A DNA stretch of 64,000 nucleotides from positions 248,001-312,000 of the forward strand of contig NZ_JABBWV010000006.1 in NCBI RefSeq assembly GCF_012999535.1, given 5' to 3'. Source of the stretch: Microbispora sp. H11081 (GTDB lineage: Bacteria > Actinomycetota > Actinomycetes > Streptosporangiales > Streptosporangiaceae). Below, piece by piece: positions 1 to 64,000 of the stretch. Numbering within the stretch: the first letter of the stretch is position 1; the number at the start of each line of letters is the position of its first letter. Under the pieces are notes generated by a model that saw only the letters and a program-made list of their open reading frames with translations, was not told where the DNA came from and searched no databases. The position numbers were made by a program, and so were the translations under genes.

Positions 1-929
1 GCAGCAGGAACGAGCGGCCCTTCACCCGCTACTTCCCCGAGCTTGTCGAGGCCGTGAGGCGGGAGTTGCCGCCCAAGTGCGTCGTGGACGGCGAGATCGT
101 CCTGATCAGGGGGCAGTCGCTCGACTTCGACGCTTTGCAGCAGCGCATCCACCCCGCGCAGTCCCGGGTGCGGCTGCTGGCCGAGAACACGCCCGCGTCG
201 TTCGTCGCCTTCGACCTGCTCGCTACCGGGACGGAGGACCTCATGGAGGCGCCGTTCTCCGAGCGGCGGGCCCGGCTGGAGGAGGCGCTGTCGGGCGCGG
301 GCCGGTCCGTACGGCTCACGCCGGTCACCCGGGACGAGGGCAGGGCCGCCGAGTGGTTCGACGCGTTCGAGGGCGCGGGGCTCGACGGCATCGTCGTGAA
401 GCCGGGCGACCAGCCGTACGCGCCGGACAAGCGCGTCATGTTCAAGGTCAAGCACGAGCGGACGGCCGACTGCGTGGTGGCGGGTTACCGCGAGCACAAG
501 TCGGGGCCGATCGTCGGTTCGCTGCTCCTCGGGCTCTACTCGCCCGACGGCCGGCTGCACCATGTGGGCGTGGCGGCGTCGTTCCCGATGAAGCGCAGGG
601 AGGAGCTCGTCGACGAGCTCGCGCCGTACCGGGTGGAGGACCCGCGCGAGCACCCGTGGGGACACTGGGCCGAGGTCGCGGGCGGCGGCGCCGAGGGCCA
701 GCGCCTGCCAGGCGCCGTGTCGCGGTGGAACGCCAAGAAGGACCTGTCGTTCATCCCGCTGCGGCCTGAACGGGTCGTCGAGGTGGCCTACGACCACATG
801 GAGGGCGACCGGTTCCGCCACACCGCCCAGTTCCGCCGGTGGCGCCCGGACCGCACGCCGTCGTCCTGCACCTACGAGCAGCTCGACCGCCCGGTGAGCT
901 ACGACCTCGACGAGATCCTCGCCCGCTGA
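1..929 (+). CDS. ATP-dependent DNA ligase, C-terminal part (5' end outside window)
   Basis: This is an ATP-dependent DNA ligase that seals nicks through an enzyme-AMP intermediate. The reading frame is open from base 3, so the gene begins upstream and the catalytic KxDG lysine motif is not in the window. What remains shows the adenylation-domain motifs CVVDGEIV and DGIVVKPG, then FKVKHERTADCVV (the distal KxK motif), followed by an OB-fold domain of about 150 residues ending at DEILAR. The family resembles LigC or the ligase domain of LigD used in bacterial non-homologous end joining. Without the N-terminus and the upstream neighbours these cannot be separated, because a polymerase or nuclease domain could lie upstream. 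The next gene converges on it. Confidence 0.85.
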   Translation, partial: SRNERPFTRYFPELVEAVRRELPPKCVVDGEIVLIRGQSLDFDALQQRIHPAQSRVRLLAENTPASFVAFDLLATGTEDLMEAPFSERRARLEEALSGAGRSVRLTPVTRDEGRAAEWFDAFEGAGLDGIVVKPGDQPYAPDKRVMFKVKHERTADCVVAGYREHKSGPIVGSLLLGLYSPDGRLHHVGVAASFPMKRREELVDELAPYRVEDPREHPWGHWAEVAGGGAEGQRLPGAVSRWNAKKDLSFIPLRPERVVEVAYDHMEGDRFRHTAQFRRWRPDRTPSSCTYEQLDRPVSYDLDEILAR

Positions 930-1048
930 CGTCCCGCCCCGGCGCCGGCGCGCCACGGCAGCGGCCCGGTCACGGCAGGGCAGGTGTCGGCCCGGTGCCG
1001 GCATACGCGGTCCCGGCAGGCCCGTCAGGTCCCGGCCGGGGCGGCGGG

Positions 1049-1354
1049 TCAGCCGGTGAGGGCGCGGACCGCGGCGGTGACGACCACGGCGACCGCGACG
1101 ATCACCAGGAACGGCGCGCGCAGCAGCAGAGCGACGGCTGCCGCCGCGAGCCCGGCGGCCCGGGCGTCGACGACCAGCGTGGGGCCGTCGGCGAAGGTCT
1201 GCAGGGCGATCAGCGCGGCCAGCGCCGCGATGGGCACCAGCGCGGCCAGCCTGCGCACGAGCGGCCGTTCGAGCACCGCGGCGGGGACCGACAGCCCGAG
1301 CAGCTTAACCGCGTAGCATCCGGCTGCGGTGATCACGATCGCGGCCCAGATCAT
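1049..1354 (-). CDS. azlD: AzlD-family branched-chain amino acid exporter subunit
   Basis: This 101-aa protein consists of roughly three to four hydrophobic segments (starting MIWAAIVITAAGCYAVKLLG) and is the small AzlD-type partner of an AzlC permease. Together they are expected to export branched-chain or related amino acids across the cytoplasmic membrane. The start ATG sits inside the ATGA overlap with the stop of azlC (bases 1351-1354), which indicates translational coupling and fixes the start. A much longer open frame runs through the same reading frame upstream, but it is only the antisense-like shadow of azlC. Substrate is inferred from the family only. Confidence 0.85.
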   Translation of the reverse strand: MIWAAIVITAAGCYAVKLLGLSVPAAVLERPLVRRLAALVPIAALAALIALQTFADGPTLVVDARAAGLAAAAVALLLRAPFLVIVAVAVVVTAAVRALTG

Positions 1355-2286
1355 CGGCGGCCTTCCCTGGTCGAGCGGGCGGCACTGAGGCGGGCCACGG
1401 CGAGCACGGCCGGGGCGGCGAGCACGGCCACCAGCACCGGCACGCCCGCGGGCACGAACGGCACGCAGGCGAGCGCCAGCACGACGGCCAGCGCCGCCAC
1501 CGCCGCCTCCTGGCGGGGAAAGCCCGCCTCCCCGGACGTCACCGCGCCGGCATCGCCCGTCCTCGTGACCGGCTCCCGGCCGGAGACGCCGCCGGGCCGG
1601 GACCCCGCGGCGCCGTTCCTCGCGGCTTCGGCCCCGGCGGCGGACACTCCGGTCTCGGCGGCCCCGGTCCCCGATGCTCCGGTCCCCGATGCTCCGGTCC
1701 CCCCGGCTCCGGGACCGGCGGTGCGGGCCCGGAGCATCGGCACGAGCAGGGCGAGGAAGACGGCGGGACCCGCGACGTCGAGGCCCCACGCCGCCGGGTC
1801 GCCGAGCGCGGACGCGCCGAGCGCGCCGAGGAGCGTGGTGATGTTCCAGCCGGCGTAGAGGCTGACCCCGGTGATCGTGAACCCGAGCCTGGCCAGCCGC
1901 CGGTCGGGCTGGGCGAGGGCCACGGCGGAGGTCTCGTCGATCACCCACTGCGCGGCGAACGGGCGGACCGCCCTGGGGAGCCCGAGCAACTGCGACAGCC
2001 GCAGCCCGTAGAAGGCGTTACGTACGCCGAGCAGCAACGCGCCCGCCGCGGCGGCGAACGGGTTCCCGCCGGTGCCGAGCGCGCCCACCAGCGCGAACTG
2101 GGACGCACCGGTGAACACGAACAGCGACAGCACGCAGGTCTGCGCGACGCTCATGCCCGCGCCCGCCGACGTGACGCCGAACGCGAAGCCGGACAGGCCG
2201 ACGGCCGTGCCCACGCCGAGGGCGTCCCGCACCACCGCCGCCCTGGGCTTCGGCGGCAGCCCGGCCTGCACTGATGTCCTGGTCAC
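1351..2286 (-). CDS. azlC: AzlC-family permease with an expanded central loop
   Basis: This is the large subunit of an AzlCD-type exporter, a multi-pass membrane protein with the family stretch FGVTSAGAGMSVAQTCVLSLFVFTGASQFALVG near the N-terminus. The GTG at 2286 (protein start VTRTSVQAG) is preferred. The frame stays open to 2409, only 7 bases from the glgX stop, but that 41-residue extension is basic and low in family character. The protein is about 311 aa, longer than the roughly 235-250 aa usual for AzlC. The excess lies in a Gly/Ala/Thr-rich loop of about 60 residues (GTGAS pentads) between membrane segments, encoded by a 15-bp tandem repeat. The gene overlaps azlD by four bases. Confidence 0.82.
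   Translation of the reverse strand: MTRTSVQAGLPPKPRAAVVRDALGVGTAVGLSGFAFGVTSAGAGMSVAQTCVLSLFVFTGASQFALVGALGTGGNPFAAAAGALLLGVRNAFYGLRLSQLLGLPRAVRPFAAQWVIDETSAVALAQPDRRLARLGFTITGVSLYAGWNITTLLGALGASALGDPAAWGLDVAGPAVFLALLVPMLRARTAGPGAGGTGASGTGASGTGAAETGVSAAGAEAARNGAAGSRPGGVSGREPVTRTGDAGAVTSGEAGFPRQEAAVAALAVVLALACVPFVPAGVPVLVAVLAAPAVLAVARLSAARSTREGRR
1651..1710 (-). repeat. 15-bp tandem repeat inside azlC
   Basis: Four 15-bp units occupy 1651-1665, 1666-1680, 1681-1695 and 1696-1710. The two central units are identical (GGTCCCCGATGCTCC on the plus strand) and the outer ones are degenerate. Because 15 is a multiple of three, the repeat encodes GTGAS-type pentads and can change copy number without breaking the azlC frame. 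Confidence 0.85.
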
Positions 2287-2416
2287 CCGCCTGAGGGTAA
2301 CGAATTGGGCGGCTAATCCCCTTAGTGGGGTCAGTGCCGGGTCCGTCCTCAGGGGTCCGTACGGTCTACCGGGCCGCAGCGTGCCCCGCCGGGACCCGGT
2401 CGCCGCCACCGGCGGG

Positions 2417-4537
<2,121 letters not shown>

Positions 4538-4606
4538 GTAACCTCATTCTCCACGGCCGGGGCGAATCGTGCACCCGCGACGACCCCTGTTCTCGCACGC
4601 GAACGC

Positions 4607-4643
4607 GGGAGCCCCCGCCGGACCGGGTCCGGCGGGGGCTCCC
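4607..4643 (-). terminator. Strong stem-loop downstream of the OsmC gene
   Basis: A perfect 18-bp inverted repeat (4607-4624 with 4626-4643) with a one-base nominal loop lies 11 bases after the OsmC stop codon. There is no T-run, as is usual for actinobacterial terminators. It probably ends OsmC transcription and insulates glgX. Confidence 0.85.
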
Positions 4644-4654
4644 CGCTGAGCGGC

Positions 4655-5083
4655 TCAGCCGATGAGCTCGGCGTTGAGGCTGATCGTCGTGCCGGCGAGC
4701 GCCTTGCTCACCGGGCAGTTCGCCTTCGCCGTCTCGGCGGCCTGCTGGAAGTCCTCCGCGGACAGGCCGGGCACCTGGGCCCGCACGGAGATCACGATGC
4801 CGGTGATGCCCTCACCCGGCTGGAAGGTCACGTCCGCCCGGGTCTCGACCGACTGCGGCGGGGTGCCCGCCTGGGCCAGGCCGTGGGACAGGGCCATCGA
4901 GAAGCACGAGGAGTGGGCGGCCGCGATCAGCTCCTCCGGGCTCGTCTTGCCGTTGGCCTGCTCGGCCCGGGAGGGCCAGGAGACGTCGAAGGTGCCGACG
5001 CCGGAGGAGTCGAGCGAGACGGTGCCCGAACCGTCGAGCAGCGCGCCCTTCCACTGCGTCGTCGCGGTACGAGTGGTCGCCAT
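4655..5083 (-). CDS. OsmC-family peroxide reductase
   Basis: This OsmC/Ohr-superfamily protein (142 aa) is expected to reduce organic or fatty-acid hydroperoxides in the cytoplasm with a pair of cysteines. Both cysteines are present: Cys60 in AAHSSCFSMAL and Cys123 in ANCPVSKAL, at the spacing typical of OsmC. The start ATG is preceded by a GAAGGGAT ribosome-binding site. The gene is monocistronic, bounded by a strong terminator downstream and an independent gene upstream. OsmC rather than Ohr is favoured by the HSSC and NCPVSKAL contexts. The physiological substrate is inferred. Confidence 0.9.
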   Translation of the reverse strand: MATTRTATTQWKGALLDGSGTVSLDSSGVGTFDVSWPSRAEQANGKTSPEELIAAAHSSCFSMALSHGLAQAGTPPQSVETRADVTFQPGEGITGIVISVRAQVPGLSAEDFQQAAETAKANCPVSKALAGTTISLNAELIG

Positions 5084-5171
5084 GGCGATATCCCTTCAGT
5101 AAGCGAAGCCTATCCACAGTGACCTTAACGCCGCCGCAGGTGTGCCGGGCTCACCGGCGTGCCCGGTCGGC

Positions 5172-6782
5172 TCAGGCCGTCGCCGCGCGGTCCAGGATCG
5201 CCTCCAGGTCCAGGCCGGACGGCAGCGTGCCGAAGGCCCGCCCCCAGTCGCCGGACAGGCGCGAGGCGCAGAACGCGTCGGCCACCGCGGCGGGGGCGTG
5301 CCGTACGAGCAGGGACGCCTGCAGGACCAGCGTCATCTCCTCGGCCACCCGGCGCGCGTCGGCCTCTCCCGCGGAGGCGAGCCTCTTCAGCAGCCGCTCG
5401 GCGGCGTCGGCGACCCTCCTGTCCTGGGCCAGCGCCACCTCGCAGAAGAACGCCTCGACCGCCTCCGGCTCCCTGGCCATCACCCGCATCAGGTCGAGGG
5501 CGGCCACGTTGCCCGAGCCCTCCCAGACGCCGTTCAGCGGCGACTCGCGGAACAGACGGGGCATCTGCGACTCCTCGACGTACCCGTTGCCGCCGAGACA
5601 CTCCAGCGCCTCGGCCGCGTGCACCGGAGCCCGCTTGCACACCCAGTATTTGCCCGCGGCGAGGGCGGCCCGGCGGAACAGCCCCTCCGCCGCGTCGCCC
5701 CCGATGGCCCGGTCGGTCGCCCCGGCCAGGCGCATCATGAGCGTGGTCGCCGCCTCGGACTCCAGGACCAGATCGGCCAGCACCGAGCGCATCAGCGGCT
5801 GGTCGGCCAGCGTCCGCCCGAAGGCCCTGCGGTGGCGGGCGTGGTGGAGCGCCTGGGTCAGGCCGTACCGCATGCCGGCGGCCGAGCCGATCACGCAGTC
5901 GAGCCTGGTCATGTTCACCATCTCGATGATCGTCCGGACGCCACGGCCCTCCTCGCCGACGAGATGGGCGACGGCGCCCTCGTACTCGACCTCGGCCGAG
6001 GCGTTCGACCGGTTGCCGAGCTTGTCCTTCAGCCGCATCAGCCGCATCGCGTTGCGGGTGCCGTCGGGCAGCACGCGGGGGAGCAGGAAGCACGACAGCC
6101 CGCCAGGCGCCTGCGCCAGCACCAGGAACACGTCGCACATCGGGGCGGAGTTGAACCACTTGTGGCCGGTCAGCGCGAAGCTCCCGTCGCCCAGCGGCTC
6201 GGCCCTGGTCGTGTTGGCCCGTACGTCCGAGCCGCCCTGCTTCTCGGTCATCGCCATCCCGGCCAGCAGGCCCCGCTTCTCCTGCGGCGGGCGCAGCCCG
6301 AAGTCGTACGTCCTGGAGGCCAGCAGCGGCTCCCACTCCGCCCGCAGCGACGGCGAGTGCCGCAGCGCGGCCACGGCGGCGTACGTCATGGAGATCGGGC
6401 AGCCGTGCCCGGCCTCGACCTGGGACCAGGTGAAGAACTTGGCGGCCCTGGCGACGTGCGCCCCCGGCCGCGCGGACGTCCAGGGCGCGGCGTGCGCGCC
6501 GCTCTCCACCGCGACCGCCATGAGCTCGTGCCAGGCGGGGTGGAACTCGACCTCGTCGATCCTGTTGCCGTACCGGTCGTGGGTGCGCAGGACGGGCGGG
6601 TGCTCGTTGGCGAGCCGTCCCCACTCCTGCGCCTTCGCCGACCCGGCCAGCAGGCCGAGCTGACGCAGCTCTCCGGTCGCCCAGTCGGCCCCCTCCCTGG
6701 CGAGCCCCTCCAGCAGCGCGTGATCGGCCGAGACGTCGTGGCCGGTCAGCGGGGGCACCTGGTTGGTCACGTCGTGGGTCAC
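5172..6782 (-). CDS. AidB-like acyl-CoA dehydrogenase
   Basis: This flavoprotein (536 aa) belongs to the AidB branch of the acyl-CoA dehydrogenase superfamily. AidB proteins bind FAD and DNA and respond to alkylation, and their dehydrogenase substrate is uncertain. Family features include GMAMTEKQGGSDVRANTT, the substrate/FAD loop TGHKWFNSAP, NMTRLDCVIGSAAGMRYG and, near the C-terminus, LNGVWEGSGN, which contains the position of the catalytic Glu. The GTG at 6782 is chosen because GGAGG lies five bases upstream (6788-6792). The frame remains open to 7190 but only with arginine-rich shadow sequence. Its length matches E. coli AidB (about 540 aa). Confidence 0.88.
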   Translation of the reverse strand: MTHDVTNQVPPLTGHDVSADHALLEGLAREGADWATGELRQLGLLAGSAKAQEWGRLANEHPPVLRTHDRYGNRIDEVEFHPAWHELMAVAVESGAHAAPWTSARPGAHVARAAKFFTWSQVEAGHGCPISMTYAAVAALRHSPSLRAEWEPLLASRTYDFGLRPPQEKRGLLAGMAMTEKQGGSDVRANTTRAEPLGDGSFALTGHKWFNSAPMCDVFLVLAQAPGGLSCFLLPRVLPDGTRNAMRLMRLKDKLGNRSNASAEVEYEGAVAHLVGEEGRGVRTIIEMVNMTRLDCVIGSAAGMRYGLTQALHHARHRRAFGRTLADQPLMRSVLADLVLESEAATTLMMRLAGATDRAIGGDAAEGLFRRAALAAGKYWVCKRAPVHAAEALECLGGNGYVEESQMPRLFRESPLNGVWEGSGNVAALDLMRVMAREPEAVEAFFCEVALAQDRRVADAAERLLKRLASAGEADARRVAEEMTLVLQASLLVRHAPAAVADAFCASRLSGDWGRAFGTLPSGLDLEAILDRAATA

Positions 6783-6913
6783 TGGGTCCTCCTGCGCTCG
6801 ATGCCGGAACTCGTCCAAGCGGACGTCCACGGTGCGGGGATCGCGACGTTGCCGGGATTCCATCTCAACACTCCGGGCGACCGTGACAAACACCGGGCGG
6901 GGTCCGGGTGCGG

Positions 6914-8476
6914 TCAGGCGCCCGAGATCTCCAGGCCGAGCTCCTGGGCCGCTTCCAGGGCGAGATCGCGGGCGTAGTCCTGGTCGGCGCCGGCCTCGCA
7001 CAGCACCCGGTGGATGCCGTCGAGCGCCCGCCGGTCCCCGCGTCCGGCCAGGCCGCGGGCGGCCTCGGCCACCGTCGTCAGATCGCCGTCCGCCAGCCGG
7101 GTGACCAGGGCGTCCCTGATGCGGGCGGTGTCGGCGGCCAGGCCCGCGATGCCCATCGTCGCCCGGCCGCGCACCTCGTCGTCCTGGCACTCGCTCAACC
7201 GGATCAGCGTGGCCAGCCCGTCCTCGTCGTCCGGGGGCAGGACGGCGGCGAGCGCGACGGGGTCGTGGACGGTCGGCCGCCGGCCCGGGGCGTCGACGAT
7301 GGCCAGCACCTCGGGGAGCGCCCGCTCGTCGGCGTGGTGGCCGAACGCGTGCAGCAGCGCCTCCACGACGGCCGGGTCGCTCTCGCGCCCGGCCAGGTCG
7401 CGGAGGATCGCGAGCGTTCTGTCCCGGTAGGGTGCGGGCGCCGCGTCCAGACCCGGCCCGGTCTCACGGGCGGCCCCGGTCTCCTGTCCCGGCCGCGTCT
7501 CCTGCGTGATCCCGGTCTCCCGGCCTGGCCGCGTCTCCTGGCCGAACTCCGCGAGCACGTCGACGCCGAACTCCCGCTCCACCGGGTCGTCGCTCTCGCA
7601 CAGCCGGGCCAGCGCGAGGAAGGTCTCCTCGTCGTGGCGGGACTGCAGCGCGTGGACGGCCGCCCACCACGTCTCGTCGTCCTCGTCCAGGTCGCGGTAC
7701 GGCAGCACCCGCCTGAGCAGCGCGTCCACGGGCGGCCGCAGGCCGAGCGCCGACTCCAGGACCGTCGTGACGGCGGCGTGCCCGCGCTGGCGGGTGATCG
7801 AGTAGCCGCCGCCGGAACCCCGTGCCTCGACCGTGACCCGCCGCGTGCCGTCGGGCGCGGAGCCGTACGCAACCAGCAGGGCGTGCTCGCCCTCCACCCG
7901 CATGGCGACCTCCTCGCGCAGCAGGGCTTCGAGATCCACCGCCGCGAGCCGCGCGGCGATCTCCAGCGGAGTCGCGCCGTCCCAGCCGGGCGCGGACGGG
8001 TCCGCGCCGTGTTCGAGCAGGGACCAGGCGATCCCGTACGCCCCGAAGATCGCGGCCAGCGTCAGCGGGGTGTCGCCGTCGTCGTCGGCCCTGCCGGGGT
8101 CGGCCCCCGCGTCGAGCAGGATGTCGGCCACGTCCAGGTGGCCGCTCGCCGCGGCCCACAGCAGGGCCGTCCAGCCGCCCTCCTCCGCCGCGTCGGGGTC
8201 GGCGCCGCCGTCGAGCAGCGCCTGCACCGTCTCGGCGTGGTCCCAGCACGCCGCCGCGCAGAGCGGCAGGCCCTCCTCGAGCCCTCCGCTCCGCCGGTCG
8301 GGGTCCGCGCCGTACTCCAGGAGCAGCCTGACGATGTCGTGGTGGCCGCCGACGGCCGCGCGGTAGAGCGGCGTCGTCCCCTGGGCGGGGTCCACGGCGG
8401 TGTCCGGGTGCAGCATCGCCGCCACCCGCGTGACGTCCCCTCCCGCTATCGCATCGAGCAACCTGCTGCGGGTCAC
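6914..8476 (-). CDS. Ankyrin-repeat and HEAT-repeat scaffold protein
   Basis: This 520-aa protein is a repeat scaffold with no catalytic domain I can see. Residues 1 to about 185 form five ankyrin repeats (for example GTTPLYRAAVGGHHDIVRLLLEYGADPD and GDTPLTLAAIFGAYGIAWSLLEHGADP). A linker region follows, and about residues 290-515 are alpha-helical HEAT-like repeats (ADERALPEVLAIVD, LVTRLADGDLTTVAEAARGLAGRGD). A low-complexity segment with repeated QETRPG/RETG motifs separates the two repeat zones and is encoded by a DNA minisatellite. The GTG start at 8476 has GGAG two bases upstream. It is divergent from the DUF1707 gene. A protein-protein interaction role is the only supported inference. 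Confidence 0.88.
   Translation of the reverse strand: MTRSRLLDAIAGGDVTRVAAMLHPDTAVDPAQGTTPLYRAAVGGHHDIVRLLLEYGADPDRRSGGLEEGLPLCAAACWDHAETVQALLDGGADPDAAEEGGWTALLWAAASGHLDVADILLDAGADPGRADDDGDTPLTLAAIFGAYGIAWSLLEHGADPSAPGWDGATPLEIAARLAAVDLEALLREEVAMRVEGEHALLVAYGSAPDGTRRVTVEARGSGGGYSITRQRGHAAVTTVLESALGLRPPVDALLRRVLPYRDLDEDDETWWAAVHALQSRHDEETFLALARLCESDDPVEREFGVDVLAEFGQETRPGRETGITQETRPGQETGAARETGPGLDAAPAPYRDRTLAILRDLAGRESDPAVVEALLHAFGHHADERALPEVLAIVDAPGRRPTVHDPVALAAVLPPDDEDGLATLIRLSECQDDEVRGRATMGIAGLAADTARIRDALVTRLADGDLTTVAEAARGLAGRGDRRALDGIHRVLCEAGADQDYARDLALEAAQELGLEISGA
7457..7546 (-). repeat. Degenerate 36-bp tandem repeat inside the ankyrin/HEAT gene
   Basis: Two clear units near 7475-7510 and 7511-7546, plus a partial one before them, share CCCGGTCTC and GGCCGCGTCTCCTG blocks about 36 bases apart. 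They encode the ETRPG/RETG low-complexity linker. The period is a multiple of three, so copy changes keep the frame. Confidence 0.65.
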
Positions 8477-8606
8477 TTCTCCATGCTCACACAGCCCCGG
8501 GCGGCGTCGTCGTCAGGGATCGTCCTCCCGTCACCCCAGGGGACGGTCCCGAGATCGTTCCGGAGGAGGATGGGGGAGCGGCGCCTGCCGGGATACGGTG
8601 AAGGAC

Positions 8607-9293
8607 GTGACTGATCCGGGTGGTATGCGGGCATCGGACGCCGAACGCGAGGCCGTGGTGGAGCGGCTTCGGGTGGCGTCCACGGAGGGACGGCTGACCC
8701 TCGCCGAGCTGAGCGAGCGGACCGAGGCCGCCTACCTGGCGCAGACCCAGGGCGAGCTCGCCCAGGTCACCGCCGACCTGCCGGGCGCCGCCCCCACCTC
8801 CGTCCCCTTCGCGCCGCCCGCCCAGGGGGGCAGAGCGCGCAAGTGGGTCGTGGCGCTGCTTGGCGACGCCAAGAGGACGGGCACGTGGCGGATCGACGGC
8901 GGCATCGGCGCGGTCTCCGTGATGGGCGACGTGGTCCTCGACCTGCGCGAGGCCGAGGTGCGCGGGCGCGAGGTGGACATCGTCGCCACGTGCGTGATGG
9001 GCGACATCAAGATCATCGTGCCGGACGGCGTCGACGTCGAGCTCTCCGGAGTGACGATCCTGGGCGACAAGAAGGTCCAGGTGGTCGAGGCCCCCCGAGG
9101 CCAGTCCGCCCCGGTCGTCAGGGTCACGGCGTACGTGCTCATGGGCGACGTGAAGGTCATCGGCGACTCCCGGGCCAAGCCGATCAGGCGCGGCTGGCAC
9201 GCGTGGAGCGGGTGGTGGCAGGAGCGCCGCCGGCAGCCGGGCCACGGCGGGTACGAGATCCCCGACCACCGCGGCAACCACGGCCTGCACTGA
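8607..9293 (+). CDS. DUF1707 domain protein with LiaF-like C-terminal domain
   Basis: This is a cytoplasmic protein of about 228 aa. Residues 7-60 match DUF1707 (MRASDAEREAVVERLRVAS...GRLTLAELSERTEAAYLAQT). Residues 95-190 form a beta-rich LiaF/DUF2154-like domain with repeated VMGDVVLDL, VMGDIKIIVPDGV and LMGDVKVIG strands. DUF1707 proteins are very common in actinomycetes and their function is unknown, while LiaF-like domains act in envelope-stress sensing. The GTG at 8607 lies seven bases after TACGGT (8594-8599), compatible with leaderless transcription. An ATG at 8625 and a GTG at 8598 are in-frame alternatives. Confidence 0.85.
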   Translation: MTDPGGMRASDAEREAVVERLRVASTEGRLTLAELSERTEAAYLAQTQGELAQVTADLPGAAPTSVPFAPPAQGGRARKWVVALLGDAKRTGTWRIDGGIGAVSVMGDVVLDLREAEVRGREVDIVATCVMGDIKIIVPDGVDVELSGVTILGDKKVQVVEAPRGQSAPVVRVTAYVLMGDVKVIGDSRAKPIRRGWHAWSGWWQERRRQPGHGGYEIPDHRGNHGLH

Positions 9294-9389
9294 CCGGGCC
9301 GCGCTGATCCGGGTCTTTATAGCCGTCATTCGCCGCCATTTTTGCGAACCCTGTGTGATTGACCGACGGCTCTACGTAACGTATCGGCC

Positions 9390-9956
9390 ATGCCTGGTAT
9401 CGATCACGAAATGCCGATCGAGCTCATCCGCAACCGGCCGGAGACCGCGCTCGAGCTGCTGCGCCATGTGACCGGGATGCCGATGCCGCCCTTCGTCGCC
9501 GCTCGTGTCGAAGCGGCGGACTGCACCCAGCCGGGACCGATCGAACGCCGCGCCGACTCGGTGGTGGTCGTCCGGGACGAGACCGGAACGGCGGTCCTGG
9601 CCGTGATCGTGGAGGTGCAGCTCGGACGGGACGCCGGCAAGAGGTTCAGCTGGCCGGTCTACGTCGCGACGCTGCGATCGCAGCACAAGTGCGACACCGC
9701 GGAGGAGATGGTGACCACCATTCAGGACTTCGACTACCTCGGCGAGAAGTACTTCTCCCATTGGCTCGACAAAGGCCGTGAGGAGGGCCGTGCGGAGGGC
9801 GAGATCAACTCGATTCTCATGGTGCTCGACGCCCGTGGTCTGGAGATCTCCGACGAAGCGCGTGAGCGGATCCGCCAGTGTGAGGACCTGAGCCAGCTCA
9901 GCACCTGGGTCCGCAGGGCAGCCACCGTCACCTCGGCCGACGACCTTTTCGCCTAG
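9390..9956 (+). CDS. Rpn/PD-(D/E)XK nuclease-like protein, internally shortened
   Basis: The N-terminus (about residues 1-97) matches the actinobacterial Rpn-like PD-(D/E)XK family: IELIRNRPETALELLRH, then the strand RRADSVVVV, then AVIVEVQL with the acidic and glutamine positions of the active site, then KRFSWPVYVATLRSQHKC. The last 90 residues match the usual C-terminal tail (GREEGRAEGEINSILMVLDARGLEISDEARERI...STWVRRAATVTSADDLFA). The roughly 100 residues normally between these parts are absent, so the 188-aa product looks like an in-frame internal deletion of a roughly 290-aa family. It may be inactive or a minimal variant. It is monocistronic and tail to tail with the chelatase gene. Confidence 0.7.
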   Translation: MPGIDHEMPIELIRNRPETALELLRHVTGMPMPPFVAARVEAADCTQPGPIERRADSVVVVRDETGTAVLAVIVEVQLGRDAGKRFSWPVYVATLRSQHKCDTAEEMVTTIQDFDYLGEKYFSHWLDKGREEGRAEGEINSILMVLDARGLEISDEARERIRQCEDLSQLSTWVRRAATVTSADDLFA

Positions 9957-9969
9957 CCCGGCCCGCGGG

Positions 9970-10713
9970 TCAGGCGGCCGCGAAGGCGGCGCGTACGGCC
10001 TGGGCGTGGCGTTCGAGCAGGAGCGTGACCAACTCGGGGGCAGGGCCCAGCACGCCGGCCACGGCGTGCGCCCCGGCCTCCAGGGCGTCACGCTCCACCC
10101 TGTCGGCGAAGTAGCCGGGGGCCAGCAGGTAAGGAGCCACGACGACCTTGGGGGCGCCCGCGCGCGTCAGCCGTACGACCTCGTCCCGAGGGGTGGGCGC
10201 GGCGGCCGAGGCGTAGGCGGCGGTGACCGACCGCCAGGGGCGGGTGCGCGCCCATTCGCGGGCGACGGCGGCGATCGTCGCGTTCGCGCGGCGGTCGCTG
10301 GAACCCGCCGAGACGATCACGACGGCCGTCTCCGGGTCGCCGAGGTCCACGCCGGCCTCGGCGAGGCGGCGTTCGAGGGCCCGGACGAGCAGCGGATGCG
10401 GGCCGAGCGTCGGGCTGCAGAAGGCCCGCAGCCTCGGGGCGCGGTCGGCCGCCTCCCGCAGGGCGGCGGGGATGTCCACGCGGCTGTGATAGGCGGCGGT
10501 GAGCAACAGGGGGAGCACGACGGCCTCGTCCAGCCCGGACAGCGCCTGCGGCAGCGAGGGCGTGGCGTGGTCGAGGTACGCGGCGCGGACGTCCAGGCCG
10601 GGCCGTGCCCGTCGCACCCCGTCGAGCAGCGCCTCGACGGTCGCGGCGGCGCGCGGGTCGCGGGACCCGTGCGCGACCGCGACCAGCGGCGCGTCAGCGT
10701 GCGGCAGGGTCAC
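9970..10713 (-). CDS. Sirohydrochlorin chelatase (CbiX/SirB family)
   Basis: This chelatase (about 247 aa) inserts Fe2+ (or Co2+ in B12-type relatives) into sirohydrochlorin. Placed behind the sulfite reductase and APS reductase genes it most likely makes the siroheme that the reductase needs. It is a two-module CbiX-type protein. The first half has VAVAHGSRDPRA and LLLTAAYHSRVDIP with metal-site histidines, and the second half has VVIVSAGSSDRRAN and VAPYLLAPGYFADR. The GTG at 10713 overlaps the cysH stop as GTGA and is chosen for that reason. An ATG at 10728 is an alternative. Confidence 0.88.
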   Translation of the reverse strand: MTLPHADAPLVAVAHGSRDPRAAATVEALLDGVRRARPGLDVRAAYLDHATPSLPQALSGLDEAVVLPLLLTAAYHSRVDIPAALREAADRAPRLRAFCSPTLGPHPLLVRALERRLAEAGVDLGDPETAVVIVSAGSSDRRANATIAAVAREWARTRPWRSVTAAYASAAAPTPRDEVVRLTRAGAPKVVVAPYLLAPGYFADRVERDALEAGAHAVAGVLGPAPELVTLLLERHAQAVRAAFAAA

Positions 10714-11438
10714 AGGTGGATGCCGCATTCGATCTTGCCGAGGCCGGCCCAGCGGCCGCTGCGCGGGTCCTCGCCCGGCGCGACCCTGCGGGTGCAGGGC
10801 GCGCAGCCGATGGAGGGGTAGTCGTCGTAGTGCAGCGGGTTGATCAGAACGCCGTTGTCGGCCATGTAGTTGTCGACTTCCTCCTGGGTCCACCGGGCGA
10901 TGGGGTTGACCTTCACCATCTGCCGCTTGGCGTCCCACTCCACGACCTTGGTGTTCGCCCTGGTGGGAGACTCGTCGCGGCGGATGCCGGAGATCCACGC
11001 GAGGTACGGCTCCAGGGCCCGGTTGAGCGGCTCGACCTTGCGCAGGTAGCAGCACAGGTCGGGGTTGCGCCCGTACAGGCGCGGCCCTAGGTCGCGGTCC
11101 TGCTCCTCGACGGTCCTGGACGGCTTCACGTTGATCACGTTGACCCGGTAGACGGCCTCGACCGCGTCCCGGGTGCCGATGGTCTCCGCGAAGTGGTAAC
11201 CGGTGTCGATGAACAGCACGTCGACGCCGGGCTTCACCCGGCTGACCAGGTCGATCAGCAGCGCGTCGCTCATCGACGAGGTGAGACAGAGGCGGTCGCC
11301 GAAGGTGGCCGCGGCCCAACGGATGATCTCCCGGGCGGGCGCGTCCTCAAGGAAGCGCGCCGCGGACTCCACGATGCCCTGGAGGTCCAGCGTGGCCCGC
11401 TGCCGCTCCAGTCCTGCCTCTATCTCCGCCACCGACAT
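10710..11438 (-). CDS. cysH: Adenylylsulfate (APS) reductase CysH
   Basis: CysH reduces activated sulfate to sulfite with thioredoxin as donor. The 242-aa protein carries the CC (residues 129-130, PDLCCYLRK) and CxxC (212-215, GCAPC) pairs that bind a [4Fe-4S] cluster, which points to the APS-using class rather than the PAPS-only class. The catalytic cysteine is in the C-terminal ECGIH (Cys238). The nucleotide-binding segment LTSSMSDALLIDL is present. The start ATG has an AGGAG site. The order sulfite reductase, 50-aa CxxC protein, cysH, chelatase, all on the minus strand with overlaps or short gaps, marks one sulfur-assimilation operon. Confidence 0.93.
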   Translation of the reverse strand: MSVAEIEAGLERQRATLDLQGIVESAARFLEDAPAREIIRWAAATFGDRLCLTSSMSDALLIDLVSRVKPGVDVLFIDTGYHFAETIGTRDAVEAVYRVNVINVKPSRTVEEQDRDLGPRLYGRNPDLCCYLRKVEPLNRALEPYLAWISGIRRDESPTRANTKVVEWDAKRQMVKVNPIARWTQEEVDNYMADNGVLINPLHYDDYPSIGCAPCTRRVAPGEDPRSGRWAGLGKIECGIHL

Positions 11439-11498
11439 CGGTTACTCCTCACACGTCGTTCACTGACTCATCGGATGATTGGATGAAAGCCTTCGGGT

Positions 11499-11651
11499 TC
11501 ACGAACGCACGCCGAGGCCGAGGAATTTCACCCGGAAGGCGCGGGTGCAGGACCTGCAGTACCATCCGTGGCTCTCCTCCTCGGTCACGTAGGGCTCCAG
11601 GTCCTCGTCGCCGCAGTACGGGCAGTAGAACGGCGCGGCCCGCTCACTCAC
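11499..11651 (-). CDS. 50-aa CxxC zinc-ribbon-like protein between sulfite reductase and cysH
   Basis: A 50-residue protein with two CxxC pairs (FYCPYCGDEDLEPY and WYCRSCTRAFRVKFLG) looks like a minimal zinc ribbon or rubredoxin-like electron carrier. The GTG start overlaps the sulfite reductase stop as GTGA (11648-11651), so it is translationally coupled. It keeps this position in many actinobacterial sulfur clusters as far as I recall. A role in metal or electron supply to SirA or CysH is inference. It is too short for automatic callers with a 60-aa threshold and is easily missed. Confidence 0.85.
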   Translation of the reverse strand: MSERAAPFYCPYCGDEDLEPYVTEEESHGWYCRSCTRAFRVKFLGLGVRS

Positions 11652-13330
11652 TTGAGGTCGGCCTCGTCGGCCCGCTGGACCCACTCGGCGAAGGTTTCGC
11701 CCTCGTTCTTCTGCTTCTGGAAGTTGCGTACGACCCGCTCGACGTAGTCGGGCAGTTCCTCGGCGGTGGCCTTGAGCCCCCGCACCTTGCGGCCGAAGCT
11801 CGGGTTGAGGCCCACGGAGCCGCCCAGATGCACCTGGAAGCCCTCGACCTGCTCGCCCCTGTCGTTGACCACCAGCTGGCCCTTCAGGCCGATGTCGGCC
11901 GTCTGGATGCGCGCGCAGGAGTTCGGGCAGCCGTTGACGTTGATCGTCAGCGGCTCGGCGAAGTCGGGCAGGCGCCGCTCCAGCTCGTCGATCAGGGACG
12001 AGGCGGTGGCCTTGGTCTCGACGATCGCGAGCTTGCAGAACTCGATCCCGGTGCAGGCCATCGTCTGCCTGCGGAACGTGGACGGGTTCACCTGGAGGTC
12101 GGCCGCCTCCAGCTCCGCCACGATCGACTCCACCTTGTCGGCGGCGACGTCGAGGATGACCATCTTCTGCTCGACGGTCGTACGGACCCGGGTGGACCCG
12201 TGCCGCTCGGCGATGTCGGCGATGCGGTGCAGCGTGTCGCCGTCCACCCTGCCCACGCGCGGGGCGAAGCCGACGTAGAAGCCGCCGTCCCGCTGGGGGT
12301 GGACCCCGACATGGTCGCGCCGGCCGCCACGGGGCGCCTCCGGGGCCGGGCCGTCGGGCAGGGCGTACTTCAGATACTCGGTCTCGAGGACCTGACGGAA
12401 CTTCTCCGCGCCCCAGTCGTTGACCAGGAACTTGATCCGCGCCCGGTGGCGCAGGCGGCGGTAGCCGTAGTCGCGGAAGATGCCCGCGACCCCGGCCCAT
12501 ACCTCGTGGACCTGCTCGGGCCGTACGAACGCGCCGAGCCGCTTGGCGAACATCGGGTTGGTCGACAGGCCGCCGCCCACCCAGACGTCGAAGCCGTGCT
12601 CGCCTTGCTCGTTGACCACGCCGACGAAAGCGACGTCGTTGATCTCGTGGACGGTGCAGTGGGCCGTGCAGCCGCTGATCGCGGTCTTGAACTTGCGCGG
12701 CAGGTTGGAGAACGCCTTGTCGCCGATGTACCGGTCGTAGACGTCCTGGATCTGCGGCGTGCCGTCGATCACCTCACCGGCGTCGATCCCGGCCAGCGGG
12801 CAGCCGAGGATGACGCGGGGGGTGTCGCCGCACGCTTCGGTGGTGGACAGGCCGACCGCCTCCAGCCGCCGCCAGATGTCCGGCACCGACTCGATGTCGA
12901 TCCAGTGGAGCTGGATGTTCTGCCGGTCGGTGATGTCGGCGGTGCCCCTGGCGTACTCGTTCGAGATGTCGGCGATCACCCGGAGCTGCTCCAGGCTGAG
13001 CTGCCCGCCGTCGATGCGGACGCGCAGCATGAAGTAGCGGTCGTCCAGCTCCTCCGGCTCCAGGATCGCCGTCTTGCCGCCGTCGATTCCGGGCTTGCGC
13101 TGGGTGTAGAGGCCGAACCAGCGGAAGCGTCCGCGCAGGTCGGCGGGGTCGATGGAGTCGAACCCGCCCTTCGAGTAGATGTCGATGATCCGCTGGCGGA
13201 CGTTCAGCCCGTCATCGGCCTTCTTGTTCTCCTCGTTCTTGTTCAGCGGCTCACGGTAACCGAGAGCCCACTGACCTTCGCCACGCGGGCGTTTGTGGTG
13301 GCGGTTCGCCGGGCGGGCCGGGGTGCTCAT
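11648..13330 (-). CDS. sirA: Ferredoxin-dependent sulfite reductase (siroheme/[4Fe-4S])
   Basis: This enzyme reduces sulfite to sulfide with six electrons from ferredoxin. It shows the duplicated nitrite/sulfite-reductase architecture, with ferredoxin-like half domains at about residues 55-130 and 330-400. The first siroheme domain carries RQNIQLHWIDIE, and the cluster ligands are ACTGIEFCKLA and VNGCPNSCARI. It is the NirA/SirA type of mycobacteria and streptomycetes; the sulfite rather than nitrite role follows from the cysH and chelatase neighbours. The ATG at 13330 has AAGGA nine bases upstream and is preferred to the GTG at 13336. Expression probably depends on the leader peptide and promoter upstream (13479-13598). 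Confidence 0.93.
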   Translation of the reverse strand: MSTPARPANRHHKRPRGEGQWALGYREPLNKNEENKKADDGLNVRQRIIDIYSKGGFDSIDPADLRGRFRWFGLYTQRKPGIDGGKTAILEPEELDDRYFMLRVRIDGGQLSLEQLRVIADISNEYARGTADITDRQNIQLHWIDIESVPDIWRRLEAVGLSTTEACGDTPRVILGCPLAGIDAGEVIDGTPQIQDVYDRYIGDKAFSNLPRKFKTAISGCTAHCTVHEINDVAFVGVVNEQGEHGFDVWVGGGLSTNPMFAKRLGAFVRPEQVHEVWAGVAGIFRDYGYRRLRHRARIKFLVNDWGAEKFRQVLETEYLKYALPDGPAPEAPRGGRRDHVGVHPQRDGGFYVGFAPRVGRVDGDTLHRIADIAERHGSTRVRTTVEQKMVILDVAADKVESIVAELEAADLQVNPSTFRRQTMACTGIEFCKLAIVETKATASSLIDELERRLPDFAEPLTINVNGCPNSCARIQTADIGLKGQLVVNDRGEQVEGFQVHLGGSVGLNPSFGRKVRGLKATAEELPDYVERVVRNFQKQKNEGETFAEWVQRADEADLK

Positions 13331-13478
13331 GGGCACACGTCCTTCTCCGAGACTCGGTCTGAGATCGGTGTTCGGCGGGACGCCGGCGCAGGCGGCCTCT
13401 CACCTCGCCGTCGAGTGTGAGGGCATACGAAAACGACGCCTGGCCGAGCGCCCGGATGGATTCAGCGGAGGGCGACGG

Positions 13479-13562
13479 TCAGCCGGCGTCGATACAGATC
13501 GCGCTACGGACACGCAGGAGGTCGACGTGGCGTCGCACGACGAGCAACGGGTCCGCTGGCAT
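13479..13562 (-). CDS. 27-aa leader peptide upstream of the sulfite reductase operon
   Basis: A short ORF encodes a 27-residue peptide containing RRHVDLLRVRSAICI. This matches the RRHVDLxRVxSxxC signature of the actinobacterial 'putative leader peptides' found ahead of sulfur-metabolism genes. The ATG lies seven bases after the -10 hexamer, so the message appears leaderless, starting at or next to the ATG. The single cysteine codon is close to the stop. A plausible role is sensing cysteine supply by ribosome stalling, with the roughly 150-base segment before sirA able to fold alternatively (short stems at 13373-13385 and around 13348-13358). The mechanism is inferred. Confidence 0.82.
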   Translation of the reverse strand: MPADPLLVVRRHVDLLRVRSAICIDAG

Positions 13563-13569
13563 GTCCCAA

Positions 13570-13598
13570 ACGATACCCCTGGGATCCTGGATGTCCAA
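13570..13598 (-). promoter_or_regulatory. Sigma-70-type promoter of the leader peptide / sulfite reductase operon
   Basis: On the minus strand, TTGGAC (13593-13598) and TATCGT (13570-13575) are separated by exactly 17 bases and end seven bases before the leader peptide ATG. This is an unusually good housekeeping-type promoter for such GC-rich DNA. Confidence 0.8.
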
Positions 13599-13646
13599 GT
13601 TCGTGTCCAGGATGCGGGATTACGACAGCGGTGTGACGCCGGGTCG

Positions 13647-13781
13647 TCACCCCTTGCGCATCCAGTTCTCCGGCGGCTCGGCCTCGTGGTCCTGCTCGTC
13701 CGGGTCTTGGTGCTGGCAGTCGCACCAGGAGCCGCCGGGGCAGTCATCGTGCCGATGGTCCGCGCACGCTGTGCAGATCAT
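13647..13781 (-). CDS. 44-aa Cys/His/Asp-rich small protein
   Basis: A 44-residue acidic peptide begins MICTACADHRHDDCPGG and continues with WCDCQHQDPDEQDH. It contains five cysteines and several histidines arranged as CxxC and CDC pairs, consistent with a metal-binding mini-protein. GGAGAG precedes the ATG. It lies just upstream of the sulfite-reductase promoter on the same strand, and its stop is about 50 bases before the -35 element. I recall similar small proteins in other actinomycetes (MICTAC...CPGGxWCDCQH) but no assigned function. It is shorter than the usual annotation cut-off. Confidence 0.75.
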   Translation of the reverse strand: MICTACADHRHDDCPGGSWCDCQHQDPDEQDHEAEPPENWMRKG

Positions 13782-13878
13782 CTCTCCATTGTTCACGCCC
13801 GGTTACGAGAGGATGACAGGGCGCGCGGTGAACTGGCTGCGTAAGGGTTCCTCGCGGCGGCGTGCGGGGAGCCCTATT

Positions 13879-13919
13879 CTTGGCGGCGACAAACCGCTTC
13901 TTGGCGGCGACAATCCGCT
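13879..13919. repeat. Pair of 20-bp direct repeats upstream of the YihY gene
   Basis: Two 20-bp copies, CTTGGCGGCGACAAACCGCT at 13879-13898 and the same with one A-to-T change at 13900-13919, are spaced 21 bases start to start (two helical turns). They sit about 65 bases before the YihY-family start and could be a tandem protein-binding site. Nothing else was identified between 13782 and 13984. Confidence 0.6.
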
Positions 13920-13984
13920 CGCAGGTCACGTAGTAAGGGCCCCGGCAGCGGGTAGAGCCCAGTTCTCATGACCGATTGGGTGCC

Positions 13985-14953
13985 ATGACCTCCACGGACG
14001 CGCCTTCGCGCAGGCCCCGGCGCAACACGCGCAAGGGCATGACGCTCGCCCGGGCGCGTCTGTCGTGGCTGCGCGGGACGAGCGTATGGTCCCTGGTCAA
14101 GGCGACCACCATGGCCGGCGTCAACTACAGGGTGACCGGCCTCGCGGGCGAGGCGGCGTTCTTCGCGCTGCTGTCGCTGCCGCCGTTCGTGCTCGGGCTG
14201 CTCGGCGTCATGGGCCACCTCAGCGGGATGCTCGGCCCGGCCGCGATCGCCGAGATCAGGCGCTGGGTCGTGGACCAGTCCGAGCTGCTGTTCACCGACA
14301 ACACCGTGCAACGGGTCGTCGAGCCGCTGCTCGCCGACGTGCTGAGCGGCGGCCAGGTCTCGCTGATCTCCGTCGGCTTCCTGCTGTCGCTGTGGTCGGG
14401 CTCCCGGGCCCTGTTCGTCTACGTGGACCTCATCTCCATCGCGTACGGGCTGGGGGAGAGCAGGGGGATCATCAGGACCCGGGTCCTGTCGTTCGGCCTG
14501 TACCTCGCCGCGCTGCTGATAGGGCTGGTCATCATGCCGGTCCTGGTCATCGGGCCCACCCTGCTGTCCGACGCGCTGCCCAAGTACGCCGTGCTCGTCA
14601 CCGTCCTCTACTGGCCCGTGGTCGTGATCGGCTCGGTGCTGATGCTCACGCTGCTCTACCACGTGAGCGTGCCGCACCGGACGCGATGGTGGCGCGAGAC
14701 CCCGGGGGCCGTGCTGGCGCTGGTGATCTGGATCGTGTGCGCCACGTTCCTGCGTGAACTGCTGGCGGCATGGTTCACCCCGCTGTCGATCTACGGCTCG
14801 CTCGCCGCGCCGATCGCCGTGCTGCTGTGGCTCTACATCACCGCGCTCGCCGTGCTCATCGGGGCGACGCTGAACGCCGAGGTGGACCGGCTCTGGCCGC
14901 TCGGCGGCGCCAGCCGGCACGAGCACCATCACCGCAAGTCCGTCAAAGACTGA
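13985..14953 (+). CDS. YihY/BrkB-family inner membrane protein
   Basis: This 322-aa integral membrane protein of the YihY/BrkB (formerly 'RNase BN') family has about six membrane segments. The conserved first part reads YRVTGLAGEAAFFALLSLPPFVLGLLG, followed by the SLISVGFLLSLWSGSRALFVYVDLISIAYG block and the terminal LYITALAVLIGATLNAEVDRLWP. A basic N-terminal tail of about 45 residues precedes the first segment. The ATG at 13985 is chosen over an upstream TTG at 13976. The function of the family is unknown; a transport or envelope role is often assumed. It precedes the ZTP-riboswitch/glyA unit but is separately transcribed. Confidence 0.88.
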   Translation: MTSTDAPSRRPRRNTRKGMTLARARLSWLRGTSVWSLVKATTMAGVNYRVTGLAGEAAFFALLSLPPFVLGLLGVMGHLSGMLGPAAIAEIRRWVVDQSELLFTDNTVQRVVEPLLADVLSGGQVSLISVGFLLSLWSGSRALFVYVDLISIAYGLGESRGIIRTRVLSFGLYLAALLIGLVIMPVLVIGPTLLSDALPKYAVLVTVLYWPVVVIGSVLMLTLLYHVSVPHRTRWWRETPGAVLALVIWIVCATFLRELLAAWFTPLSIYGSLAAPIAVLLWLYITALAVLIGATLNAEVDRLWPLGGASRHEHHHRKSVKD

Positions 14954-15027
14954 CCCGTCGTCGGCGTCCCCGGGGCGTGCCCGGCTCGCCGGACTGAGGG
15001 GGTCGTCCCGCTCCGATAAAGTGGGGA

Positions 15028-15159
15028 GGTCGCGACTGGCGCTGACGTGCTCCTGCGGGCGCGCGTCGCTGGTGCCGCGACCGCCGGGGTTCGGGCGGGC
15101 GAGGCACAGAAGGTGGGGCACCACCGGGGAGCGAATTCGCGGAGGCCGTGCGCCTGGGT
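15028..15159 (+). promoter_or_regulatory. ZTP (pfl) riboswitch upstream of glyA
   Basis: The segment carries all conserved blocks of the ZTP/ZMP riboswitch. They are the 5' core GGTCGCGACTGGCG (15028-15041), the hairpin and loop GGTGGGGCACCACCGGGG (15112-15129) followed by AGCG, and the 3' core CGCCTGGGT (15151-15159) that forms the pseudoknot with CCGGGG. The linker between the halves is longer than in minimal examples. ZTP riboswitches switch on folate/purine one-carbon genes such as glyA when 10-formyl-THF is limiting. The riboswitch ends about 35 bases before the glyA start, leaving room to control either termination or the GAAGGAAGG ribosome-binding site. A GATAAA at 15015-15020 may be the -10 element. 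Confidence 0.9.
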
Positions 15160-15193
15160 CACCGCCGCCGTCGACGTGGAGAAGGAAGGCGCC

Positions 15194-16453
<1,260 letters not shown>

Positions 16454-16465
16454 CCCTCCCAACCA

Positions 16466-16780
16466 CCGTGATCTTGTAGTTTGTCGCAAGAGTGCGGGCA
16501 GACCTGCGCACCGCACCCTCGTGATCTTGCAGTTTGTCGCATCGACAGCCGGTGACCTGCGCCTTCCGTGTGCTTGATCTTGCACGAGATGCCGTGACTG
16601 CCCACCTGGCCTGCCGATAGTCGCAGCGTGATCTTGCAGCCTCCACCAGACTGCAAGATCACGGGCGCTAAAAGGCCAGGTCGACGACCGATTCGATGAA
16701 TCCGTGCAAGATCACGACTGCGCTGTTATGTCGTCTACCTGCGCTTTCTCTTCGTTCTGCGACAAACTACAAGATCACGG
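16466..16780. repeat. Array of phased 53-bp repeat units arranged as a large inverted repeat
   Basis: GTGATCTTG(C/T)AG boxes recur with their GATC cores at 16470, 16523, 16576 (degenerate) and 16630 on the plus strand, spaced 53, 53 and 54 bases. They then appear inverted, with GATC ends at 16660, 16713 and 16776 (53 and 63 apart). The outermost copies extend to GTGATCTTGTAGTTTGTCGC plus A and, with two flanking bases, form a perfect 23-bp terminal inverted repeat (16466-16488 and 16758-16780). A perfect 12-bp palindrome with an 11-base loop sits at the centre (16628-16639 and 16651-16662). A CCTGCGC block lies at offset 35 in the first two units. No ORF or target-site duplication is evident. 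A second locus is at 58373-58492. Confidence 0.8.
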
Positions 16781-16886
16781 CAAGGGTGGTGGGGGGATAA
16801 ATGGGTTGCGGGGGGTGAGTGGAGCGCTGTTAGTGTTCCGTCCGTCGCCGCGACTCGGTGCGGCCAGGACCTGGGAGGTGAGGACT

Positions 16887-16940
16887 ATGCGGGTCTTTCT
16901 GACGACCATGCCGTCCGTCAACTCCCGGGTGCCCGCCTAG
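16887..16940 (+). CDS. 17-codon upstream ORF before rsgA
   Basis: A 17-residue ORF (MRVFLTTMPSVNSRVPA) begins with ATG eight bases after a strong GGAGG (16874-16878) and ends at TAG 16938-16940, about 47 bases before rsgA. It is followed immediately by a hairpin that contains the rsgA ribosome-binding site, which is the layout of a translational attenuator. Whether it is translated, and whether its sequence matters, cannot be told from one genome. Confidence 0.5.
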   Translation: MRVFLTTMPSVNSRVPA

Positions 16941-16954
16941 CCTCTTCTCGCTGG

Positions 16955-16979
16955 GACACCCGGTTTCCCGAAGGGTGTC
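16955..16979 (+). promoter_or_regulatory. Hairpin sequestering the rsgA ribosome-binding site
   Basis: GACACCC (16955-16961) and GGGTGTC (16973-16979) form a perfect 7-bp stem with an 11-base loop. The rsgA Shine-Dalgarno GAAGGG (16970-16975) lies in the loop and 3' arm, so the hairpin could limit rsgA translation unless opened by ribosomes on the upstream ORF. Confidence 0.5.
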
Positions 16980-16986
16980 ACCACCA

Positions 16987-18102
16987 GTGTCGAACGATCT
17001 TTCTCTTCTCGGCTGGCACGAAGGGCTCGCGGAGCAGCTTCCCGACCTGCCCGGCGGTGCCGTGCCCGCGCGTGTGGCGCGGGTCGACCGCGGCGCCGCC
17101 GAGGTCATGGCCGCCGACGGAACCCATCAGGCGCGGTTCGCCGCCCCCGTACGCAGGGCCGCGGCGGCCGACCCGCTCGCGCTTCCGTGCGTGGGGGACT
17201 GGGTCGCGCTCACCCGGCTCGACATGTCCTCATCCAACGAGGGCCGCTACGAACTGGCGGAGGTGCTGCCCCGCCGTACGGCCTTCATCCGGGGCGGGGT
17301 GAGCCGCGACTCACGCGGAGGGCTGTCGGGCGACGGCCAGGGCCAGGTCCTGGCCGCCAACGTCGACGTGGTCTTCGTGGCCGAGCCGTCCATGCACGCG
17401 ACGGATTTCGCCGATCTCGGCAGGATCGAGCGCCTCGTGGCGCTCGCCTGGGAGAGCGGCGCCCGTCCGGTCGTGCTCGTCACCAAGGCCGACCTCTTCG
17501 ACCGGGGGCTCGGCGATCTCCTCGCCGACGTCGTGGCGGCGGCGCCGGGCGTCGACGTCCACCCGGTCTGCTCACTCACCGGCGACGGGGTTGACCTGGT
17601 GCGCGCCCACCTGGGCGCGGCCGGGACCGCGGTGATCCTCGGCCCGTCTGGCGCGGGCAAGTCGACGCTCGTCAACGCGCTCGCGGGCGCGGAGGTCATG
17701 GAGACCCAGCAGGTCAGGGCCGCCGACGGGCGGGGCAGGCACACGACCGTCCACCGGCAGCTCATCCCGCTGCCCGGCGGCGGGCTCGTCATCGACACCC
17801 CCGGCATCCGCCGGGTCGGACTGTACGAGATGAGCGAGGGCGTGGGCCTGGTCTTCTCCGACATCGAGGAACTGGCGGAGGACTGCCGGTTCTCCGACTG
17901 CCGGCACCGGGAGGAGCCGGGCTGCGCCGTGCTTGCCGCGGTGGAGTCGGGCGAACTGCCCGAAAGGCGGCTGGAGAGCTGGAACCGGCTGCAGCGCGAG
18001 GCCGCCTGGATGGCCCGCCGCACGGACGCGCGGCTGCGCGCCGAGGAGACGCGGAAGTGGAAGGTCATCCACAAGCAGATGCGGGGCATCAGCCGCCCCT
18101 AG
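16987..18102 (+). CDS. rsgA: Ribosome small-subunit-dependent GTPase RsgA
   Basis: RsgA is a circularly permuted GTPase that acts in late 30S ribosome maturation. The order of motifs shows the permutation. An N-terminal OB-fold (about residues 20-110, GDWVALTR) is followed by G4 VTKAD, then the P-loop GPSGAGKST, then G3 DTPGIRR. A C-terminal zinc module contains CRFSDCRHREEPGCAV. The GTG at 16987 is preferred because GAAGGG lies 11 bases upstream; a GTG at 16975 is in frame but falls inside the hairpin. The roughly 371-aa length is normal. It is monocistronic, followed by a hairpin at 18173-18200. Confidence 0.92.
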   Translation: MSNDLSLLGWHEGLAEQLPDLPGGAVPARVARVDRGAAEVMAADGTHQARFAAPVRRAAAADPLALPCVGDWVALTRLDMSSSNEGRYELAEVLPRRTAFIRGGVSRDSRGGLSGDGQGQVLAANVDVVFVAEPSMHATDFADLGRIERLVALAWESGARPVVLVTKADLFDRGLGDLLADVVAAAPGVDVHPVCSLTGDGVDLVRAHLGAAGTAVILGPSGAGKSTLVNALAGAEVMETQQVRAADGRGRHTTVHRQLIPLPGGGLVIDTPGIRRVGLYEMSEGVGLVFSDIEELAEDCRFSDCRHREEPGCAVLAAVESGELPERRLESWNRLQREAAWMARRTDARLRAEETRKWKVIHKQMRGISRP

Positions 18103-18172
18103 CGGACGGCGGCCACGTCGGGGGCTTCCGCACCCACGGCTCCGGGTATGACCCGGGCGTGAAGACGACGCG

Positions 18173-18200
18173 GGCACGGCCGCCGTACGCGGGCCGTGCC
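18173..18200. terminator. Stem-loop downstream of rsgA
   Basis: GGCACGGCC (18173-18181) pairs with GGCCGTGCC (18192-18200) around a 10-base loop, 71 bases after the rsgA stop. It may serve convergent termination with the Wbl gene. Confidence 0.55.
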
Positions 18201-18427
18201 AGGGCCGGGGCGCTGATCGCCGGGTCGCGCGGGACGCGGGCCCGCGGGACCCGGCGCCGCTCCGGCTGCTCCGGCTGGCCTGTGGCGGCATGCGGTCCCC
18301 ACCGGTCGCGGCGGGACCCGGCGGGACGGAAGACACCAGAAGGGCGCCCCAATGCGCCGTCCACCTCTACCGGGGGACGGGACGCGGGGCGCCCAGCGGT
18401 GACGCGTGTCGGGGAAGGGGGAAACGC
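18201..18427. other. Intergenic region between convergent rsgA and the Wbl gene
   Basis: Together with the stem-loop at 18173-18200 this makes a 325-base gap without a convincing gene. The only structure seen is a 9-bp inverted repeat GGGCGCCCC (18342-18350) / GGGGCGCCC (18386-18394), 34 bases beyond the end of the Wbl gene, which could be that gene's terminator. ORFs crossing here have no ribosome-binding sites or recognisable protein sequence. Confidence 0.5.
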
Positions 18428-18742
18428 TCAGGCGACTGCGCTGATGCCGGCGCTGGCGGCGCGGCGCATACGACGACGACGCTCGGACGCGCGCTCGTCC
18501 TCGTTGAGGCCGCCCCACGTGCCGTACTTCTCCGGGCGGGAGAGCGCGTAGTCGAGGCACTCCGCTCGCACAGGACACTGAGCACAGATGGCCTTGGCCT
18601 TGCGCTCCCGGATGTCGCGCTCGGGCTGACGCTCACCGTCAGGACCGAAGAACAGCACCAGGTCCTCTCCCCGGCACGCGGCATCATCCTGCCAACCCCA
18701 ACTGGGGCGCGGGCGGGCGAGCTGCCGACGTACCTGAGACAT
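18428..18742 (-). CDS. WhiB-like (Wbl) iron-sulfur transcription factor
   Basis: This 104-aa WhiB-family protein binds a [4Fe-4S] cluster and, as a rule in the family, partners with the principal sigma factor to modulate promoters. The four ligand cysteines are Cys23, Cys53, Cys56 and Cys62 (AACRGED and ICAQCPVRAECLDYAL). The turn motif GTWGGLNEDER (74-84) is followed by a very basic tail (RRRRMRRA) that would contact DNA. The start ATG follows AAAGGTGG. It does not obviously match the WhiB1/WblE, WhiB2/WhiB, WhiB7/WblC or WblA classes by its tail, so no symbol is given. Confidence 0.93.
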   Translation of the reverse strand: MSQVRRQLARPRPSWGWQDDAACRGEDLVLFFGPDGERQPERDIRERKAKAICAQCPVRAECLDYALSRPEKYGTWGGLNEDERASERRRRMRRAASAGISAVA

Positions 18743-18857
18743 GAGAAACCACCTTTGGTGAGAGGTATTTCAGTGTTCGTGCCGCTTTGGACGCTTGTGG
18801 CGTCCCTCGTGCCAACGCCGGGACAGGCCGTGGTGTTCCCGGCTCCGGCAGGAGACC

Positions 18858-19763
18858 TCAGGTCAGGACCGGTGTGAGCTCGCTCAGCCCGGCCAACCTG
18901 TAGGTCGGGATTCCGTCGGCGCAGGTCATCCCGCACGGCGCCGTGAGCACCGCGGGTTCGACCACGACTCGGAACCGTGACGTCCCACGCTCCGTCGTGC
19001 GCCGCACGACGCAGATCGTGGTGTCGTCAACCGACCGGGAGGATTCCACGGCCACCCCGCCGACCGAGATCTCGCCGGTATGCGCCCGGACGAAGTGCTC
19101 GGCGGCCTGCAGTGGCTCAGGGATACCCGCGCGTCCCCGGAAACGGTCGAGTACGACCTCGCCGTGCCGGTACGCGTTTGCCGCCGCGATCGCAGCAGCC
19201 TGAGACATGCTGCCGTAGTAAAGCCCGTGTGGCAAGCATACGAGGTTGGCGGCGTATCGGTCGCCGCCGACATGTGTGGTTTCCCACACTTCGCCGGGCA
19301 GGTTCTCGTCCAGGAACCGGGCCAGCGGGAGTCCGAGACGCGCACAGCACGCGTTGTGCCGGCCGTGCGTGCAGACCAGGTACATCGGCTCGTTCACCAG
19401 TATGCAGGACTCCGGCACCACTCCGTGCACGAGTGCGCCCAGGTCAAGATCGTCGGGGCGCTCCAGGAAGCCCTCCGCGAGCCACGGCTCGTCGACCGCG
19501 GCGGCGGCGAGGTAGACGTGCAGGGGGCCCGTACGGGCCTCCCGGCGGCCAGGACGGCGGATCAGCTGCGGCCGGATGTCCAGTGCCCTGGCGCGGGAAA
19601 TGAGCCGGTGGACGTCCTCGGGCAGCCGGCACTCCTCCAGCTCCGCGGCCCAGGGCCCGGCGTGCTCGATGAGCAGCCAGAACCGGCCCTTTCTGGTCGC
19701 GCTCGCCAGGATCGGCGCCTCCCCCGAGTGGCAGGCGGCGGGGTGCTCGCACCCGTTGGCCAT
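18858..19763 (-). CDS. Sucrase/ferredoxin-like (thioredoxin-fold [2Fe-2S]) protein under an iron box
   Basis: This protein of about 301 aa belongs to the sucrase-ferredoxin-like (Suc_Fer-like, Aim32-related) family with a thioredoxin-like [2Fe-2S] fold. The signature VCTHGRHNACCARLG supplies cluster cysteines, and THVGGDRYAANLVCLPHGLYYG carries the conserved HxGG block. The preferred ATG (19763) follows AGAGGGA; a GTG at 19784 is in frame. The gene is preceded by a perfect-looking DtxR/IdeR iron box (19790-19808) close enough to the start to overlap the promoter. It should therefore be repressed when iron is plentiful. A role in iron release from siderophores or in redox handling is inference. 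Confidence 0.87.
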   Translation of the reverse strand: MANGCEHPAACHSGEAPILASATRKGRFWLLIEHAGPWAAELEECRLPEDVHRLISRARALDIRPQLIRRPGRREARTGPLHVYLAAAAVDEPWLAEGFLERPDDLDLGALVHGVVPESCILVNEPMYLVCTHGRHNACCARLGLPLARFLDENLPGEVWETTHVGGDRYAANLVCLPHGLYYGSMSQAAAIAAANAYRHGEVVLDRFRGRAGIPEPLQAAEHFVRAHTGEISVGGVAVESSRSVDDTTICVVRRTTERGTSRFRVVVEPAVLTAPCGMTCADGIPTYRLAGLSELTPVLT

Positions 19764-19789
19764 CCGGTCCCGTCCCTCTCTCACGTTTC

Positions 19790-19808
19790 TTAGGTAAGAC
19801 TTACCTTA
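19790..19808 (-). promoter_or_regulatory. DtxR/IdeR-type iron box
   Basis: TTAGGTAAGACTTACCTTA is a 19-bp near-perfect palindrome that fits the iron-box consensus of DtxR/IdeR repressors. It lies 27-45 bases upstream of the sucrase/ferredoxin-like start codon. Confidence 0.88.
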
Positions 19809-19952
19809 GCGAGTCGCGCGAGGGGGTGCCGAGTCGGGGCTGTAAATCTCTGTCAAATCCGGAATGCCCCGATAGTGAGGTGAGCGTCCGAATCCGGGGA
19901 TTCAAGGACGCCGGAACCGCCCGGGGACCGGCGGTGCGCACGCGGGCGTGCG

Positions 19953-21467
19953 TCAGGAGTAGGTGAGGGCGGCCTCCGCCGCGGGGAGGGCCGCCGCCCG
20001 GTCCTCCGCCACCAGGCCGATCCTCGTCCGCCGGTCCAGCAGATCGGCCGCGTCCAGCGCGCCCTCGTGGCGTACGGCCCACACCAGTTCGGCCCGGGTG
20101 ATCCCCAGCGCCACCGGCTCGGCCAGCGCGGGGTCCCTGCGCATCAGGTCGCGTAGCGCCCAGGCCTCCGAGCCGTACCTGCGGGCCAGCCGCCCGGGCG
20201 TGCCCGGCCGCACCGGCCCCGCGCCGACGAGGGGCAGCCGCGCCGTACGGCTCGCGCGCGCCTGCGGGCACGCGGCGTCGACCGCGTCCTCGGCCATCCG
20301 CCGATAGGTGGTGAGCTTCCCGCCCACGACCGTCACGACGCCGTCCCGCGCGCGCAGGACGGCGTGGCGGCGGGACAGGTCGGCGGTGGTGGCCTTGGCG
20401 CCGGCCGCGCCGGTCGTGTCGGCCGTCTCCACCAGGGGCCGCAGCCCGGCGAAGGCGCCGGCGACGTCAGCGCGGGACAGCGGGCGGTCCAGCGCGGTCC
20501 CGAGCACGTCGAGCAGGAACGCGATGTCGCTCTCCGGCGCCTCGGGGACGTCGGGGACGGGGCCGTCCAGCGGTTCGTCGGTCAGCCCGGCGTAGACGCG
20601 GCCGTCGGCCTGGGGGAGCACCAGCGCGAAGCGGGCGCGCTCGCCGGGGATCGGCACGTGCAGCCCCGCGCGCAGCGCGCCGAGCGCCCCGGGGCGCAGC
20701 ACGAGATGCGTGCCACGCGAGGGGCGCAGCGCGACCGACGACGTCAGCTCGCCTGCCCACACGCCAGTCGCGTTGATCACCGCGCGGGCCCGGATGTCGA
20801 ACTCCTCGCCGGTCAGCCCGTCACGGACCCGGGCGCCGTCCCCCGTCAGCGTCAGCACCCGGCAGCGGGTGAGGATCCGCGCGCCGTGGGCGGCGGCCGT
20901 ACGCGCCAGCGCGACGACCAGGCGGGCGTCGTCCACGACCCGGCCGTCCCACGACAGCAGCGCGCCGCGCAGGCCGTCCTCGCGCAGGGCGGGCGCGAGC
21001 GTGCGCGCCCGCTCCGCCCCCAGCCGGGAGGGCCCGGGCAGCAGCCGGCGCGGCGTGCCCGCGGCGGCCCGCAGCGCGTCGCCCAGGCGGTAGCCCGTCA
21101 TGAGGGTCGCGGCCCCCGCCCTGGAGACGGCCGGCGTCAGCGGCAGCAGGTACGGATGGGCGGAGACCAGGTGCGGCGCGGTGAAGCGCAGCAGGGCGTC
21201 GCGCTCCACGGCGCTCTCCCAGGCCACGCCGACCTGTCCGCTCGCGAGGTAGCGCAGCCCTCCGTGGATCAGCTTCGAGCTCCACCGGGAGCTGCCGAAC
21301 GCCAGGTCGTGGGCGTCCACGGCGGCCACGGACAGCCCGCGTGAGGCGGCGTCGAGCGCCGCTCCCGCCCCCGTCGCCCCCAGGCCGACCACGAGCACGT
21401 CGACGACCTCGGCGCGTGCTTCGCCGAGCTCCCACAGCCGCCGTGAGGCGTTCAGTGAGGAGTTCAT
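19953..21467 (-). CDS. glpD: FAD-dependent glycerol-3-phosphate dehydrogenase
   Basis: GlpD oxidises sn-glycerol 3-phosphate to dihydroxyacetone phosphate and passes electrons to quinone at the membrane. The 504-aa protein has an N-terminal FAD-binding Rossmann motif (VLVVGLGATGAGAALDAASRG), SSKLIHGGLRYLASGQVGVAWES, the FAD loop VINATGVWAGEL, a substrate domain, and VVGGKLTTYRRMAEDAVD near residue 390 before a C-terminal helical domain. The ATG has GGAGGGGAC directly upstream. It is divergent, by 54 bases, from an alkyl-DHAP-synthase-like gene that would use DHAP-derived substrates. Confidence 0.93.
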   Translation of the reverse strand: MNSSLNASRRLWELGEARAEVVDVLVVGLGATGAGAALDAASRGLSVAAVDAHDLAFGSSRWSSKLIHGGLRYLASGQVGVAWESAVERDALLRFTAPHLVSAHPYLLPLTPAVSRAGAATLMTGYRLGDALRAAAGTPRRLLPGPSRLGAERARTLAPALREDGLRGALLSWDGRVVDDARLVVALARTAAAHGARILTRCRVLTLTGDGARVRDGLTGEEFDIRARAVINATGVWAGELTSSVALRPSRGTHLVLRPGALGALRAGLHVPIPGERARFALVLPQADGRVYAGLTDEPLDGPVPDVPEAPESDIAFLLDVLGTALDRPLSRADVAGAFAGLRPLVETADTTGAAGAKATTADLSRRHAVLRARDGVVTVVGGKLTTYRRMAEDAVDAACPQARASRTARLPLVGAGPVRPGTPGRLARRYGSEAWALRDLMRRDPALAEPVALGITRAELVWAVRHEGALDAADLLDRRTRIGLVAEDRAAALPAAEAALTYS

Positions 21468-21521
21468 GTCCCCTCCACTACTCGCGCATTACCCTGGAGT
21501 AACCTACCTGGAGGCGTGACG

Positions 21522-23123
21522 GTGAAGGAAACCCCTCTCACTCCCGCGGAACCCATGCTCTGGTCGGGCTGGGGCGATCCCGCGAAGGCCGCCGAGCTTC
21601 CCGCGCCGGTGCGCGGCCTGCTCGGCGATCTCCTCGGCGTACGGGCGCCCGCCGCGCCGGCGGCGACGTTCGGCGAGGTGCGGCTGCCGGCGGCGGCGCT
21701 GCCGCCGCCCGTGCAGGCCGCGCTGGCCGCGATCGTGGGAGACGAGCACGTGCGGGCCGACGACGACGCCCGCATCCGGCACACCCGGGGCAAGTCCACC
21801 CCCGACCTGCTGCTGATGCGCGCGGGGGACGCCTCGGACGCACCCGACGCCGTCGTGCTCCCCGGCTCCCACGACGAGGTGGCCGCCGTGCTGCGCCTGT
21901 GCGCGGAGCACCGGGTGGCCGTGGTGCCGTTCGGCGGGGGCACCTCGGTGGTCGGCGGGCTCGTGGCGGCCCGGCGCGGCTTCGCGGGCGTGGTCGCGCT
22001 CGACCTGGCCAGGCTCGACCGGCTCGTCTCCGTCGACCCCGTGTCCATGATCGCGGAGCTGGAGCCGGGCCTGCGCGCGCCACAGGCCGAGCGGCTGCTC
22101 GCGGAGCACGGGCTGACGCTCGGGCACTTTCCCCAGTCGTACGAGTACGCGACGCTCGGCGGGTTCGCGGCGGCCAGGTCAAGCGGTCAGGCATCGGCGG
22201 GCTACGGCAGGTTCGACGACATGGTGGCCGGCATGACCGTCGCGACGCCCAGGGGCGCCCTGGAGATCGGCCGCGCGCCCCGATCGGCCGCCGGGCCCGA
22301 CCTGCGCCAGGTGTTCCTGGGCTCGGAGGGCGCCTTCGGAGTGATCACCTCGCTGCGGCTGAGGGTGCACCGCGCCCCGGCCGTCAGGGCGTACGAGGGC
22401 TGGCGGTTCGAGAGCTTCACGGCGGGGACGGCGGCCATGCGGCGGCTCGCGCAGGAGGGCAGGCCCCCCACGGTGCTGCGGCTGTCGGACGAGACCGAGA
22501 CCATGGTGGGGCTGGCGAAGCCCACCGATCTCGGAGCGGCGGGCCGCGACTCCGGGTGCCTGCTGGTGGCGGGCTACGAGGGTGACACGTGCGACGTGGC
22601 GCACCGGCGGGAGCGGGCCGCGGCCGTGCTGGCCGAGGAGGGCGGCGTCCACCTGGGGCCTGAGCCGGGGGAGAAGTGGGCGCAGGGCCGTTTCTCCGCG
22701 CCTTATCTGCGCGACTCGCTGCTGGCCGCGGGGGCGACGGTCGAGACGCTGGAGACGGCCGGCTTCTGGTCGGATCTGCCCCGCCTGTACGACGCCGTAC
22801 GGCTCGCCCTGCTGGGTGCGCTGGGCTCGCCGCTGGTCATGTGTCACATCTCCCACGTCTACGCCACGGGGGCCTCGCTGTACTTCACCGTGGTGACCGC
22901 GCAGACCGGCGACCCGCTCGCGCAGTGGGCGGCGGCCAAACGCGCCGCGAACGAGGCGATCGTGCGGGCGGGCGGCACGATCTCGCACCACCACGGCGTC
23001 GGCCGCGACCACCGCGAGGCGTACGCCGAGGAGATCGGCGACCTGGGCGTCGAGATCCTGCGGGGGATCAAGGAGCGGCTCGACCCCGCGGGGATCCTCA
23101 ACCCGGGCGTGCTGATCCCCTGA
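21522..23123 (+). CDS. FAD-linked oxidase of the alkyl-DHAP synthase type
   Basis: This 533-aa flavoprotein has a VAO/PCMH-type FAD-binding domain (residues about 95-280, PFGGGTSVVGGL and LGGFAAARSSGQASAGYG). Its C-terminal domain ends with ISHHHGVGRDHREAY, the histidine cluster that is catalytic in alkylglycerone-phosphate synthase (AGPS). AGPS-type enzymes exchange the acyl chain of acyl-DHAP for a fatty alcohol to make ether lipids. Many bacterial homologues are annotated only as FAD-binding oxidases, so the exact reaction is uncertain. The GTG at 21522 is chosen because GGAGG lies seven bases upstream; a GTG at 21516 is too close to it. It is divergent from glpD and followed by a strong terminator. 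Confidence 0.87.
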   Translation: MKETPLTPAEPMLWSGWGDPAKAAELPAPVRGLLGDLLGVRAPAAPAATFGEVRLPAAALPPPVQAALAAIVGDEHVRADDDARIRHTRGKSTPDLLLMRAGDASDAPDAVVLPGSHDEVAAVLRLCAEHRVAVVPFGGGTSVVGGLVAARRGFAGVVALDLARLDRLVSVDPVSMIAELEPGLRAPQAERLLAEHGLTLGHFPQSYEYATLGGFAAARSSGQASAGYGRFDDMVAGMTVATPRGALEIGRAPRSAAGPDLRQVFLGSEGAFGVITSLRLRVHRAPAVRAYEGWRFESFTAGTAAMRRLAQEGRPPTVLRLSDETETMVGLAKPTDLGAAGRDSGCLLVAGYEGDTCDVAHRRERAAAVLAEEGGVHLGPEPGEKWAQGRFSAPYLRDSLLAAGATVETLETAGFWSDLPRLYDAVRLALLGALGSPLVMCHISHVYATGASLYFTVVTAQTGDPLAQWAAAKRAANEAIVRAGGTISHHHGVGRDHREAYAEEIGDLGVEILRGIKERLDPAGILNPGVLIP

Positions 23124-23130
23124 ACCGGTC

Positions 23131-23165
23131 GCCGCACCCCGCGAGGGCTCCTCGCGGGGTGCGGC
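23131..23165 (+). terminator. Strong stem-loop after the AGPS-like gene
   Basis: A perfect 16-bp inverted repeat (23131-23146 with 23150-23165) with a three-base loop begins eight bases after the stop codon. Confidence 0.88.
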
Positions 23166-23219
23166 ACAGTTCGGGCAAACGCCGTCGGCCGAGGGGCCGG
23201 GAACGCCAAAATTGTTCCC

Positions 23220-24719
23220 ATGATCGATGTGGGCGCGGCCGCCGCGCGAGGCAAGCAGGTCTCCTCACGGGTGTCGCAGGCCGGAGCGGGCTGGGACTGC
23301 CAGGAGATCGGCTCCTTCCAGGCGCTGCGGCCCGACCAGGACTCCTTCAGCTGGCTGAATCCCGCGACGCTGTGGCGCTCGCGCAACGAGGTGCTCGCCC
23401 AGTTGTTCGGCGACCCGTCGCCCCGGGTGCGCCGCCGCTGGGTGGCCTCGCAGCGCGAGCGCGGCGTCGACGAGGACTTCCGGGTGCGCCTCGACCTGGG
23501 CGAGGAGTTCACGTTCCTGCTGCTCGGAGACACCGGGGAGGGCGACGCCTCGCAGTACTCGGTGGTGCCAGGCCTGCTCAAGCTCGGCCAGGGCACCGCG
23601 TTCGCGGTCATCGCGAGCGACGTGATCTACCCGACCGGCGCGGGCGACGAGTATCGCGACAAGTTCTTCCGGCCGTACAAGGACTATCCGGCTCCGATCT
23701 TCGCGGTGCCCGGCAACCACGACTGGTACGACGGGCTGGGCGGCTTCATGCGGGTCTTCTGCGACGCCCGCCCCCTGTCCGCCGAGAGCCGGGGGTTCCG
23801 GCTGTCGCCCGGCGGGCTGCGCGGGCTGCTGTGGAAGAAGCCGGAGGCGATCGACGAGGCGGCGCTCGCCGAGGCCAGGAAGATGCGGCCCGATCCAGGC
23901 CCGGCGCTGCCGGGGCCCTACTGGGTGCTCGACACCGGCCGCCTGCTGCTCGTGGGGATCGACACCGGCATCAAGGGCGCGCTCGACCGCGAGCAGGGCG
24001 AGTGGCTGCGCCGGGTCTCCGCCGACCCGCGGCCGAAGATCCTGATCACCGGCAAGCCGATCTACGTGAACAACGACTACCACCCGTGCCCGATCGAGGG
24101 CGGCGGCACGGTGGACGACGTCGTGCGTGACCCGGCGAACAACTACGTCGCGGCGATCGGCGGCGACGTCCACAACTACCAGCGCTATCCCGTGCGGGTG
24201 GACGGGCGGCTCATCCAGTACGTGGTGTCCGGGGGCGGCGGGGCGTTCATGCACGCCACCCACACCATCCCCCGGGTGGACGTGGCGGGCGTGCACGAGG
24301 ACGACTTCAAGTGCTATCCGCTGCGCGGCGACTCGCTGTCGTTCTACAGCCTGCTCTACAGCAGGAGGCTGCGGATGCGCGGGCTCTACATCACCCCGGA
24401 GGAGGGGCTGGCCCTCATGTCCCGGCGGATCGGCAACACCCCGCCCCGGCCCACGCCGGGAGCGCCGACCGGCGCGCGGGTGAGGTGGGCGGCCCGCCTG
24501 CTCGGCGGCTGGCCGATGCCGTTCCGCCTGCCCGTCGGCCGGGTCTTCCACCGGTACATCTCCGAACTGTCCGACTGGGACACCCCGCCCTTCTTCAAGA
24601 GCTTCCTCCACCTGTCGGTCACCGGGGACACGCTCCGGCTGCGCTGCTTCGCCGCCACGGGCTGCCTGCCGCAGGAGGAGGAGCCCCCGCTGGAGGACGA
24701 GGTCGAGATCCCGCTCTGA
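23220..24719 (+). CDS. Calcineurin-like metallophosphoesterase
   Basis: This protein of 499 aa contains the metal-binding motifs of calcineurin-like phosphoesterases in order: LLLGDTGEGD, ASDVIYPTGAG (a variant of GDxxY), FAVPGNHDWYDG and GGDVHNYQRYP. A C-terminal extension of about 130 residues (from about residue 370) is not part of the core fold. No signal peptide or membrane segment is visible, so it is probably cytoplasmic. The ATG at 23220 lacks a clear ribosome-binding site and may be leaderless. The substrate cannot be predicted. It has its own transcription unit between the upstream terminator and the polymerase gene. Confidence 0.88.
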   Translation: MIDVGAAAARGKQVSSRVSQAGAGWDCQEIGSFQALRPDQDSFSWLNPATLWRSRNEVLAQLFGDPSPRVRRRWVASQRERGVDEDFRVRLDLGEEFTFLLLGDTGEGDASQYSVVPGLLKLGQGTAFAVIASDVIYPTGAGDEYRDKFFRPYKDYPAPIFAVPGNHDWYDGLGGFMRVFCDARPLSAESRGFRLSPGGLRGLLWKKPEAIDEAALAEARKMRPDPGPALPGPYWVLDTGRLLLVGIDTGIKGALDREQGEWLRRVSADPRPKILITGKPIYVNNDYHPCPIEGGGTVDDVVRDPANNYVAAIGGDVHNYQRYPVRVDGRLIQYVVSGGGGAFMHATHTIPRVDVAGVHEDDFKCYPLRGDSLSFYSLLYSRRLRMRGLYITPEEGLALMSRRIGNTPPRPTPGAPTGARVRWAARLLGGWPMPFRLPVGRVFHRYISELSDWDTPPFFKSFLHLSVTGDTLRLRCFAATGCLPQEEEPPLEDEVEIPL

Positions 24720-24830
24720 CCTCCGTACGGGCGCCCTCGCGGGCGGCGGAACCCGCGCCGGGGCCGCAGGGGGTGGGCGGGGTGAGCCGCCGGTGGGTGA
24801 ACTGTCGGTGGCGCCTGGCACGCTGGTGGG

Positions 24831-26615
24831 GTGCACGTTGTGGTGGCGGCCGACGCCGAGGGAGGCGGGACGATCCGGCCCCTCGGCGAGCACGGGCACC
24901 CCGGGCATCCCGGCCGGCCCGGGGAGCGTGCTCCCGAGGCGCTCGCCGCCGGGTTACCGGAAGACCGCGCGCGGCCGGAAGACCGCGCGGGTCATTCCGG
25001 CGCACCCCAGGGTCCGGCCGCGCGGCCACCGGCGAACGGCGGGCCAGGGCCCAGGGTCCCGCTGCCCGGCCTCGCGGCGGCCGTGTGGTCCCTGGAGGCC
25101 GCCGAGCGGCCCCGCTGGGTGTGGGCCGACGCGCGCCGCGTCTACCCGGCGCTGCTGTCCGCCGGCGTACGGCTCTCGCGCTGCCACGACGTCGCGCTGA
25201 CCGAGGGACTGCTCCTGGCGGCCGACGGCCGTCACGGAGAGCCCAGACAGGTCAGGGCGGCCTACGCGCGCCTGCACGGCCTTCCCGTGCCCGACGACCC
25301 CCACGAGCCCGCGGAGGCGCACCAGGCGGGCGGCACGCAGGGCAGCCTGTTCGAGCCCGCGCCGTCCGGGGATGGCGTGCCGGAGGCCGACATGGTCGCC
25401 GAGGTGTTCGAGGACCAGCGCCGCCGCATCGCGCGCACGGCCGATCCCGCGCGGTTCCGGCTGCTCGTCGCCGCGGAGTCGGCCGGCGCGCTGATCGCCG
25501 CGGAGATGGCCCACGACGGCATGCCGTGGCGCGAGGACGTCCACGACGCGCTGCTGACCGAGCTGCTCGGCCCGCGCCCCGCCCACGGCATGCGGCCCGC
25601 CAAGCTCCAGACGCTGGCCGACGAGGTGTCCGCCGCCTTCGGCCATCTCGTCAACCCCGACTCGCCGCAGCAGCTCGTCAGGGCGTTCAAGACGGCGGGG
25701 ATCGAGGTCCCGTCCACCCGCTCACACGTGCTGAAGACGGTCGACCATCCGGCCGTCGCGCCGCTGCTCGCGTACAAGGAGCTGGCCCGGCTGCACAGCT
25801 CCCACGGCTGGACCTGGGCCGCGCAGTGGGTCGGCGGCCACCGCTTCCGCGCCGAGTACGTCGTGGGCGGGGTGGTGAGCGGCAGGTGGGCCACCAGCGG
25901 CGGCGGTGCGCTGCAGATCCCCAAGGTGATGCGCAGGGTCGTGGTGGCCGACGACGGCTGGACGCTCGTGGTGGCCGACGCCGCGCAACTCGAGCCCAGG
26001 GTGCTGGCCGCGCTGTCCGGCGACCGCGGGCTCGCGCGGGCCGCCGGGGAGATCGACCTGTACGCCGCGCTGGCCCAGGCGTTCGGCGGGGCCCGCGAGT
26101 CCGCCAAGATCGCGATGCTGTCCGCGATGTACGGCGGCACCAGCGGCGACGCCTCCATGCTGCTGGCGGTCATGCGGCAGCGGTTCCCGAAGGCGTACGC
26201 GTTCGTGGAGGACGCGGCCCGAGCGGGGGAGGAGGGGCGGCTGGTGCGCTCGTGGCTCGGCCGCACCTGCCCGCCCCCGTCGGAGCGGTGGCGGCGCCTG
26301 GTGGCCGGTCCCGAGGGAGCCAGGGCGGCCAGGGACCGGGGCAGGTTCACCCGCAACTTCGTCGTGCAGGCCACGGCGGCGGAGTGGGCGCTGACGCTCC
26401 TCGCGGTGCTGCGGGGGCTCCTGCCCGGCGAGGCGAGGCTGGTGTTCTTCCAGCACGACGAGGTGATGGTGCACTGCCCGCTCGGCCTCGCGGACGAGGT
26501 CCGCGAGGCGGTCGGGCGCGCGGCGGAGGAGGCGACCCGCCTGCTGTTCGGCGACACCGAGGTCCGCTTCCCGATGCAGGCGGTGGCGGTGGGCTGCTAC
26601 GCCGACGCCAAGTGA
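24831..26615 (+). CDS. Family A (PolI-like) DNA polymerase, actinobacterial short type
   Basis: This 594-aa protein has a C-terminal family A polymerase domain. Motif A is ADAAQLEPRVLAALSGD, motif B is around ESAKIAMLSAMYGGTSGDA, and motif C is FFQHDEVMVHC, so both catalytic aspartates are present. The N-terminal 200 residues correspond to the region called a 3'-5' exonuclease in similar annotations, but I see no intact DEDD exonuclease motifs. The segment 15-75 is low-complexity (GHPGHPGRPGER, PEDRARPEDRAG). It lacks a 5' nuclease domain and so is not the replicative polA. It is probably a second, repair-type PolI. The GTG at 24831 follows GGTGGGG. Confidence 0.87.
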   Translation: MHVVVAADAEGGGTIRPLGEHGHPGHPGRPGERAPEALAAGLPEDRARPEDRAGHSGAPQGPAARPPANGGPGPRVPLPGLAAAVWSLEAAERPRWVWADARRVYPALLSAGVRLSRCHDVALTEGLLLAADGRHGEPRQVRAAYARLHGLPVPDDPHEPAEAHQAGGTQGSLFEPAPSGDGVPEADMVAEVFEDQRRRIARTADPARFRLLVAAESAGALIAAEMAHDGMPWREDVHDALLTELLGPRPAHGMRPAKLQTLADEVSAAFGHLVNPDSPQQLVRAFKTAGIEVPSTRSHVLKTVDHPAVAPLLAYKELARLHSSHGWTWAAQWVGGHRFRAEYVVGGVVSGRWATSGGGALQIPKVMRRVVVADDGWTLVVADAAQLEPRVLAALSGDRGLARAAGEIDLYAALAQAFGGARESAKIAMLSAMYGGTSGDASMLLAVMRQRFPKAYAFVEDAARAGEEGRLVRSWLGRTCPPPSERWRRLVAGPEGARAARDRGRFTRNFVVQATAAEWALTLLAVLRGLLPGEARLVFFQHDEVMVHCPLGLADEVREAVGRAAEEATRLLFGDTEVRFPMQAVAVGCYADAK

Positions 26616-26637
26616 GCGGGCCGCCCGGCCTCGGGGA

Positions 26638-28725
26638 TCAGACGGAGCGGAAGGTGCTCCAGAGGGCCTGCCGCACCGCCGCGGCGGACTCGTTCCAGTC
26701 GAAGTCGGGCGAGGCGAACATGACCGCGTAGGCGCGCCCGCCGTCCGTCTCCAGATAGCGGATGACGGCGTGGACGGTGACCTCGTCGGCGTTGGTGTAG
26801 GTGTACTCCCAGTCGGCCGCGGGGTAGTGGTAGTCCACCTGCCGCAACTGGATCTGCGTGTAGTCGGTGAAGTCCCTGATGTCGAGGTTCCGCTCGGCGG
26901 CGCGCAGCGCCGAGAGGCCGCCGTCCGGGATCCTCTTGATCGTGATGCTCTGCCCGCTGTCCTTCGGGCCCGTGAGCCTGACGACCCCGTCGTCCTGGGC
27001 GGAGGACCAGGTCTTCGGCACCGCCAGCGACACGCCGCCCTCGGTCACCTGACGGTAGCCCTCGGGCACGCGTGCGGCCGGGCGCTCGGCCGTACGGCTG
27101 CCCGACGAGGACGCCGCGGACCTCGTGGCGTCAGGCCGGGCGGCGGCGGTGTCGTCGTCAGGGCCGCCCGGCAGCAGCACGAACACGATCGCGACGATCA
27201 CCGCGACGACGGCCACGCCGGCGACGATGGGGAGGAGCTTCGACCGGCCGTCGCGGCCGGCGCCGTCGTCGGCCCGCTCCTTGCGCCTGCGCCCCACCCC
27301 GGGCCGGTGCGGGCCCGTGGTCTCCGCCGCGGGTGCCGGGCCGGCCGCCTGCGACGGGCCGGTCGGCTGGGAGGGCGCGGCGTACCGCCCCTGCCGCCGT
27401 GGCGGCTGCGCGGGCGCGCCCAGATCCCCTGGCATGTCGCCCGAGGTGGGCGTCGGCCACATGGCCTCCCTCGGCCGTTCGGGCGCGTGCGTCGACCCCG
27501 AGGGGGACGACAGCGGGTCGAAGGCCGCGTCGGGGGAGTGCGCCTGCCCGAAGGCGGACGCGGGCCCGAAAGCGCCGGGAGGCTCGTACGCGGGCTCGTC
27601 CGGCCGGACGCCCACCGAGTGGGGTTCCGCGGGGCGCGCGGCGGCACCGCCGGGCAGGCTCTCGGCCGTGAGCGGCACCCGCACCGGCCCTGAGGGCGTC
27701 TCGATGATGCGCGAGGGCACCGGCCCCGAGGGGAAGTCGAGCGGCGGCAGCAGGCCCGCGGGCGTGGAGTCCTGCGGGGTCGGCACCGTGGACGGCGTCC
27801 CCGCCCGGCCGGGCAGCCCGGCGCCGTGGCTGTGCAGCACGCGCTCCAGCATCTCCGCGACCTGCGCGGCCGGAAGCCGGTCCGCCGGGTTCTTGCGCAG
27901 CAGCCCTTCGATGACCGGCAGCAGGGCCCCCGCCCGGCGCGGCCGGTTGGGCTCCTGCGTCAGCACCGCGCCGAGCACGGCGACCGCGTCCGGCCCTTCG
28001 TACGGCGGGCGGCCCTCCACGGCGGCGTACAGCGTCGCGCCGAAGGACCACAGGTCGGCGGCGTGGGTGATCGGGCGGCCCTGCAGGCGCTCCGGCGGGA
28101 TGTACGCGGGAGAGCCCATCAGCAGCCCGGTCTGCGTGATCGTCACGTCGCCCTCGATGGCGGCGATGCCGAAGTCGGTGAGCACCACGCGGTCGGCGGT
28201 GAGCAGCACGTTGCCGGGCTTCACGTCCCGGTGGAGGATGCCGGCGGCGTGGGCGTGGCGCAGCGCGTCGAGCACCCGGATGCCGATCTCGGCGGCCTGC
28301 ACGACCGGCAGGGGCCCGCTCTGCCGCACGGCCTGCTCAAGGGACCAGGCGCGGACCAGTTCCATGACGATCCACGGCCGCCCGTCCTCCTCCACGACGT
28401 CGTGGACGGTGACGATGCCGGGATGGCTGAGCCGGGCGGCCGAACGCGCCTCACGCAGCATCCGCCGATGCGCGGTCTGCGCGCCCGAGTGGTCGAGCCC
28501 GAACGGCAGGAGCAGCTCCTTGACCGCGACGTCTCGGTCGAGCAGCACGTCGTGGGCGTGCCAGACCATCCCCATGCCGCCGCGCCCCACCGGGGACAGC
28601 AGCCGGTAGCGCCGGCCGACGAGACGTCCCTGCCCTTCGGGCACGCCCCCGGAGGGGGCTCGGCCCATGGGCCCCTGACCCTCTGGCATAGGGGGGACCA
28701 TACCGAGCAGGTGATCCGTCGTCAT
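26638..28725 (-). CDS. Transmembrane PknB-type Ser/Thr protein kinase
   Basis: This is a membrane-anchored eukaryotic-type kinase of 695 aa. The kinase domain (about residues 35-290) has the glycine loop VGRGGMGMVWHAHD, the ATP lysine in VAVKELLLP, the catalytic loop HRDVKPGNVLL, DFGIA and the PPERLQG activation segment. A disordered Pro/Ser-rich cytoplasmic linker follows (about 290-490), then a basic stretch, one membrane segment (about 497-518, LLPIVAGVAVVAVIVAIVFVLL) and an extracytoplasmic domain of about 175 residues that is not PASTA-like. The ATG at 28725 (MTTDHLLG) has GGGGAC upstream and is preferred to 28788. The ligand sensed is unknown. Confidence 0.9.
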   Translation of the reverse strand: MTTDHLLGMVPPMPEGQGPMGRAPSGGVPEGQGRLVGRRYRLLSPVGRGGMGMVWHAHDVLLDRDVAVKELLLPFGLDHSGAQTAHRRMLREARSAARLSHPGIVTVHDVVEEDGRPWIVMELVRAWSLEQAVRQSGPLPVVQAAEIGIRVLDALRHAHAAGILHRDVKPGNVLLTADRVVLTDFGIAAIEGDVTITQTGLLMGSPAYIPPERLQGRPITHAADLWSFGATLYAAVEGRPPYEGPDAVAVLGAVLTQEPNRPRRAGALLPVIEGLLRKNPADRLPAAQVAEMLERVLHSHGAGLPGRAGTPSTVPTPQDSTPAGLLPPLDFPSGPVPSRIIETPSGPVRVPLTAESLPGGAAARPAEPHSVGVRPDEPAYEPPGAFGPASAFGQAHSPDAAFDPLSSPSGSTHAPERPREAMWPTPTSGDMPGDLGAPAQPPRRQGRYAAPSQPTGPSQAAGPAPAAETTGPHRPGVGRRRKERADDGAGRDGRSKLLPIVAGVAVVAVIVAIVFVLLPGGPDDDTAAARPDATRSAASSSGSRTAERPAARVPEGYRQVTEGGVSLAVPKTWSSAQDDGVVRLTGPKDSGQSITIKRIPDGGLSALRAAERNLDIRDFTDYTQIQLRQVDYHYPAADWEYTYTNADEVTVHAVIRYLETDGGRAYAVMFASPDFDWNESAAAVRQALWSTFRSV

Positions 28726-28841
28726 AGATAAGGTCCCCAATTCACGCTCGATCCGCAGGATCCCCCGCTCGGACCGTGCGAATTGCATCGGATATCTGAG
28801 GTTGACGACGATATTACGGTCTGATGACGGTCAAAGGGAAT

Positions 28842-30227
28842 TCATCCACCCGCGAGCGCGTCGAGCGCGGCGGTGAAGGCCTCGGCGGGAGGACGCACCA
28901 GACCCGCTCCCACCTGCCCTGTTCCCGCGATCCTGCCGGCGATCCCGGTGTTGACGACGGGCAGCGAACCGGTCCTGGCCACGAGCGCCACGTCGATGCC
29001 GGCCGGCGTGCCGCGGAAGCCCAGCCCGGGGATCTGGTACGCAGGGTGCTCGGCCATCGTGATCTCGTACATCGTCGTGGTGGCCGCGACGGCGTCGGAC
29101 ACCTCGCCGCCGACGAACCGGACGATCGCGGGGGCCGCCGCCATCGCGAAGCCGCCCAGGCCGGTGGTCTCGGTGATCGTGGAGTCGCCGATGTCGGCGT
29201 TGGCGTCGTCCGGGCCGTACCCCCCGAGGTAGAGGCCGTCGGGCACCCCGGCGGGGCCGGTGAACCACCGGTCGCCGAGACCCGACACCTGTATTCCGAA
29301 ATCCGTTCCATTGCGCGCCATGGCGACGACCAGGCTCGATCCCGGCACGTCGCGGGCCGCGTCGGCGCTGACTTTCGCCGCGGCCATTCCCGCGTTCAGG
29401 AAGAAATGATCATTTCCATTGATGAAACGCAGCACCTCGGCCGCGTGGTCAGGGGCCGCCTCCACGATCGCCGGCGCGATCTCGCGCACCAGCAGGGAGG
29501 TCGCCGCGCGGTTGCGGTTGTGCAGTTCGTCGCCCATCTGCAGCGCCTGGGCGATGAGCGTGCGCAGGTCGAGCGGGCCGCAGCGCTCCAGCGCCGCCGC
29601 AAGCACCGGCCCGAGCACCTCGCCCATCCAGCGCAGCCGCTCGATCACCTCGGGTCCGTACGCGCCGTAGCGCAGGACCTTGCCCAGCCCCTCGTTCAGC
29701 GAGCAGTACGCCGTGCCGCCGTGCTCGGCGTCGGTCACCTCCAGCATCCACATGGAAGGGCTGACGACGCCCGCCATGGGGCCGACCGTGCGGTGGTGGT
29801 GGCAGGAGTCGAGGCCGATCCCCGCGCCGGAGGCCAGGCGGCGCTCCGCCTCCTCGGGGGTGCCGGCGAGGCCCTCGAACAGCATCGCCCCGGCGAGCGC
29901 GCCCCGCATCGGGCCCGAGGCGCGTTCCCAGGTGATCGGCGGACCGGCGTGGAGGAACTCCCCGGCCCGCAGGCCAAGGACCGCGTGCGCCGGGCGCACG
30001 CCGGTCAGCATGGGACGCGCCGCCAGCATCCTGCCGACGGCGGTGGCGTTGGCGCTCTCGCGGCGGGGGTCGGCGAGCACCCGGGCGAGGGCGGCGGCGG
30101 TGCCCGGCAGCGGCGGACGCCAGTCGACCTCGCACCGCGGCACGGCCTGGAGGTCCAGCGCCTCGCCCAGCACCTGCGCCCCCACGGTGATCACCCGCGG
30201 CTCGCCGTACAGCATGGAAAGGGTCAT
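28842..30227 (-). CDS. DUF1116 / YlbE-like subunit of the FdrA-type carbamoyltransferase
   Basis: This 461-aa protein belongs to the DUF1116 family, whose E. coli member YlbE (AllG) sits in the allantoin-utilisation region with FdrA and YlbF. As I recall, those three proteins together were assigned as oxamate carbamoyltransferase (oxalurate + Pi to oxamate + carbamoyl phosphate). Characteristic stretches include GAGIGLDSCHHHRTVGPMAGVVSPSMWM, FINGNDHFFLNAGMAAAK, LVVAMARNGTDFGIQVSG and GVPDGLYLGGYGPDDANADIGDSTITET. The start ATG has a GGAG site. It is the third gene of a three-gene operon (DUF2877, fdrA, DUF1116). The true acceptor/donor here may differ from oxalurate, given the distant barbiturase-family neighbour. 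Confidence 0.88.
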   Translation of the reverse strand: MTLSMLYGEPRVITVGAQVLGEALDLQAVPRCEVDWRPPLPGTAAALARVLADPRRESANATAVGRMLAARPMLTGVRPAHAVLGLRAGEFLHAGPPITWERASGPMRGALAGAMLFEGLAGTPEEAERRLASGAGIGLDSCHHHRTVGPMAGVVSPSMWMLEVTDAEHGGTAYCSLNEGLGKVLRYGAYGPEVIERLRWMGEVLGPVLAAALERCGPLDLRTLIAQALQMGDELHNRNRAATSLLVREIAPAIVEAAPDHAAEVLRFINGNDHFFLNAGMAAAKVSADAARDVPGSSLVVAMARNGTDFGIQVSGLGDRWFTGPAGVPDGLYLGGYGPDDANADIGDSTITETTGLGGFAMAAAPAIVRFVGGEVSDAVAATTTMYEITMAEHPAYQIPGLGFRGTPAGIDVALVARTGSLPVVNTGIAGRIAGTGQVGAGLVRPPAEAFTAALDALAGG

Positions 30228-30261
30228 CTGGCTCCGATCCAGGTCGGCGCGGCCCGGCCCG

Positions 30262-31659
30262 TCACCCGCCCGCCAGGAGGCGGGCGTGCCTGGCGGCCGC
30301 GGCGTTGGAGGTGAAGACCGCCGCTCCGGCCTCGTTGAGCCGGGCGGCCTGGGCGCGCAGCCCCTGCGGGTCGCCGTCGGTGCCGACGACGGCGACGACC
30401 ACGTCCACGCCCCTGGCCACGGCCTCGCGGACGGCGGGCGCGAGCGAGGAGGAGGGGTCGGGGTCGGCGCCGTGCCCGAGCACGACGTCCATCAGCACGA
30501 CGCCGGACGCGACGCCGCGCAGCGCGTCAAGGCGCAGCGCCGGGTCGATCATCGGATGGGCCCTGCCGCGGGTGTAGGAGTCGTCGCCGAAGTCGGTGAA
30601 CTCCCCGTCGCCGGCGACCAGGGCGGCTTCCGCGCACAGCGTGCCGCCCGCGTAGAGGCCCCGCAGCGGCCCGCGCGGGGCCGCCTCGTCCGCCGCGTCC
30701 TGCCGGGCGGGCGGCGCGGGCGGCGCGGGCGGGGCGGGCCAGGAGGGCCACTCGGGCACGTCGCGGCCGAGCGCGCGCAGCACCTTCTCCGCGGCGGTGG
30801 TCAGGTCGTCCTGCCCGGGCCCGAGCAGCGCGGCGACGACCGGCGTCGCCAGGTCGAGGTCCCGTACGGCACGGGCCACCTCGGGAGCGGGCGGCTTGGA
30901 GACCAGCACGATCAGCTCGGTCGCGGGGTCCTCGTCGAGCGCGCGCAGCGCCTGCACGGCCGAGCGCCCGCCGACCTCGGCGGACAGGTCCCTGCCGCCC
31001 ACGCCGAGCACGTGGGACACGCCGACGCCGGCCAGGTCGAGCAGGCTCGTCACCTGCTGCGCGCCCGTGCCCGAAGCGGCCACGACGCCGACCGGCCCGG
31101 GGCGCAGGACGTTGGCGAAGCCCAGGCCCGCTCCGCCGACGACCGCGGTGCCGCAGTCGGGGCCCATCACGAGCACGCCCCTGGCTGCGGCGAGGTCCTT
31201 GAGCAGGATCTCCTGCTCCACCGGCACGTTGTCGCTGAAGATCATCACGGAGAGCCCGGCCTCCACGGCGTCGAGCGCCTCGGCGAAGGCGTGCTCGCCG
31301 GGCACGCTCACCAGCGCCAGCGTCGCCTCGAAGCCCCGCGCCGCCGACCGCGTGGTGCGCGGCGGCGCCACGTCCCCCGTACCGCTCGCCTGCGCCCGCG
31401 CGGCGAGCTGCCGGCCGAGTTCGGCGGCGGCGCCCTCCAGGACCGCGGGGGAGGCGGCCCGCACCGCCACCAGCAGGTCTCCCGGGGTCGCGGGCGGCAC
31501 CGCGAAGCCGAGATCGCGGGCGAGCGCCGTGTTGAGCTCCGTGGCCATCGCGACGACGGCGACGGTCACCCCCGGCAGATCGGTGATCGCCCGGCTCACC
31601 CGCATCAGCGTCACCGAGTCGCGGTAGACCCCGGGGCGCACCTCGACCAGGTCGTTCAA
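30262..31659 (-). CDS. fdrA: FdrA-family protein (succinyl-CoA-synthetase-like carbamoyltransferase subunit)
   Basis: FdrA proteins are built like the two subunits of succinyl-CoA synthetase fused in tandem. Here residues about 1-270 hold the CoA-binding-like domain (MIFSDNVPVEQEILLKDLA, LVMGPDCGTAVVGGAGLGFAN, VAASGTGAQQVTSLLD) and the remainder the ligase-like domain (FGDDSYTRGRAHPMIDPALRLDAL). The TTG at 31659 is chosen because GGGAGGG is correctly spaced and the codon overlaps the upstream stop as TTGA. At 465 aa it is slightly shorter than E. coli FdrA (about 555 aa), mainly through a short proline-rich linker. In the E. coli system it works with the YlbE and YlbF products in carbamoyl transfer to phosphate. 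Confidence 0.9.
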   Translation of the reverse strand: MNDLVEVRPGVYRDSVTLMRVSRAITDLPGVTVAVVAMATELNTALARDLGFAVPPATPGDLLVAVRAASPAVLEGAAAELGRQLAARAQASGTGDVAPPRTTRSAARGFEATLALVSVPGEHAFAEALDAVEAGLSVMIFSDNVPVEQEILLKDLAAARGVLVMGPDCGTAVVGGAGLGFANVLRPGPVGVVAASGTGAQQVTSLLDLAGVGVSHVLGVGGRDLSAEVGGRSAVQALRALDEDPATELIVLVSKPPAPEVARAVRDLDLATPVVAALLGPGQDDLTTAAEKVLRALGRDVPEWPSWPAPPAPPAPPARQDAADEAAPRGPLRGLYAGGTLCAEAALVAGDGEFTDFGDDSYTRGRAHPMIDPALRLDALRGVASGVVLMDVVLGHGADPDPSSSLAPAVREAVARGVDVVVAVVGTDGDPQGLRAQAARLNEAGAAVFTSNAAAARHARLLAGG

Positions 31660-32561
31660 CGTCCCTCCCGTAGGGCGAGGACCGCGGACAGGCCGATCTG
31701 CACGCCCCACGCCAGGTCGGCGCCCGAGGTGTGGCCGAGGCGGAGCAGGCGGCGCACGGCCGGTTCGAGTGGCTGGTGCCCGGCCACGCCGCGCAGCACC
31801 GCCGTGACCTCGGGGCTCGCCTCGCCCCTCGCGGCGCAGTGCAGCAGGGTGGCCGAGACGGGCGTGGTCCTGCTGCGGGCGTCGTAGGTGACCGCGGCGG
31901 CCAGCCAGTCGGCCAGCCAGACGGCGCGCGGCACGTCCGCCGCCGCGCCGAGACGCCGCAGCGCGACCAGCAGGCCGGCGAGCATGTCGTCGCCGCTCGG
32001 GGTCAGTCCGGGGCCGAGGCCGATCAGCCGCTCGGCCGCCGTGATGCTCTCCAGCAGCGAGCCCGCCAGGCAGCCGCGCTCCAGCAGGGCGGGGGCGCCG
32101 TCCGGGTCCAGCCCCGGCCGCCGGGGCGAGCCCGCGCGGGCACGGCCGAGCAGACCGGACGCGGCCTTGAGCCTGACAGGGTCGGCGGAGGCGAGCGGGG
32201 GAGCGGGGTCCCACCAGCGGCGCACGCGGATCGACAGGCCGCCGACCTCGACGGAGCCGTCCCCGACCCAGGCGTCGTCGCCCGCGGACACCCCTTCGAC
32301 GGGCCCGGCGAGCACCACGGAGTTGGGCAGCCGGGTCGCCTCCCCCGTCACCACGGCCACGACGTACGGCTCGGTCTCGCTCCTGATCTCCAGGTAGAGC
32401 GCGAGGGGAAAGGCCGCGAGCACCCGTGCCGGGCGGCGGGGCGCCTCCAGGGCGGGCCGTACGGCCACACTCGCGGCGCCGCCCACGTAGGCGGGGTCCG
32501 CGGGGGGTCGGGCCGCGGGAGCGGCCGCCCGCCGCGCTCTCGGGCGCGTGCCAACAGTCAC
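31656..32561 (-). CDS. DUF2877 / YlbF-like third subunit of the FdrA system
   Basis: This 301-aa protein carries the DUF2877 signature (LIGLGPGLTPSGDDMLAGLLVALRRLG), the family of E. coli YlbF (AllH). It completes the FdrA-YlbE-YlbF set needed for the carbamoyltransferase. The N-terminus (about 45 residues) is Ala/Arg/Pro-rich and unlike the family core. The GTG start at 32561 has GGAGG four bases upstream. It is the first gene of the operon, overlaps fdrA by four bases, and is divergent from the PucR gene across a 288-base region with repeated GCCAAC sites. Confidence 0.88.
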   Translation of the reverse strand: MTVGTRPRARRAAAPAARPPADPAYVGGAASVAVRPALEAPRRPARVLAAFPLALYLEIRSETEPYVVAVVTGEATRLPNSVVLAGPVEGVSAGDDAWVGDGSVEVGGLSIRVRRWWDPAPPLASADPVRLKAASGLLGRARAGSPRRPGLDPDGAPALLERGCLAGSLLESITAAERLIGLGPGLTPSGDDMLAGLLVALRRLGAAADVPRAVWLADWLAAAVTYDARSRTTPVSATLLHCAARGEASPEVTAVLRGVAGHQPLEPAVRRLLRLGHTSGADLAWGVQIGLSAVLALREGR

Positions 32562-32653
32562 CGGACCTCCCGAAGCCAGTCGTTGCCGACGCTAAGGCCA
32601 GGTCTCCCCCCTCCGTACGGAGAAAGATGCCAACAGTCCGTCGAATGGTTGGC
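32549..32653. promoter_or_regulatory. Candidate PucR operator region between the FdrA operon and the pucR-like gene
   Basis: An 11-bp direct repeat TGCCAACAGTC occurs at 32549-32559 (overlapping the DUF2877 start codon) and 32628-32638. The second copy forms an inverted repeat with GTTGGC at 32648-32653 (GCCAAC-N13-GTTGGC). A 12-bp palindrome CTCCGTACGGAG lies at 32611-32622. These are the only clear symmetric elements in this divergent promoter region and are plausible binding sites for the adjacent regulator. Confidence 0.5.
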
Positions 32654-32849
32654 TCTTCCTGACAGGACCGGTGCTCGGGCACAATCGGCGTGAGACGTCC
32701 CCGGAGCGAGCCCGACGCCCTGAGCGCAGTGGTCCGCGAGGTACGGGCGGCCCGCGTGGCGAGCGAGGAGCGGTGAGCGACCGATGACACCGGGACGTCG
32801 TGACGCCAGTTCGGAGAGCACTGTCCAGCGAGCAGGGACCGGAGACGGA

Positions 32850-34451
32850 ATGCACAACGACCCGGCCCCGCCGACGATGCGCCTGGCGAGCACCGGAACG
32901 ATCCTCCACGGCGTGTCGGTGGGCGAGGTGCTCGGCGTCTCGACGCTGGCGGACGCCCGCCTGATCGCCGGGCGGGGCGGCCTCGACCGCATCGTGCAGC
33001 GGCTCAACGTGATGGAGGTGCCCGACATCCTCGCCTGGGTGAAGCCGCACGAGTTGCTGCTCACCACGGGCTACCCGTTGCGCAACACGCCGCAGTCGCT
33101 CGACCGGCTCGTGGCCGACCTGGACGAGCGCGGCCTGGCCGCTCTGGCGATCAAGCTCGGCCGCTACCTGGACGAGCTCCCGGGGGAGATGGTGGAGCAG
33201 GCCGACCGGCTGGGCTTCCCGCTGATCCTGCTGCCCAACCACGTCGGCTTCGACGACATCCTCAACCAGGTGCTCACCGACATCCTCAACCGGCAGGCGG
33301 CAATACTCGCGCGCACGGAGGAGGCGCACCGGGCGCTCGTGCAGATCGTGCTCGCCGGCGGCGGGATGCGAGAGGTCACGGCGGAGGTGGCCGGGCTGCT
33401 CAAGGTGGCCGTGGGGGCGACCGACGCAGCCGGCCACTTCCTCGCCACGGCGGGGGAGCCCGCCCAGGTGGCCCGGCTGCGGGAGGCCGACGCGGCCCTC
33501 GCGCGGTCGCAGGCGGTCCCGCGGGGCGGCGACGGCCACCACGCCGCCGTGCCGATCGTCGCGGGCGGGCACCACCACGGGAGGATCTCGGTCTACAGCG
33601 CCCACGGCACGCTGACCCCCAGCGACGTCGGAATCCTGGAGCGCGCCGCGACCGTCGCCGCCCTGGTGATCACCAAGCAGGAGGCGGTCACCGCCGTCGA
33701 GAGCAAGTACCGCGCCGACTTCCTGCGGGACGTGCTCACCGGCAGAGGCGGGCTGCGGGTGGCCGAGCGCGCCCAGGCGTTCGGCTGGGACCTGGAGCGC
33801 CCGGTGAGCGTGCTGGTCGCCGAGATCGACCCGGAAGCCGAGGAACGGCCGGTCCAGGACCGCATGCTCGCGGCCTGGCAGGCGTCGGTGCGCAAGCACG
33901 ATCCGCGCGGCGCGGTCGCGGGCTACTCGCACGAGGTCGTGGCCATCGTCGGGGAGGCGGCCGACCCCGCCAGGGTGGCCAGGGACGCGCTCGCCGCCGT
34001 GTCCGACGGCACGTTCTCCACCGGCCTCAGCCGGGTCGCCGCCGGCGCCGACGCCCTGCCCGGCGCGTACGGCCAGGCGCTGAAGGCCGCCCGGGTGGGC
34101 CGCCAGCTCCACGGGGCGGGCGCGGTCGCCCACTTCGACGAGCTGGGGGTCTACCGGCTGCTCTCGCTGGTGAACGACACCGACGAGCTGCACGCCTTCG
34201 TCCGGGAGACCCTCGGCCCGCTGGCGGGCGACGACGACGCCGAGAACGCCGACCTGCGGCGCACCCTCCAGGCGCTGCTGGAGACCAACCTCAACGTCGC
34301 GGAGACCGCGCGACGGCTGCACTTCCACTACAACACGCTGCGCTACCGGATCGGGAAGCTGGAGCGCATGCTGGGCAACTTCACCGAGGACGCGCACCTG
34401 CGGCTCAACCTCACCCTCGCCCTGCACGTGCTGCGCATGAGGGGCATCTAG
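32850..34451 (+). CDS. PucR-family transcriptional regulator
   Basis: This 533-aa regulator has the PucR layout. An N-terminal purine-catabolism (PucR) domain spans about residues 15-140 (TILHGVSVGEVLGVSTLADARLIAG...PHELLLTTGYPLRN...GFPLILLP). A central GAF/GGDEF-like sensory region follows, and the C-terminal helix-turn-helix (LLETNLNVAETARRLHFHYNTLRYRIGKLERML) completes it. PucR proteins control purine or pyrimidine breakdown genes, often sensing a pathway intermediate. The ATG at 32850 follows GGAGACGGA; an in-frame ATG at 32784 is an alternative. Position suggests it controls the divergent FdrA operon and possibly the downstream permease and molybdenum hydroxylase genes. Confidence 0.92.
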   Translation: MHNDPAPPTMRLASTGTILHGVSVGEVLGVSTLADARLIAGRGGLDRIVQRLNVMEVPDILAWVKPHELLLTTGYPLRNTPQSLDRLVADLDERGLAALAIKLGRYLDELPGEMVEQADRLGFPLILLPNHVGFDDILNQVLTDILNRQAAILARTEEAHRALVQIVLAGGGMREVTAEVAGLLKVAVGATDAAGHFLATAGEPAQVARLREADAALARSQAVPRGGDGHHAAVPIVAGGHHHGRISVYSAHGTLTPSDVGILERAATVAALVITKQEAVTAVESKYRADFLRDVLTGRGGLRVAERAQAFGWDLERPVSVLVAEIDPEAEERPVQDRMLAAWQASVRKHDPRGAVAGYSHEVVAIVGEAADPARVARDALAAVSDGTFSTGLSRVAAGADALPGAYGQALKAARVGRQLHGAGAVAHFDELGVYRLLSLVNDTDELHAFVRETLGPLAGDDDAENADLRRTLQALLETNLNVAETARRLHFHYNTLRYRIGKLERMLGNFTEDAHLRLNLTLALHVLRMRGI

Positions 34452-34526
34452 ATCGTTCCCTCGGATCCCCGCCGCGGTCGCCACGGCGAGTCCCCGGGAC
34501 GCTCCCCGGCTATCTAAGCTGGCGGC

Positions 34527-34754
34527 GTGAACGATGCGAAGGCCCCTGTCATCACCTTCGAGCTGGACGGCGACCACATCCCGCTCTGCGATCTCCTCAA
34601 GTTCTGCCAGATCGCCGACAGCGGCGGCGCCGCCAAGCACCTCGTCGCCGAAGGGCTGGTGCGCGTCGACGGGCATGTGGAGCTGCGCAAGGCCTGCAAA
34701 ATCCGGGCGGGGCAGGTCGTCGCGGGCGACGGGTACACGATCCGCGTGGTGTGA
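34527..34754 (+). CDS. S4-domain RNA-binding protein (YbcJ-like)
   Basis: This 75-aa protein consists of a single S4 RNA-binding domain (LCDLLKFCQIADSGGAAKHLVAEGLVRVDGHVELRKACKIRAGQVV). Homologues such as E. coli YbcJ bind structured RNA, but their biological targets are poorly defined. The GTG start has no good ribosome-binding site and follows TATCTA (34511-34516) by ten bases, so transcription may be nearly leaderless. It separates the PucR gene from the permease and is probably an unrelated housekeeping gene. Confidence 0.85.
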   Translation: MNDAKAPVITFELDGDHIPLCDLLKFCQIADSGGAAKHLVAEGLVRVDGHVELRKACKIRAGQVVAGDGYTIRVV

Positions 34755-34901
34755 CGCCCAGGAGTCCGCCGCTTTGGCAGATCATGACAATGTCTGTCGC
34801 GCACGCCAGTCCTAAAGTGCCCCAAACGGTCTAGAAGCGCCGCGGAGGGACGCCTGCGGGGTGGCCGACCGGCCCACGGCCCGGTAGCAAGAGGGGCGTT
34901 A

Positions 34902-36284
34902 ATGGCTTTCAAATGGACAGTGCACGGCGACGGGAGAGGGCTGGCGCCCGGGGACGTCGTCAAACCCGACGAGAGACTCAGCTGGCCCCGCATGGTCGGC
35001 ATCGGCGCGCAGCACGTGATCGCCATGTTCGGCGCGACCTTCGTCTTCCCCCTGGTCATGGGGCTCGACCCGAACACCGCCGTGATGATGTCGGGCGTCG
35101 CGACGATCCTGTTCCTGCTCTTCACCCAGGGCCGGATCCCCAGCTATCTGGGCACCTCGGCGTCGTTCGTCGGCGGCGTGGTGGCGGTGCGCGCGGCGTT
35201 CGGCGGCGACACCCCCGGCGCCGACCAGGTCGTGACCGGGGCGATCCTCGTCGCGGGCCTGGTGCTCGCGCTGTGCGGCGTGGCGATCCACGTGCTCGGC
35301 GTGCAGATCATCCACCGGGTCTTCCCCCCGGTCGTGACCGGCGCGGCGGTCATGCTGATCGGCTTCGGCCTGGCGTACGTCGTGGCCGACGTCTACTGGC
35401 CGCAGGACCCGTGGATCGCGCTGATCACGATGGTCGCGACGTTCGTGTTCATCGTGCTGTTCCGCGGGTTCCTCGGCCGGATCGGCGTGCTGCTCGGGCT
35501 CGTCTTCGGGTTCGTCCTGTCCTGGCTCGCGGACCGGGTCTTCGGGGACATCACCGCCTTCAACGCGGGCACCGGGCAGGTCGACACGCACCCCCGGGTG
35601 AGCTTCCAGGCCGTCCTCGACGCCGACTGGATCGGGCTGCCGCACTTCCACGCGCCCTCGTTCCAGCCGTCGGCCGTGCTGGTCGTGCTGCCCGCCGTGA
35701 TCGCCCTGATCGCGGAGAACGTCGGCCACGTCAAGGCGGTCGGCCAGATGACCGGCACCGACGTCGACCCCCAGATGGGCAAGGCGGTCATCGCCGACGG
35801 CGTCGGCACCGCCGTCGCGACCGCCGTCGGCGGCTCGCCCACCACGACGTACGCGGAGAACATCGGCGTCATGGCGGCCACGCGGGTCTACTCGACGGCC
35901 GCCTACTACATCGCCGCGGTCATCGCGATCCTGTTCGGCCTCTGTCCCAAGTTCGGCGCGCTGGTCGCCGCCACGCCCGGCGGCGTGCTCGGCGGCGTCA
36001 CCGTCATCCTGTACGGCATGATCGGTCTGCTCGGCGCGAAGATCTGGGTGGAGAACCGGGTGGACTTCGCCGACCCGGTGAACATGGTGCCGGTCGGCGC
36101 GGGCATCATCCTCGCGATCGGCCCGGTCACCCACCAGATCACCGGCGACTTCTCGCTCGCCGGGATCGCGCTCGGGACGATCGTGGTGCTCGCCGGCTAT
36201 CACCTGCTCCGCGCCATCGCGGGCAGACCAGCGAAGGAGGTCTCCGGTGGGGAGATCGGGTTCGAACGCGACGCCGCCGTCTGA
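34902..36284 (+). CDS. NCS2-family nucleobase permease, uracil (UraA) type
   Basis: This 460-aa transporter is a nucleobase:cation symporter of the NCS2/NAT family with about 14 membrane segments. The substrate-site motifs are of the uracil-permease class: VIALIAENVGHVKAVGQ and TTTYAENIGVMAATRVYST correspond to the UraA segments that carry the substrate-binding Glu/His and Glu. Xanthine and urate permeases instead have an NNG or QNPGxxxxT-type motif. The best prediction is therefore uptake of uracil or a similar pyrimidine, not xanthine. A leader of about 145 bases precedes it. The molybdenum hydroxylase genes follow after 45 bases in the same direction. Confidence 0.88.
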   Translation: MAFKWTVHGDGRGLAPGDVVKPDERLSWPRMVGIGAQHVIAMFGATFVFPLVMGLDPNTAVMMSGVATILFLLFTQGRIPSYLGTSASFVGGVVAVRAAFGGDTPGADQVVTGAILVAGLVLALCGVAIHVLGVQIIHRVFPPVVTGAAVMLIGFGLAYVVADVYWPQDPWIALITMVATFVFIVLFRGFLGRIGVLLGLVFGFVLSWLADRVFGDITAFNAGTGQVDTHPRVSFQAVLDADWIGLPHFHAPSFQPSAVLVVLPAVIALIAENVGHVKAVGQMTGTDVDPQMGKAVIADGVGTAVATAVGGSPTTTYAENIGVMAATRVYSTAAYYIAAVIAILFGLCPKFGALVAATPGGVLGGVTVILYGMIGLLGAKIWVENRVDFADPVNMVPVGAGIILAIGPVTHQITGDFSLAGIALGTIVVLAGYHLLRAIAGRPAKEVSGGEIGFERDAAV

Positions 36285-36329
36285 CGTGCGGGCGCGGCCC
36301 GTACGGCGGGACCCCCGGACGCCGGCGCG

Positions 36330-37202
36330 GTGAAGCCGCCCCCGTTCGACTACCACGGCCCGGTCACCCTCGGCGAGGCGCTGGACGTCCTCGCCGAGGC
36401 CGGGCCGGACGGGAAGGTGCTGGCGGGCGGCCAGAGCCTGATCCCGCTGCTCAACATGCGCCTGGCCGCGCCCGCGCACATCGTCGACGTCAACCGCGTG
36501 CCCGGCCTGGACGGGATCGAGGCCGGGCAGGACGGCGTACGCGTCGGGGCCCTGGCCAGGCACGCCGCCGTGGAGCGCTCGCCTGAGGCCGCCGCGCTGC
36601 CGCTGCTGCGCCAGGCGCTGCGACTGGTCGCCCACCCCGTGATCCGCAACCGCGGCACGGTGGTGGGCAGCCTCGTGCACGCCGACCCGTCCGCCGAGAT
36701 GCCGGCCGTGCTCGCCCTGCTCGGCGGGTCCGTACGGCTGGCAGCCAGGGGCGGCGAGCGGGAGGTGGCCGCCGCGGACTTCTTCACAGGACCGATGGAG
36801 TCGGCGCTGCGGCCGGGCGAACTGGCCGTGTCCGCGTTCTTCCCCGCGCTGCCGGGAAGGTCGGGCACGGCCTTCCACGAGGTGTCCAGGCGGCACGGCG
36901 ACTACGCGGTGGCCGGGGTGGCCGCCGCCGTCACGCTGGACGAGGACCTCAGGGTCACCGCCGCCCGCGTCGCCTGCGTGAGCGTGGGACCGGTCCCGGT
37001 GGTCGTGGACGTGACCACGGCGTGCGGCCCGCGCCCGGCGGGCTCGGCCGGCTGGGAGGCCGCGGCGGCGGCCGTACGGGACCGGATCGAGCCGGAGGGC
37101 GACATCCACGCGACCGCGGATTACCGGCGGCACCTAACCGGGGTGCTCGCCGTGCGGGCGCTGCGGGACGCCGCCGCGGCGGCCCACGGGGAGGAAGCGT
37201 GA
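36330..37202 (+). CDS. Molybdenum hydroxylase FAD-binding (medium) subunit
   Basis: This is the FAD subunit (290 aa, CoxM/XdhB-like) of a xanthine-dehydrogenase-family molybdenum hydroxylase. The flavin motifs are LAGGQSLIPLLNMRLAAPAHIVDVNRV and VAHPVIRNRGTVVGSLVHADPSAEMPAVLALLGG, followed by the C-terminal CO_deh_flav domain (FHEVSRRHGDYAVAGVAAAV). It passes electrons from the [2Fe-2S] centres to the external acceptor. The start is GTG. Its stop overlaps the [2Fe-2S] subunit start (GTGA). The gene order FAD, FeS, Mo is a common one for aerobic carbon-monoxide-dehydrogenase-like hydroxylases. Confidence 0.9.
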   Translation: MKPPPFDYHGPVTLGEALDVLAEAGPDGKVLAGGQSLIPLLNMRLAAPAHIVDVNRVPGLDGIEAGQDGVRVGALARHAAVERSPEAAALPLLRQALRLVAHPVIRNRGTVVGSLVHADPSAEMPAVLALLGGSVRLAARGGEREVAAADFFTGPMESALRPGELAVSAFFPALPGRSGTAFHEVSRRHGDYAVAGVAAAVTLDEDLRVTAARVACVSVGPVPVVVDVTTACGPRPAGSAGWEAAAAAVRDRIEPEGDIHATADYRRHLTGVLAVRALRDAAAAAHGEEA

Positions 37203-37723
37203 ACGAGACGCGCCATCGGGTGACCTTGAAGGTCAACGGGGTCGTGCGGGAGGCGACGGTGCCGGGGCGGCGGCTGCTGTCCGACTGCCTGCGTCACGAC
37301 CTCGGCCTCACCGGCACCCACGTGGGCTGCGAGCATGGCGTCTGCGGCGCCTGCACGGTGCTGCTGGACGGCGAGCCGGTCCGGTCGTGCCTGATGTTCG
37401 CCGTCACGGCGGACGGCCACGAGATCACTACGGTGGAGGGCCTGGCCCGCGGCGACGGCGAGCCGTCGCCGGTGCAGCGGGCCTTCTCCGAGTGCCACGC
37501 CCTGCAGTGCGGGTTCTGCACGCCGGGGTTCCTGTGCGCCGTGACCGCGTTCCTGCGGGACAACCCCGCCCCGTCGGAGGAGGAGGCGCTGGAGGCCGTG
37601 TCGGGCAACCTGTGCCGGTGCACCGGCTACCAGAACATCCTCAAGGCCGTCCACCGCGCCGCCGAGATCCAGGCCTCGGAGATCCAGGCGGCCGAGATCC
37701 AGGCGGAGGAGGGCGGGGCATGA
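37199..37723 (+). CDS. Molybdenum hydroxylase [2Fe-2S] (small) subunit
   Basis: This 174-aa subunit binds two [2Fe-2S] clusters. The plant-ferredoxin-type centre is CEHGVCGACTVLLDGEPVRSC, and the second centre is CGFCTPGF...CRCTGYQNI. It relays electrons from the molybdopterin to the FAD subunit. The GTG start overlaps the previous stop and has GGAGGAAG upstream. The last 20 residues are an unusual tail with three EIQA repeats (15-bp DNA period starting at 37664, 37679 and 37694), which is beyond the family norm. Its stop overlaps the ATG of the large subunit. Confidence 0.92.
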   Translation: MNETRHRVTLKVNGVVREATVPGRRLLSDCLRHDLGLTGTHVGCEHGVCGACTVLLDGEPVRSCLMFAVTADGHEITTVEGLARGDGEPSPVQRAFSECHALQCGFCTPGFLCAVTAFLRDNPAPSEEEALEAVSGNLCRCTGYQNILKAVHRAAEIQASEIQAAEIQAEEGGA

Positions 37724-40104
37724 CGACGAGGCTGTTCGGCGAGCCGGTCCAGCGGCGGGAGGACGCCAGGCTCGTCACCGGCGGCGGCCGCTACCTCGAC
37801 GACCTCGGCGCGGGCGCGCTGGCCGCCGCCTTCGTGCGGTCTCCGCACGCCCACGCGCGGATCCTCGACATCGACGTGTCGGCCGCCCTCGACGTGGAGG
37901 GCCTGGTCGCGATCTACACGTGGGAGGACCTGCCGGGCGCGCTGGCCGAACCGCTGCCGCTGCTGATCCCGCATCCCGCGCTCACCCACGGCCGCACGGC
38001 GTACCCGCTGGCGAAGGAGATCGTCAGGCACGTCGGGGAGCCGGTCGTCATGGTCGTCGCCCCCGACCGCTACCTCGCCGAGGACGCCTGCGCGCTGATC
38101 CGGGTCGACTACGAGATCCTCAAGCCGGTCGTGGGCATCGAGGAGGCCGCGGGCGGCGCCCACCTCGTGCACGAGGACGTGCCGGGCAACGTCGGCGCGC
38201 ACCTCGTCCAGGAGGTGCCCGGCCACGGCGGCGTGCCGGCGCGGGAGGCGGTCGACGCGGCCCCGCACCGGCTGGAGTTCCGCCTCGACATCGAGCGCAG
38301 CGCGTGCACCCCCCTGGAGGGGAAGGGCGTGTACGCCCGCTGGGACGCCGACGACGGCTCGTTGCGCATCTACTCCTCCACGCAGACCTCCACGAGCGTG
38401 CGGATGGCCATCGCGGCCAAGCTCGGGCTGCCGCTGCCCAAGGTGGAGGTCGTCGCGCCGGACGTCGGCGGCGGCTTCGGCGTCAAGATCGTCCACCCGT
38501 GGCCCGAGGAGATCCTCGTGCCGTGGGCGGCGCGGCTGCTGAACCGCGAGGTGAAGTGGACCGAGGACAGGCGCGAGCACTTCGTCTCCTCGTCGCACGA
38601 GCGCGGCCAGGTCCAGCGCGTGCGGGCCGGGTTCGACGACGACGGGCGCGTCCTCGGCCTGGAGGTGGAGATCCTGCACGACCACGGCGCCTACACGCCG
38701 TACGGGATCATCGTGCCGATCATCACCTCGACCCAGCTGCTCGGGCCGTACAAGGTGGGGGCCTACCGGGTCGAGTTCTCCTCGCTCTACACCAACACCG
38801 TGCAGGTCACGCCGTACCGGGGAGCGGGCCGCCCGCAGGGCGTGTTCTGCATGGAGCGGACGATGGACAAGATCGCCGCGTACCTCGGCAAGGACCGCAC
38901 CGAGGTCCGCGCGGCCAACTTCATCCAGCCCGGCGAGTTCCCGTACGACCAGGGCTTGATGTTCCAGGACGGGCGTCCGCTGATCTACGACAGCGGCGAC
39001 TACCCCGAGGCGCTGCGCATGCTCAAGGAGCTGATCGGCTGGGACTCCTTCGCGGAGGACAAGGCCCGCGCGGCGGCGGAGGGGCGCAGGATCGGCATCG
39101 GCGTCGGCTGTTACGTCGAGGGCACCGGCGTGGGCCCGTACGAGGGCGGGCACGTGCAGATCACCTCCGACGGCCGCGTGCACGTCTCGACCGGGCTCAC
39201 CTCGCAGGGGCAGGGGCACGAGACGGTGTTCGCGCAGATCGCCGCGACCGAACTCGGCGTGCCGATCGAGAAGGTGTCGGTGGTCACCGGCGACACCCGG
39301 CGCTTCGGCTACGCCGTGGGGACCTTCGCCTCACGGGCGGCCGTGATGAGCGGCAACGCGATCGCGCTCGCCTGCCGGAAGGTCAGGGAGAAGGCGCTGC
39401 GGATCGCGGCGGAGGCGCTGGAGGCCGATCCGCGCGACCTGGAGATCACCGACGGGACGGTCCACGTCGCGGGCGTGCCGTCGGCGTCGATCCCGCTGGC
39501 GACCGTCGCCGTGCTGTCCAACCCGCTGCGGTACGCCTTCGACGAGGAGGCCAGGCGGGCCACGCAGTTCGCCGGGGCCGGCTCCGACGACCGGCCGCCC
39601 GTGGCGGAGGGGGAGGAGCCGGGGCTGGAGGGCAGGGACTACTACTCGCCGGTCAGGTCCACCTTCGCGGCCGGCATGCACGCGGCGATCGTGGAGACCG
39701 ACCCCGACACCGCCGAGATCAGGATCCTGCGGTACGCCGTCGTCCACGACTGCGGGAAGCTGATCAACCCGATGATCGTCGAGGGGCAGATCCACGGCGG
39801 GGTCGCCCAGGGCGTCGGCGGGGCGCTGTACGAGAAGATGGCCTACGACGAGCACGGTCAGTTGCTGAACGCCTCGTTCATGGACTTCCTCATGCCGTAC
39901 GCCACGGAGGTGCCGCACATCGAGACGGCCCACCTGGAGACGCCCTCGCCGCTGAACCCGCTCGGGATCAAGGGCGCGGGGGAGGCCGGGGTGATCCCCG
40001 TCTCCGCCGTCATCGCCTCCGCGGTCGAGGACGCCGAGGGCATCGCGATCGACCGGATGCCCATCTCCCCGTCCGACCTCCACCACCTGCGCCTGGAGCG
40101 GTGA
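37720..40104 (+). CDS. Molybdenum hydroxylase large (molybdopterin-binding) subunit, form II CoxL-like
   Basis: This 794-aa subunit holds the molybdopterin cofactor. Family landmarks are the N-terminal GRYLDDLGAG, the cofactor loops DVGGGFGVKIVHPWPEE and SQGQGHETVFAQIAATE, and the catalytic base Glu in IKGAGEAG near the C-terminus. The active-site loop reads PYRGAGR (365-371), the form II motif, rather than the AYXCSFR loop of true CO dehydrogenase, so CO oxidation is unlikely. With a UraA-type permease upstream and a barbiturase-family protein in the window, ring hydroxylation of a pyrimidine such as uracil is an attractive but unproven role. Xanthine or another N-heterocycle remains possible. 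Confidence 0.9.
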   Translation: MTTRLFGEPVQRREDARLVTGGGRYLDDLGAGALAAAFVRSPHAHARILDIDVSAALDVEGLVAIYTWEDLPGALAEPLPLLIPHPALTHGRTAYPLAKEIVRHVGEPVVMVVAPDRYLAEDACALIRVDYEILKPVVGIEEAAGGAHLVHEDVPGNVGAHLVQEVPGHGGVPAREAVDAAPHRLEFRLDIERSACTPLEGKGVYARWDADDGSLRIYSSTQTSTSVRMAIAAKLGLPLPKVEVVAPDVGGGFGVKIVHPWPEEILVPWAARLLNREVKWTEDRREHFVSSSHERGQVQRVRAGFDDDGRVLGLEVEILHDHGAYTPYGIIVPIITSTQLLGPYKVGAYRVEFSSLYTNTVQVTPYRGAGRPQGVFCMERTMDKIAAYLGKDRTEVRAANFIQPGEFPYDQGLMFQDGRPLIYDSGDYPEALRMLKELIGWDSFAEDKARAAAEGRRIGIGVGCYVEGTGVGPYEGGHVQITSDGRVHVSTGLTSQGQGHETVFAQIAATELGVPIEKVSVVTGDTRRFGYAVGTFASRAAVMSGNAIALACRKVREKALRIAAEALEADPRDLEITDGTVHVAGVPSASIPLATVAVLSNPLRYAFDEEARRATQFAGAGSDDRPPVAEGEEPGLEGRDYYSPVRSTFAAGMHAAIVETDPDTAEIRILRYAVVHDCGKLINPMIVEGQIHGGVAQGVGGALYEKMAYDEHGQLLNASFMDFLMPYATEVPHIETAHLETPSPLNPLGIKGAGEAGVIPVSAVIASAVEDAEGIAIDRMPISPSDLHHLRLER

Positions 40105-40164
40105 CCACCGTCATGGCCCGATCATCTGAGCGACCCGGAAGGCGAGTTCTTCTCCCGCCTGCCG

Positions 40165-41076
40165 TCAGAGGACCTGGGCGGTGAGGCGCTTGCGGAAGAC
40201 CCAGTAGGTCCAGGCCTGGTAGGCGATGACGCCCGGCAGGGCGAGCAGGCCGATCCAGGTGAGCACGGTCAGCGTGTAGGGCGCCGAGGCCGCTTCCGCC
40301 AGCGTCAGCCCGGGCAGCGGGGCCGCCCACAGCACCCCGAAGACGGTGGCCGTCGTCGCGGCGATCGACGTGGCGGTCGCGGTGAACGCCCAGCCCTCCC
40401 GGCGGCCCCAGACCAGCGTCACCCCGGCGGCCAGCGCCGACGCGGCGAGCAGCGCCGTCCCCAGGGTCCACGCCGGGCCCCTGCCCGGCACGGACGGCAG
40501 CGTGCCGATCGCGACCGGCAGCGCGCCGACGGCCGCGAGCAGAGCGGCCCTGCGGGCGCGGGCGCGGATCGCGCCGGTCGTCTTGAGCGCGAGGAACACC
40601 GCGCCGTGCAGCACGGCCACCGACAGCGACAGGGCTCCGCCGAGCACGGTCGCCAGCGCCGTGCCGAACACCAGGTGACCGAAGATCGCACCCCACAGGA
40701 ACGCCGGCAGCACGCTGCCCGTGACGATCCCGGCGTCGCACAGCGCGACCTCGCGCCTGGAGCGGACCTTGCCCCGCCACTCCAGGCCCACCCCGCGGAC
40801 GACCAGGCCGGTGATGACGAGGAAGACCGCCAGGTAGAAGCCGCTCAACAGGCCCGAGTACCACGCGGGGAAGGCGGCGAACATGGCGCCGATCGCGGTG
40901 ATGAGCCACACCTCGTTGCCGTCCCACACCGGCCCGATGGTGCCGAGCACCTGCCTGCGCTCGGCCTCCGACCGCGACAGCAGCGGCAGCAGCGCGCCCA
41001 CGCCGAAGTCGAACCCCTCCAGGACGAAGTAACCCGTCCAGAGGAACGCGATCACGATGAACCAGAAGGTCGTCAT
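40165..41076 (-). CDS. cydB: Cytochrome bd ubiquinol/menaquinol oxidase subunit II
   Basis: CydB is the second subunit of cytochrome bd, a quinol oxidase with high oxygen affinity. The 303-aa protein is highly hydrophobic, with about eight membrane segments and the conserved N-terminal FWFIVIAFLWTGYFVLEGFDFGVG and GPVWDGNEVWLITAIGAMFAAFPAWYS. The ATG follows GAGGAG and lies 11 bases after cydA. The cydDC assembly transporter genes usually found next to it in actinomycetes are not in this window. The operon converges on the molybdenum hydroxylase genes. Confidence 0.95.
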   Translation of the reverse strand: MTTFWFIVIAFLWTGYFVLEGFDFGVGALLPLLSRSEAERRQVLGTIGPVWDGNEVWLITAIGAMFAAFPAWYSGLLSGFYLAVFLVITGLVVRGVGLEWRGKVRSRREVALCDAGIVTGSVLPAFLWGAIFGHLVFGTALATVLGGALSLSVAVLHGAVFLALKTTGAIRARARRAALLAAVGALPVAIGTLPSVPGRGPAWTLGTALLAASALAAGVTLVWGRREGWAFTATATSIAATTATVFGVLWAAPLPGLTLAEAASAPYTLTVLTWIGLLALPGVIAYQAWTYWVFRKRLTAQVL

Positions 41077-41087
41077 CTCGTGACTCC

Positions 41088-42596
41088 TCAGTACATGAGC
41101 GTCGGCATGAGCCGCGTCTCGTCGGAGTGGTCGGGCGCCACGCCGGCGGGGTCCGTGACGGCGGGTGGCAGTTCTGGGCCGGCCTTGACGTGCCGCACCA
41201 GCAGCACGCCCTCGGCCACGGCGAGCACGCCGTACAGGACCGTGAAGACGGCCAGGGTGATCGCGACCTCGGTGAGCGAGACGCCGGGCGACACGCTGGC
41301 GGCGGTCATGAGCTCGCCCTGGACGGTCCACGGCTGACGGCCGATCTCGCTGAGCAGCCAGCCGGCGATGATCGCCATGGTGGGCAGCGGCAGCGCCAGC
41401 ACGCAGAGGCGGGCGAACCAGCCGGGCACCGGCCGGGCCGGGCCGCCGCGCCGGCGCCGGGGGCTCCGGGTCAGCCACAGGCCGAGCACGGACAGGCCCA
41501 CCGTGGCCATGCCGAAGCCGATCATGACGCGGAACGACCAGAAGACGACCGGCAGGTTCGGGGTGTAGTCGCCGGGCCCGAAGGTCTGCTCGTACCGCGC
41601 CTGGATGTCGTCGACGCCCTGGACCGTCGCGGCGGGGTCGTGCGCGGCGAGCAGGCTGAGCAGGCCGGGCACCTCGACGCCGGGCGCGATCGAGAACGGC
41701 GCGCCGGCGGTGTCGTGGCGCAGGCCCTCCGCCGCGGCGAGCTTCATCGGCTGCTGCTCGCGCAGGAGCTGGCCGGACAGGTCGCCGCTCCCGGCGACGA
41801 CGACCCCCGCGATCGCCGTCATGACGAGCGCGGCGCGCAGGCTGGTCCGCCACATGTCCGGCCCGCGGCGCACCGGCACGGTCACGTCCTGGGCGGCCCC
41901 GAGGCCGTTCACACGGTCGTGCCCGAGGCCGTTCCCGCGCCTGTTCTCGCGTCCGGGCAGCAGGCCGAGGCCGCGCTCGCGCAGGATGCGGTAGCCCGCG
42001 ACGGCGACCACGAAGCCGCCCGCCACGACGAACGAGGCGGCGACCACGTGCGGCACCTGGGCGAGGGCCGTCGAGTTGGTCAGCACCGCCCACAGGTCGG
42101 TCATCCTGGCCCTGCCGTCCACGACCTCGTAGCCGACCGGGTGCTTCATCCAGGCGTTGGCCGCGAGGATGAAGTACGCCGACAGGTTGGACCCGATGAC
42201 GGCGGCCCACAGGCAGGCGAGATGGACTCGCTTGGGCAGCCGGTCCCAGCCGAAGATCCACAGTCCGAGGAACGTCGACTCCAGGAAGAACGCGAGCAGC
42301 GCCTCCAGCGCCAGCGGCGCGCCGAACACGTCGCCGACGAAGGTCGAGTACTCACTCCAGTTCATCCCGAACTGGAACTCCTGGACGATGCCGGTCACGA
42401 CGCCCATGGCGAAGTTGATCAGAAAGAGCTTGCCGAAGAACTTCGTCAGCCTGAGGTAGTGCTCCTTGCCCGTACGCAGCCAGGCGGTCTGGAGCCCGGC
42501 GACGAAGACGCCCAGTCCGATCGTCAGGGGTACGAAGAGAAAGTGGTACACGGTGGTCACTCCGAACTGCCACCGTGCCAGGTCAAGCGCGTCCAT
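41088..42596 (-). CDS. cydA: Cytochrome bd quinol oxidase subunit I
   Basis: CydA carries the three haems of the bd oxidase and the quinol site. The 502-aa protein starts MDALDLARWQFGVTTVYHFLFVPLTIG with the first haem ligand region. It shows GIVQEFQFGMNWSEYS with the conserved acidic residues of the proton path, HVVAASFVVAGG with a haem b558 ligand, and the quinol-site motif GRQPWTVQGE. The Q loop is of the short type. The ATG at 42596 has GGGGGAG upstream; the frame is open to 42755 but that sequence is not family-like. Low oxygen or redox control is expected, but no convincing Rex site was found. Confidence 0.95.
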   Translation of the reverse strand: MDALDLARWQFGVTTVYHFLFVPLTIGLGVFVAGLQTAWLRTGKEHYLRLTKFFGKLFLINFAMGVVTGIVQEFQFGMNWSEYSTFVGDVFGAPLALEALLAFFLESTFLGLWIFGWDRLPKRVHLACLWAAVIGSNLSAYFILAANAWMKHPVGYEVVDGRARMTDLWAVLTNSTALAQVPHVVAASFVVAGGFVVAVAGYRILRERGLGLLPGRENRRGNGLGHDRVNGLGAAQDVTVPVRRGPDMWRTSLRAALVMTAIAGVVVAGSGDLSGQLLREQQPMKLAAAEGLRHDTAGAPFSIAPGVEVPGLLSLLAAHDPAATVQGVDDIQARYEQTFGPGDYTPNLPVVFWSFRVMIGFGMATVGLSVLGLWLTRSPRRRRGGPARPVPGWFARLCVLALPLPTMAIIAGWLLSEIGRQPWTVQGELMTAASVSPGVSLTEVAITLAVFTVLYGVLAVAEGVLLVRHVKAGPELPPAVTDPAGVAPDHSDETRLMPTLMY

Positions 42597-43117
42597 GTCT
42601 CCCCCATGACGGAGCCCCGCGGCTCGTAGCTCTATAGCCAGTAGTACTACAAGCTGTAGAGCATTAGGGCCTCGCGATGTGCGATCTTCGTCACAACCGT
42701 CCGGCAGGCCGCCCGGATCCCGGATCGCGGGGCCGTGACCCCGTTCTCGCGGCACCGGCGGGCGCGGCCGGATCGTCCCGGCGGCCGGGGACGTCTGTCC
42801 CGTCCCGCCCGGAGCGCCCCCTGCGGAGGCATGGAGTCAACAATGGCCGGATGTCGCCGTGCGGCGCGTCCGCCGCTCGGCTGATTCGCCCGTACGCCGC
42901 GCGGTTGAGAGCAACGGGCGGAAGCCACCTCGTCACCCGCGCCGGCGTGCCGTCCCGGGGTGTCCATCGGGCCCCGCCCGGCCGCGTGGCCGTACCCGGT
43001 TGCCGGCGTACGGCGCTCGCCGCGACACCTGCCGAGAGATCACGCCGCGCCGGGGCAGATATTGCCGTTCTCGCCGGACAGGTGGTTGTCTAGGGTGCTC
43101 GGCATCGGAGGTGGCTC
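42597..43117. other. 521-base region between divergent cydA and the CoxG-like gene
   Basis: No convincing gene is visible. Open frames on both strands lack ribosome-binding sites and show only Arg/Pro/Ala-rich shadow sequence. Close to cydA there is a 6-bp inverted repeat GCTCTA...TAGAGC inside the AT-rich stretch at about 42630-42662, and a weak TGTG-N10-TCACA element at 42678-42695. This segment presumably holds the cydAB promoter and, near its end, the promoter of the CoxG-like gene. Confidence 0.5.
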
Positions 43118-43798
43118 ATGAAGGTCTCGGGCAGCGCGCTGGTCGCCGCGGAGCGCAAGCGGGTCTGGGACGCGCTCCAGGACCCCGGCGTCCTGGTGCG
43201 GACGATCCCCGGCTGCGAGCGCCTGGAGACGACCGGCGAGAACGTGTACGCGATGACGGTGACCGCGGGAGTCGCCTCCATCAAGGGCGTCTACCAGGGC
43301 GAGGTCGCGCTGAGCGACCAGGAGGAGCCCGACCGGTTCACCCTCGGGGCGCGCGGGCAGGGCGCCCCCGGCACGGTAGAGGCGACCGTGGCCGTACGGC
43401 TCAGCGACGCCGGAGGCGGCACCCGGATCGACTACGACGCCGAGGCCGTGGTCGGCGGCATGATCGGCGGTGTGGGGCAGCGGATGCTCGTCTCGGTCGC
43501 CAAGAGGACCGCGGGCGAGTTCTTCGCCGCCGTCGAGCGGCATCTGCTGTCGGCCCCCGCCGCCCTCGCCGAGCCCGCCGCCGCCGAGACGCCCGTCACA
43601 GTGCCCGTCACTGCGCCCCTTACTGCGCCCGTCACAGGGGAGGCCGCGCCGAGGGTGTTCACCCGCGAGACCCGGCCCGCACCCCGGCAGGGCGTGCCGG
43701 CCTGGACGATGCTCGCGGCGTTCGGGACCGGCGCGGGGGTGGCGCTCGGCAGCGCCGCCATCGGCTGGCTCCTCGGACGCCAGAGCCGCCGCCGTTAG
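43118..43798 (+). CDS. CoxG-like SRPBCC protein with C-terminal membrane anchor
   Basis: This 226-aa protein has an N-terminal SRPBCC/CoxG domain (about residues 1-145, MKVSGSALVAAERKRVWDALQDPGVLVRTIPGCERLE), a Pro/Val/Ala-rich linker and one C-terminal membrane segment (about 197-222, AGVALGSAAIGWLLGRQ). CoxG proteins anchor or service molybdenum hydroxylases at the membrane, where they may connect to the quinone pool. The start ATG follows GGAGGTGG. It lies 3 kb from the molybdenum hydroxylase genes, separated by cytochrome bd, and its occurrence here supports a membrane-coupled hydroxylase. No CoxD/E/F or XdhC maturation gene is present in the window. Confidence 0.85.
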   Translation: MKVSGSALVAAERKRVWDALQDPGVLVRTIPGCERLETTGENVYAMTVTAGVASIKGVYQGEVALSDQEEPDRFTLGARGQGAPGTVEATVAVRLSDAGGGTRIDYDAEAVVGGMIGGVGQRMLVSVAKRTAGEFFAAVERHLLSAPAALAEPAAAETPVTVPVTAPLTAPVTGEAAPRVFTRETRPAPRQGVPAWTMLAAFGTGAGVALGSAAIGWLLGRQSRRR

Positions 43799-43846
43799 CC
43801 GCCGGCGCCAGGGAATCGGCCGCCGGTGACACCGGTTGGACATGGC

Positions 43847-44500
43847 GTGAAAGTAGAGATCTTCTCCGATGTCGTGTGTCCCTGGTGCTACATCGGCCAC
43901 CACCGGCTCCAGCAGGCCGTGCGCCTGTACGAGGGGGACGTCGAGGTCGCCCGCCGCCCGTTCCAGCTCGACCCGGACGGCGTCTCCAGCGGCGAGCCGC
44001 TGCTGAGCGCGCTCGGGCGCAAGTTCGGCGGGGAGGCCCAGGTGGCGCAGATGACCGGGCGCGTCGCCGGCGTGGCCGCGCAGGACGGGCTGGACCTCCG
44101 CTTCGACCGCGCCATCGCGGCCGGCACGTTCGAGGCACACCGGCTGATCTGGCTCGCCGGGCGCGCGGGCCGCGACGCCGAGATGGCCGACCGGCTCTTC
44201 CGCGCCCACTTCACCGACGGACTCGACATCGGCGACCCCGCCACGCTGGGCAGGCTCGCCGCCGAGACCGGCGTCGAGGACACCGGGGAGGGCGCGGACG
44301 AGGTGCGCGCCGACCTGGCCCGGGCCCGCGCGCTCGGCGTCCGCTCCGTCCCGCTGTTCCTGTTCGAGGAGAAGTTCGCCGTTTCAGGCGCGCAGCCCGT
44401 CGAGACGCTCGTGGCCGCCCTGCGCGAGGTCGAGGCGCGTACGGCGGGGGACCGGAGGGCGCCCGAAACGGCGGGCGAGGACGGCGCCTGCGCGGTCTGA
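43847..44500 (+). CDS. DsbA-family oxidoreductase (FrnE-like)
   Basis: This cytoplasmic thioredoxin-fold protein (217 aa) of the DsbA/FrnE group has the redox motif CPWC near the N-terminus (FSDVVCPWCYIGHHRLQ) and the cis-proline region GVRSVPLFLFEEKFAVSGAQ. There is no signal peptide. FrnE-like proteins are disulfide isomerases or thioester-linked redox proteins whose substrates are mostly unknown. The GTG at 43847 is preferred; a GTG at 43826 adds seven residues. It follows the CoxG-like gene by 48 bases in the same direction and may be co-transcribed with it. Confidence 0.88.
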   Translation: MKVEIFSDVVCPWCYIGHHRLQQAVRLYEGDVEVARRPFQLDPDGVSSGEPLLSALGRKFGGEAQVAQMTGRVAGVAAQDGLDLRFDRAIAAGTFEAHRLIWLAGRAGRDAEMADRLFRAHFTDGLDIGDPATLGRLAAETGVEDTGEGADEVRADLARARALGVRSVPLFLFEEKFAVSGAQPVETLVAALREVEARTAGDRRAPETAGEDGACAV

Positions 44501-44594
44501 GCCGCCCGTCCGGGCAGGGTCTGACGACAGGACGGCGATTCTTCGGCAGAGTGCGCCGGTTCTTCCGATCCGCGGCGATCGGTAGACACGGAGC

Positions 44595-46640
44595 ATGCCT
44601 AGCGTCCGCATCGGGGTCGACACGGGCGGCACCTTCACCGACGTCGTACTCGTCGACGAGGAGTCCGGCCGTATCGTGACGACCAAGACTCCGTCGACTC
44701 CCGCCAATCCCGCCGACGGGTTCATGGCAGGCGTGCACAAGGTGCTGGAGGCCCACACGGGCGGTCACGCCCTCGACGCCGTCTCCGCCCTCGTCCACGG
44801 CACCACCGTCGCCACCAACCAGTTGCTGGAGGACCGTCCGGGCGGCACCTCACACCTGGGGTTCGTCACCACGGAGGGCTTCGAGTCCGTCCTGGAGATC
44901 GCCAGGCAGAGCGTGCCGGACGGATACGGCAACTCCTACTTCTGGGTCAAACCCCCACGGATCGTGCCCGTGCACCGGGTGCGGACCGTGGGGGGACGGC
45001 TCGACCACCTCGGCGGGGAGGTCCGGCCGTTCGACGAGGACCAGGCCGTACGGGTCGCCCGATGGTTCAGGGAGCAGGGCGTCACCGCGGTGGGGGTGTG
45101 CTTCCTGCACTCCTACGCGAACCCCGGGCACGAGCGGCGGATGCGCGAGGTGCTGGAGCGCGAGCACCCCGAGGCGGTGGTGTCGCTGTCGAGCGACGTG
45201 CTGCGGGAGTACCGCGAGTACGAGCGCTCGGTGACCACGCTGGTGGACGCGGCGGTCAAGCCGACCATGCGGCGGTACATCGGCAACCTGTCGGAGCGGC
45301 TCGGCCGGCCGTTCTCGGTCATGAAGAGCAACGGCGGCGTGCTGTCGGCGGCCGAGGTGGTGCACCAGCCGATCACGACCGTGCTGTCCGGCCCGGCGGC
45401 GGGGGCGCTCGGCGCGGCGCTCGTCGCGGGGACCGCCGGGCATCCGAGCGTCATCACCCTCGACGGCGGCGGCACCTCGACGGACGTGGCGGTCGTGGTG
45501 GACGGGGAGCCGTCGCTGACGACCGAGGGCAGCATCGGCCGTTATCCGTGCAAGATCCCGATGATCGACATCGTCACGGTCGGGGCGGGCGGCGGGTCGA
45601 TCGCCTGGATCTCGCCCGAGGGGACGCTGAAGGTCGGCCCGAGGTCGGCGGGCGCGGACCCCGGCCCGCTCTGCTACGGCAGGGGCGGCGCCGAGGTGAC
45701 GGTGACCGACGCGCACGTCTTCCTCGGCCGGGTGCCCCCGCATCTGCTCGGCGGTGAGATCCCCCTCGACGTCGCCGCCGCGCGGGCGGGCGTGACGGCG
45801 CTGGCCGACCGGCTGGGGCTGACCCCCGAGCGTTGCGCCACCGGGATCCTGGAGATCAGCGCGTTCAACCAGTCGAACGCCATCCGGCGGATCACCGTGC
45901 AGCGCGGCCTCGACGTGCGGGACTTCCCGATGGTCGCCTTCGGCGGCTCGGGGCCGCTGCTGGCCTGCCGCCTCATCGACATCCTCGGACTGCGGGCCGC
46001 GATCGTCCCGCCCGACCCCGGGAACGTCTCCGCGTTCGGCCTGCTCACCGTCGACGTGAAGAACGACTACGTCCGCACGTACGTCGCCCGCGACCCCTCG
46101 CGCGAGGCCGTCGCCGAGATCCTCCGCGACCTGGAGGCGGAGGCCGCCGCCGCGCTCGACCGGGAGGGCTTCGCCGAGCACGTGTACGCGCGCAGCGCCG
46201 ACCTGCGCTACTACGGCCAGGCGTACGAGGTGCGGGTGCCCGCCCCCGACGGCCCCGTGGACGAGGCGTGGCTCGGCGCGGTCGCCGAGCGGTTCCACGC
46301 CGAGCACGAGAGGCTCTACGGGTACGGCTACCGCGACGATCCCCGGCATGCCGTCGAGTGGGTCAACCTCCGGGTCTCCGGCATCGGCCCGATCGTACGG
46401 CCGAAGATCGCGCGCAGGCCGCGGCAGGAAGACGAGCCGAGCCCGGTCGCGACCCGCGACGTGCACTACGAGCGGTGGGGCAGGACCGTGATCTACCGCA
46501 GGGGTGACCTCGGCGCTGGCGCGGTCGTGCGCGGCCCCGCCGTGATCGAGGAGTACGGCTCGACCCTCCCGGTGCATCCCGGCTTCACGGCGACCATGGA
46601 CGACTACGGCAACCTCGTGGTGGTGAGCGATGACCGGTAG
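44595..46640 (+). CDS. HyuA-family subunit of an ATP-dependent hydantoinase/oxoprolinase
   Basis: HyuA (681 aa) is the ATP-binding subunit of the hydantoinase/oxoprolinase/acetone-carboxylase superfamily, which opens cyclic amides or carboxylates ketones at the cost of ATP. It has the actin-like ATPase blocks GVDTGGTFTDVVLVDE, VHGTTVATNQLLE, SGPAAGALGAALVAG, LDGGGTSTDVAVV and VAFGGSGPLLACRL. The C-terminal jelly-roll-like domain (about 500-680) follows. The ATG is close to GGAG. It overlaps hyuB by 11 bases. Possible substrates include hydantoins, 5-oxoproline, dihydropyrimidine-like rings or lactams. The placement beside a nucleobase-type cluster favours a cyclic ureide. Confidence 0.9.
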   Translation: MPSVRIGVDTGGTFTDVVLVDEESGRIVTTKTPSTPANPADGFMAGVHKVLEAHTGGHALDAVSALVHGTTVATNQLLEDRPGGTSHLGFVTTEGFESVLEIARQSVPDGYGNSYFWVKPPRIVPVHRVRTVGGRLDHLGGEVRPFDEDQAVRVARWFREQGVTAVGVCFLHSYANPGHERRMREVLEREHPEAVVSLSSDVLREYREYERSVTTLVDAAVKPTMRRYIGNLSERLGRPFSVMKSNGGVLSAAEVVHQPITTVLSGPAAGALGAALVAGTAGHPSVITLDGGGTSTDVAVVVDGEPSLTTEGSIGRYPCKIPMIDIVTVGAGGGSIAWISPEGTLKVGPRSAGADPGPLCYGRGGAEVTVTDAHVFLGRVPPHLLGGEIPLDVAAARAGVTALADRLGLTPERCATGILEISAFNQSNAIRRITVQRGLDVRDFPMVAFGGSGPLLACRLIDILGLRAAIVPPDPGNVSAFGLLTVDVKNDYVRTYVARDPSREAVAEILRDLEAEAAAALDREGFAEHVYARSADLRYYGQAYEVRVPAPDGPVDEAWLGAVAERFHAEHERLYGYGYRDDPRHAVEWVNLRVSGIGPIVRPKIARRPRQEDEPSPVATRDVHYERWGRTVIYRRGDLGAGAVVRGPAVIEEYGSTLPVHPGFTATMDDYGNLVVVSDDR

Positions 46641-48462
46641 GACCGCCGACCCCGTGCTCGTGGAGATCGTGGAAGGCACGCTCGCCTCGGTGGAGAAGGA
46701 GGTGGAGACGGCGATCGCGCGCACCGCGAGGTCGCCCATGATCCGCGACGCCCACGACTTCCGCGCCGGCATCCACGACGTGCGGATGCGCAAGCTGACC
46801 GGGCGCTCCTACTCGGCGCTGGTGCAGCCGGTCGTCCGCGACTTCCCGGTGGACACGATGCGGCCCGGCGACGTGTTCTTCCACAACGACGTCTACCTGT
46901 CCGAGGGCGGCATCGGCCACCTGCCCGACCTGTGCGTGACGGTGCCGGTCTTCCACGAGGGCGAGGTCGTCGCGTTCGTCCAGGCGTTCGGCCACCACGA
47001 CGACATCGGCGGCGCCGTCCCCGGCTCCATGCCGTCGCACGCGCGCAGCGCGTTCGAGGAGGGCCTGATGGTCCCGCCGATCAAGCTGTGGGACCAGGGC
47101 GTCCCCAACCGCGCCGCGCTCACGATCATGACCCGTAACTCCCGCATGCCCGACAGCCTCGCCGGCGACCTCGACGCGGAGTGCTCGGCCTGCCTGATGG
47201 GCGCGCGGCGGCTCGGCGAGCTGTTCGGCCGGTACGGCAGGGAGGCGGTCGAGGCGTGCTTCGACGCCATCATCGGCAAGACGACGGAGACGTTCCGCCG
47301 CGAGCTGCTCGCCAAGATCCCGGAGGGCGTGCACGTCTGGGAGGACTACGCGGAACACGACGGCGTGGACGAGCCGCGCCTGCACGCCCAGCGGATCACC
47401 CTCACCGTGGACCACTCGGCGGACCCGCCGCTCACCCTCGACTTCACCGGGACGTCGCCGCAGGCCAAGGGGCCGATCAACCACGCGGGCGACTACGCCG
47501 ACGGGGTCTTCCTGAAGAAGTGGCTGGCGCCGATCCTGCGCAACCTCGCCGACACCCCCGAGCGGATGGCCGAGCTCGACGTCAACGAGGGCGTCGTCCC
47601 GCTGATCAAGATGGTCTTCCCTGAGAAGGGCACCCTGCTCACTCCGATCTTCCCCGCGCCCACCAACGCCCGCACGTTCGTGATCCTGCGTCTGCTGGGC
47701 GTCCTGGCCGGCGTGCTGGCCAAGGCGACCGGCGGCCGGATGCCGGCCGACCAGGAGACCATCCGCTACACCGGCGTGTACGGCGAGTCGGACGACGGGC
47801 CCTACCTGATGCGCGAGGTGCTGGGCGGCGGATCGGGCGGGCGCTGGTACGCCGACGGGGAGGACACCATCCACGTGGTGCCCGACAGCCGCAACATCCC
47901 GGTGGAGTTCGCCGAGGCGCGCTGGCCGTTCCGGGTCGAGCGGCTGGGCCTGGCCGTCGACAGCGGCGGCCCGGGGAAGTTCCGCGGCGGGCTCGGCTAC
48001 GACAAGCACATCCGCATGCTGCGCGACGCCTCCTTCATGTCGATCGCCGACCGCTCGATCCTGTCGTGCTGGGGCGTGAACGGCGGCCGGGCGGGCCGTC
48101 CCTTCCAGGTCACCGTGGACGGTGTGGAGATGGAGGGCCTGGTCGACGACTTCCCCGTACGCGCCGGGCAGATCATCCGCGTCCGGACGACGGGCGGAGG
48201 CGGCTGGGGCTCGCCGTACGACCGGCCCGCCGAGACCGTGGCCGCCGACGTACGGGACGGGAAGGTGTCGTTCGAGGGCGCGCGGGAGGACTACGGCGTC
48301 GTGCTGACCGGCGGCCGCGACGACGTCGCGGTCGACGTGGAGGCGACCGAGCGCCTGCGGGAGCGGCTGCGCGAGACGCGCCCCGCCGCGTTCTTCGACC
48401 GAGGCCCGGGGTATCCCAAACTCTCCGGCGGCCTCCCGCACGCGGAGGTCGACACCCTCTGA
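46630..48462 (+). CDS. HyuB-family subunit of an ATP-dependent hydantoinase/oxoprolinase
   Basis: HyuB (610 aa) is the metal-containing partner of HyuA. Family marks include DPVLVEIVEGTLASVEKEVETAIARTARSPMIRDAHDF, FFHNDVYLSEGGIGHLPDLCV, FGHHDDIGG, the segment LDFTGTSPQAKGPINH and the C-terminal GGGGWGSPYDRP. It starts inside the last 11 bases of hyuA, so translation is coupled. A 12-bp stem-loop terminator follows at 48507-48538, closing what may be a CoxG-DsbA-hyuAB transcription unit. The substrate is not determined by sequence alone. Confidence 0.9.
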   Translation: MTGRTADPVLVEIVEGTLASVEKEVETAIARTARSPMIRDAHDFRAGIHDVRMRKLTGRSYSALVQPVVRDFPVDTMRPGDVFFHNDVYLSEGGIGHLPDLCVTVPVFHEGEVVAFVQAFGHHDDIGGAVPGSMPSHARSAFEEGLMVPPIKLWDQGVPNRAALTIMTRNSRMPDSLAGDLDAECSACLMGARRLGELFGRYGREAVEACFDAIIGKTTETFRRELLAKIPEGVHVWEDYAEHDGVDEPRLHAQRITLTVDHSADPPLTLDFTGTSPQAKGPINHAGDYADGVFLKKWLAPILRNLADTPERMAELDVNEGVVPLIKMVFPEKGTLLTPIFPAPTNARTFVILRLLGVLAGVLAKATGGRMPADQETIRYTGVYGESDDGPYLMREVLGGGSGGRWYADGEDTIHVVPDSRNIPVEFAEARWPFRVERLGLAVDSGGPGKFRGGLGYDKHIRMLRDASFMSIADRSILSCWGVNGGRAGRPFQVTVDGVEMEGLVDDFPVRAGQIIRVRTTGGGGWGSPYDRPAETVAADVRDGKVSFEGAREDYGVVLTGGRDDVAVDVEATERLRERLRETRPAAFFDRGPGYPKLSGGLPHAEVDTL

Positions 48463-48506
48463 CACGCGCCGCCGAGGATCGTCCCGCGTGTGCCCCGTGC
48501 GAGGAG

Positions 48507-48538
48507 GGCGAGGCCGCCGTTCGGTGGGCGGCCTCGCC
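48507..48538. terminator. Bidirectional stem-loop after hyuB
   Basis: GGCGAGGCCGCC (48507-48518) and GGCGGCCTCGCC (48527-48538) form a perfect 12-bp stem with an 8-base loop between the convergent hyuB and WXG-like genes. Confidence 0.8.
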
Positions 48539-48600
48539 GGGGAGCGCACAGCCGTCCGGACGTGCGCCGCGTGGCAGGCCGGGGAGTGCCTTTCTTCGTC

Positions 48601-48891
48601 TCAGCCGCTCACGGCGGCGGAGCGGGAGACCTTCGCGGGTGTGACGCGCAACTCCGCCTCCAGTTCGGCGATCACGTGTTGGACGGCGCTCCTCAGCCGC
48701 GCCCGGCGGCCGTTGAGTTCCTCGGCGAACGCGCGAGCCGCCGGGCCCACCCATACCGGTTCGCCGCCGAACTGGGCGCAGGCCCCGTCGAGGGCCGTCT
48801 CCAGGACGTGAACGTGCTCCCGGACCGTATCGAGCGCGGCCCGCAGGTCGTCGTACTTCGGGTTCGGCACCAGGTCGTCGTCCGTGGGCAC
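48601..48891 (-). CDS. WXG100-like small helical protein
   Basis: This 96-aa protein is predicted to be two helices with a central turn PVWVGPAARAFAEELNGRRARL, which resembles the WxG turn of the WXG100/ESX substrate superfamily. It lacks a clear C-terminal YxxxD secretion signal. The ATG follows a purine-rich stretch. It sits a few hundred bases from a lipoprotein gene and a frameshifted gene that may belong to the same exported or envelope module. No ESX secretion genes are present, so any secretion would rely on loci elsewhere. Assignment is tentative. Confidence 0.65.
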   Translation of the reverse strand: MPTDDDLVPNPKYDDLRAALDTVREHVHVLETALDGACAQFGGEPVWVGPAARAFAEELNGRRARLRSAVQHVIAELEAELRVTPAKVSRSAAVSG

Positions 48892-48999
48892 GTTTGCGGC
48901 TCCCGTTTTCTGTGGCAGTGGAGAAAGGTGGTCGTGCCGTGCTAGCCCTTGAGATTATGTGGCCGGATATGGTTTCGGCGAGACACGGAGGCGGATTCG

Positions 49000-49464
49000 A
49001 TGCCCGGCGCGCCCTTTTCCGTACGGCTACGCCCCATCGCTGCCGTACTCCTGCTGGGGCTTGTCACCTCGACCGCCTGCACATCAGATGATTCCCCCAC
49101 GGCAGCACAAGCAGGCCAAACCTTAAAAAAGCACGTCCTTCAACTATTGAAGGAGCGCAACGCCCAGAACGTAAGCATCACGGACCCCGGCGGCAGGAAC
49201 ATCCCCTGCGGCGACGGCAAGGCCAAGCAGACTTTCGCCGCCGTAGGAGAAGACAACTGGCCAGGCACGGAACCCGCTGCGCTCAACGACATGCTTGTCG
49301 GCGCTTTGAAACGCGTGGGCGACTATGAGATATCGGAGACATCCGGCGCGCAAAGTCCGGTGGTAGTGATCAATCGGTCTACGCACACCATTCTGCGGCT
49401 GAGCTCCAGCGAGAAAGGTCTATATCAGGTGCAGGGGGAGACCCAGTGCCTCTTCATTTCCTAG
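49000..49464 (+). CDS. Small putative lipoprotein containing a TTA codon
   Basis: This 154-aa protein of unknown function starts at the ATG (49000) that follows GGAGGCGG. Its N-terminus is a signal peptide with an apparent lipobox (RPIAAVLLLGLVTSTACTSDD; Cys about residue 27), so it should be anchored on the outer face of the membrane. The mature part is unlike its neighbours in base use, with runs such as ACCTTAAAAAAGCAC and a TTA leucine codon at 49123-49125. TTA codons are rare in such genomes and in Streptomyces make expression depend on the bldA tRNA. Lower GC and TTA use suggest recent acquisition. Its stop overlaps the opposing gene end at the shared CTAG. Confidence 0.72.
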   Translation: MPGAPFSVRLRPIAAVLLLGLVTSTACTSDDSPTAAQAGQTLKKHVLQLLKERNAQNVSITDPGGRNIPCGDGKAKQTFAAVGEDNWPGTEPAALNDMLVGALKRVGDYEISETSGAQSPVVVINRSTHTILRLSSSEKGLYQVQGETQCLFIS

Positions 49465-51190
49465 CCGGCGAACAGCTTTGCGCGCGTCTGCGCGCGTTGC
49501 TTGTTGCCGTCAAAGCGGTCGGCCCAGCGCTGTGACGACTCTCCCAGTGAAAGATCGTCCCCGCTGTCGAGGCCGTTGGTGATGAACCATTGGTCGAGGG
49601 CGCGCAGGCCGCGGTTGCCTGCTTGCGCGATCTCGGGGAAGGGACGGAGGCCGCCCTCTCCGTCGGCGATGGCGACACCGGGTGGGCAGGCGGCCTGGTA
49701 GTCCTTCGGCGACACGATCGCGGGGAACCCGGCGTTGAGGAGAGGCCGCGGACATTGCCCAGCGCGGCGAAGACGTCGTCGAGGCGGGAAGGGTCCGCGG
49801 CCTTGAGCATCGGCGGCACGTTCACGCCGATGAGGCGCTTGGCGAGGTCACCCATGCCCTCGTCGAACGGCCTGCGGTCGCGCTCGTCGCCGGCGAAGGC
49901 GAGCAGGAACCGGAAGGTGTCCTCGGGGCTCAGCCGGAACGCCGGCGACAGTCCCGCAATCCGCGACTCGACCGGCCCGAACGCGTTGGGCAGCAGGTGG
50001 TTGGAGTCACCGAGGTTCGCGCCCTCGGTCATCTCTGTGGCGTACGCGCCCGCGATCTCGGCGAGGTGGACACGGGTGGGCGGGGCGAAGCGGAACCCCG
50101 TTGTCCCGGTGACGACGGCGAACGCGAACCTTGCCGCGACATCGCTGTGGGCTCCGTCCCTCTCGTCGTACGCGCCGGATGCGGCGGCGAGCATCCGCCC
50201 GAACGCGCCGGCAGAGGTGGCGTCCACGGCCGCGCGGTCATTCAGGTCCCGCAGGAACGTCACAAGGTCGGGCCGCCGGTCACGGGGAAGCAGACCCGGG
50301 CGGGGGAGCAGGCCGGCGGTGTCCCTCGGCAGAGGGCTGTCTCTGGTGGCCAGCGCGATCGCGAGCCGTGCCGCCGCGGGATCGGCGGCCAGCGCTTCGA
50401 GGTACGGCGCGAGCGTCGCGCCGCTCGTCTTCTCCCCGGGGAGGAAGACCTGTGTGGTCACCACCTCGGTCAGCCACTCGGTGGGCAGCCGCCCCGCCGA
50501 CAGCAACTCGCCGATGCCCCTGCGGTCCTCCTCGTCGTCCGCTCTGGTCCGCGCGGCGGCGGCGACGGCCGCGAAGCCGGGGACCGCGGACCCTCCGCTC
50601 ACCGCCGAGCCGAACGCCCGGCTCACGGTCCGTACGGCCTCGTCCACGTTCTCCTGCAGCACCTGGCGCAGCCGCCGGGGCAGCTCGACGGTCCGGCGTA
50701 CGCCGATGCCGGCGAAGAGGGCGGCGGTGAACTCGGAGTCGTCGGCGTGCGCGGCCAGGTCCTCCACGAGCTCTCTGTACTTGTCCACCAGGTGGAAGTC
50801 GAACGGCGCGTCCGGATCGACGTCCAGGTACGTCGCGGCGAGCGCGCCGCCCAGCCGCCGGGCCTCGGCCGCCCCGAGAAGGTTCTTCTCGTCGTACGGC
50901 ACCAGCGAGCCCGGAGACCAGCCGGGCGCGTCATCCAGGCGCACCGCCAGCCGGTGACGGCGGCGCAGGTCGGGCAGGCGTTCGTCGATCCACCGCTGGA
51001 TTTCGCTGACGGGGCTCAGGGCCGCGGCGGGCAGTCCCATCGAGGCGAACACCCGCCGGACGACCTCGGTGCGTTCCCCGATGACCCCGCGGGCGTGCTC
51101 CAGCTCCTTCACGAAACGGTTCATGGGCTCGGGGGATATGCCGCTGAAGTCCCGTGACAGCGGGCCCGTGCCCGGCGCATCCGATCCCAC
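49461..51190 (-). pseudogene. Frameshifted actinobacterial protein of unknown function
   Basis: From the GTG at 51190 a protein-like frame of about 480 residues runs to about 49740 (SRDFSGISPEPMNRFVKELEHARGVIGERTEV ... FAALGNVRGL). It then switches to meaningless Ser/Arg/Pro sequence ending at 49454. The sensible continuation (LNAGFPAIVSPKDYQAACPPGVAIADGEGGLRPFPE ... RAKLFAG) is in another frame, ending at 49461. The break coincides with CTCTCCTC on the coding strand near 49738-49744, where two extra bases would explain the shift. The gene is either a pseudogene, a phase-variable gene or carries a sequencing error. I do not recognise a domain; the N-terminal ISPEPMNRFVKELEHARGVI resembles WXG-type helices. 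Confidence 0.7.
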
Positions 51191-51336
51191 GTCTCGCCCC
51201 CCAAGGTCGCGTACCGGCTCCGCAGGTCGTCCCCGGGGCGCACCGTACCGTTCCGCCGCGCTTCCGCACCGGTGATTGGCGGCGGTGTCCGTGGGTAGCC
51301 GAACAGTGACGGACCAAAAGGGATGGTGAGTTGCAA

Positions 51337-51492
51337 ATGGCGTCTATTGTCCAGCGCATCAGGGACTACCTGCAGACCCCCAAGGGCCGGGAGAACGTCG
51401 AGAAGGTCAAGACGATGGCGCGTGATCCGCAGCACCAGCAGCGGCTCCGCCGGCTGATGGACCAGTGGCGCGGCCGTCGCATCCACCACTGA
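51337..51492 (+). CDS. 51-aa basic helical protein
   Basis: This small ORF encodes MASIVQRIRDYLQTPKGREN followed by a basic helical tail (QQRLRRLMDQWRGRR). The codon pattern (GC-rich third positions) is that of a real gene, and it has GGTGAG upstream. It is divergent from the frameshifted gene and falls below common length thresholds. Similar short basic proteins are common and unassigned in actinomycetes. No function is proposed. Confidence 0.65.
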   Translation: MASIVQRIRDYLQTPKGRENVEKVKTMARDPQHQQRLRRLMDQWRGRRIHH

Positions 51493-51582
51493 CCTGGCAC
51501 GGCGGTAGGGGGGGGCACGGGGGCCGGACCGCGACGACCTCGTCCCGGCGGTCCGGTTCGCCCGCTACCGCCCGCTGTGCTG

Positions 51583-52029
51583 CTACGAGCTCTCCTGACC
51601 GTCCACCCGGTCAGGAGTGAGCGGCACGGGCACGCGTTCCACCCGGATCGCGTGCACCTCGTCACGGGGCACGACCACCTCGTACGCGCCGTGGTCCACC
51701 AGCCAGTAGCCGAGCGCCTCGGCCTTGAGGCCGTTGTGGCCGGTGTAGGCGATGTGCAGGCCGCCTTCCCCGCCGTCGCCGCCGTCGTCCTCGTCCAGCA
51801 CCAGGCACGGCTCGCCGCCGAACGCGCCGACCGTGCGCAGTAGGGTGAGTCGATCCAGCGTGGACCGGTTCACCCGCAGCCGCCAGTAGCCCCCGGCGGC
51901 GGTGAACCCCTCCTGCGGGGTCTCGCTGAACAGCACCACGTCGTCGCCGTCAGGCCCGACCGCGGCGGCGTAGTCACGGTCGCGATAGCGGGCGACGAAT
52001 CCCAGGCCGACCGGCTCGATCTCGCTCAT
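51583..52029 (-). CDS. Unknown protein, second gene of an overlapping pair
   Basis: This 148-aa acidic protein of unknown function starts MSEIEPVGLGFVARYRDRDY. It appears to be an all-beta or mixed fold with no signal peptide or membrane segment. The acidic Gly-rich loop LDEDDGGDGGEGGLH interrupts it near residue 82. The start is fixed by the ATGA overlap (52026-52029) with the upstream gene. The coupled pair could be a toxin-immunity or regulator pair, but no motif supports a choice. Confidence 0.65.
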   Translation of the reverse strand: MSEIEPVGLGFVARYRDRDYAAAVGPDGDDVVLFSETPQEGFTAAGGYWRLRVNRSTLDRLTLLRTVGAFGGEPCLVLDEDDGGDGGEGGLHIAYTGHNGLKAEALGYWLVDHGAYEVVVPRDEVHAIRVERVPVPLTPDRVDGQESS

Positions 52030-52484
52030 CGGGCCGGCCGCCAGGTCAGGCCGTCGTATCCGGCGAAGGGGCGCTCCCCGGCCGCGGTGAGGTGCACGAT
52101 CTCCGCGCCCGCCGGGATCGGCATGGGCATCGTGTGGAACTGCGGCACCACCTGCTCGCGGGAGGCTGTGAAGCCGTTCCCGGTGAAGGGCGGTGCATCG
52201 CTCCAATCACCGCCCATGTGCGGCCCGTAGGGGACGACGTAGGTGTCGATGTCCCGCGCGTCCCAGCGCATCATGTACAACTCCGGCACGTCCGGCGTCA
52301 GCTCCGATCCGTCGAAGCACAGGTCGAGGGCCTCGACGAGCGCGGCGGGGGTGGTGAGGCGGTCGCAGTCCTGCACGCGGTAGACGTATCCGGAGATGAT
52401 CGTCCTACGGCCCGACAGGTAGGGCACGAGAAGCCGCGGCGGAACCACCTTCTGCATCCGCGTCCTGTGTCCCGGCTCACTCAT
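52026..52484 (-). CDS. Unknown protein, first gene of an overlapping pair
   Basis: This protein of about 152 aa (start MSEPGHRTRMQKVVPPRLLVP; an internal ATG nine codons later is an alternative) has no recognised domain. It contains a Tyr/Asp-rich middle (ELYMMRWDARDIDTYVVPYGPHMGGDW) and ends LTWRPAR. It is translationally coupled to the following gene and begins only 10 bases after the end of the nitrilase-family gene on the same strand, so the three may share a transcript. Function unknown. Confidence 0.65.
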   Translation of the reverse strand: MSEPGHRTRMQKVVPPRLLVPYLSGRRTIISGYVYRVQDCDRLTTPAALVEALDLCFDGSELTPDVPELYMMRWDARDIDTYVVPYGPHMGGDWSDAPPFTGNGFTASREQVVPQFHTMPMPIPAGAEIVHLTAAGERPFAGYDGLTWRPAR

Positions 52485-52494
52485 GGGGCCAAGT

Positions 52495-53286
52495 TTACGA
52501 TCTGTGGACTCCGAGCCGGCGGTGTTCGAGTGAGGGGAGGGTGGCGCGAGCGGCCTCGGTCCACGCCGCGTCGATCTCCGCGAGCAGCACGCCGGGGCCC
52601 GTGCCCAGGTCATGGCGGGCGACCCCCATCGGGTCGACGAGCATGCTGCGGCCGACACCGAACCCGTCCGGTATGGCGGGATTAGGCGCCTGGCCGACCG
52701 CGATGGTCCAGGTGGTGTTCTCGATGGCCCTCGCCCTGACGAGGGTCGTCCAGTGGTCCTCCTTCAGCGGTCCCGAGCCCCAGGCGGCGATCACCGCGAA
52801 CGTGTCCGCGCCCTGGTCGACCAGCGCGCGGGCCAACTCGGGGAACCGGACGTCGTAACAGGTGATCAGGCCGATCCGCAGCCCGGCCAGCTCCACGACC
52901 GCCGGCGCGTCCCCCGGCGCGACCAGTTTCGACTCCTTCGCGCCGAAGGAGTCGAACAGGTGGATCTTCCGGTAGGCCGCGGCGAGCGAGCCGTCCTCGC
53001 GCAGGGCGACCGCGGTGTTCCAGACCCTGCCGTCGGCGGCGGGCTCGAAGACGCCGGCGAGGATCGCGGTGCCGTGCTCGCGCGCGGCCTCGGCCAGGCC
53101 GGTGACGAACGGGCCGTCGAGCGGCTGGGCCGTCTCAAGGATCCCCGGGCCGAACCGGGTGAGCGTCGCTTCCGGGAACACGGCGAGGTCCGCTCCCCGT
53201 GCCCGCGCGAGGGCGTCACGCACGGTCGCGAGGTTGGTCTCCGGGTCGTGGGCGACGGGGATCTGGCACAGCGCTACGCGGGTCAC
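52495..53286 (-). CDS. Nitrilase-superfamily amidase (omega-amidase / Nit-like)
   Basis: This 263-aa carbon-nitrogen hydrolase has the full catalytic triad: Glu39 (VFPEATLTRF), Lys107 (YRKIHLFDSFG) and Cys143 (ITCYDVRFPEL). The closest functional families are omega-amidase (2-oxoglutaramate, succinamate) and deaminated-glutathione amidase (Nit1). It is a soluble cytoplasmic enzyme. The start lies 71 bases inside the 3' end of the upstream DUF418 gene, in a different frame. An aminotransferase of the glutamine-transaminase-like group is divergent nearby, the pairing expected for the glutaminase II route. Hydrolysis of malonamate-type amides is conceivable in this genomic setting. Confidence 0.88.
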   Translation of the reverse strand: MTRVALCQIPVAHDPETNLATVRDALARARGADLAVFPEATLTRFGPGILETAQPLDGPFVTGLAEAAREHGTAILAGVFEPAADGRVWNTAVALREDGSLAAAYRKIHLFDSFGAKESKLVAPGDAPAVVELAGLRIGLITCYDVRFPELARALVDQGADTFAVIAAWGSGPLKEDHWTTLVRARAIENTTWTIAVGQAPNPAIPDGFGVGRSMLVDPMGVARHDLGTGPGVLLAEIDAAWTEAARATLPSLEHRRLGVHRS

Positions 53287-54259
53287 GGATCACAGTCTGC
53301 CCGGTCGTCGCCACACCCCACCAGGTGCCCCGGGAAGTGCCCCACCACGTGAGCGTGCGCCAGACCCACTCCAGCGGGCCGTGCCGGTGCCGGGCCAGCC
53401 ACCACCGGCAGAAGACCGCCTGCGCGACGACGGTGACGACCGCGAGCACCACGACGGCGGCTCCCGTACGGTCGGCCTCCAGCCGCGGCATCGCCACCAC
53501 GATCACCGTCGTGCCCGTCACGTAGTTGGTCAGCGTCGTCCGCCCCAGCGTCTCGAACACGGCCGCGCGCCCGGCGACGAGCAGGAACGCCGTCGCGTAC
53601 GCGACCGCCCCGCACAGGGCCGCCGCCTGGTAGACCCCGCCGCCGGGCGGCGCGTGGTTCCACCACCAGGTCAGCCAGACCGAGAGCACCGCCGAGACCC
53701 CGCACACGACGCCGAGGAACGGCCCGCTGCCCAGGCCGTCCGCTCCGCCGAGCCGCGTCCTGCCCCGCCCCGGTTCTGAGACGGGGGCGGCGGCCAGGCC
53801 GAGCAGGAACAGCGCGGTGATCAGCACGTACGGGCGGGCGTCGAGCACCGCGGCGACCAGCGTGCCGCAGCCCGCCAGCAGCACCGCCCACCGGGGCAGG
53901 AAACTCGCCGGGAGCAGGACGAACACCCCGAGCAGCGCGTACGGCAGCAGCACCTCGCCCGGGTCGATCAGGATGTGCGCGGCGCCCATCACGGCGAGCA
54001 CGGCCAGGCGCCGGAGCATGACGAGGCGCGGGCGCCGGGTGCGCCGCCGCGCCGAGCGCAGGAAGAGCGCGAAGGACAGCCCGAACAGGAACGCGAACAT
54101 CGGGTAGAAGCGGCTCTGGAACAGGTTCGCCATCACCCAGTCGATGGAGGTCGGCGTCCGCCGCACCGTCTGCTGCCACGCGTTCACGAGCATGATCCCG
54201 CTTACGGCGAACCCGCGCAGCGCGTCAACCCGCCGGATCCGGTCCCGCGGTTCGCTCAC
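53216..54259 (-). CDS. DUF418-family membrane protein
   Basis: This 347-aa membrane protein with about eight to nine segments resembles the DUF418/YeiB family, with the N-terminal RIRRVDALRGFAVSGIMLVN signature and NLFQSRFYPMFAFLFGLSFALFLRS. The C-terminal half contains the family region ETLGRTTLTNYVTGTTVIVV. The function is unknown; the fold is related to acyltransferase-3 membrane proteins. The GTG at 54259 is preferred because GAAGGGA lies upstream; the frame is open to 54289. Its last 23 codons overlap the nitrilase start, an unusually long same-strand overlap. Confidence 0.85.
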   Translation of the reverse strand: MSEPRDRIRRVDALRGFAVSGIMLVNAWQQTVRRTPTSIDWVMANLFQSRFYPMFAFLFGLSFALFLRSARRRTRRPRLVMLRRLAVLAVMGAAHILIDPGEVLLPYALLGVFVLLPASFLPRWAVLLAGCGTLVAAVLDARPYVLITALFLLGLAAAPVSEPGRGRTRLGGADGLGSGPFLGVVCGVSAVLSVWLTWWWNHAPPGGGVYQAAALCGAVAYATAFLLVAGRAAVFETLGRTTLTNYVTGTTVIVVAMPRLEADRTGAAVVVLAVVTVVAQAVFCRWWLARHRHGPLEWVWRTLTWWGTSRGTWWGVATTGQTVIRDPRSAVPDPRRPRPGDQPRDRA

Positions 54260-54386
54260 CCGTAATTCCCTTCGCGAGCCGGGTCGCACCGGCGTGTTTC
54301 CCCGGGCTTTGCGAAATCACGATAAACGCCCCACCCGCCGTCCGGCGCGGGGCCGGGGACCGGGGGCGCCCGATAAGGTGACGGCT

Positions 54387-55556
54387 GTGAGCGAGCCGCT
54401 GGTGCGGCGGATGCGGGAGTTCGGCACGACCGTGTTCGCCACGATGACGAAGCTGGCCGTGGAGACGGGCTCCATCAACCTGGGCCAGGGTTTCCCGGAC
54501 ACGGACGGGCCTGAGCGCATGCTGGAGCGGGCCGTCGAGGCCGTGCGGAGCGGGCTGAACCAGTACCCGCCAGGTCCGGGCATCCCCGAATTGCGGCAGG
54601 CGGTCGCCGAGCACCGCAAGCAGTGGTACGGCCTCGCCTACGACCCAGACGGGGAGGTCCTCGTCACCGTCGGGGCCACCGAGGCCATCGCCGCGGCGAT
54701 ACTCGCGCTCTGCGAACCGGGCGACGAGGTGATCGTCTTCGAGCCCTACTACGACTCCTACGCCGCGGCCATCGCGCTCGCGGGCGCCGTACGCAGGGCG
54801 GTGACGCTCCGGGTCGACGAGGGGCGGTTCACCTTCGACCCGGCCGAACTGGAGGCCGCGGTCACGCCCCGCACCCGGGCAATCCTGGTGAACTCGCCGC
54901 ACAACCCGACCGGGACCGTGTTCACCCGCGAGGAACTGGAGCACGTGGCCCGGGTCTGCCGGGAGCACGACCTGATCGCGGTCACCGACGAGGTCTACGA
55001 GCACCTCGCCTTCGACGACGTCGAGCACGTGCCGCTCGCCACGCTGCCGGACATGCGCGAGCGCACGGTCATGATCTCCTCGGCGGGCAAGACCTTCAGC
55101 GTCACCGGCTGGAAGACCGGCTGGGTGTGCGCCCCGGCGCCCCTCGCCGGCGCCGTCCAGACCGTCAAGCAGTTCCTCACCTTCACCGCGAACGCCCCCT
55201 GGCAGACGGCGGTCGCGTACGCCCTGCGGGAGGAGATGGACTGGGTGGCGGCGCAGCGGGAGGCCCTGCAAGGGAAGCGGGACCGTCTCGTTACCGGCCT
55301 GGCCGAGGCCGGCTTCGACGTGCTCCGGCCGGCGGGCACCTATTTCGTGCAGACCGACATCCGGCCGCTCGGCTTCGACGACGGGCTGGAGCTGGCCCGG
55401 CGGCTTCCCGAGCTGGCCGGGGTGGTCGCCATCCCGACCCAGGTCTTCTACGACCACCCCGCGCGTGGCCGCCACTTCCTGCGGTTCGCCTTCTGCAAGC
55501 GGGACGAGGTCATCGACGAGGCGGTGACCCGCCTGCGCCGTCTGGGCGCCGGCTGA
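54387..55556 (+). CDS. PLP-dependent aminotransferase, class I/II (DapC / kynurenine aminotransferase clade)
   Basis: This 389-aa aminotransferase has INLGQGFPDTDGPERML, QYPPGPG, VGATEAIAAAILAL, NSPHNPTGTVF and the Schiff-base lysine in SSAGKTFSVTGWKTGW (Lys235). It resembles mycobacterial DapC (N-succinyldiaminopimelate aminotransferase) and also kynurenine/glutamine transaminase-type enzymes, which the sequence alone does not separate. The GTG at 54387 follows AAGGTG by six bases. The divergent omega-amidase-like gene favours a glutamine-transaminase role, while lysine biosynthesis would fit DapC. Confidence 0.88.
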   Translation: MSEPLVRRMREFGTTVFATMTKLAVETGSINLGQGFPDTDGPERMLERAVEAVRSGLNQYPPGPGIPELRQAVAEHRKQWYGLAYDPDGEVLVTVGATEAIAAAILALCEPGDEVIVFEPYYDSYAAAIALAGAVRRAVTLRVDEGRFTFDPAELEAAVTPRTRAILVNSPHNPTGTVFTREELEHVARVCREHDLIAVTDEVYEHLAFDDVEHVPLATLPDMRERTVMISSAGKTFSVTGWKTGWVCAPAPLAGAVQTVKQFLTFTANAPWQTAVAYALREEMDWVAAQREALQGKRDRLVTGLAEAGFDVLRPAGTYFVQTDIRPLGFDDGLELARRLPELAGVVAIPTQVFYDHPARGRHFLRFAFCKRDEVIDEAVTRLRRLGAG

Positions 55557-55591
55557 ACGAAACCTCGTTCGTGACGAGGTGTTACCGGTCG

Positions 55592-55624
55592 TATACTCTC
55601 CGTTGGTGGTATCACCATGATACC
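55592..55624 (+). promoter_or_regulatory. Promoter and operator of the toxin-antitoxin operon
   Basis: TATACT (55592-55597) is a near-consensus -10 element. It is followed by the perfect palindrome GGTATCA-CCA-TGATACC (55608-55624), well placed for autorepression by the antitoxin. Confidence 0.75.
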
Positions 55625-55648
55625 GCGCCGTACCATGGAGGCATGGCC

Positions 55649-55846
55649 ATGACGCTTCGACTGACCGACGAGCAGACTGAGGCCCTCCGGCGGCGCGCCG
55701 AGAAGGAAGGCCGCAGCATGCAGCAGATCGTGGTCGCCGCGGTGGAGGAGTACCTCGCCCGGCACACCGCTGATGAGGAAGTGCACCGCCTGGGTGTCGA
55801 GGCGGTGCGGCGCTGGAAGCCGGTGCTCGACCGCCTCGCCCAGTGA
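55649..55846 (+). CDS. Ribbon-helix-helix antitoxin
   Basis: This protein of about 65 aa has an N-terminal ribbon-helix-helix DNA-binding fold (MTLRLTDEQTEALRRRAEKEGRSMQQIVVAAVEEYL) and a C-terminal toxin-binding tail (VEAVRRWKPVLDRLAQ). It should neutralise the Doc toxin encoded immediately downstream and repress the operon through the upstream palindrome. The ATG at 55649 has GGAGG at a workable distance; an ATG at 55643 adds two residues. The stop overlaps the toxin start (GTGA). Confidence 0.88.
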   Translation: MTLRLTDEQTEALRRRAEKEGRSMQQIVVAAVEEYLARHTADEEVHRLGVEAVRRWKPVLDRLAQ

Positions 55847-56220
55847 CCCGTTATCTGACGGTCGAGCAGGTTCTGGATCTGGCCGAACTGGCCGTCGAGG
55901 GCACACCCCAGCTTCGCGACCTCGGGCTGCTCGATTCGGCCGTGCATCGGCCTCAAGCCCGGATGTTCGACCAGGAGGCGTACCCCGACCTCCTCGCCAA
56001 GGCCGCCGCGTTGCTGCACTCACTGGCGATCAATCACCCGTTCATCGACGGCAACAAGCGAGTGGCCTGGGTCTCCACCGTGGTCTTCCTCGCCTACAAC
56101 GGTGTGGAAGTGGATACGGACGACGACTCGGCGTACGACCTGGTGATCGCGGTCGCGTCGGGAAAGCTCACGGAGGTCGACGAGATCGCGAGCGTGTTGC
56201 GCGGCTTCACCGCTTCTTGA
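55843..56220 (+). CDS. doc: Doc-type (Fic fold) toxin
   Basis: This 125-aa Fic-fold protein carries the Doc active-site motif HPFIDGNKR (residues 65-73). Doc toxins phosphorylate elongation factor Tu and stop translation; classical Fic AMP-transferases have a longer HxFxxGNGR. The short length, the aspartate in HPFxDGNKR and an upstream ribbon-helix-helix antitoxin identify a phd/doc-like addiction module. It starts with GTG overlapping the antitoxin stop. The module stands alone between an aminotransferase and carbamate kinase and may have been inserted there. Confidence 0.92.
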   Translation: MTRYLTVEQVLDLAELAVEGTPQLRDLGLLDSAVHRPQARMFDQEAYPDLLAKAAALLHSLAINHPFIDGNKRVAWVSTVVFLAYNGVEVDTDDDSAYDLVIAVASGKLTEVDEIASVLRGFTAS

Positions 56221-56334
56221 CCGTCCGGACCGTGCCGCGTGGTGCCGAGCTTGGGTGAAATGTGCCCATGGATGTGACAGGGGTGGGCGAGACTCGCCAA
56301 TGAAGCCCCGGGTAGAGCTGGATAGTTTCCGGAT

Positions 56335-57270
56335 GTGGGCGGACGCGTACTGATCGCACTGGGCGGCAACGCCATGACGGCTCCGGACGGGAGCGCGTCC
56401 CCGGCCGACCAGCACCGGGCGATCGGCGAGGCGATGCGCCACGTGGCGGCGCTCATCAGGGCCGGGCAGGAGGTGGTGCTCACCCACGGCAACGGCCCCC
56501 AGGTCGGCAACATCCTGCTGAAGAACCAGCTCGCCGCGCACGTCGTGCCGCCCGTCCCGCTGGACTGGTGCGTGGCGCAGACGCAGGGCACCATCGGCAC
56601 GCTCGTCATGAACGCCCTGCAACGCGAACTCGGGCACGCACGGGTCGCGACCGTGGTGACCCGCACGCTCGTCGACCCGGCGGACCCGGCGTTCCAGGAC
56701 CCCGTCAAGCCGATCGGGCGGTACTTCGGGCAGGACGAGGCGCGCCGCTTCGAGGGGCACGGCCAGGTCTGGCGGCGCTTCGAGCGCGGCTGGCGGAGGG
56801 TGGTCGCCTCGCCGCGGCCCGTGGAGATCCTGGACGCCCCCGCGGCCGTCGCGCTCATCGAGGCGGGATTCACCGTCGTCGCCGCCGGGGGCGGGGGAGT
56901 GCCGGTGGTGCGCGAGGCGGACGGGACGCTGACCGGCATCGAGGCCGTGATCGACAAGGACCTCGCCGCCGCCGCGCTGGCCGCCGCCGTCGGCGCCACC
57001 GACCTCGTGATCGCCACGGACGTGCCGAACGCCGTCGTGGGCTTCGGCACGCCCCACGCTCGCCCGATCGGGGAGATAGAGGTCGCCGCCCTGCGCGAGC
57101 TGCGGGCCGCGGGCCACTTCGCCGAGGGCAGCATGGGTCCCAAGATCGACGCCGCTCTGCGTTTCGCCGAGGCCGGCGGGGGACGGGCGGTGATCACCTC
57201 GCTGCGCCACATCGGTGCCGCGCTGTCAGGAAATGTCGGTACAAGGGTGTACAGAGGGGTGGAGGCATAG
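56335..57270 (+). CDS. arcC: Carbamate kinase
   Basis: Carbamate kinase (311 aa) converts carbamoyl phosphate and ADP to ATP, CO2 and ammonia. Family motifs are LIALGGNAM near the N-terminus, [52 protein letters not shown] and [14 protein letters not shown]. No arginine deiminase or ornithine carbamoyltransferase gene is nearby, so this is not an arginine-deiminase operon. Instead it overlaps by one base a cyanuric acid hydrolase/barbiturase-family gene, and an FdrA-type carbamoyltransferase operon lies 24 kb away. The starting GTG at 56335 lacks a strong ribosome-binding site. Confidence 0.94.
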
Positions 57271-58376
57271 TGCCGGATCCGATCGAGGTACGGAAGGTCC
57301 CCATCGAGAGCGTCACCGACGCCTCCGGGTTGGCGAAACTGATCGACGACGGCGTGATCGAGGCCGACCGCGTGCTTGCCGTGATCGGCAAGACCGAGGG
57401 CAACGGCGGCGTGAACGACTACACGCGGATCCTGGCCGACCGGGCCTTCCGCGAGGTGCTCATGGCCAGGGGCACCCGCACCGCCGAGGAGGTCGCGCAG
57501 GTCCCCCTGGTGTGGTCGGGCGGCACCGACGGCGTGCTCAGCCCGCATGCGACGATCTTCGCCACGATCGACCCGGCGACGGCCGTACGCACCGACGAGC
57601 CGCGGGTGAGCGTCGGCGTGGCGATGAGCGAGGTGATCCTCCCCGAGGACATCGGCAGGCCCGCGATGGTCGAGAAGGTGGCCGCCGGGGTGCGCGAGGC
57701 GATGAAGACCGCCGGTATCGACGACCCCGCCGACGTCCACTATGTGCAGACCAAGACGCCGCTGCTGACGCTGTCCACGATCACCGACGCGAAGGAACGC
57801 GGTCAGACGGTCGTCACCGAGGACACGCTGAAGTCGATGGACATCTCCAACTCCACCACGGCGCTCGGCATCGCGGTCGCGCTCGGGGAGATCGAGATGC
57901 CGTCGGCCGAGCGGATACACAAGGACCTGTCGCTCTACTCGTCGGTCGCCTCGTGCTCCAGCGGGGTCGAGCTCGACCGGGCCCAGATCGTCGTGGTGGG
58001 CAACGTGCGCGGGATCGGCGGGCGCTACCGCGCCGGCCACTCGGTCATGAAGGACGCCCTCGACACCGACGGGATCTGGGAGGCCATCCGCGGCGCGGGC
58101 GTTGACCTGCCCGAGCGCCCGCGCCCCGATGACCTCGGCGACCGGCTGGTCAACCTGTTCATCAAGTGCGAGGCCGACCCGTCGGGCCGCGTACGCGGGC
58201 GGCGCAACATCATGCTCGACGACTCCGACGTCCACTGGCACCGCCAGATCAAGGCGACCGTCGGCGGGGTGGCGGCGAGCGTGACCGGTGACCCGGCGGT
58301 GTTCGTCTCCGTGGCGGCGGTCCACCAGGGCCCCTCCGGCGGCGGCCCCGTCATCGCCATCGCCGACCTCGCGTGA
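57270..58376 (+). CDS. Cyanuric acid hydrolase / barbiturase family ring-opening amidohydrolase
   Basis: This 368-aa enzyme belongs to the AtzD/TrzD/barbiturase family, whose three homologous domains each contribute a Lys-Ser pair. All three pairs are visible: Lys41 (VIGKTEGNG) with Ser83 (VWSGGTDG), Lys162 (VQTKTPLL) with the serines near 228-231 ([10 protein letters not shown]), and Lys328 ([10 protein letters not shown]) with Ser356 (HQGPSGGGP). Members hydrolyse cyanuric acid or barbituric acid and I cannot tell which from sequence. GGAGG precedes the GTG start, which overlaps the carbamate kinase stop. The stop codon lies inside the first box of a 53-bp repeat array. Confidence 0.93.
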
Positions 58377-58492
58377 TCTTGTAGTTTGTCGCATCGGTGC
58401 CGCCCGGCCTGCGCGTGAAGCTTTAGTGATCATGCAGAAATCCGGGCGTACGTGCCCCCGCCTGCGGCGATGTCCTTCGTGACCTTGCAGTC
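58373..58492 (+). repeat. Second copy of the phased 53-bp repeat family
   Basis: Boxes GTGATCTTGTAGTTTGTCGC (58373-58392), GTGATCATGCAG (58426-58437) and GTGACCTTGCAG (58479-58490) are spaced exactly 53 and 53 bases. CCTGCGC or CCTGCGG occurs at offset 35 in the first two units, the same offset as in the array at 16466-16780. The first box overlaps the stop codon of the barbiturase-family gene, and the array ends about 40 bases before the SseB start. Confidence 0.78.
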
Positions 58493-58528
58493 CGGAGGCG
58501 GCCGCCGCTGGCGGTAGGGTCGGGAGAC

Positions 58529-59107
58529 GTGCCAACGATTCCCCAGCCACTGCGTCCCGACGACGACGGCGGCGCCGACGCGCCCGTCGCGGCGGCGCTG
58601 GCGGCGTTCCAGGCCGGCACGGCGACGGCGGCCGACGTCCTGGCGGCGCTCGCCGGGACCAGGCTGCTGGTGCCCGTGGTCGCGCTGCTGACCGAGTCGG
58701 AAGTGGGGGAGCACGGCCTGCGCCAGGAGAAGGAGAGCGAGATGGCTCTCCCGAAACTGGTCGGCAAGGACGGCCGTGAGGCCGTGCTCGCCTTCACCGG
58801 GGTGGAGCCGATGCGCCGATGGCGCGCGGACGCCCGGCCGGTTCAGGCCACCGCTCCGCAGATCTGCCAGGCGGCGCGGCACGAGAGCGCCGCCGCCGTG
58901 GTCGTGGACGTGGCCGGGCCGGTCCCGTTCGTGATCGAGGGCGGCATGCTGCAGGCACTCGCCACGGTTGAGGAGGCCAAGCGGGACGCCTCCGCCGTCG
59001 ACCGGCTCGCGCGCGAGGTGCCGGGCGCCACGGTGGCCCGTCTGGGAACCGCCGGCCGTCCGGGGAGCACGGGGGACAAGCGCCGCTGGTGGCGCCGCCG
59101 CTCCTGA
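58529..59107 (+). CDS. SseB-family protein
   Basis: This 192-aa cytoplasmic protein has an SseB N-terminal domain (about residues 20-150: AALAAFQAGTATAADVLAALAGTRLLVPVVA, MALPKLVGKDGREAVLAFTGVEPMRRW, VVVDVAGPVPFVIEGGMLQAL) and a basic C-terminal tail (KRRWWRRRS). The family is common beside aro and translation genes in actinomycetes and its function is not established. The GTG start lies eight bases after TAGGGT (58515-58520), a layout shared with the next gene and consistent with leaderless transcription. Confidence 0.85.
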   Translation: MPTIPQPLRPDDDGGADAPVAAALAAFQAGTATAADVLAALAGTRLLVPVVALLTESEVGEHGLRQEKESEMALPKLVGKDGREAVLAFTGVEPMRRWRADARPVQATAPQICQAARHESAAAVVVDVAGPVPFVIEGGMLQALATVEEAKRDASAVDRLAREVPGATVARLGTAGRPGSTGDKRRWWRRRS

Positions 59108-59233
59108 CCCGCCGCGGGTTCCGTCCCCATAAGCCCAGGGACGCAAGAGCGCGTTCGTCCACAGGGGAGTGGTCGTCCACAGGTGCGCCCGAGGCACGGG
59201 TCGCGGCGGCGCACGGGCGTTAGGGTCGGCCGC

Positions 59234-59896
59234 GTGTCCCTCGTCGTCCTCGCCGCCGCCGTCCTCGGCCTGATCGCCGGGGCCTACGCGCGTGCGCTCG
59301 CCTCCGGGTTCGGCCCCGAGCCCCAGCACCCTCTCGGGGAGGCGCCACGGGCGTTCGCCGCGGCGGCCCGCACCGTGCCGCTGCCCCGCCCGCCGTACGT
59401 GGTCGAGGGCGCGACCGCGCTGGCCGCGGCGCTGGTGGCCTGGCGTGTCCACGACGGCTGGGTGCTCGCCGCGTGGCTGTACGCCGTGGTCGTGGGGGCG
59501 GCCCTCGCCGAGATCGACCGGAGGACGTGGCGGCTGCCCGACGCGATCACGCTGCCGTCGTACCCGATCCTGCTGGCCCTGCTCGCGCCGTCGGGCCGGC
59601 TGCTGCCCGCGCTGGCGTCGGGCTGCGCTCTCTGCGCCGTCTACGCGGTGCTGTGGTTCGCCCGCCCCACGGGCCTCGGGCTCGGCGACGTGAAGCTGGC
59701 CGGTCTCATCGGACTGGTCACCGGCGCGCTGGGCGCGCAGGCCACGATCGCCGCCGGGATGGCGGGCCAGGTCCTCGGCGCGTTGTACGCCGTCGGGCTG
59801 CTGCTGGCGCGCAGGGCCACCCGTACGACCGAGTTCCCCTTCGGCCCGTTCATGCTGGCGGGCGCGCTCGTGGCGCTGGCTTTTCCGGATATATAG
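59234..59896 (+). CDS. A24-family prepilin peptidase
   Basis: This 220-aa membrane protease of the type IV prepilin peptidase (A24) family has about seven membrane segments. The two catalytic aspartates are in AEIDRRTWRLPDAITLP and GLGLGDVKLAGLIG (GxGD motif). The N-terminal zinc/methyltransferase domain of full PilD enzymes is absent, as is usual in actinomycetes, where such enzymes process Flp/Tad-type pilins. The GTG follows TAGGGT (59221-59226) by seven bases and is probably leaderless. No pilin genes are in the window. Confidence 0.88.
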   Translation: MSLVVLAAAVLGLIAGAYARALASGFGPEPQHPLGEAPRAFAAAARTVPLPRPPYVVEGATALAAALVAWRVHDGWVLAAWLYAVVVGAALAEIDRRTWRLPDAITLPSYPILLALLAPSGRLLPALASGCALCAVYAVLWFARPTGLGLGDVKLAGLIGLVTGALGAQATIAAGMAGQVLGALYAVGLLLARRATRTTEFPFGPFMLAGALVALAFPDI

Positions 59897-59988
59897 GACG
59901 GCCCGTTTCCCGGTGCGGGGCACCCGCGAATGGGTAAAGGGGGTGTCAGGGGGCGGCGCACTGGGACGAACATGGAAGACTTGTCACC

Positions 59989-61167
59989 ATGCTGCGCTGG
60001 TTGACTGCCGGGGAGTCACACGGCCCCGAGCTTCTCGCGATCCTGGAAGGCCTGCCCGCCGGTGTGGAGGTGACCACCGCCGACCTCGCCGAGGCGCTGC
60101 GCCGACGCCGTCTCGGATACGGCCGCGGTGCGCGGATGAAGTTCGAGCAGGACGTGGTGACGATCTCCGGCGGCGTACGGCACGGCCGTACGCTCGGCTC
60201 GCCCATCGCTATCCGCGTCGGCAACACCGAGTGGCCGAAGTGGGAGACCGTCATGGCCGCCGACCCGGTGGACCCGGCGGTGCTGGAGGGCCAGGCGCGC
60301 AACGCGCCGCGCTCCCGCCCCCGGCCCGGCCACGCGGACCTCGCCGGCATGCAGAAGTACGGCTTCGACGACGCCCGGCCGGTGCTCGACCGGGCCAGCG
60401 CGCGGGAGACCGCCGCGCGGGTGGCGCTCGGACAGGTCGCCCGCTCCTTCCTCAAGCAGGCGCTCGGCGTCGACATCGTGAGCCACGTGGTCTCCATCGG
60501 AGAGGCGAGCGCGCCCGCCGGCGTGCTGCCGGGTCCCGGCGATATGGAGGCGGTGGACGCCGACCCGGTGCGCTGCGTCGACCCGGCCGCGAGCGCGGCG
60601 ATGGTCGCCGAGATCGACAAGGCGCACAAGGACGGCGACACCCTCGGCGGTGTGGTCGAGGTCGTGGTCTACGGCCTGCCGCCGGGCCTCGGCAGCTACA
60701 CCCACTGGGACCGGCGCCTCGACGCCCGCCTCGCCGGGGCGCTCATGGGCATCCAGGCGATCAAGGGCGTCGCGGTCGGCGACGGCTTCGAGACCGCCCG
60801 CCGCCCAGGATCGCGGGCGCACGACGAGATCGAGAACACCTCCGAGGGCGTGCGCCGGATCACCAATCGGGCCGGCGGCGTCGAGGGCGGCATGACCAAC
60901 GGCGAGCCGTTGCGGGTCAGCGCCGCGATGAAGCCCATCTCCACCGTGCCCCGCGCGCTCGCCACGATCGACGTGCTGACCGGCGAGGCGGCCAAGGCGC
61001 ACCACGAGCGCTCGGACGTCTGCGCGGTCCCGGCCGCCGCGATCGTCGCCGAGGCGATGGTGGCGCTCGTGCTCGCGGACGCGGCCGTCGAGAAGTTCGG
61101 CGGCGACTCCGTGGAAGAGGTCGCGCGGAACCTAGCGGGCTACCTGTCGTCCCTGGTCGTCAAGTAA
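59989..61167 (+). CDS. aroC: Chorismate synthase
   Basis: AroC makes chorismate from EPSP with reduced FMN and is the last step of the shikimate pathway. The 392-aa protein has [60 protein letters not shown] and [18 protein letters not shown], and the conserved histidine region around HERSDVC. It starts at ATG 59989 with [11 protein letters not shown]. It is the first gene of an aroC-aroK-aroB-aroQ operon with short gaps or overlaps. Confidence 0.97.
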
Positions 61168-61181
61168 TAAGGTTCGTGATC

Positions 61182-61694
61182 ATGCAATCCGCGTCAAAAG
61201 GCCCCGCCGCGGTCCTCATCGGCCCGCCCGGCTCGGGCAAGTCCACGGTCGGGCGGCTCCTCGCGGACCGCCTCGGTCTGCCGTTCCGCGACACCGACGC
61301 CGACGTCGAGGCCGTCGCGGGCAAGAGCGTCAGCGACGTGTTCGTGGACGACGGCGAGGAGAGGTTCCGCGAGCTGGAGGCCCAGGCCGTGCGCGACGCG
61401 TTGGAGACCCACCCCGGCGTGCTCTCGCTGGGCGGCGGGGCGATCCTGCACGAGCACACGCGCAAGCTGCTGGCCGGCCATCGGGTCGTGTACCTCCAGG
61501 TCGGCCTCGACCAGGCGGTCAAGCGGGTCGGGCTCGGGTCGGCCAGGCCGCTGCTGGTGCTCAACCCGCGCAGCCGGCTCAGGCAGCTGATGGAGGAGCG
61601 CCGCCCCGTCTACGAGGCGCTGGCCGCGATCACCGTCGCGACCGACGGCCGCGAGCCCGAGGACGTCGTGACCGAGATCGAGGCGGCGCTGTGA
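61182..61694 (+). CDS. aroK: Shikimate kinase
   Basis: AroK phosphorylates shikimate with ATP. The 170-aa protein has the P-loop GPPGSGKST (residues 14-22), the substrate motif [20 protein letters not shown] with the conserved arginine, [10 protein letters not shown] and the lid region [27 protein letters not shown]. The ATG at 61182 is preferred because TAAGG lies nine bases upstream; an in-frame GTG at 61176 is also present. The stop overlaps aroB (GTGA). Confidence 0.95.
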
Positions 61695-62767
61695 CCGCGA
61701 CGCGCATCACCGTGCGGGGCGAGAGCCCGTACGACGTGGTCGTCGGCACCGATGTGCTGGCGGAGCTGCCGGGCCTGCTGGACGCGGGCGTGCGCACCGT
61801 CGCCCTGATCCACCCCGCCGGGCTGCCCGAGATCGCCAGGCCGGTGCGGGAGACGATCGAAGGCGCGGGGCTGGAGGTCGTCGCCCTGCCCGTGCCGGAC
61901 GGCGAGGAGGCCAAGACCGTCCAGGTGGCGGCCGAGCTGTGGTCCGCGTTCGGGCGGTACGGCATAACGCGTTCCGACGCGGTCGTCGGCGTCGGCGGCG
62001 GGGCGACCACCGACCTGGCCGGCTTCGCCGCCGCGACGTGGCTGCGCGGCGTGCAGGTCGTGCAGGTGCCCACCACGCTGCTGGCCATGGTGGACGCGGC
62101 GGTCGGCGGCAAGACCGGCATCAACACCCCGGAAGGCAAGAACCTCGTCGGGTCCTTCCACCCGCCCAGGGGCGTGCTGTGCGATCTCGCCACGCTGGCG
62201 AGCGTGCCGCGCGAGGACTACGTCGCCGGTCTGGCCGAGATCATCAAGGGCGGGTTCATCGCCGATCCCACGATCCTCATGCTGATCGAGGACGACCCCG
62301 CCGCCGCCCGCACGCCCGAGGGCGAGCACACCCGCGAGCTGGTGGAGCGCAAGGTCCGGGTGAAGGCCGACGTCGTCGGCGCGGACCTGCGCGAGAGCGG
62401 CCTGCGGGAGATCCTGAACTACGGCCACACCCTCGCCCACGCCATCGAGCGGGTCGAGGACTACCGCATCAGGCACGGCGAGGCCGTGGCCATCGGGCTG
62501 GTCTACGCCGCGGAGCTGTCCCGGCTCGACGGCCGGGTCGGGCGCGACGTCGTGGAGCGGACACGCTCGATCCTGGAGTCCGTCGGGCTGCCCACCTCCT
62601 ACCGCGCCGACGCCTGGCCGCGGCTGCGCGAGCACATGCGGGTGGACAAGAAGGCGAGAGGAGCGGTGCTGCGGTTCGTCGTGCTCGACGACATCGGCAG
62701 GCCGGCCCGCCTGGAGAACCCGTCGGAGGAACTGCTCGAAGCCGCGTACCGGGAGGTCGCCCGATGA
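61691..62767 (+). CDS. aroB: 3-dehydroquinate synthase
   Basis: AroB converts DAHP to 3-dehydroquinate using NAD and a divalent metal. The 358-aa protein contains [51 protein letters not shown], the metal-ligand regions [11 protein letters not shown] and [12 protein letters not shown], and [17 protein letters not shown]. The GTG start overlaps aroK and the stop overlaps aroQ (ATGA), so the enzymes are translationally coupled. Confidence 0.97.
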
Positions 62768-63198
62768 GGCAGGTGCTCGTCCTGAACGGGCCCAACCTGG
62801 GCCGTCTCGGCAGCAGGGAGCCCGACGTCTACGGCGCGCAGACCTTCGACGACCTGGCGGCCCTGTGCCGCGAGACGGGCCGCGAGCTGGGCCTGTCGGT
62901 CGAGGTCAGGCAGACCGACGACGAGGCGGAGCTGGTGGGCTGGGTCCACGAGGCGGCCGACAGCAGGACCCCCGTGGTCCTCAACCCCGCCGCCTTCACC
63001 CACTACTCGTACGCGTTGCGCGACGCGATCGCGCAGCGTACGGCCCCGCTGGTCGAGGTGCACATCTCCAACCCGAACGCGCGGGAGGAGTTCCGCCACA
63101 CCTCGGTCGTGGCGGCCGTGGCCACCGGGACGATCGCGGGGTTCGGCATGCGGTCGTACGAGCTCGCGCTGCGCGCGATCGCGGACATGGGCGAGTGA
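62764..63198 (+). CDS. aroQ: Type II 3-dehydroquinate dehydratase
   Basis: AroQ dehydrates 3-dehydroquinate in a dodecameric type II fold. The 144-aa protein shows [18 protein letters not shown] with the catalytic Arg and Tyr, and [17 protein letters not shown] with the catalytic His. The central motif reads [16 protein letters not shown], a departure from the usual NPGAYTHTSVAIRDA, although the Asn and His are retained. The ATG overlaps the aroB stop. It closes the aro operon before the SGNH hydrolase gene, 14 bases downstream. Confidence 0.94.
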
Positions 63199-63212
63199 CG
63201 AAAGAAGGGACC

Positions 63213-64000
63213 ATGGGCTACCGGTCGTACGTGGCGGTCGGCGACAGCTTCACCGAAGGGCTCAACGACCCCCTCCCGGACGCGCCCCCTCCAGCGCCGG
63301 GGGAGGCGGTGCGCTACCGGGGCTGGGCCGACCGGGTCGCCGAGCGGCTCGCCGCGCTGGAGCCGGACTTCCGCTACGCCAACCTCGCGGTGCGGGGCAA
63401 GCTGATCGACCAGATCGTCGCCGACCAGGTGCCCGTGGCCGTCGGCCTGAAGCCGGACCTGATCAGCTTCTGCGCCGGCGGCAACGACCTCATCCGCCCC
63501 GGCAGCGACCCCGACGAGATGGCCAAGACGCTGGCCGCCGCCGTACGCGACCTGCGGGCCACGGGCGCGGACGTCGTGCTGTTCACCGGCACCGACCCCC
63601 GGGACACCCCGATCATGCGCCGGGTGCGGGGCAAGTTCGCGATCTTCTACCTGCACATCCGCTCGATCTCCGACCTGTACGGCTGCCATCTGGTGGACAT
63701 GTGGTCGATGCAGGGGCTGCGGGACTGGCGGGCCTGGAGCGGCGACCGGCTGCACATGAACGCCGAGGGCCACCGCCTGGTCGCCGCCCGCGTCCTGCAC
63801 GTGCTGGGCGTGCCCGGCGAGGACGACTGGCGCAAGACCTGGCCGCCACGGGAGAAGGTGGACCCGAGGGCCAAGCGGCGCGAGGACGTGCAGTGGCTCA
63901 GGGAGCACTTCGGCCCGTGGATCGGGCGGCGCCTTCGCGGCACGTCGTCCGGCGACGGCCTCCCGCCCAAGCGCCCTGGCCTCAGCCCGCTGCCCCCGAT
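63213..64000 (+). CDS. SGNH/GDSL-family hydrolase (3' end outside window)
   Basis: This SGNH-fold esterase/lipase-like protein has the block I serine in YVAVGDSFTEGLNDP, the block III motif ISFCAGGNDLIRP, and the catalytic Asp-His pair in GDRLHMNAEGHRLVAARVL. The ATG follows GAAGGGA and lies 14 bases after aroQ, so it may be co-transcribed with the aro operon. The frame is still open at base 64000 after 262 residues, but the conserved fold is complete by about residue 210, so only a short basic and proline-rich tail is likely missing. No signal peptide is seen, which suggests a cytoplasmic enzyme. Confidence 0.88.
   Translation, partial: MGYRSYVAVGDSFTEGLNDPLPDAPPPAPGEAVRYRGWADRVAERLAALEPDFRYANLAVRGKLIDQIVADQVPVAVGLKPDLISFCAGGNDLIRPGSDPDEMAKTLAAAVRDLRATGADVVLFTGTDPRDTPIMRRVRGKFAIFYLHIRSISDLYGCHLVDMWSMQGLRDWRAWSGDRLHMNAEGHRLVAARVLHVLGVPGEDDWRKTWPPREKVDPRAKRREDVQWLREHFGPWIGRRLRGTSSGDGLPPKRPGLSPLPP

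Follow-up and report, generated by a model that had tools for sequence, protein, structure and literature searches.

Among the closest described relatives of the genes analysed here is the oxidative pyrimidine pathway with ureidomalonase, which we take to be that of Rhodococcus erythropolis; we know of no gene assigned to uracil dehydrogenase, ureidomalonase or malonamate amidase. In the published route, as given in the available part of PMC3758960, barbiturase is followed by ureidomalonase, and malonate and urea are released. A second relative is the E. coli AllFGH complex (oxamic transcarbamylase) with its carbamate kinase AllK, which serves the use of allantoin under anaerobic conditions. 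According to the accessible portion of PMC11326118, AllFGH acts by phosphorolysis on oxalurate, and the transcarbamoylase genes were assigned to this substrate only in 2024. The Rubrobacter ureidoglycine carbamoyltransferase route also yields carbamoyl phosphate from a ureide and has a carbamate kinase gene alongside (PMC4016543, in the part available), but it uses an ATCase-type enzyme, and AllFGH is reported to lack similarity to that family (PMC11326118, same portion). Within the openly licensed literature (CC0, CC BY, CC BY-SA), we found no paper on barbiturase together with carbamate kinase and none joining four of the terms barbiturate, uracil, carbamoyl phosphate, malonate and oxidative pathway; for malonamate and related terms, the excerpts of the openly licensed matches listed included none on the reaction proposed below.

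Gene content of the window

Profile searches of the window, i.e., the whole 64,000-nt stretch of DNA analysed, found every gene named in an earlier sequence-only reading in the place where that reading had put it. The relevant features are as follows.

28842-30227, (−) strand: AllG (DUF1116) subunit; PF06545, E 1.5e-98
30262-~31641, (−) strand: AllF (FdrA) subunit; NF004760, 363 bits, under its 433-bit cut-off
31656-32561, (−) strand: AllH (DUF2877) subunit; PF11392, 99 bits (cut-off 25)
32784-34451, (+) strand: PucR-type regulator, divergent from allHFG; PF07905, PF17853, PF13556
34902-36284, (+) strand: nucleobase permease (Xan_ur_permease); PF00860, E 1.5e-73
36330-37202, (+) strand: Mo hydroxylase FAD subunit; PF00941, PF03450
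37199-37723, (+) strand: Mo hydroxylase 2Fe-2S subunit, start inferred; PF01799 and PF00111 in frame 37022-37723
37720-40104, (+) strand: Mo hydroxylase large subunit; PF20256, PF02738, PF01315; NF040766, 1523 bits; loop PYRGAGR
44595-46640, (+) strand: HyuA, hydantoinase/oxoprolinase family; PF01968, PF05378
46630-48462, (+) strand: HyuB; PF02538, E 5.4e-136
52495-53286, (−) strand: nitrilase-family C-N hydrolase; PF00795, E 9.6e-53
56335-57270, (+) strand: carbamate kinase; NF009007, 297 bits (cut-off 266); TIGR00746, 341 bits (under its cut-off of 358)
57270-58376, (+) strand: barbiturase of Bar type (AtzD family); PF09663, E 2.5e-149

The three AllFGH subunits are all present and contiguous (28842-32561). 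For AllF, matched below the NCBIfam cut-off, the closest solved structure is 3dmy 'Protein fdrA' (E 7.8e-65); its frame stays open further upstream, and its start codon is uncertain. The top NCBIfam model for the permease is RutG (TIGR03616; 354 bits, under the cut-off). Carbamate kinase and the AtzD-family gene had been described as fused by overlap; they do overlap, but by one base only, the carbamate kinase stop codon TAG occupying 57268-57270 and the GTG start lying at 57270. Further genes in the ~24-kb gap between the two halves of the set are cydAB, an aminotransferase, a DUF418 gene and a DSBA-like gene, next to several ORFs that Pfam does not match. The HyuA-HyuB pair (44595-48462), missing from the sequence-only reading, belongs to the conserved gene set.

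With the E. coli AllFGH-AllK system, the window shares the three subunits and a carbamate kinase (identity of 48% for AllG, 39% for AllF, 34% over 140 residues only for AllH and 41% for carbamate kinase), but it differs in a separate AllG clade, a predicted substrate that is one CH2 longer, and pyrimidine genes instead of allantoin genes. With the ureidomalonase-type pathway, it has in common a barbiturase of the same subfamily, accompanied there by PucR and a permease, with a similar Mo hydroxylase in the stretches that extend far enough; however, it has AllFGH and carbamate kinase, and neither the Rhodococcus-type amidase of the swap described below nor the operon-type amidase has a match within the 64 kb.

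The three-subunit form II Mo hydroxylase called from sequence was confirmed as three genes spanning 36330-40104. The large-subunit loop PYRGAGR, which is of the form II type, is not the AYXCSFR that forms the active-site loop of form I aerobic CO dehydrogenase, and the name that NF040766 gives this subunit ('aerobic carbon-monoxide dehydrogenase', group 5) looks wrong. PYRGAGR is common to 20 of the 21 large-subunit matches longer than 500 residues (duplicates and the window included), the exception (L034) being 30% identical. We regard this enzyme as a candidate uracil dehydrogenase.

Identity of the ring opener and of AllFGH

The best solved chain for the 57270-58376 protein is 5hwe Barbiturase (E 3e-177), whereas cyanuric acid hydrolases do no better than 3e-96. 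The available part of PMC3758960 gives Asn195, His321, Lys325, Val345 and Ser/Ala346 (AtzD numbering) for Bar (group VI of the AtzD family) and Arg195, Thr321, Arg325, Gly345 and Gly346 at the same five positions for cyanuric acid hydrolase. The window protein has N191, H321, K325, V345 and A346 (numbered from 57279), i.e., the N/H/K/V/A of Bar and not the R/T/R/G/G of AtzD/TrzD, which belong to the same family (PF09663). Among 175 AtzD-family rows from all loci, in which several genes were entered twice, NHKV was followed by A (98), S (34) or G (20) in 152, the Gly departing from the published Ser/Ala; RTRGG was read in 17, the window protein not being one of those. By its residues and its 5hwe match, the enzyme previously assigned to the AtzD/barbiturase family at large is thus of the Bar type and not of the cyanuric acid hydrolase type. 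PF09663 is also found in non-Bar form: one genus (g5) has it in 6 of 59 genomes, all at 391-403 bits and of non-Bar type, and a family-level search found it in 22 of 221 genomes, 13 of these being Bar type.

The AllG of the window lies inside a clade of barbiturase-linked AllG proteins. In a first tree, which omitted second copies as well as the AllG rows from seven non-Bar genomes of the phylum sample, all 24 Bar-genome rows fell on one side of a branch (support 97/93), with E. coli AllG elsewhere. The clade held in an enlarged tree (31 proteins from 31 Bar genomes, support 99/97), where 10 of the 41 'bar' rows repeated a gene already entered and the second AllG copies of five Bar genomes fell outside. 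Two actinobacterial AllG proteins encoded beside an AllD homologue in genomes without barbiturase (L174 and L175) grouped with E. coli. At E 1e-15, no AllC, AllD, AllE or AllA homologue was found in 152 Bar locus records (duplicates, many short stretches and the window included), and a single allantoinase-like match (32%) was present in L036.

Co-occurrence across genomes and the amidase swap

In a phylum sample of 396 genomes, AllG is present in 22 of 22 barbiturase genomes vs 27 of the 374 others (p = 7e-23, relatedness ignored) and in none of five genomes with a non-Bar PF09663 gene (p = 1.2e-5 against the 22 Bar genomes, relatedness ignored). A second sample, selected on barbiturase, has AllG in 49 of 49 genomes. 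Since these p-values ignore shared ancestry, the weight rests on the seven families over which the 22 Bar genomes are spread (11 of the 22 in one family) and on rearranged gene orders. The two genes share a contig in 17 of the 22 genomes and lie within 10 kb in 13; the other five are drafts of 80 to 590 contigs with AllG on another contig. In the second sample, they share a contig in 39 of 49 (median distance 36.8 kb). We therefore rejected a chance neighbourhood on the co-occurrence and linkage counts.

Other actinobacterial families carry compact clusters of barbiturase, permease, carbamate kinase, AllHFG, Mo hydroxylase, amidase, HyuAB and CoA transferase, whose gene order differs but whose gene set is largely retained. 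All-ORF clustering across the loci gave mostly opposite-strand noise in this high-GC DNA, and the ORFs were therefore read gap by gap. Because relatives keep these genes together, the 24-kb gap in the window is accounted for. The connection between the two halves, which the sequence-only reading had left unproven, is strengthened by these clusters and by co-occurrence in both samples, although AllG and barbiturase still lie on separate contigs in 10 of 49 genomes.

The family of genome G050, which we call Rhodococcus-type by assumption, shows a gene swap at one step: AllG is missing from 12 of its 13 Bar genomes, and in 11 of the 13 barbiturase is immediately followed by a gene with the amidase signature. 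These 11 loci contain PucR (11/11), the permease and both malonate-type genes (10/11) and the Mo large subunit (2), and HyuAB was not found in the stretch around barbiturase. No such amidase adjoins barbiturase in any of the AllG-genome barbiturase loci tested, and the amidase may be considered a candidate ureidomalonase. The swap is not perfectly clean, since G516 has, downstream of AllG, an amidase that shares 42% identity with the swap amidase; G555 has neither AllG nor, in the fetched stretch, the amidase. In the same comparison, one of 13 non-Bar genomes (the PF09663-bearing G560) has AllG (210 bits).

Proposed pathway and rival readings

Given these identities, residues, co-occurrences, clusters, the AllG clade and the amidase swap, we hold with good confidence that oxidative pyrimidine catabolism has a second branch, encoded by these genes, which works by phosphorolysis and has AllFGH in the place of ureidomalonase. 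The permease would bring in uracil, and perhaps thymine; the Mo hydroxylase would oxidise uracil to barbiturate, which barbiturase would open to ureidomalonate. By analogy with the conversion of oxalurate to oxamate in E. coli, AllF-AllG-AllH would then convert ureidomalonate and phosphate to malonamate and carbamoyl phosphate, and carbamate kinase would use the latter with ADP to form ATP, ammonia and CO2. Hydrolysis of malonamate would probably fall to an amidase, not the same one in every lineage, and a CoA transferase together with a carboxyltransferase-like decarboxylase would take malonate on to acetyl-CoA. We infer all of these reactions, the uracil dehydrogenase assignment and the steps after ring opening included. 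The earlier proposal that AllFGH replaces ureidomalonase in one pyrimidine pathway is thus well supported as to the genes, while the reaction itself stays a prediction.

Two rival readings concern the enzymes themselves. That the ring opener is a cyanuric acid hydrolase, with AllFGH acting on carboxybiuret or biuret, is suggested by NF052395 ('cyanuric acid amidohydrolase'), which scores 476 bits on the window protein (cut-off 360), and by allFGHK reported with biuH in nitrifiers (PMC12625717, in the part available). However, the same model gives 477 bits to a protein of G577, a genome of the Rhodococcus-type family, which matches PDB 5hwe Barbiturase at all but 2 of 366 positions and is 75% identical to the window protein, so that its name looks wrong here; all five specificity residues are of the Bar type, and it is hard to see what a Mo hydroxylase would do ahead of cyanuric acid. 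We therefore rejected this identity, and the reading as a whole is very improbable. It is also very unlikely that AllFGH serves purine (allantoin) breakdown as an ordinary oxamic transcarbamylase, with barbiturase nearby by chance. PucR regulators are classically purine regulators, and 24 Bar-linked AllG rows share 109 invariant positions with 3 rows of the E. coli type, but the separate clade, from which second copies are excluded, the lack of AllC/AllD/AllE/AllA homologues in the 152 Bar locus records and the grouping of AllD-linked AllG with E. coli led us to reject this identity as well.

A third possibility, which we consider unlikely, is that HyuAB works with AllFGH on another cyclic ureide, as a module of its own that shares the permease and regulator and is clustered for that reason: HyuAB would open a hydantoin-type ring with ATP, AllFGH would cleave the product, and an unrelated amidase would act after barbiturase. 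Close relatives of HyuB occur in 25 of 396 genomes, 24 of which have AllG, a link about as tight as that of barbiturase with AllG, and five AllG- and HyuB-containing genomes lack barbiturase. Three loci without barbiturase (L168, L170 and L171) have MoM-MoS-MoL-HyuA-HyuB-AllF-AllG clusters whose AllG is close to, yet outside, the barbiturase clade, and amidases occur in several clusters. Against this stand the invariable co-occurrence in both samples, the AllG-less Bar genomes with an amidase but no HyuAB near barbiturase (11/13), and the AllG-genome loci tested, which have no swap amidase next to barbiturase; moreover, Bar-less G013, G028 and G032 have a PF04199 cyclase by allG, plausibly a substitute ring opener. 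The proposed pathway gives HyuAB no step.

Returning to the phosphorolytic branch, we hold with fair confidence a broader, joint view for Actinomycetota: the ureidomalonate step has two interchangeable endings, a hydrolytic one through an amidase-type ureidomalonase (urea) and a phosphorolytic one, to our knowledge undescribed, through an AllFGH subfamily of its own (carbamoyl phosphate and ATP). In this view, other steps are modular as well, a PF04199 cyclase being able to stand in for barbiturase and either amidase-signature or nitrilase-family enzymes serving the malonamate step, and HyuAB consistently accompanies the phosphorolytic form. If this is true, AllFGH would extend beyond purine breakdown to a broader family of ureido-acid transcarbamoylases; a pyrimidine substrate would be added to the transcarbamoylase, and aerobic actinobacteria would keep carbamoyl-bond energy that others lose as urea. 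The Mo hydroxylase, the barbiturase-adjacent amidase and the malonamate amidase candidates would fill the steps for which we know of no gene. The suggested saving of one ATP now looks weaker: carbamate kinase adjoins barbiturase in 30 of 49 genomes, lies elsewhere in 16 and was not found in three, and the clusters contain HyuAB, a member of an ATP-using family.

The nitrilase-family gene proposed earlier to hydrolyse malonamate is present, but it is only one of several candidates. Its nearest solved chain is nitrilase homolog 2 (2w1v), and a homologue occurs in the fetched stretch (flanks of up to 10 kb) of 36 of 80 barbiturase loci. In the genome from which the window comes, the best match to the operon-type amidase reaches 49% over half the length, which is no clear counterpart, and a carboxyltransferase homologue (59%) lies there on another contig. 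In favour of the pyrimidine reading, some clusters also carry a cytidine/deoxycytidylate-deaminase-family gene or an Amidohydro_3 gene, which by our own reading is cytosine-deaminase-like.

Window genes and the ring-opening enzyme

Profile matches (Pfam, NCBIfam) in the window recovered, at its positions, every gene named in the sequence-only reading, whose finding proved real. Its central idea, namely that uracil is converted via barbiturate to ureidomalonate, which AllFGH would phosphorolyse to malonamate and carbamoyl phosphate for ATP formation by carbamate kinase (CK), gains strong indirect support from sequence comparison, and the system would be best filed as a variant of the oxidative pyrimidine pathway whose transcarbamoylase, of a recently assigned kind, forms a subfamily of its own. 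The window genes discussed here are as follows:

28842–32561 (−): allH, allF and allG (DUF2877, FdrA and DUF1116 subunits), predicted ureidomalonate transcarbamoylase
37720–40104: MoL, large subunit of the Mo hydroxylase MoM-MoS-MoL
40165–42755 (−): cytochrome bd oxidase genes, separating the Mo hydroxylase from HyuA
44595–48462: HyuA-HyuB, a hydantoinase/oxoprolinase-family pair between the window's two halves, absent from the sequence-only reading
56335–57270 (+): CK
57270–58376 (+): barbiturase-type AtzD-family (PF09663) enzyme

The pucR, permease and Mo hydroxylase genes are divergent from the minus-strand allH, allF and allG, and the CK/barbiturase overlap amounts to one base (CK stop TAG at 57268–57270, AtzD-family start GTG).

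The window enzyme is 98% identical to Microbispora rosea barbiturase, which would place the window most likely in the Streptosporangiaceae, and its closest solved chain is 5hwe, named Barbiturase (E = 3e-177), with cyanuric acid hydrolases ranking behind (E = 3e-96 and weaker). It shares 75% identity with a protein of the complete genome G577 (L216:9400–10497) that matches 5hwe at all but 2 of 366 aligned positions. According to PMC3758960, barbiturase is told apart by N, H, K, V and S/A at five positions where AtzD has R, T, R, G and G; the window enzyme has N, H, K, V, A, and NHKV followed by A, S or G occurs in 152 of 175 AtzD-family rows (all loci, duplicates counted), the remaining 23 being different. 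The NCBIfam model NF052395 (cyanuric acid amidohydrolase) exceeds its cut-off on the window protein; since it does so on the G577 protein, a near-copy of a solved barbiturase, too, it is no discriminator and may give other barbiturases the wrong name. Similarly, MoL scores 1523 bits to NF040766 (aerobic carbon-monoxide dehydrogenase large subunit, group 5), a name that looks wrong for this large-subunit group, as the window protein has the loop PYRGAGR and belongs to pyrimidine clusters. A further variant is seen in L051 (G181): its PF09663 member lacks both residue signatures, that of barbiturase and that of AtzD, and has an amidase and a Mo hydroxylase (54% for the large subunit) as neighbours.

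Co-occurrence with a distinct AllFGH subfamily

The survey proposed in the sequence-only reading bore out the association of barbiturase with AllFGH. Among the 396 genomes of the phylum sample, PF09663 was found in 27 and AllG in 49; 22 of the 27 carry the barbiturase type (68–76% identity outside the window's own genome) and five carry other types (38–45%). AllG was present in all 22 barbiturase genomes versus 27 of 374 others (p = 7e-23) and in none of the five other-type genomes (p = 1.2e-5), p-values that overstate independence because the genomes are related, the 22 representing seven families with 11 in one family. AllG was found in 1 of 13 non-barbiturase genomes of a further family (G560). 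A scan of the GTDB genome collection with barbiturase gave at least 566 relatives, the best 80 of which all have actinobacterial titles, and 49 genomes from these 80 (the second set, mostly longer loci, searched whole-genome) all contained AllG. Both genes lie on one contig in 17 of the 22 phylum-sample genomes (within 10 kb in 13) and in 39 of the 49 second-set genomes, where the spacing varies from 10.8 to 101 kb (median, 36.8 kb), a range that includes the window's 28 kb; AllG is upstream of barbiturase on the opposite strand in 37 of these 39.

In a 47-row AllG tree, all 24 proteins from barbiturase genomes (the window, 21 others of the phylum sample, Embleya and G516) fall on one side of a branch (support 97/93); the E. 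coli protein clusters with AllG of two actinobacterial loci, both with an AllD homologue and both from genomes without barbiturase. The tree was then enlarged to take in all 27 non-barbiturase AllG genomes of the phylum sample, seven more barbiturase genomes (second set) and second copies; here, 31 proteins of 31 barbiturase genomes share one branch side (99/97; 41 rows, since 10 are double entries), with long branches flagged among the remaining rows. Five second AllG copies from barbiturase genomes (G386, G414, G423, G430 and G438) lie outside this clade, and in the four of these genomes for which the tree includes both copies, the in-clade copy is the one on the barbiturase's contig. Compared with three E. 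coli-type rows only, over positions conserved in 95% or more of the barbiturase rows, AllG has 109 invariant positions in common and 24 otherwise fixed positions that differ; the corresponding numbers for AllF are 71 and 7. Across 152 records of barbiturase loci, counting duplicates and short stretches, no AllC, AllD, AllE or AllA homologue was found, and there was one allantoinase-like match (32%, L036).

Compact clusters and a gene swap

In families belonging to classes other than that of the window, the pathway genes lie close together:

L039 and L228 (G009): PucR divergent from barbiturase-permease-CK-AllH-AllF-AllG, a PAS-domain gene, MoM-MoS-MoL-amidase-HyuA-HyuB-CoA transferase
L032 and L232 (G308): carboxyltransferase in addition
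L034: barbiturase-AllH-AllF-AllG-MoM-MoS-MoL, with a different large subunit (30% identity); CK not seen in the fetched stretch
L240: MoL-amidase, next CK-AllH-AllF-AllG-HyuA-HyuB-CoA transferase
L056 (Embleya): full set except the amidase-signature gene, within 41 kb
L165: MoM-MoS-MoL-HyuA-HyuB-barbiturase adjoining AllF and AllH

One gene set recurring in differing orders argues for a functional link. Some clusters hold further genes: an amidohydrolase in L032 (PF07969), L035 and L037 (by likeness), cytosine-deaminase-like by inspection; a cytidine/deoxycytidylate deaminase family gene in L048; and an NMT1-type ABC transporter in L041. The compact barbiturase-AllFGH locus L036 also contains (7005–9366) a C-N hydrolase and an amidohydrolase that is dihydropyrimidinase-like by inspection and split over two overlapping ORFs, a hint that this cluster may also encode the reductive pyrimidine route.

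The barbiturase-ureidomalonase pathway was reportedly elucidated in R. erythropolis. The family of G050, most likely Mycobacteriaceae with Rhodococcus given the G577 match, comprises 221 genomes, 13 with a barbiturase-type enzyme and nine with other PF09663 types. AllG is missing from 12 of the 13, and an amidase-signature gene lies directly 3′ of barbiturase in 11 (among L215–L227; for example, L216:7790–9202, NF005686, PF01425). These 11 loci contain PucR (11/11), a permease (10/11), a CoA transferase with a carboxyltransferase (10/11) and a Mo large subunit (2/11), and HyuAB was found in none of the fetched stretches. The sole AllG-positive genome, G516, has HyuA-HyuB-CoA transferase-carboxyltransferase-CK-barbiturase with allHFG ~26 kb off; in G555, neither AllG nor, in the fetched stretch, an amidase beside barbiturase was found. 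Since the published pathway (PMC3758960) runs from barbiturase to ureidomalonase, yielding malonate and urea, the amidase directly after barbiturase is a good candidate for the ureidomalonase gene, and AllFGH with CK would be its replacement.

Malonamate, carbamoyl phosphate and HyuAB

An amidase-signature gene lies downstream of MoL in seven of the eight compact clusters whose stretch reaches there (L228–L233 and L240, not L239), with ~50–82% mutual identity, and a nitrilase-family gene directly follows MoL in G085, G028 and Embleya (64–70% identity to the G085 gene). The slot of the window's cytochrome bd genes is the site of an amidase or nitrilase gene in some relatives. The nitrilase-family gene singled out in the sequence-only reading for malonamate has a homologue at 36 of the 80 best-matching barbiturase loci from the GTDB scan and remains a candidate, as one of several: the MoL-downstream amidase, the MoL-adjacent nitrilase or this other nitrilase may serve the step. 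Since E. coli makes no further use of oxamate (PMC11326118), malonamate excretion is also possible.

CK lies beside barbiturase in 30 of the 49 second-set genomes and elsewhere in 16, and was not found at E = 1e-20 in three. By hand count, 17 of the 22 phylum-sample barbiturase genomes, window included, have it within the stretch fetched, the five misses including two contigs of only 3 and 8 kb. In genomes without a dedicated CK, carbamoyl phosphate could supply arginine or pyrimidine synthesis. Because the HyuAB family includes ATP-dependent members, a net ATP gain is no more than possible; the closest NCBIfam matches of HyuAB, to caprolactamase subunits, fall below cut-off.

The distribution of HyuB fits the proposed pathway poorly: close HyuB relatives (at least 73% identity to window HyuB, E = 1e-180) occur in 25 of the 396 genomes, 24 of which have AllG, with or without barbiturase, and in 19 of the 22 barbiturase genomes of the phylum sample. 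Linkage of Hyu genes to AllG was noted for the window, L168, L170 and L171. Barbiturase is missing from five of the genomes with AllG and a close HyuB relative, each of the five being a draft. For two of them, G135 and G157, no substitute ring opener was found in the stretches read; in the other three (G013, G028 and G032), a PF04199 cyclase near allG (L166:5482–6279, L248:14022–14879) could be one, with weak matches to solved chains, among them kynurenine formamidase and isatin hydrolase. The Mo large subunits of G028 and the window share 73% identity.
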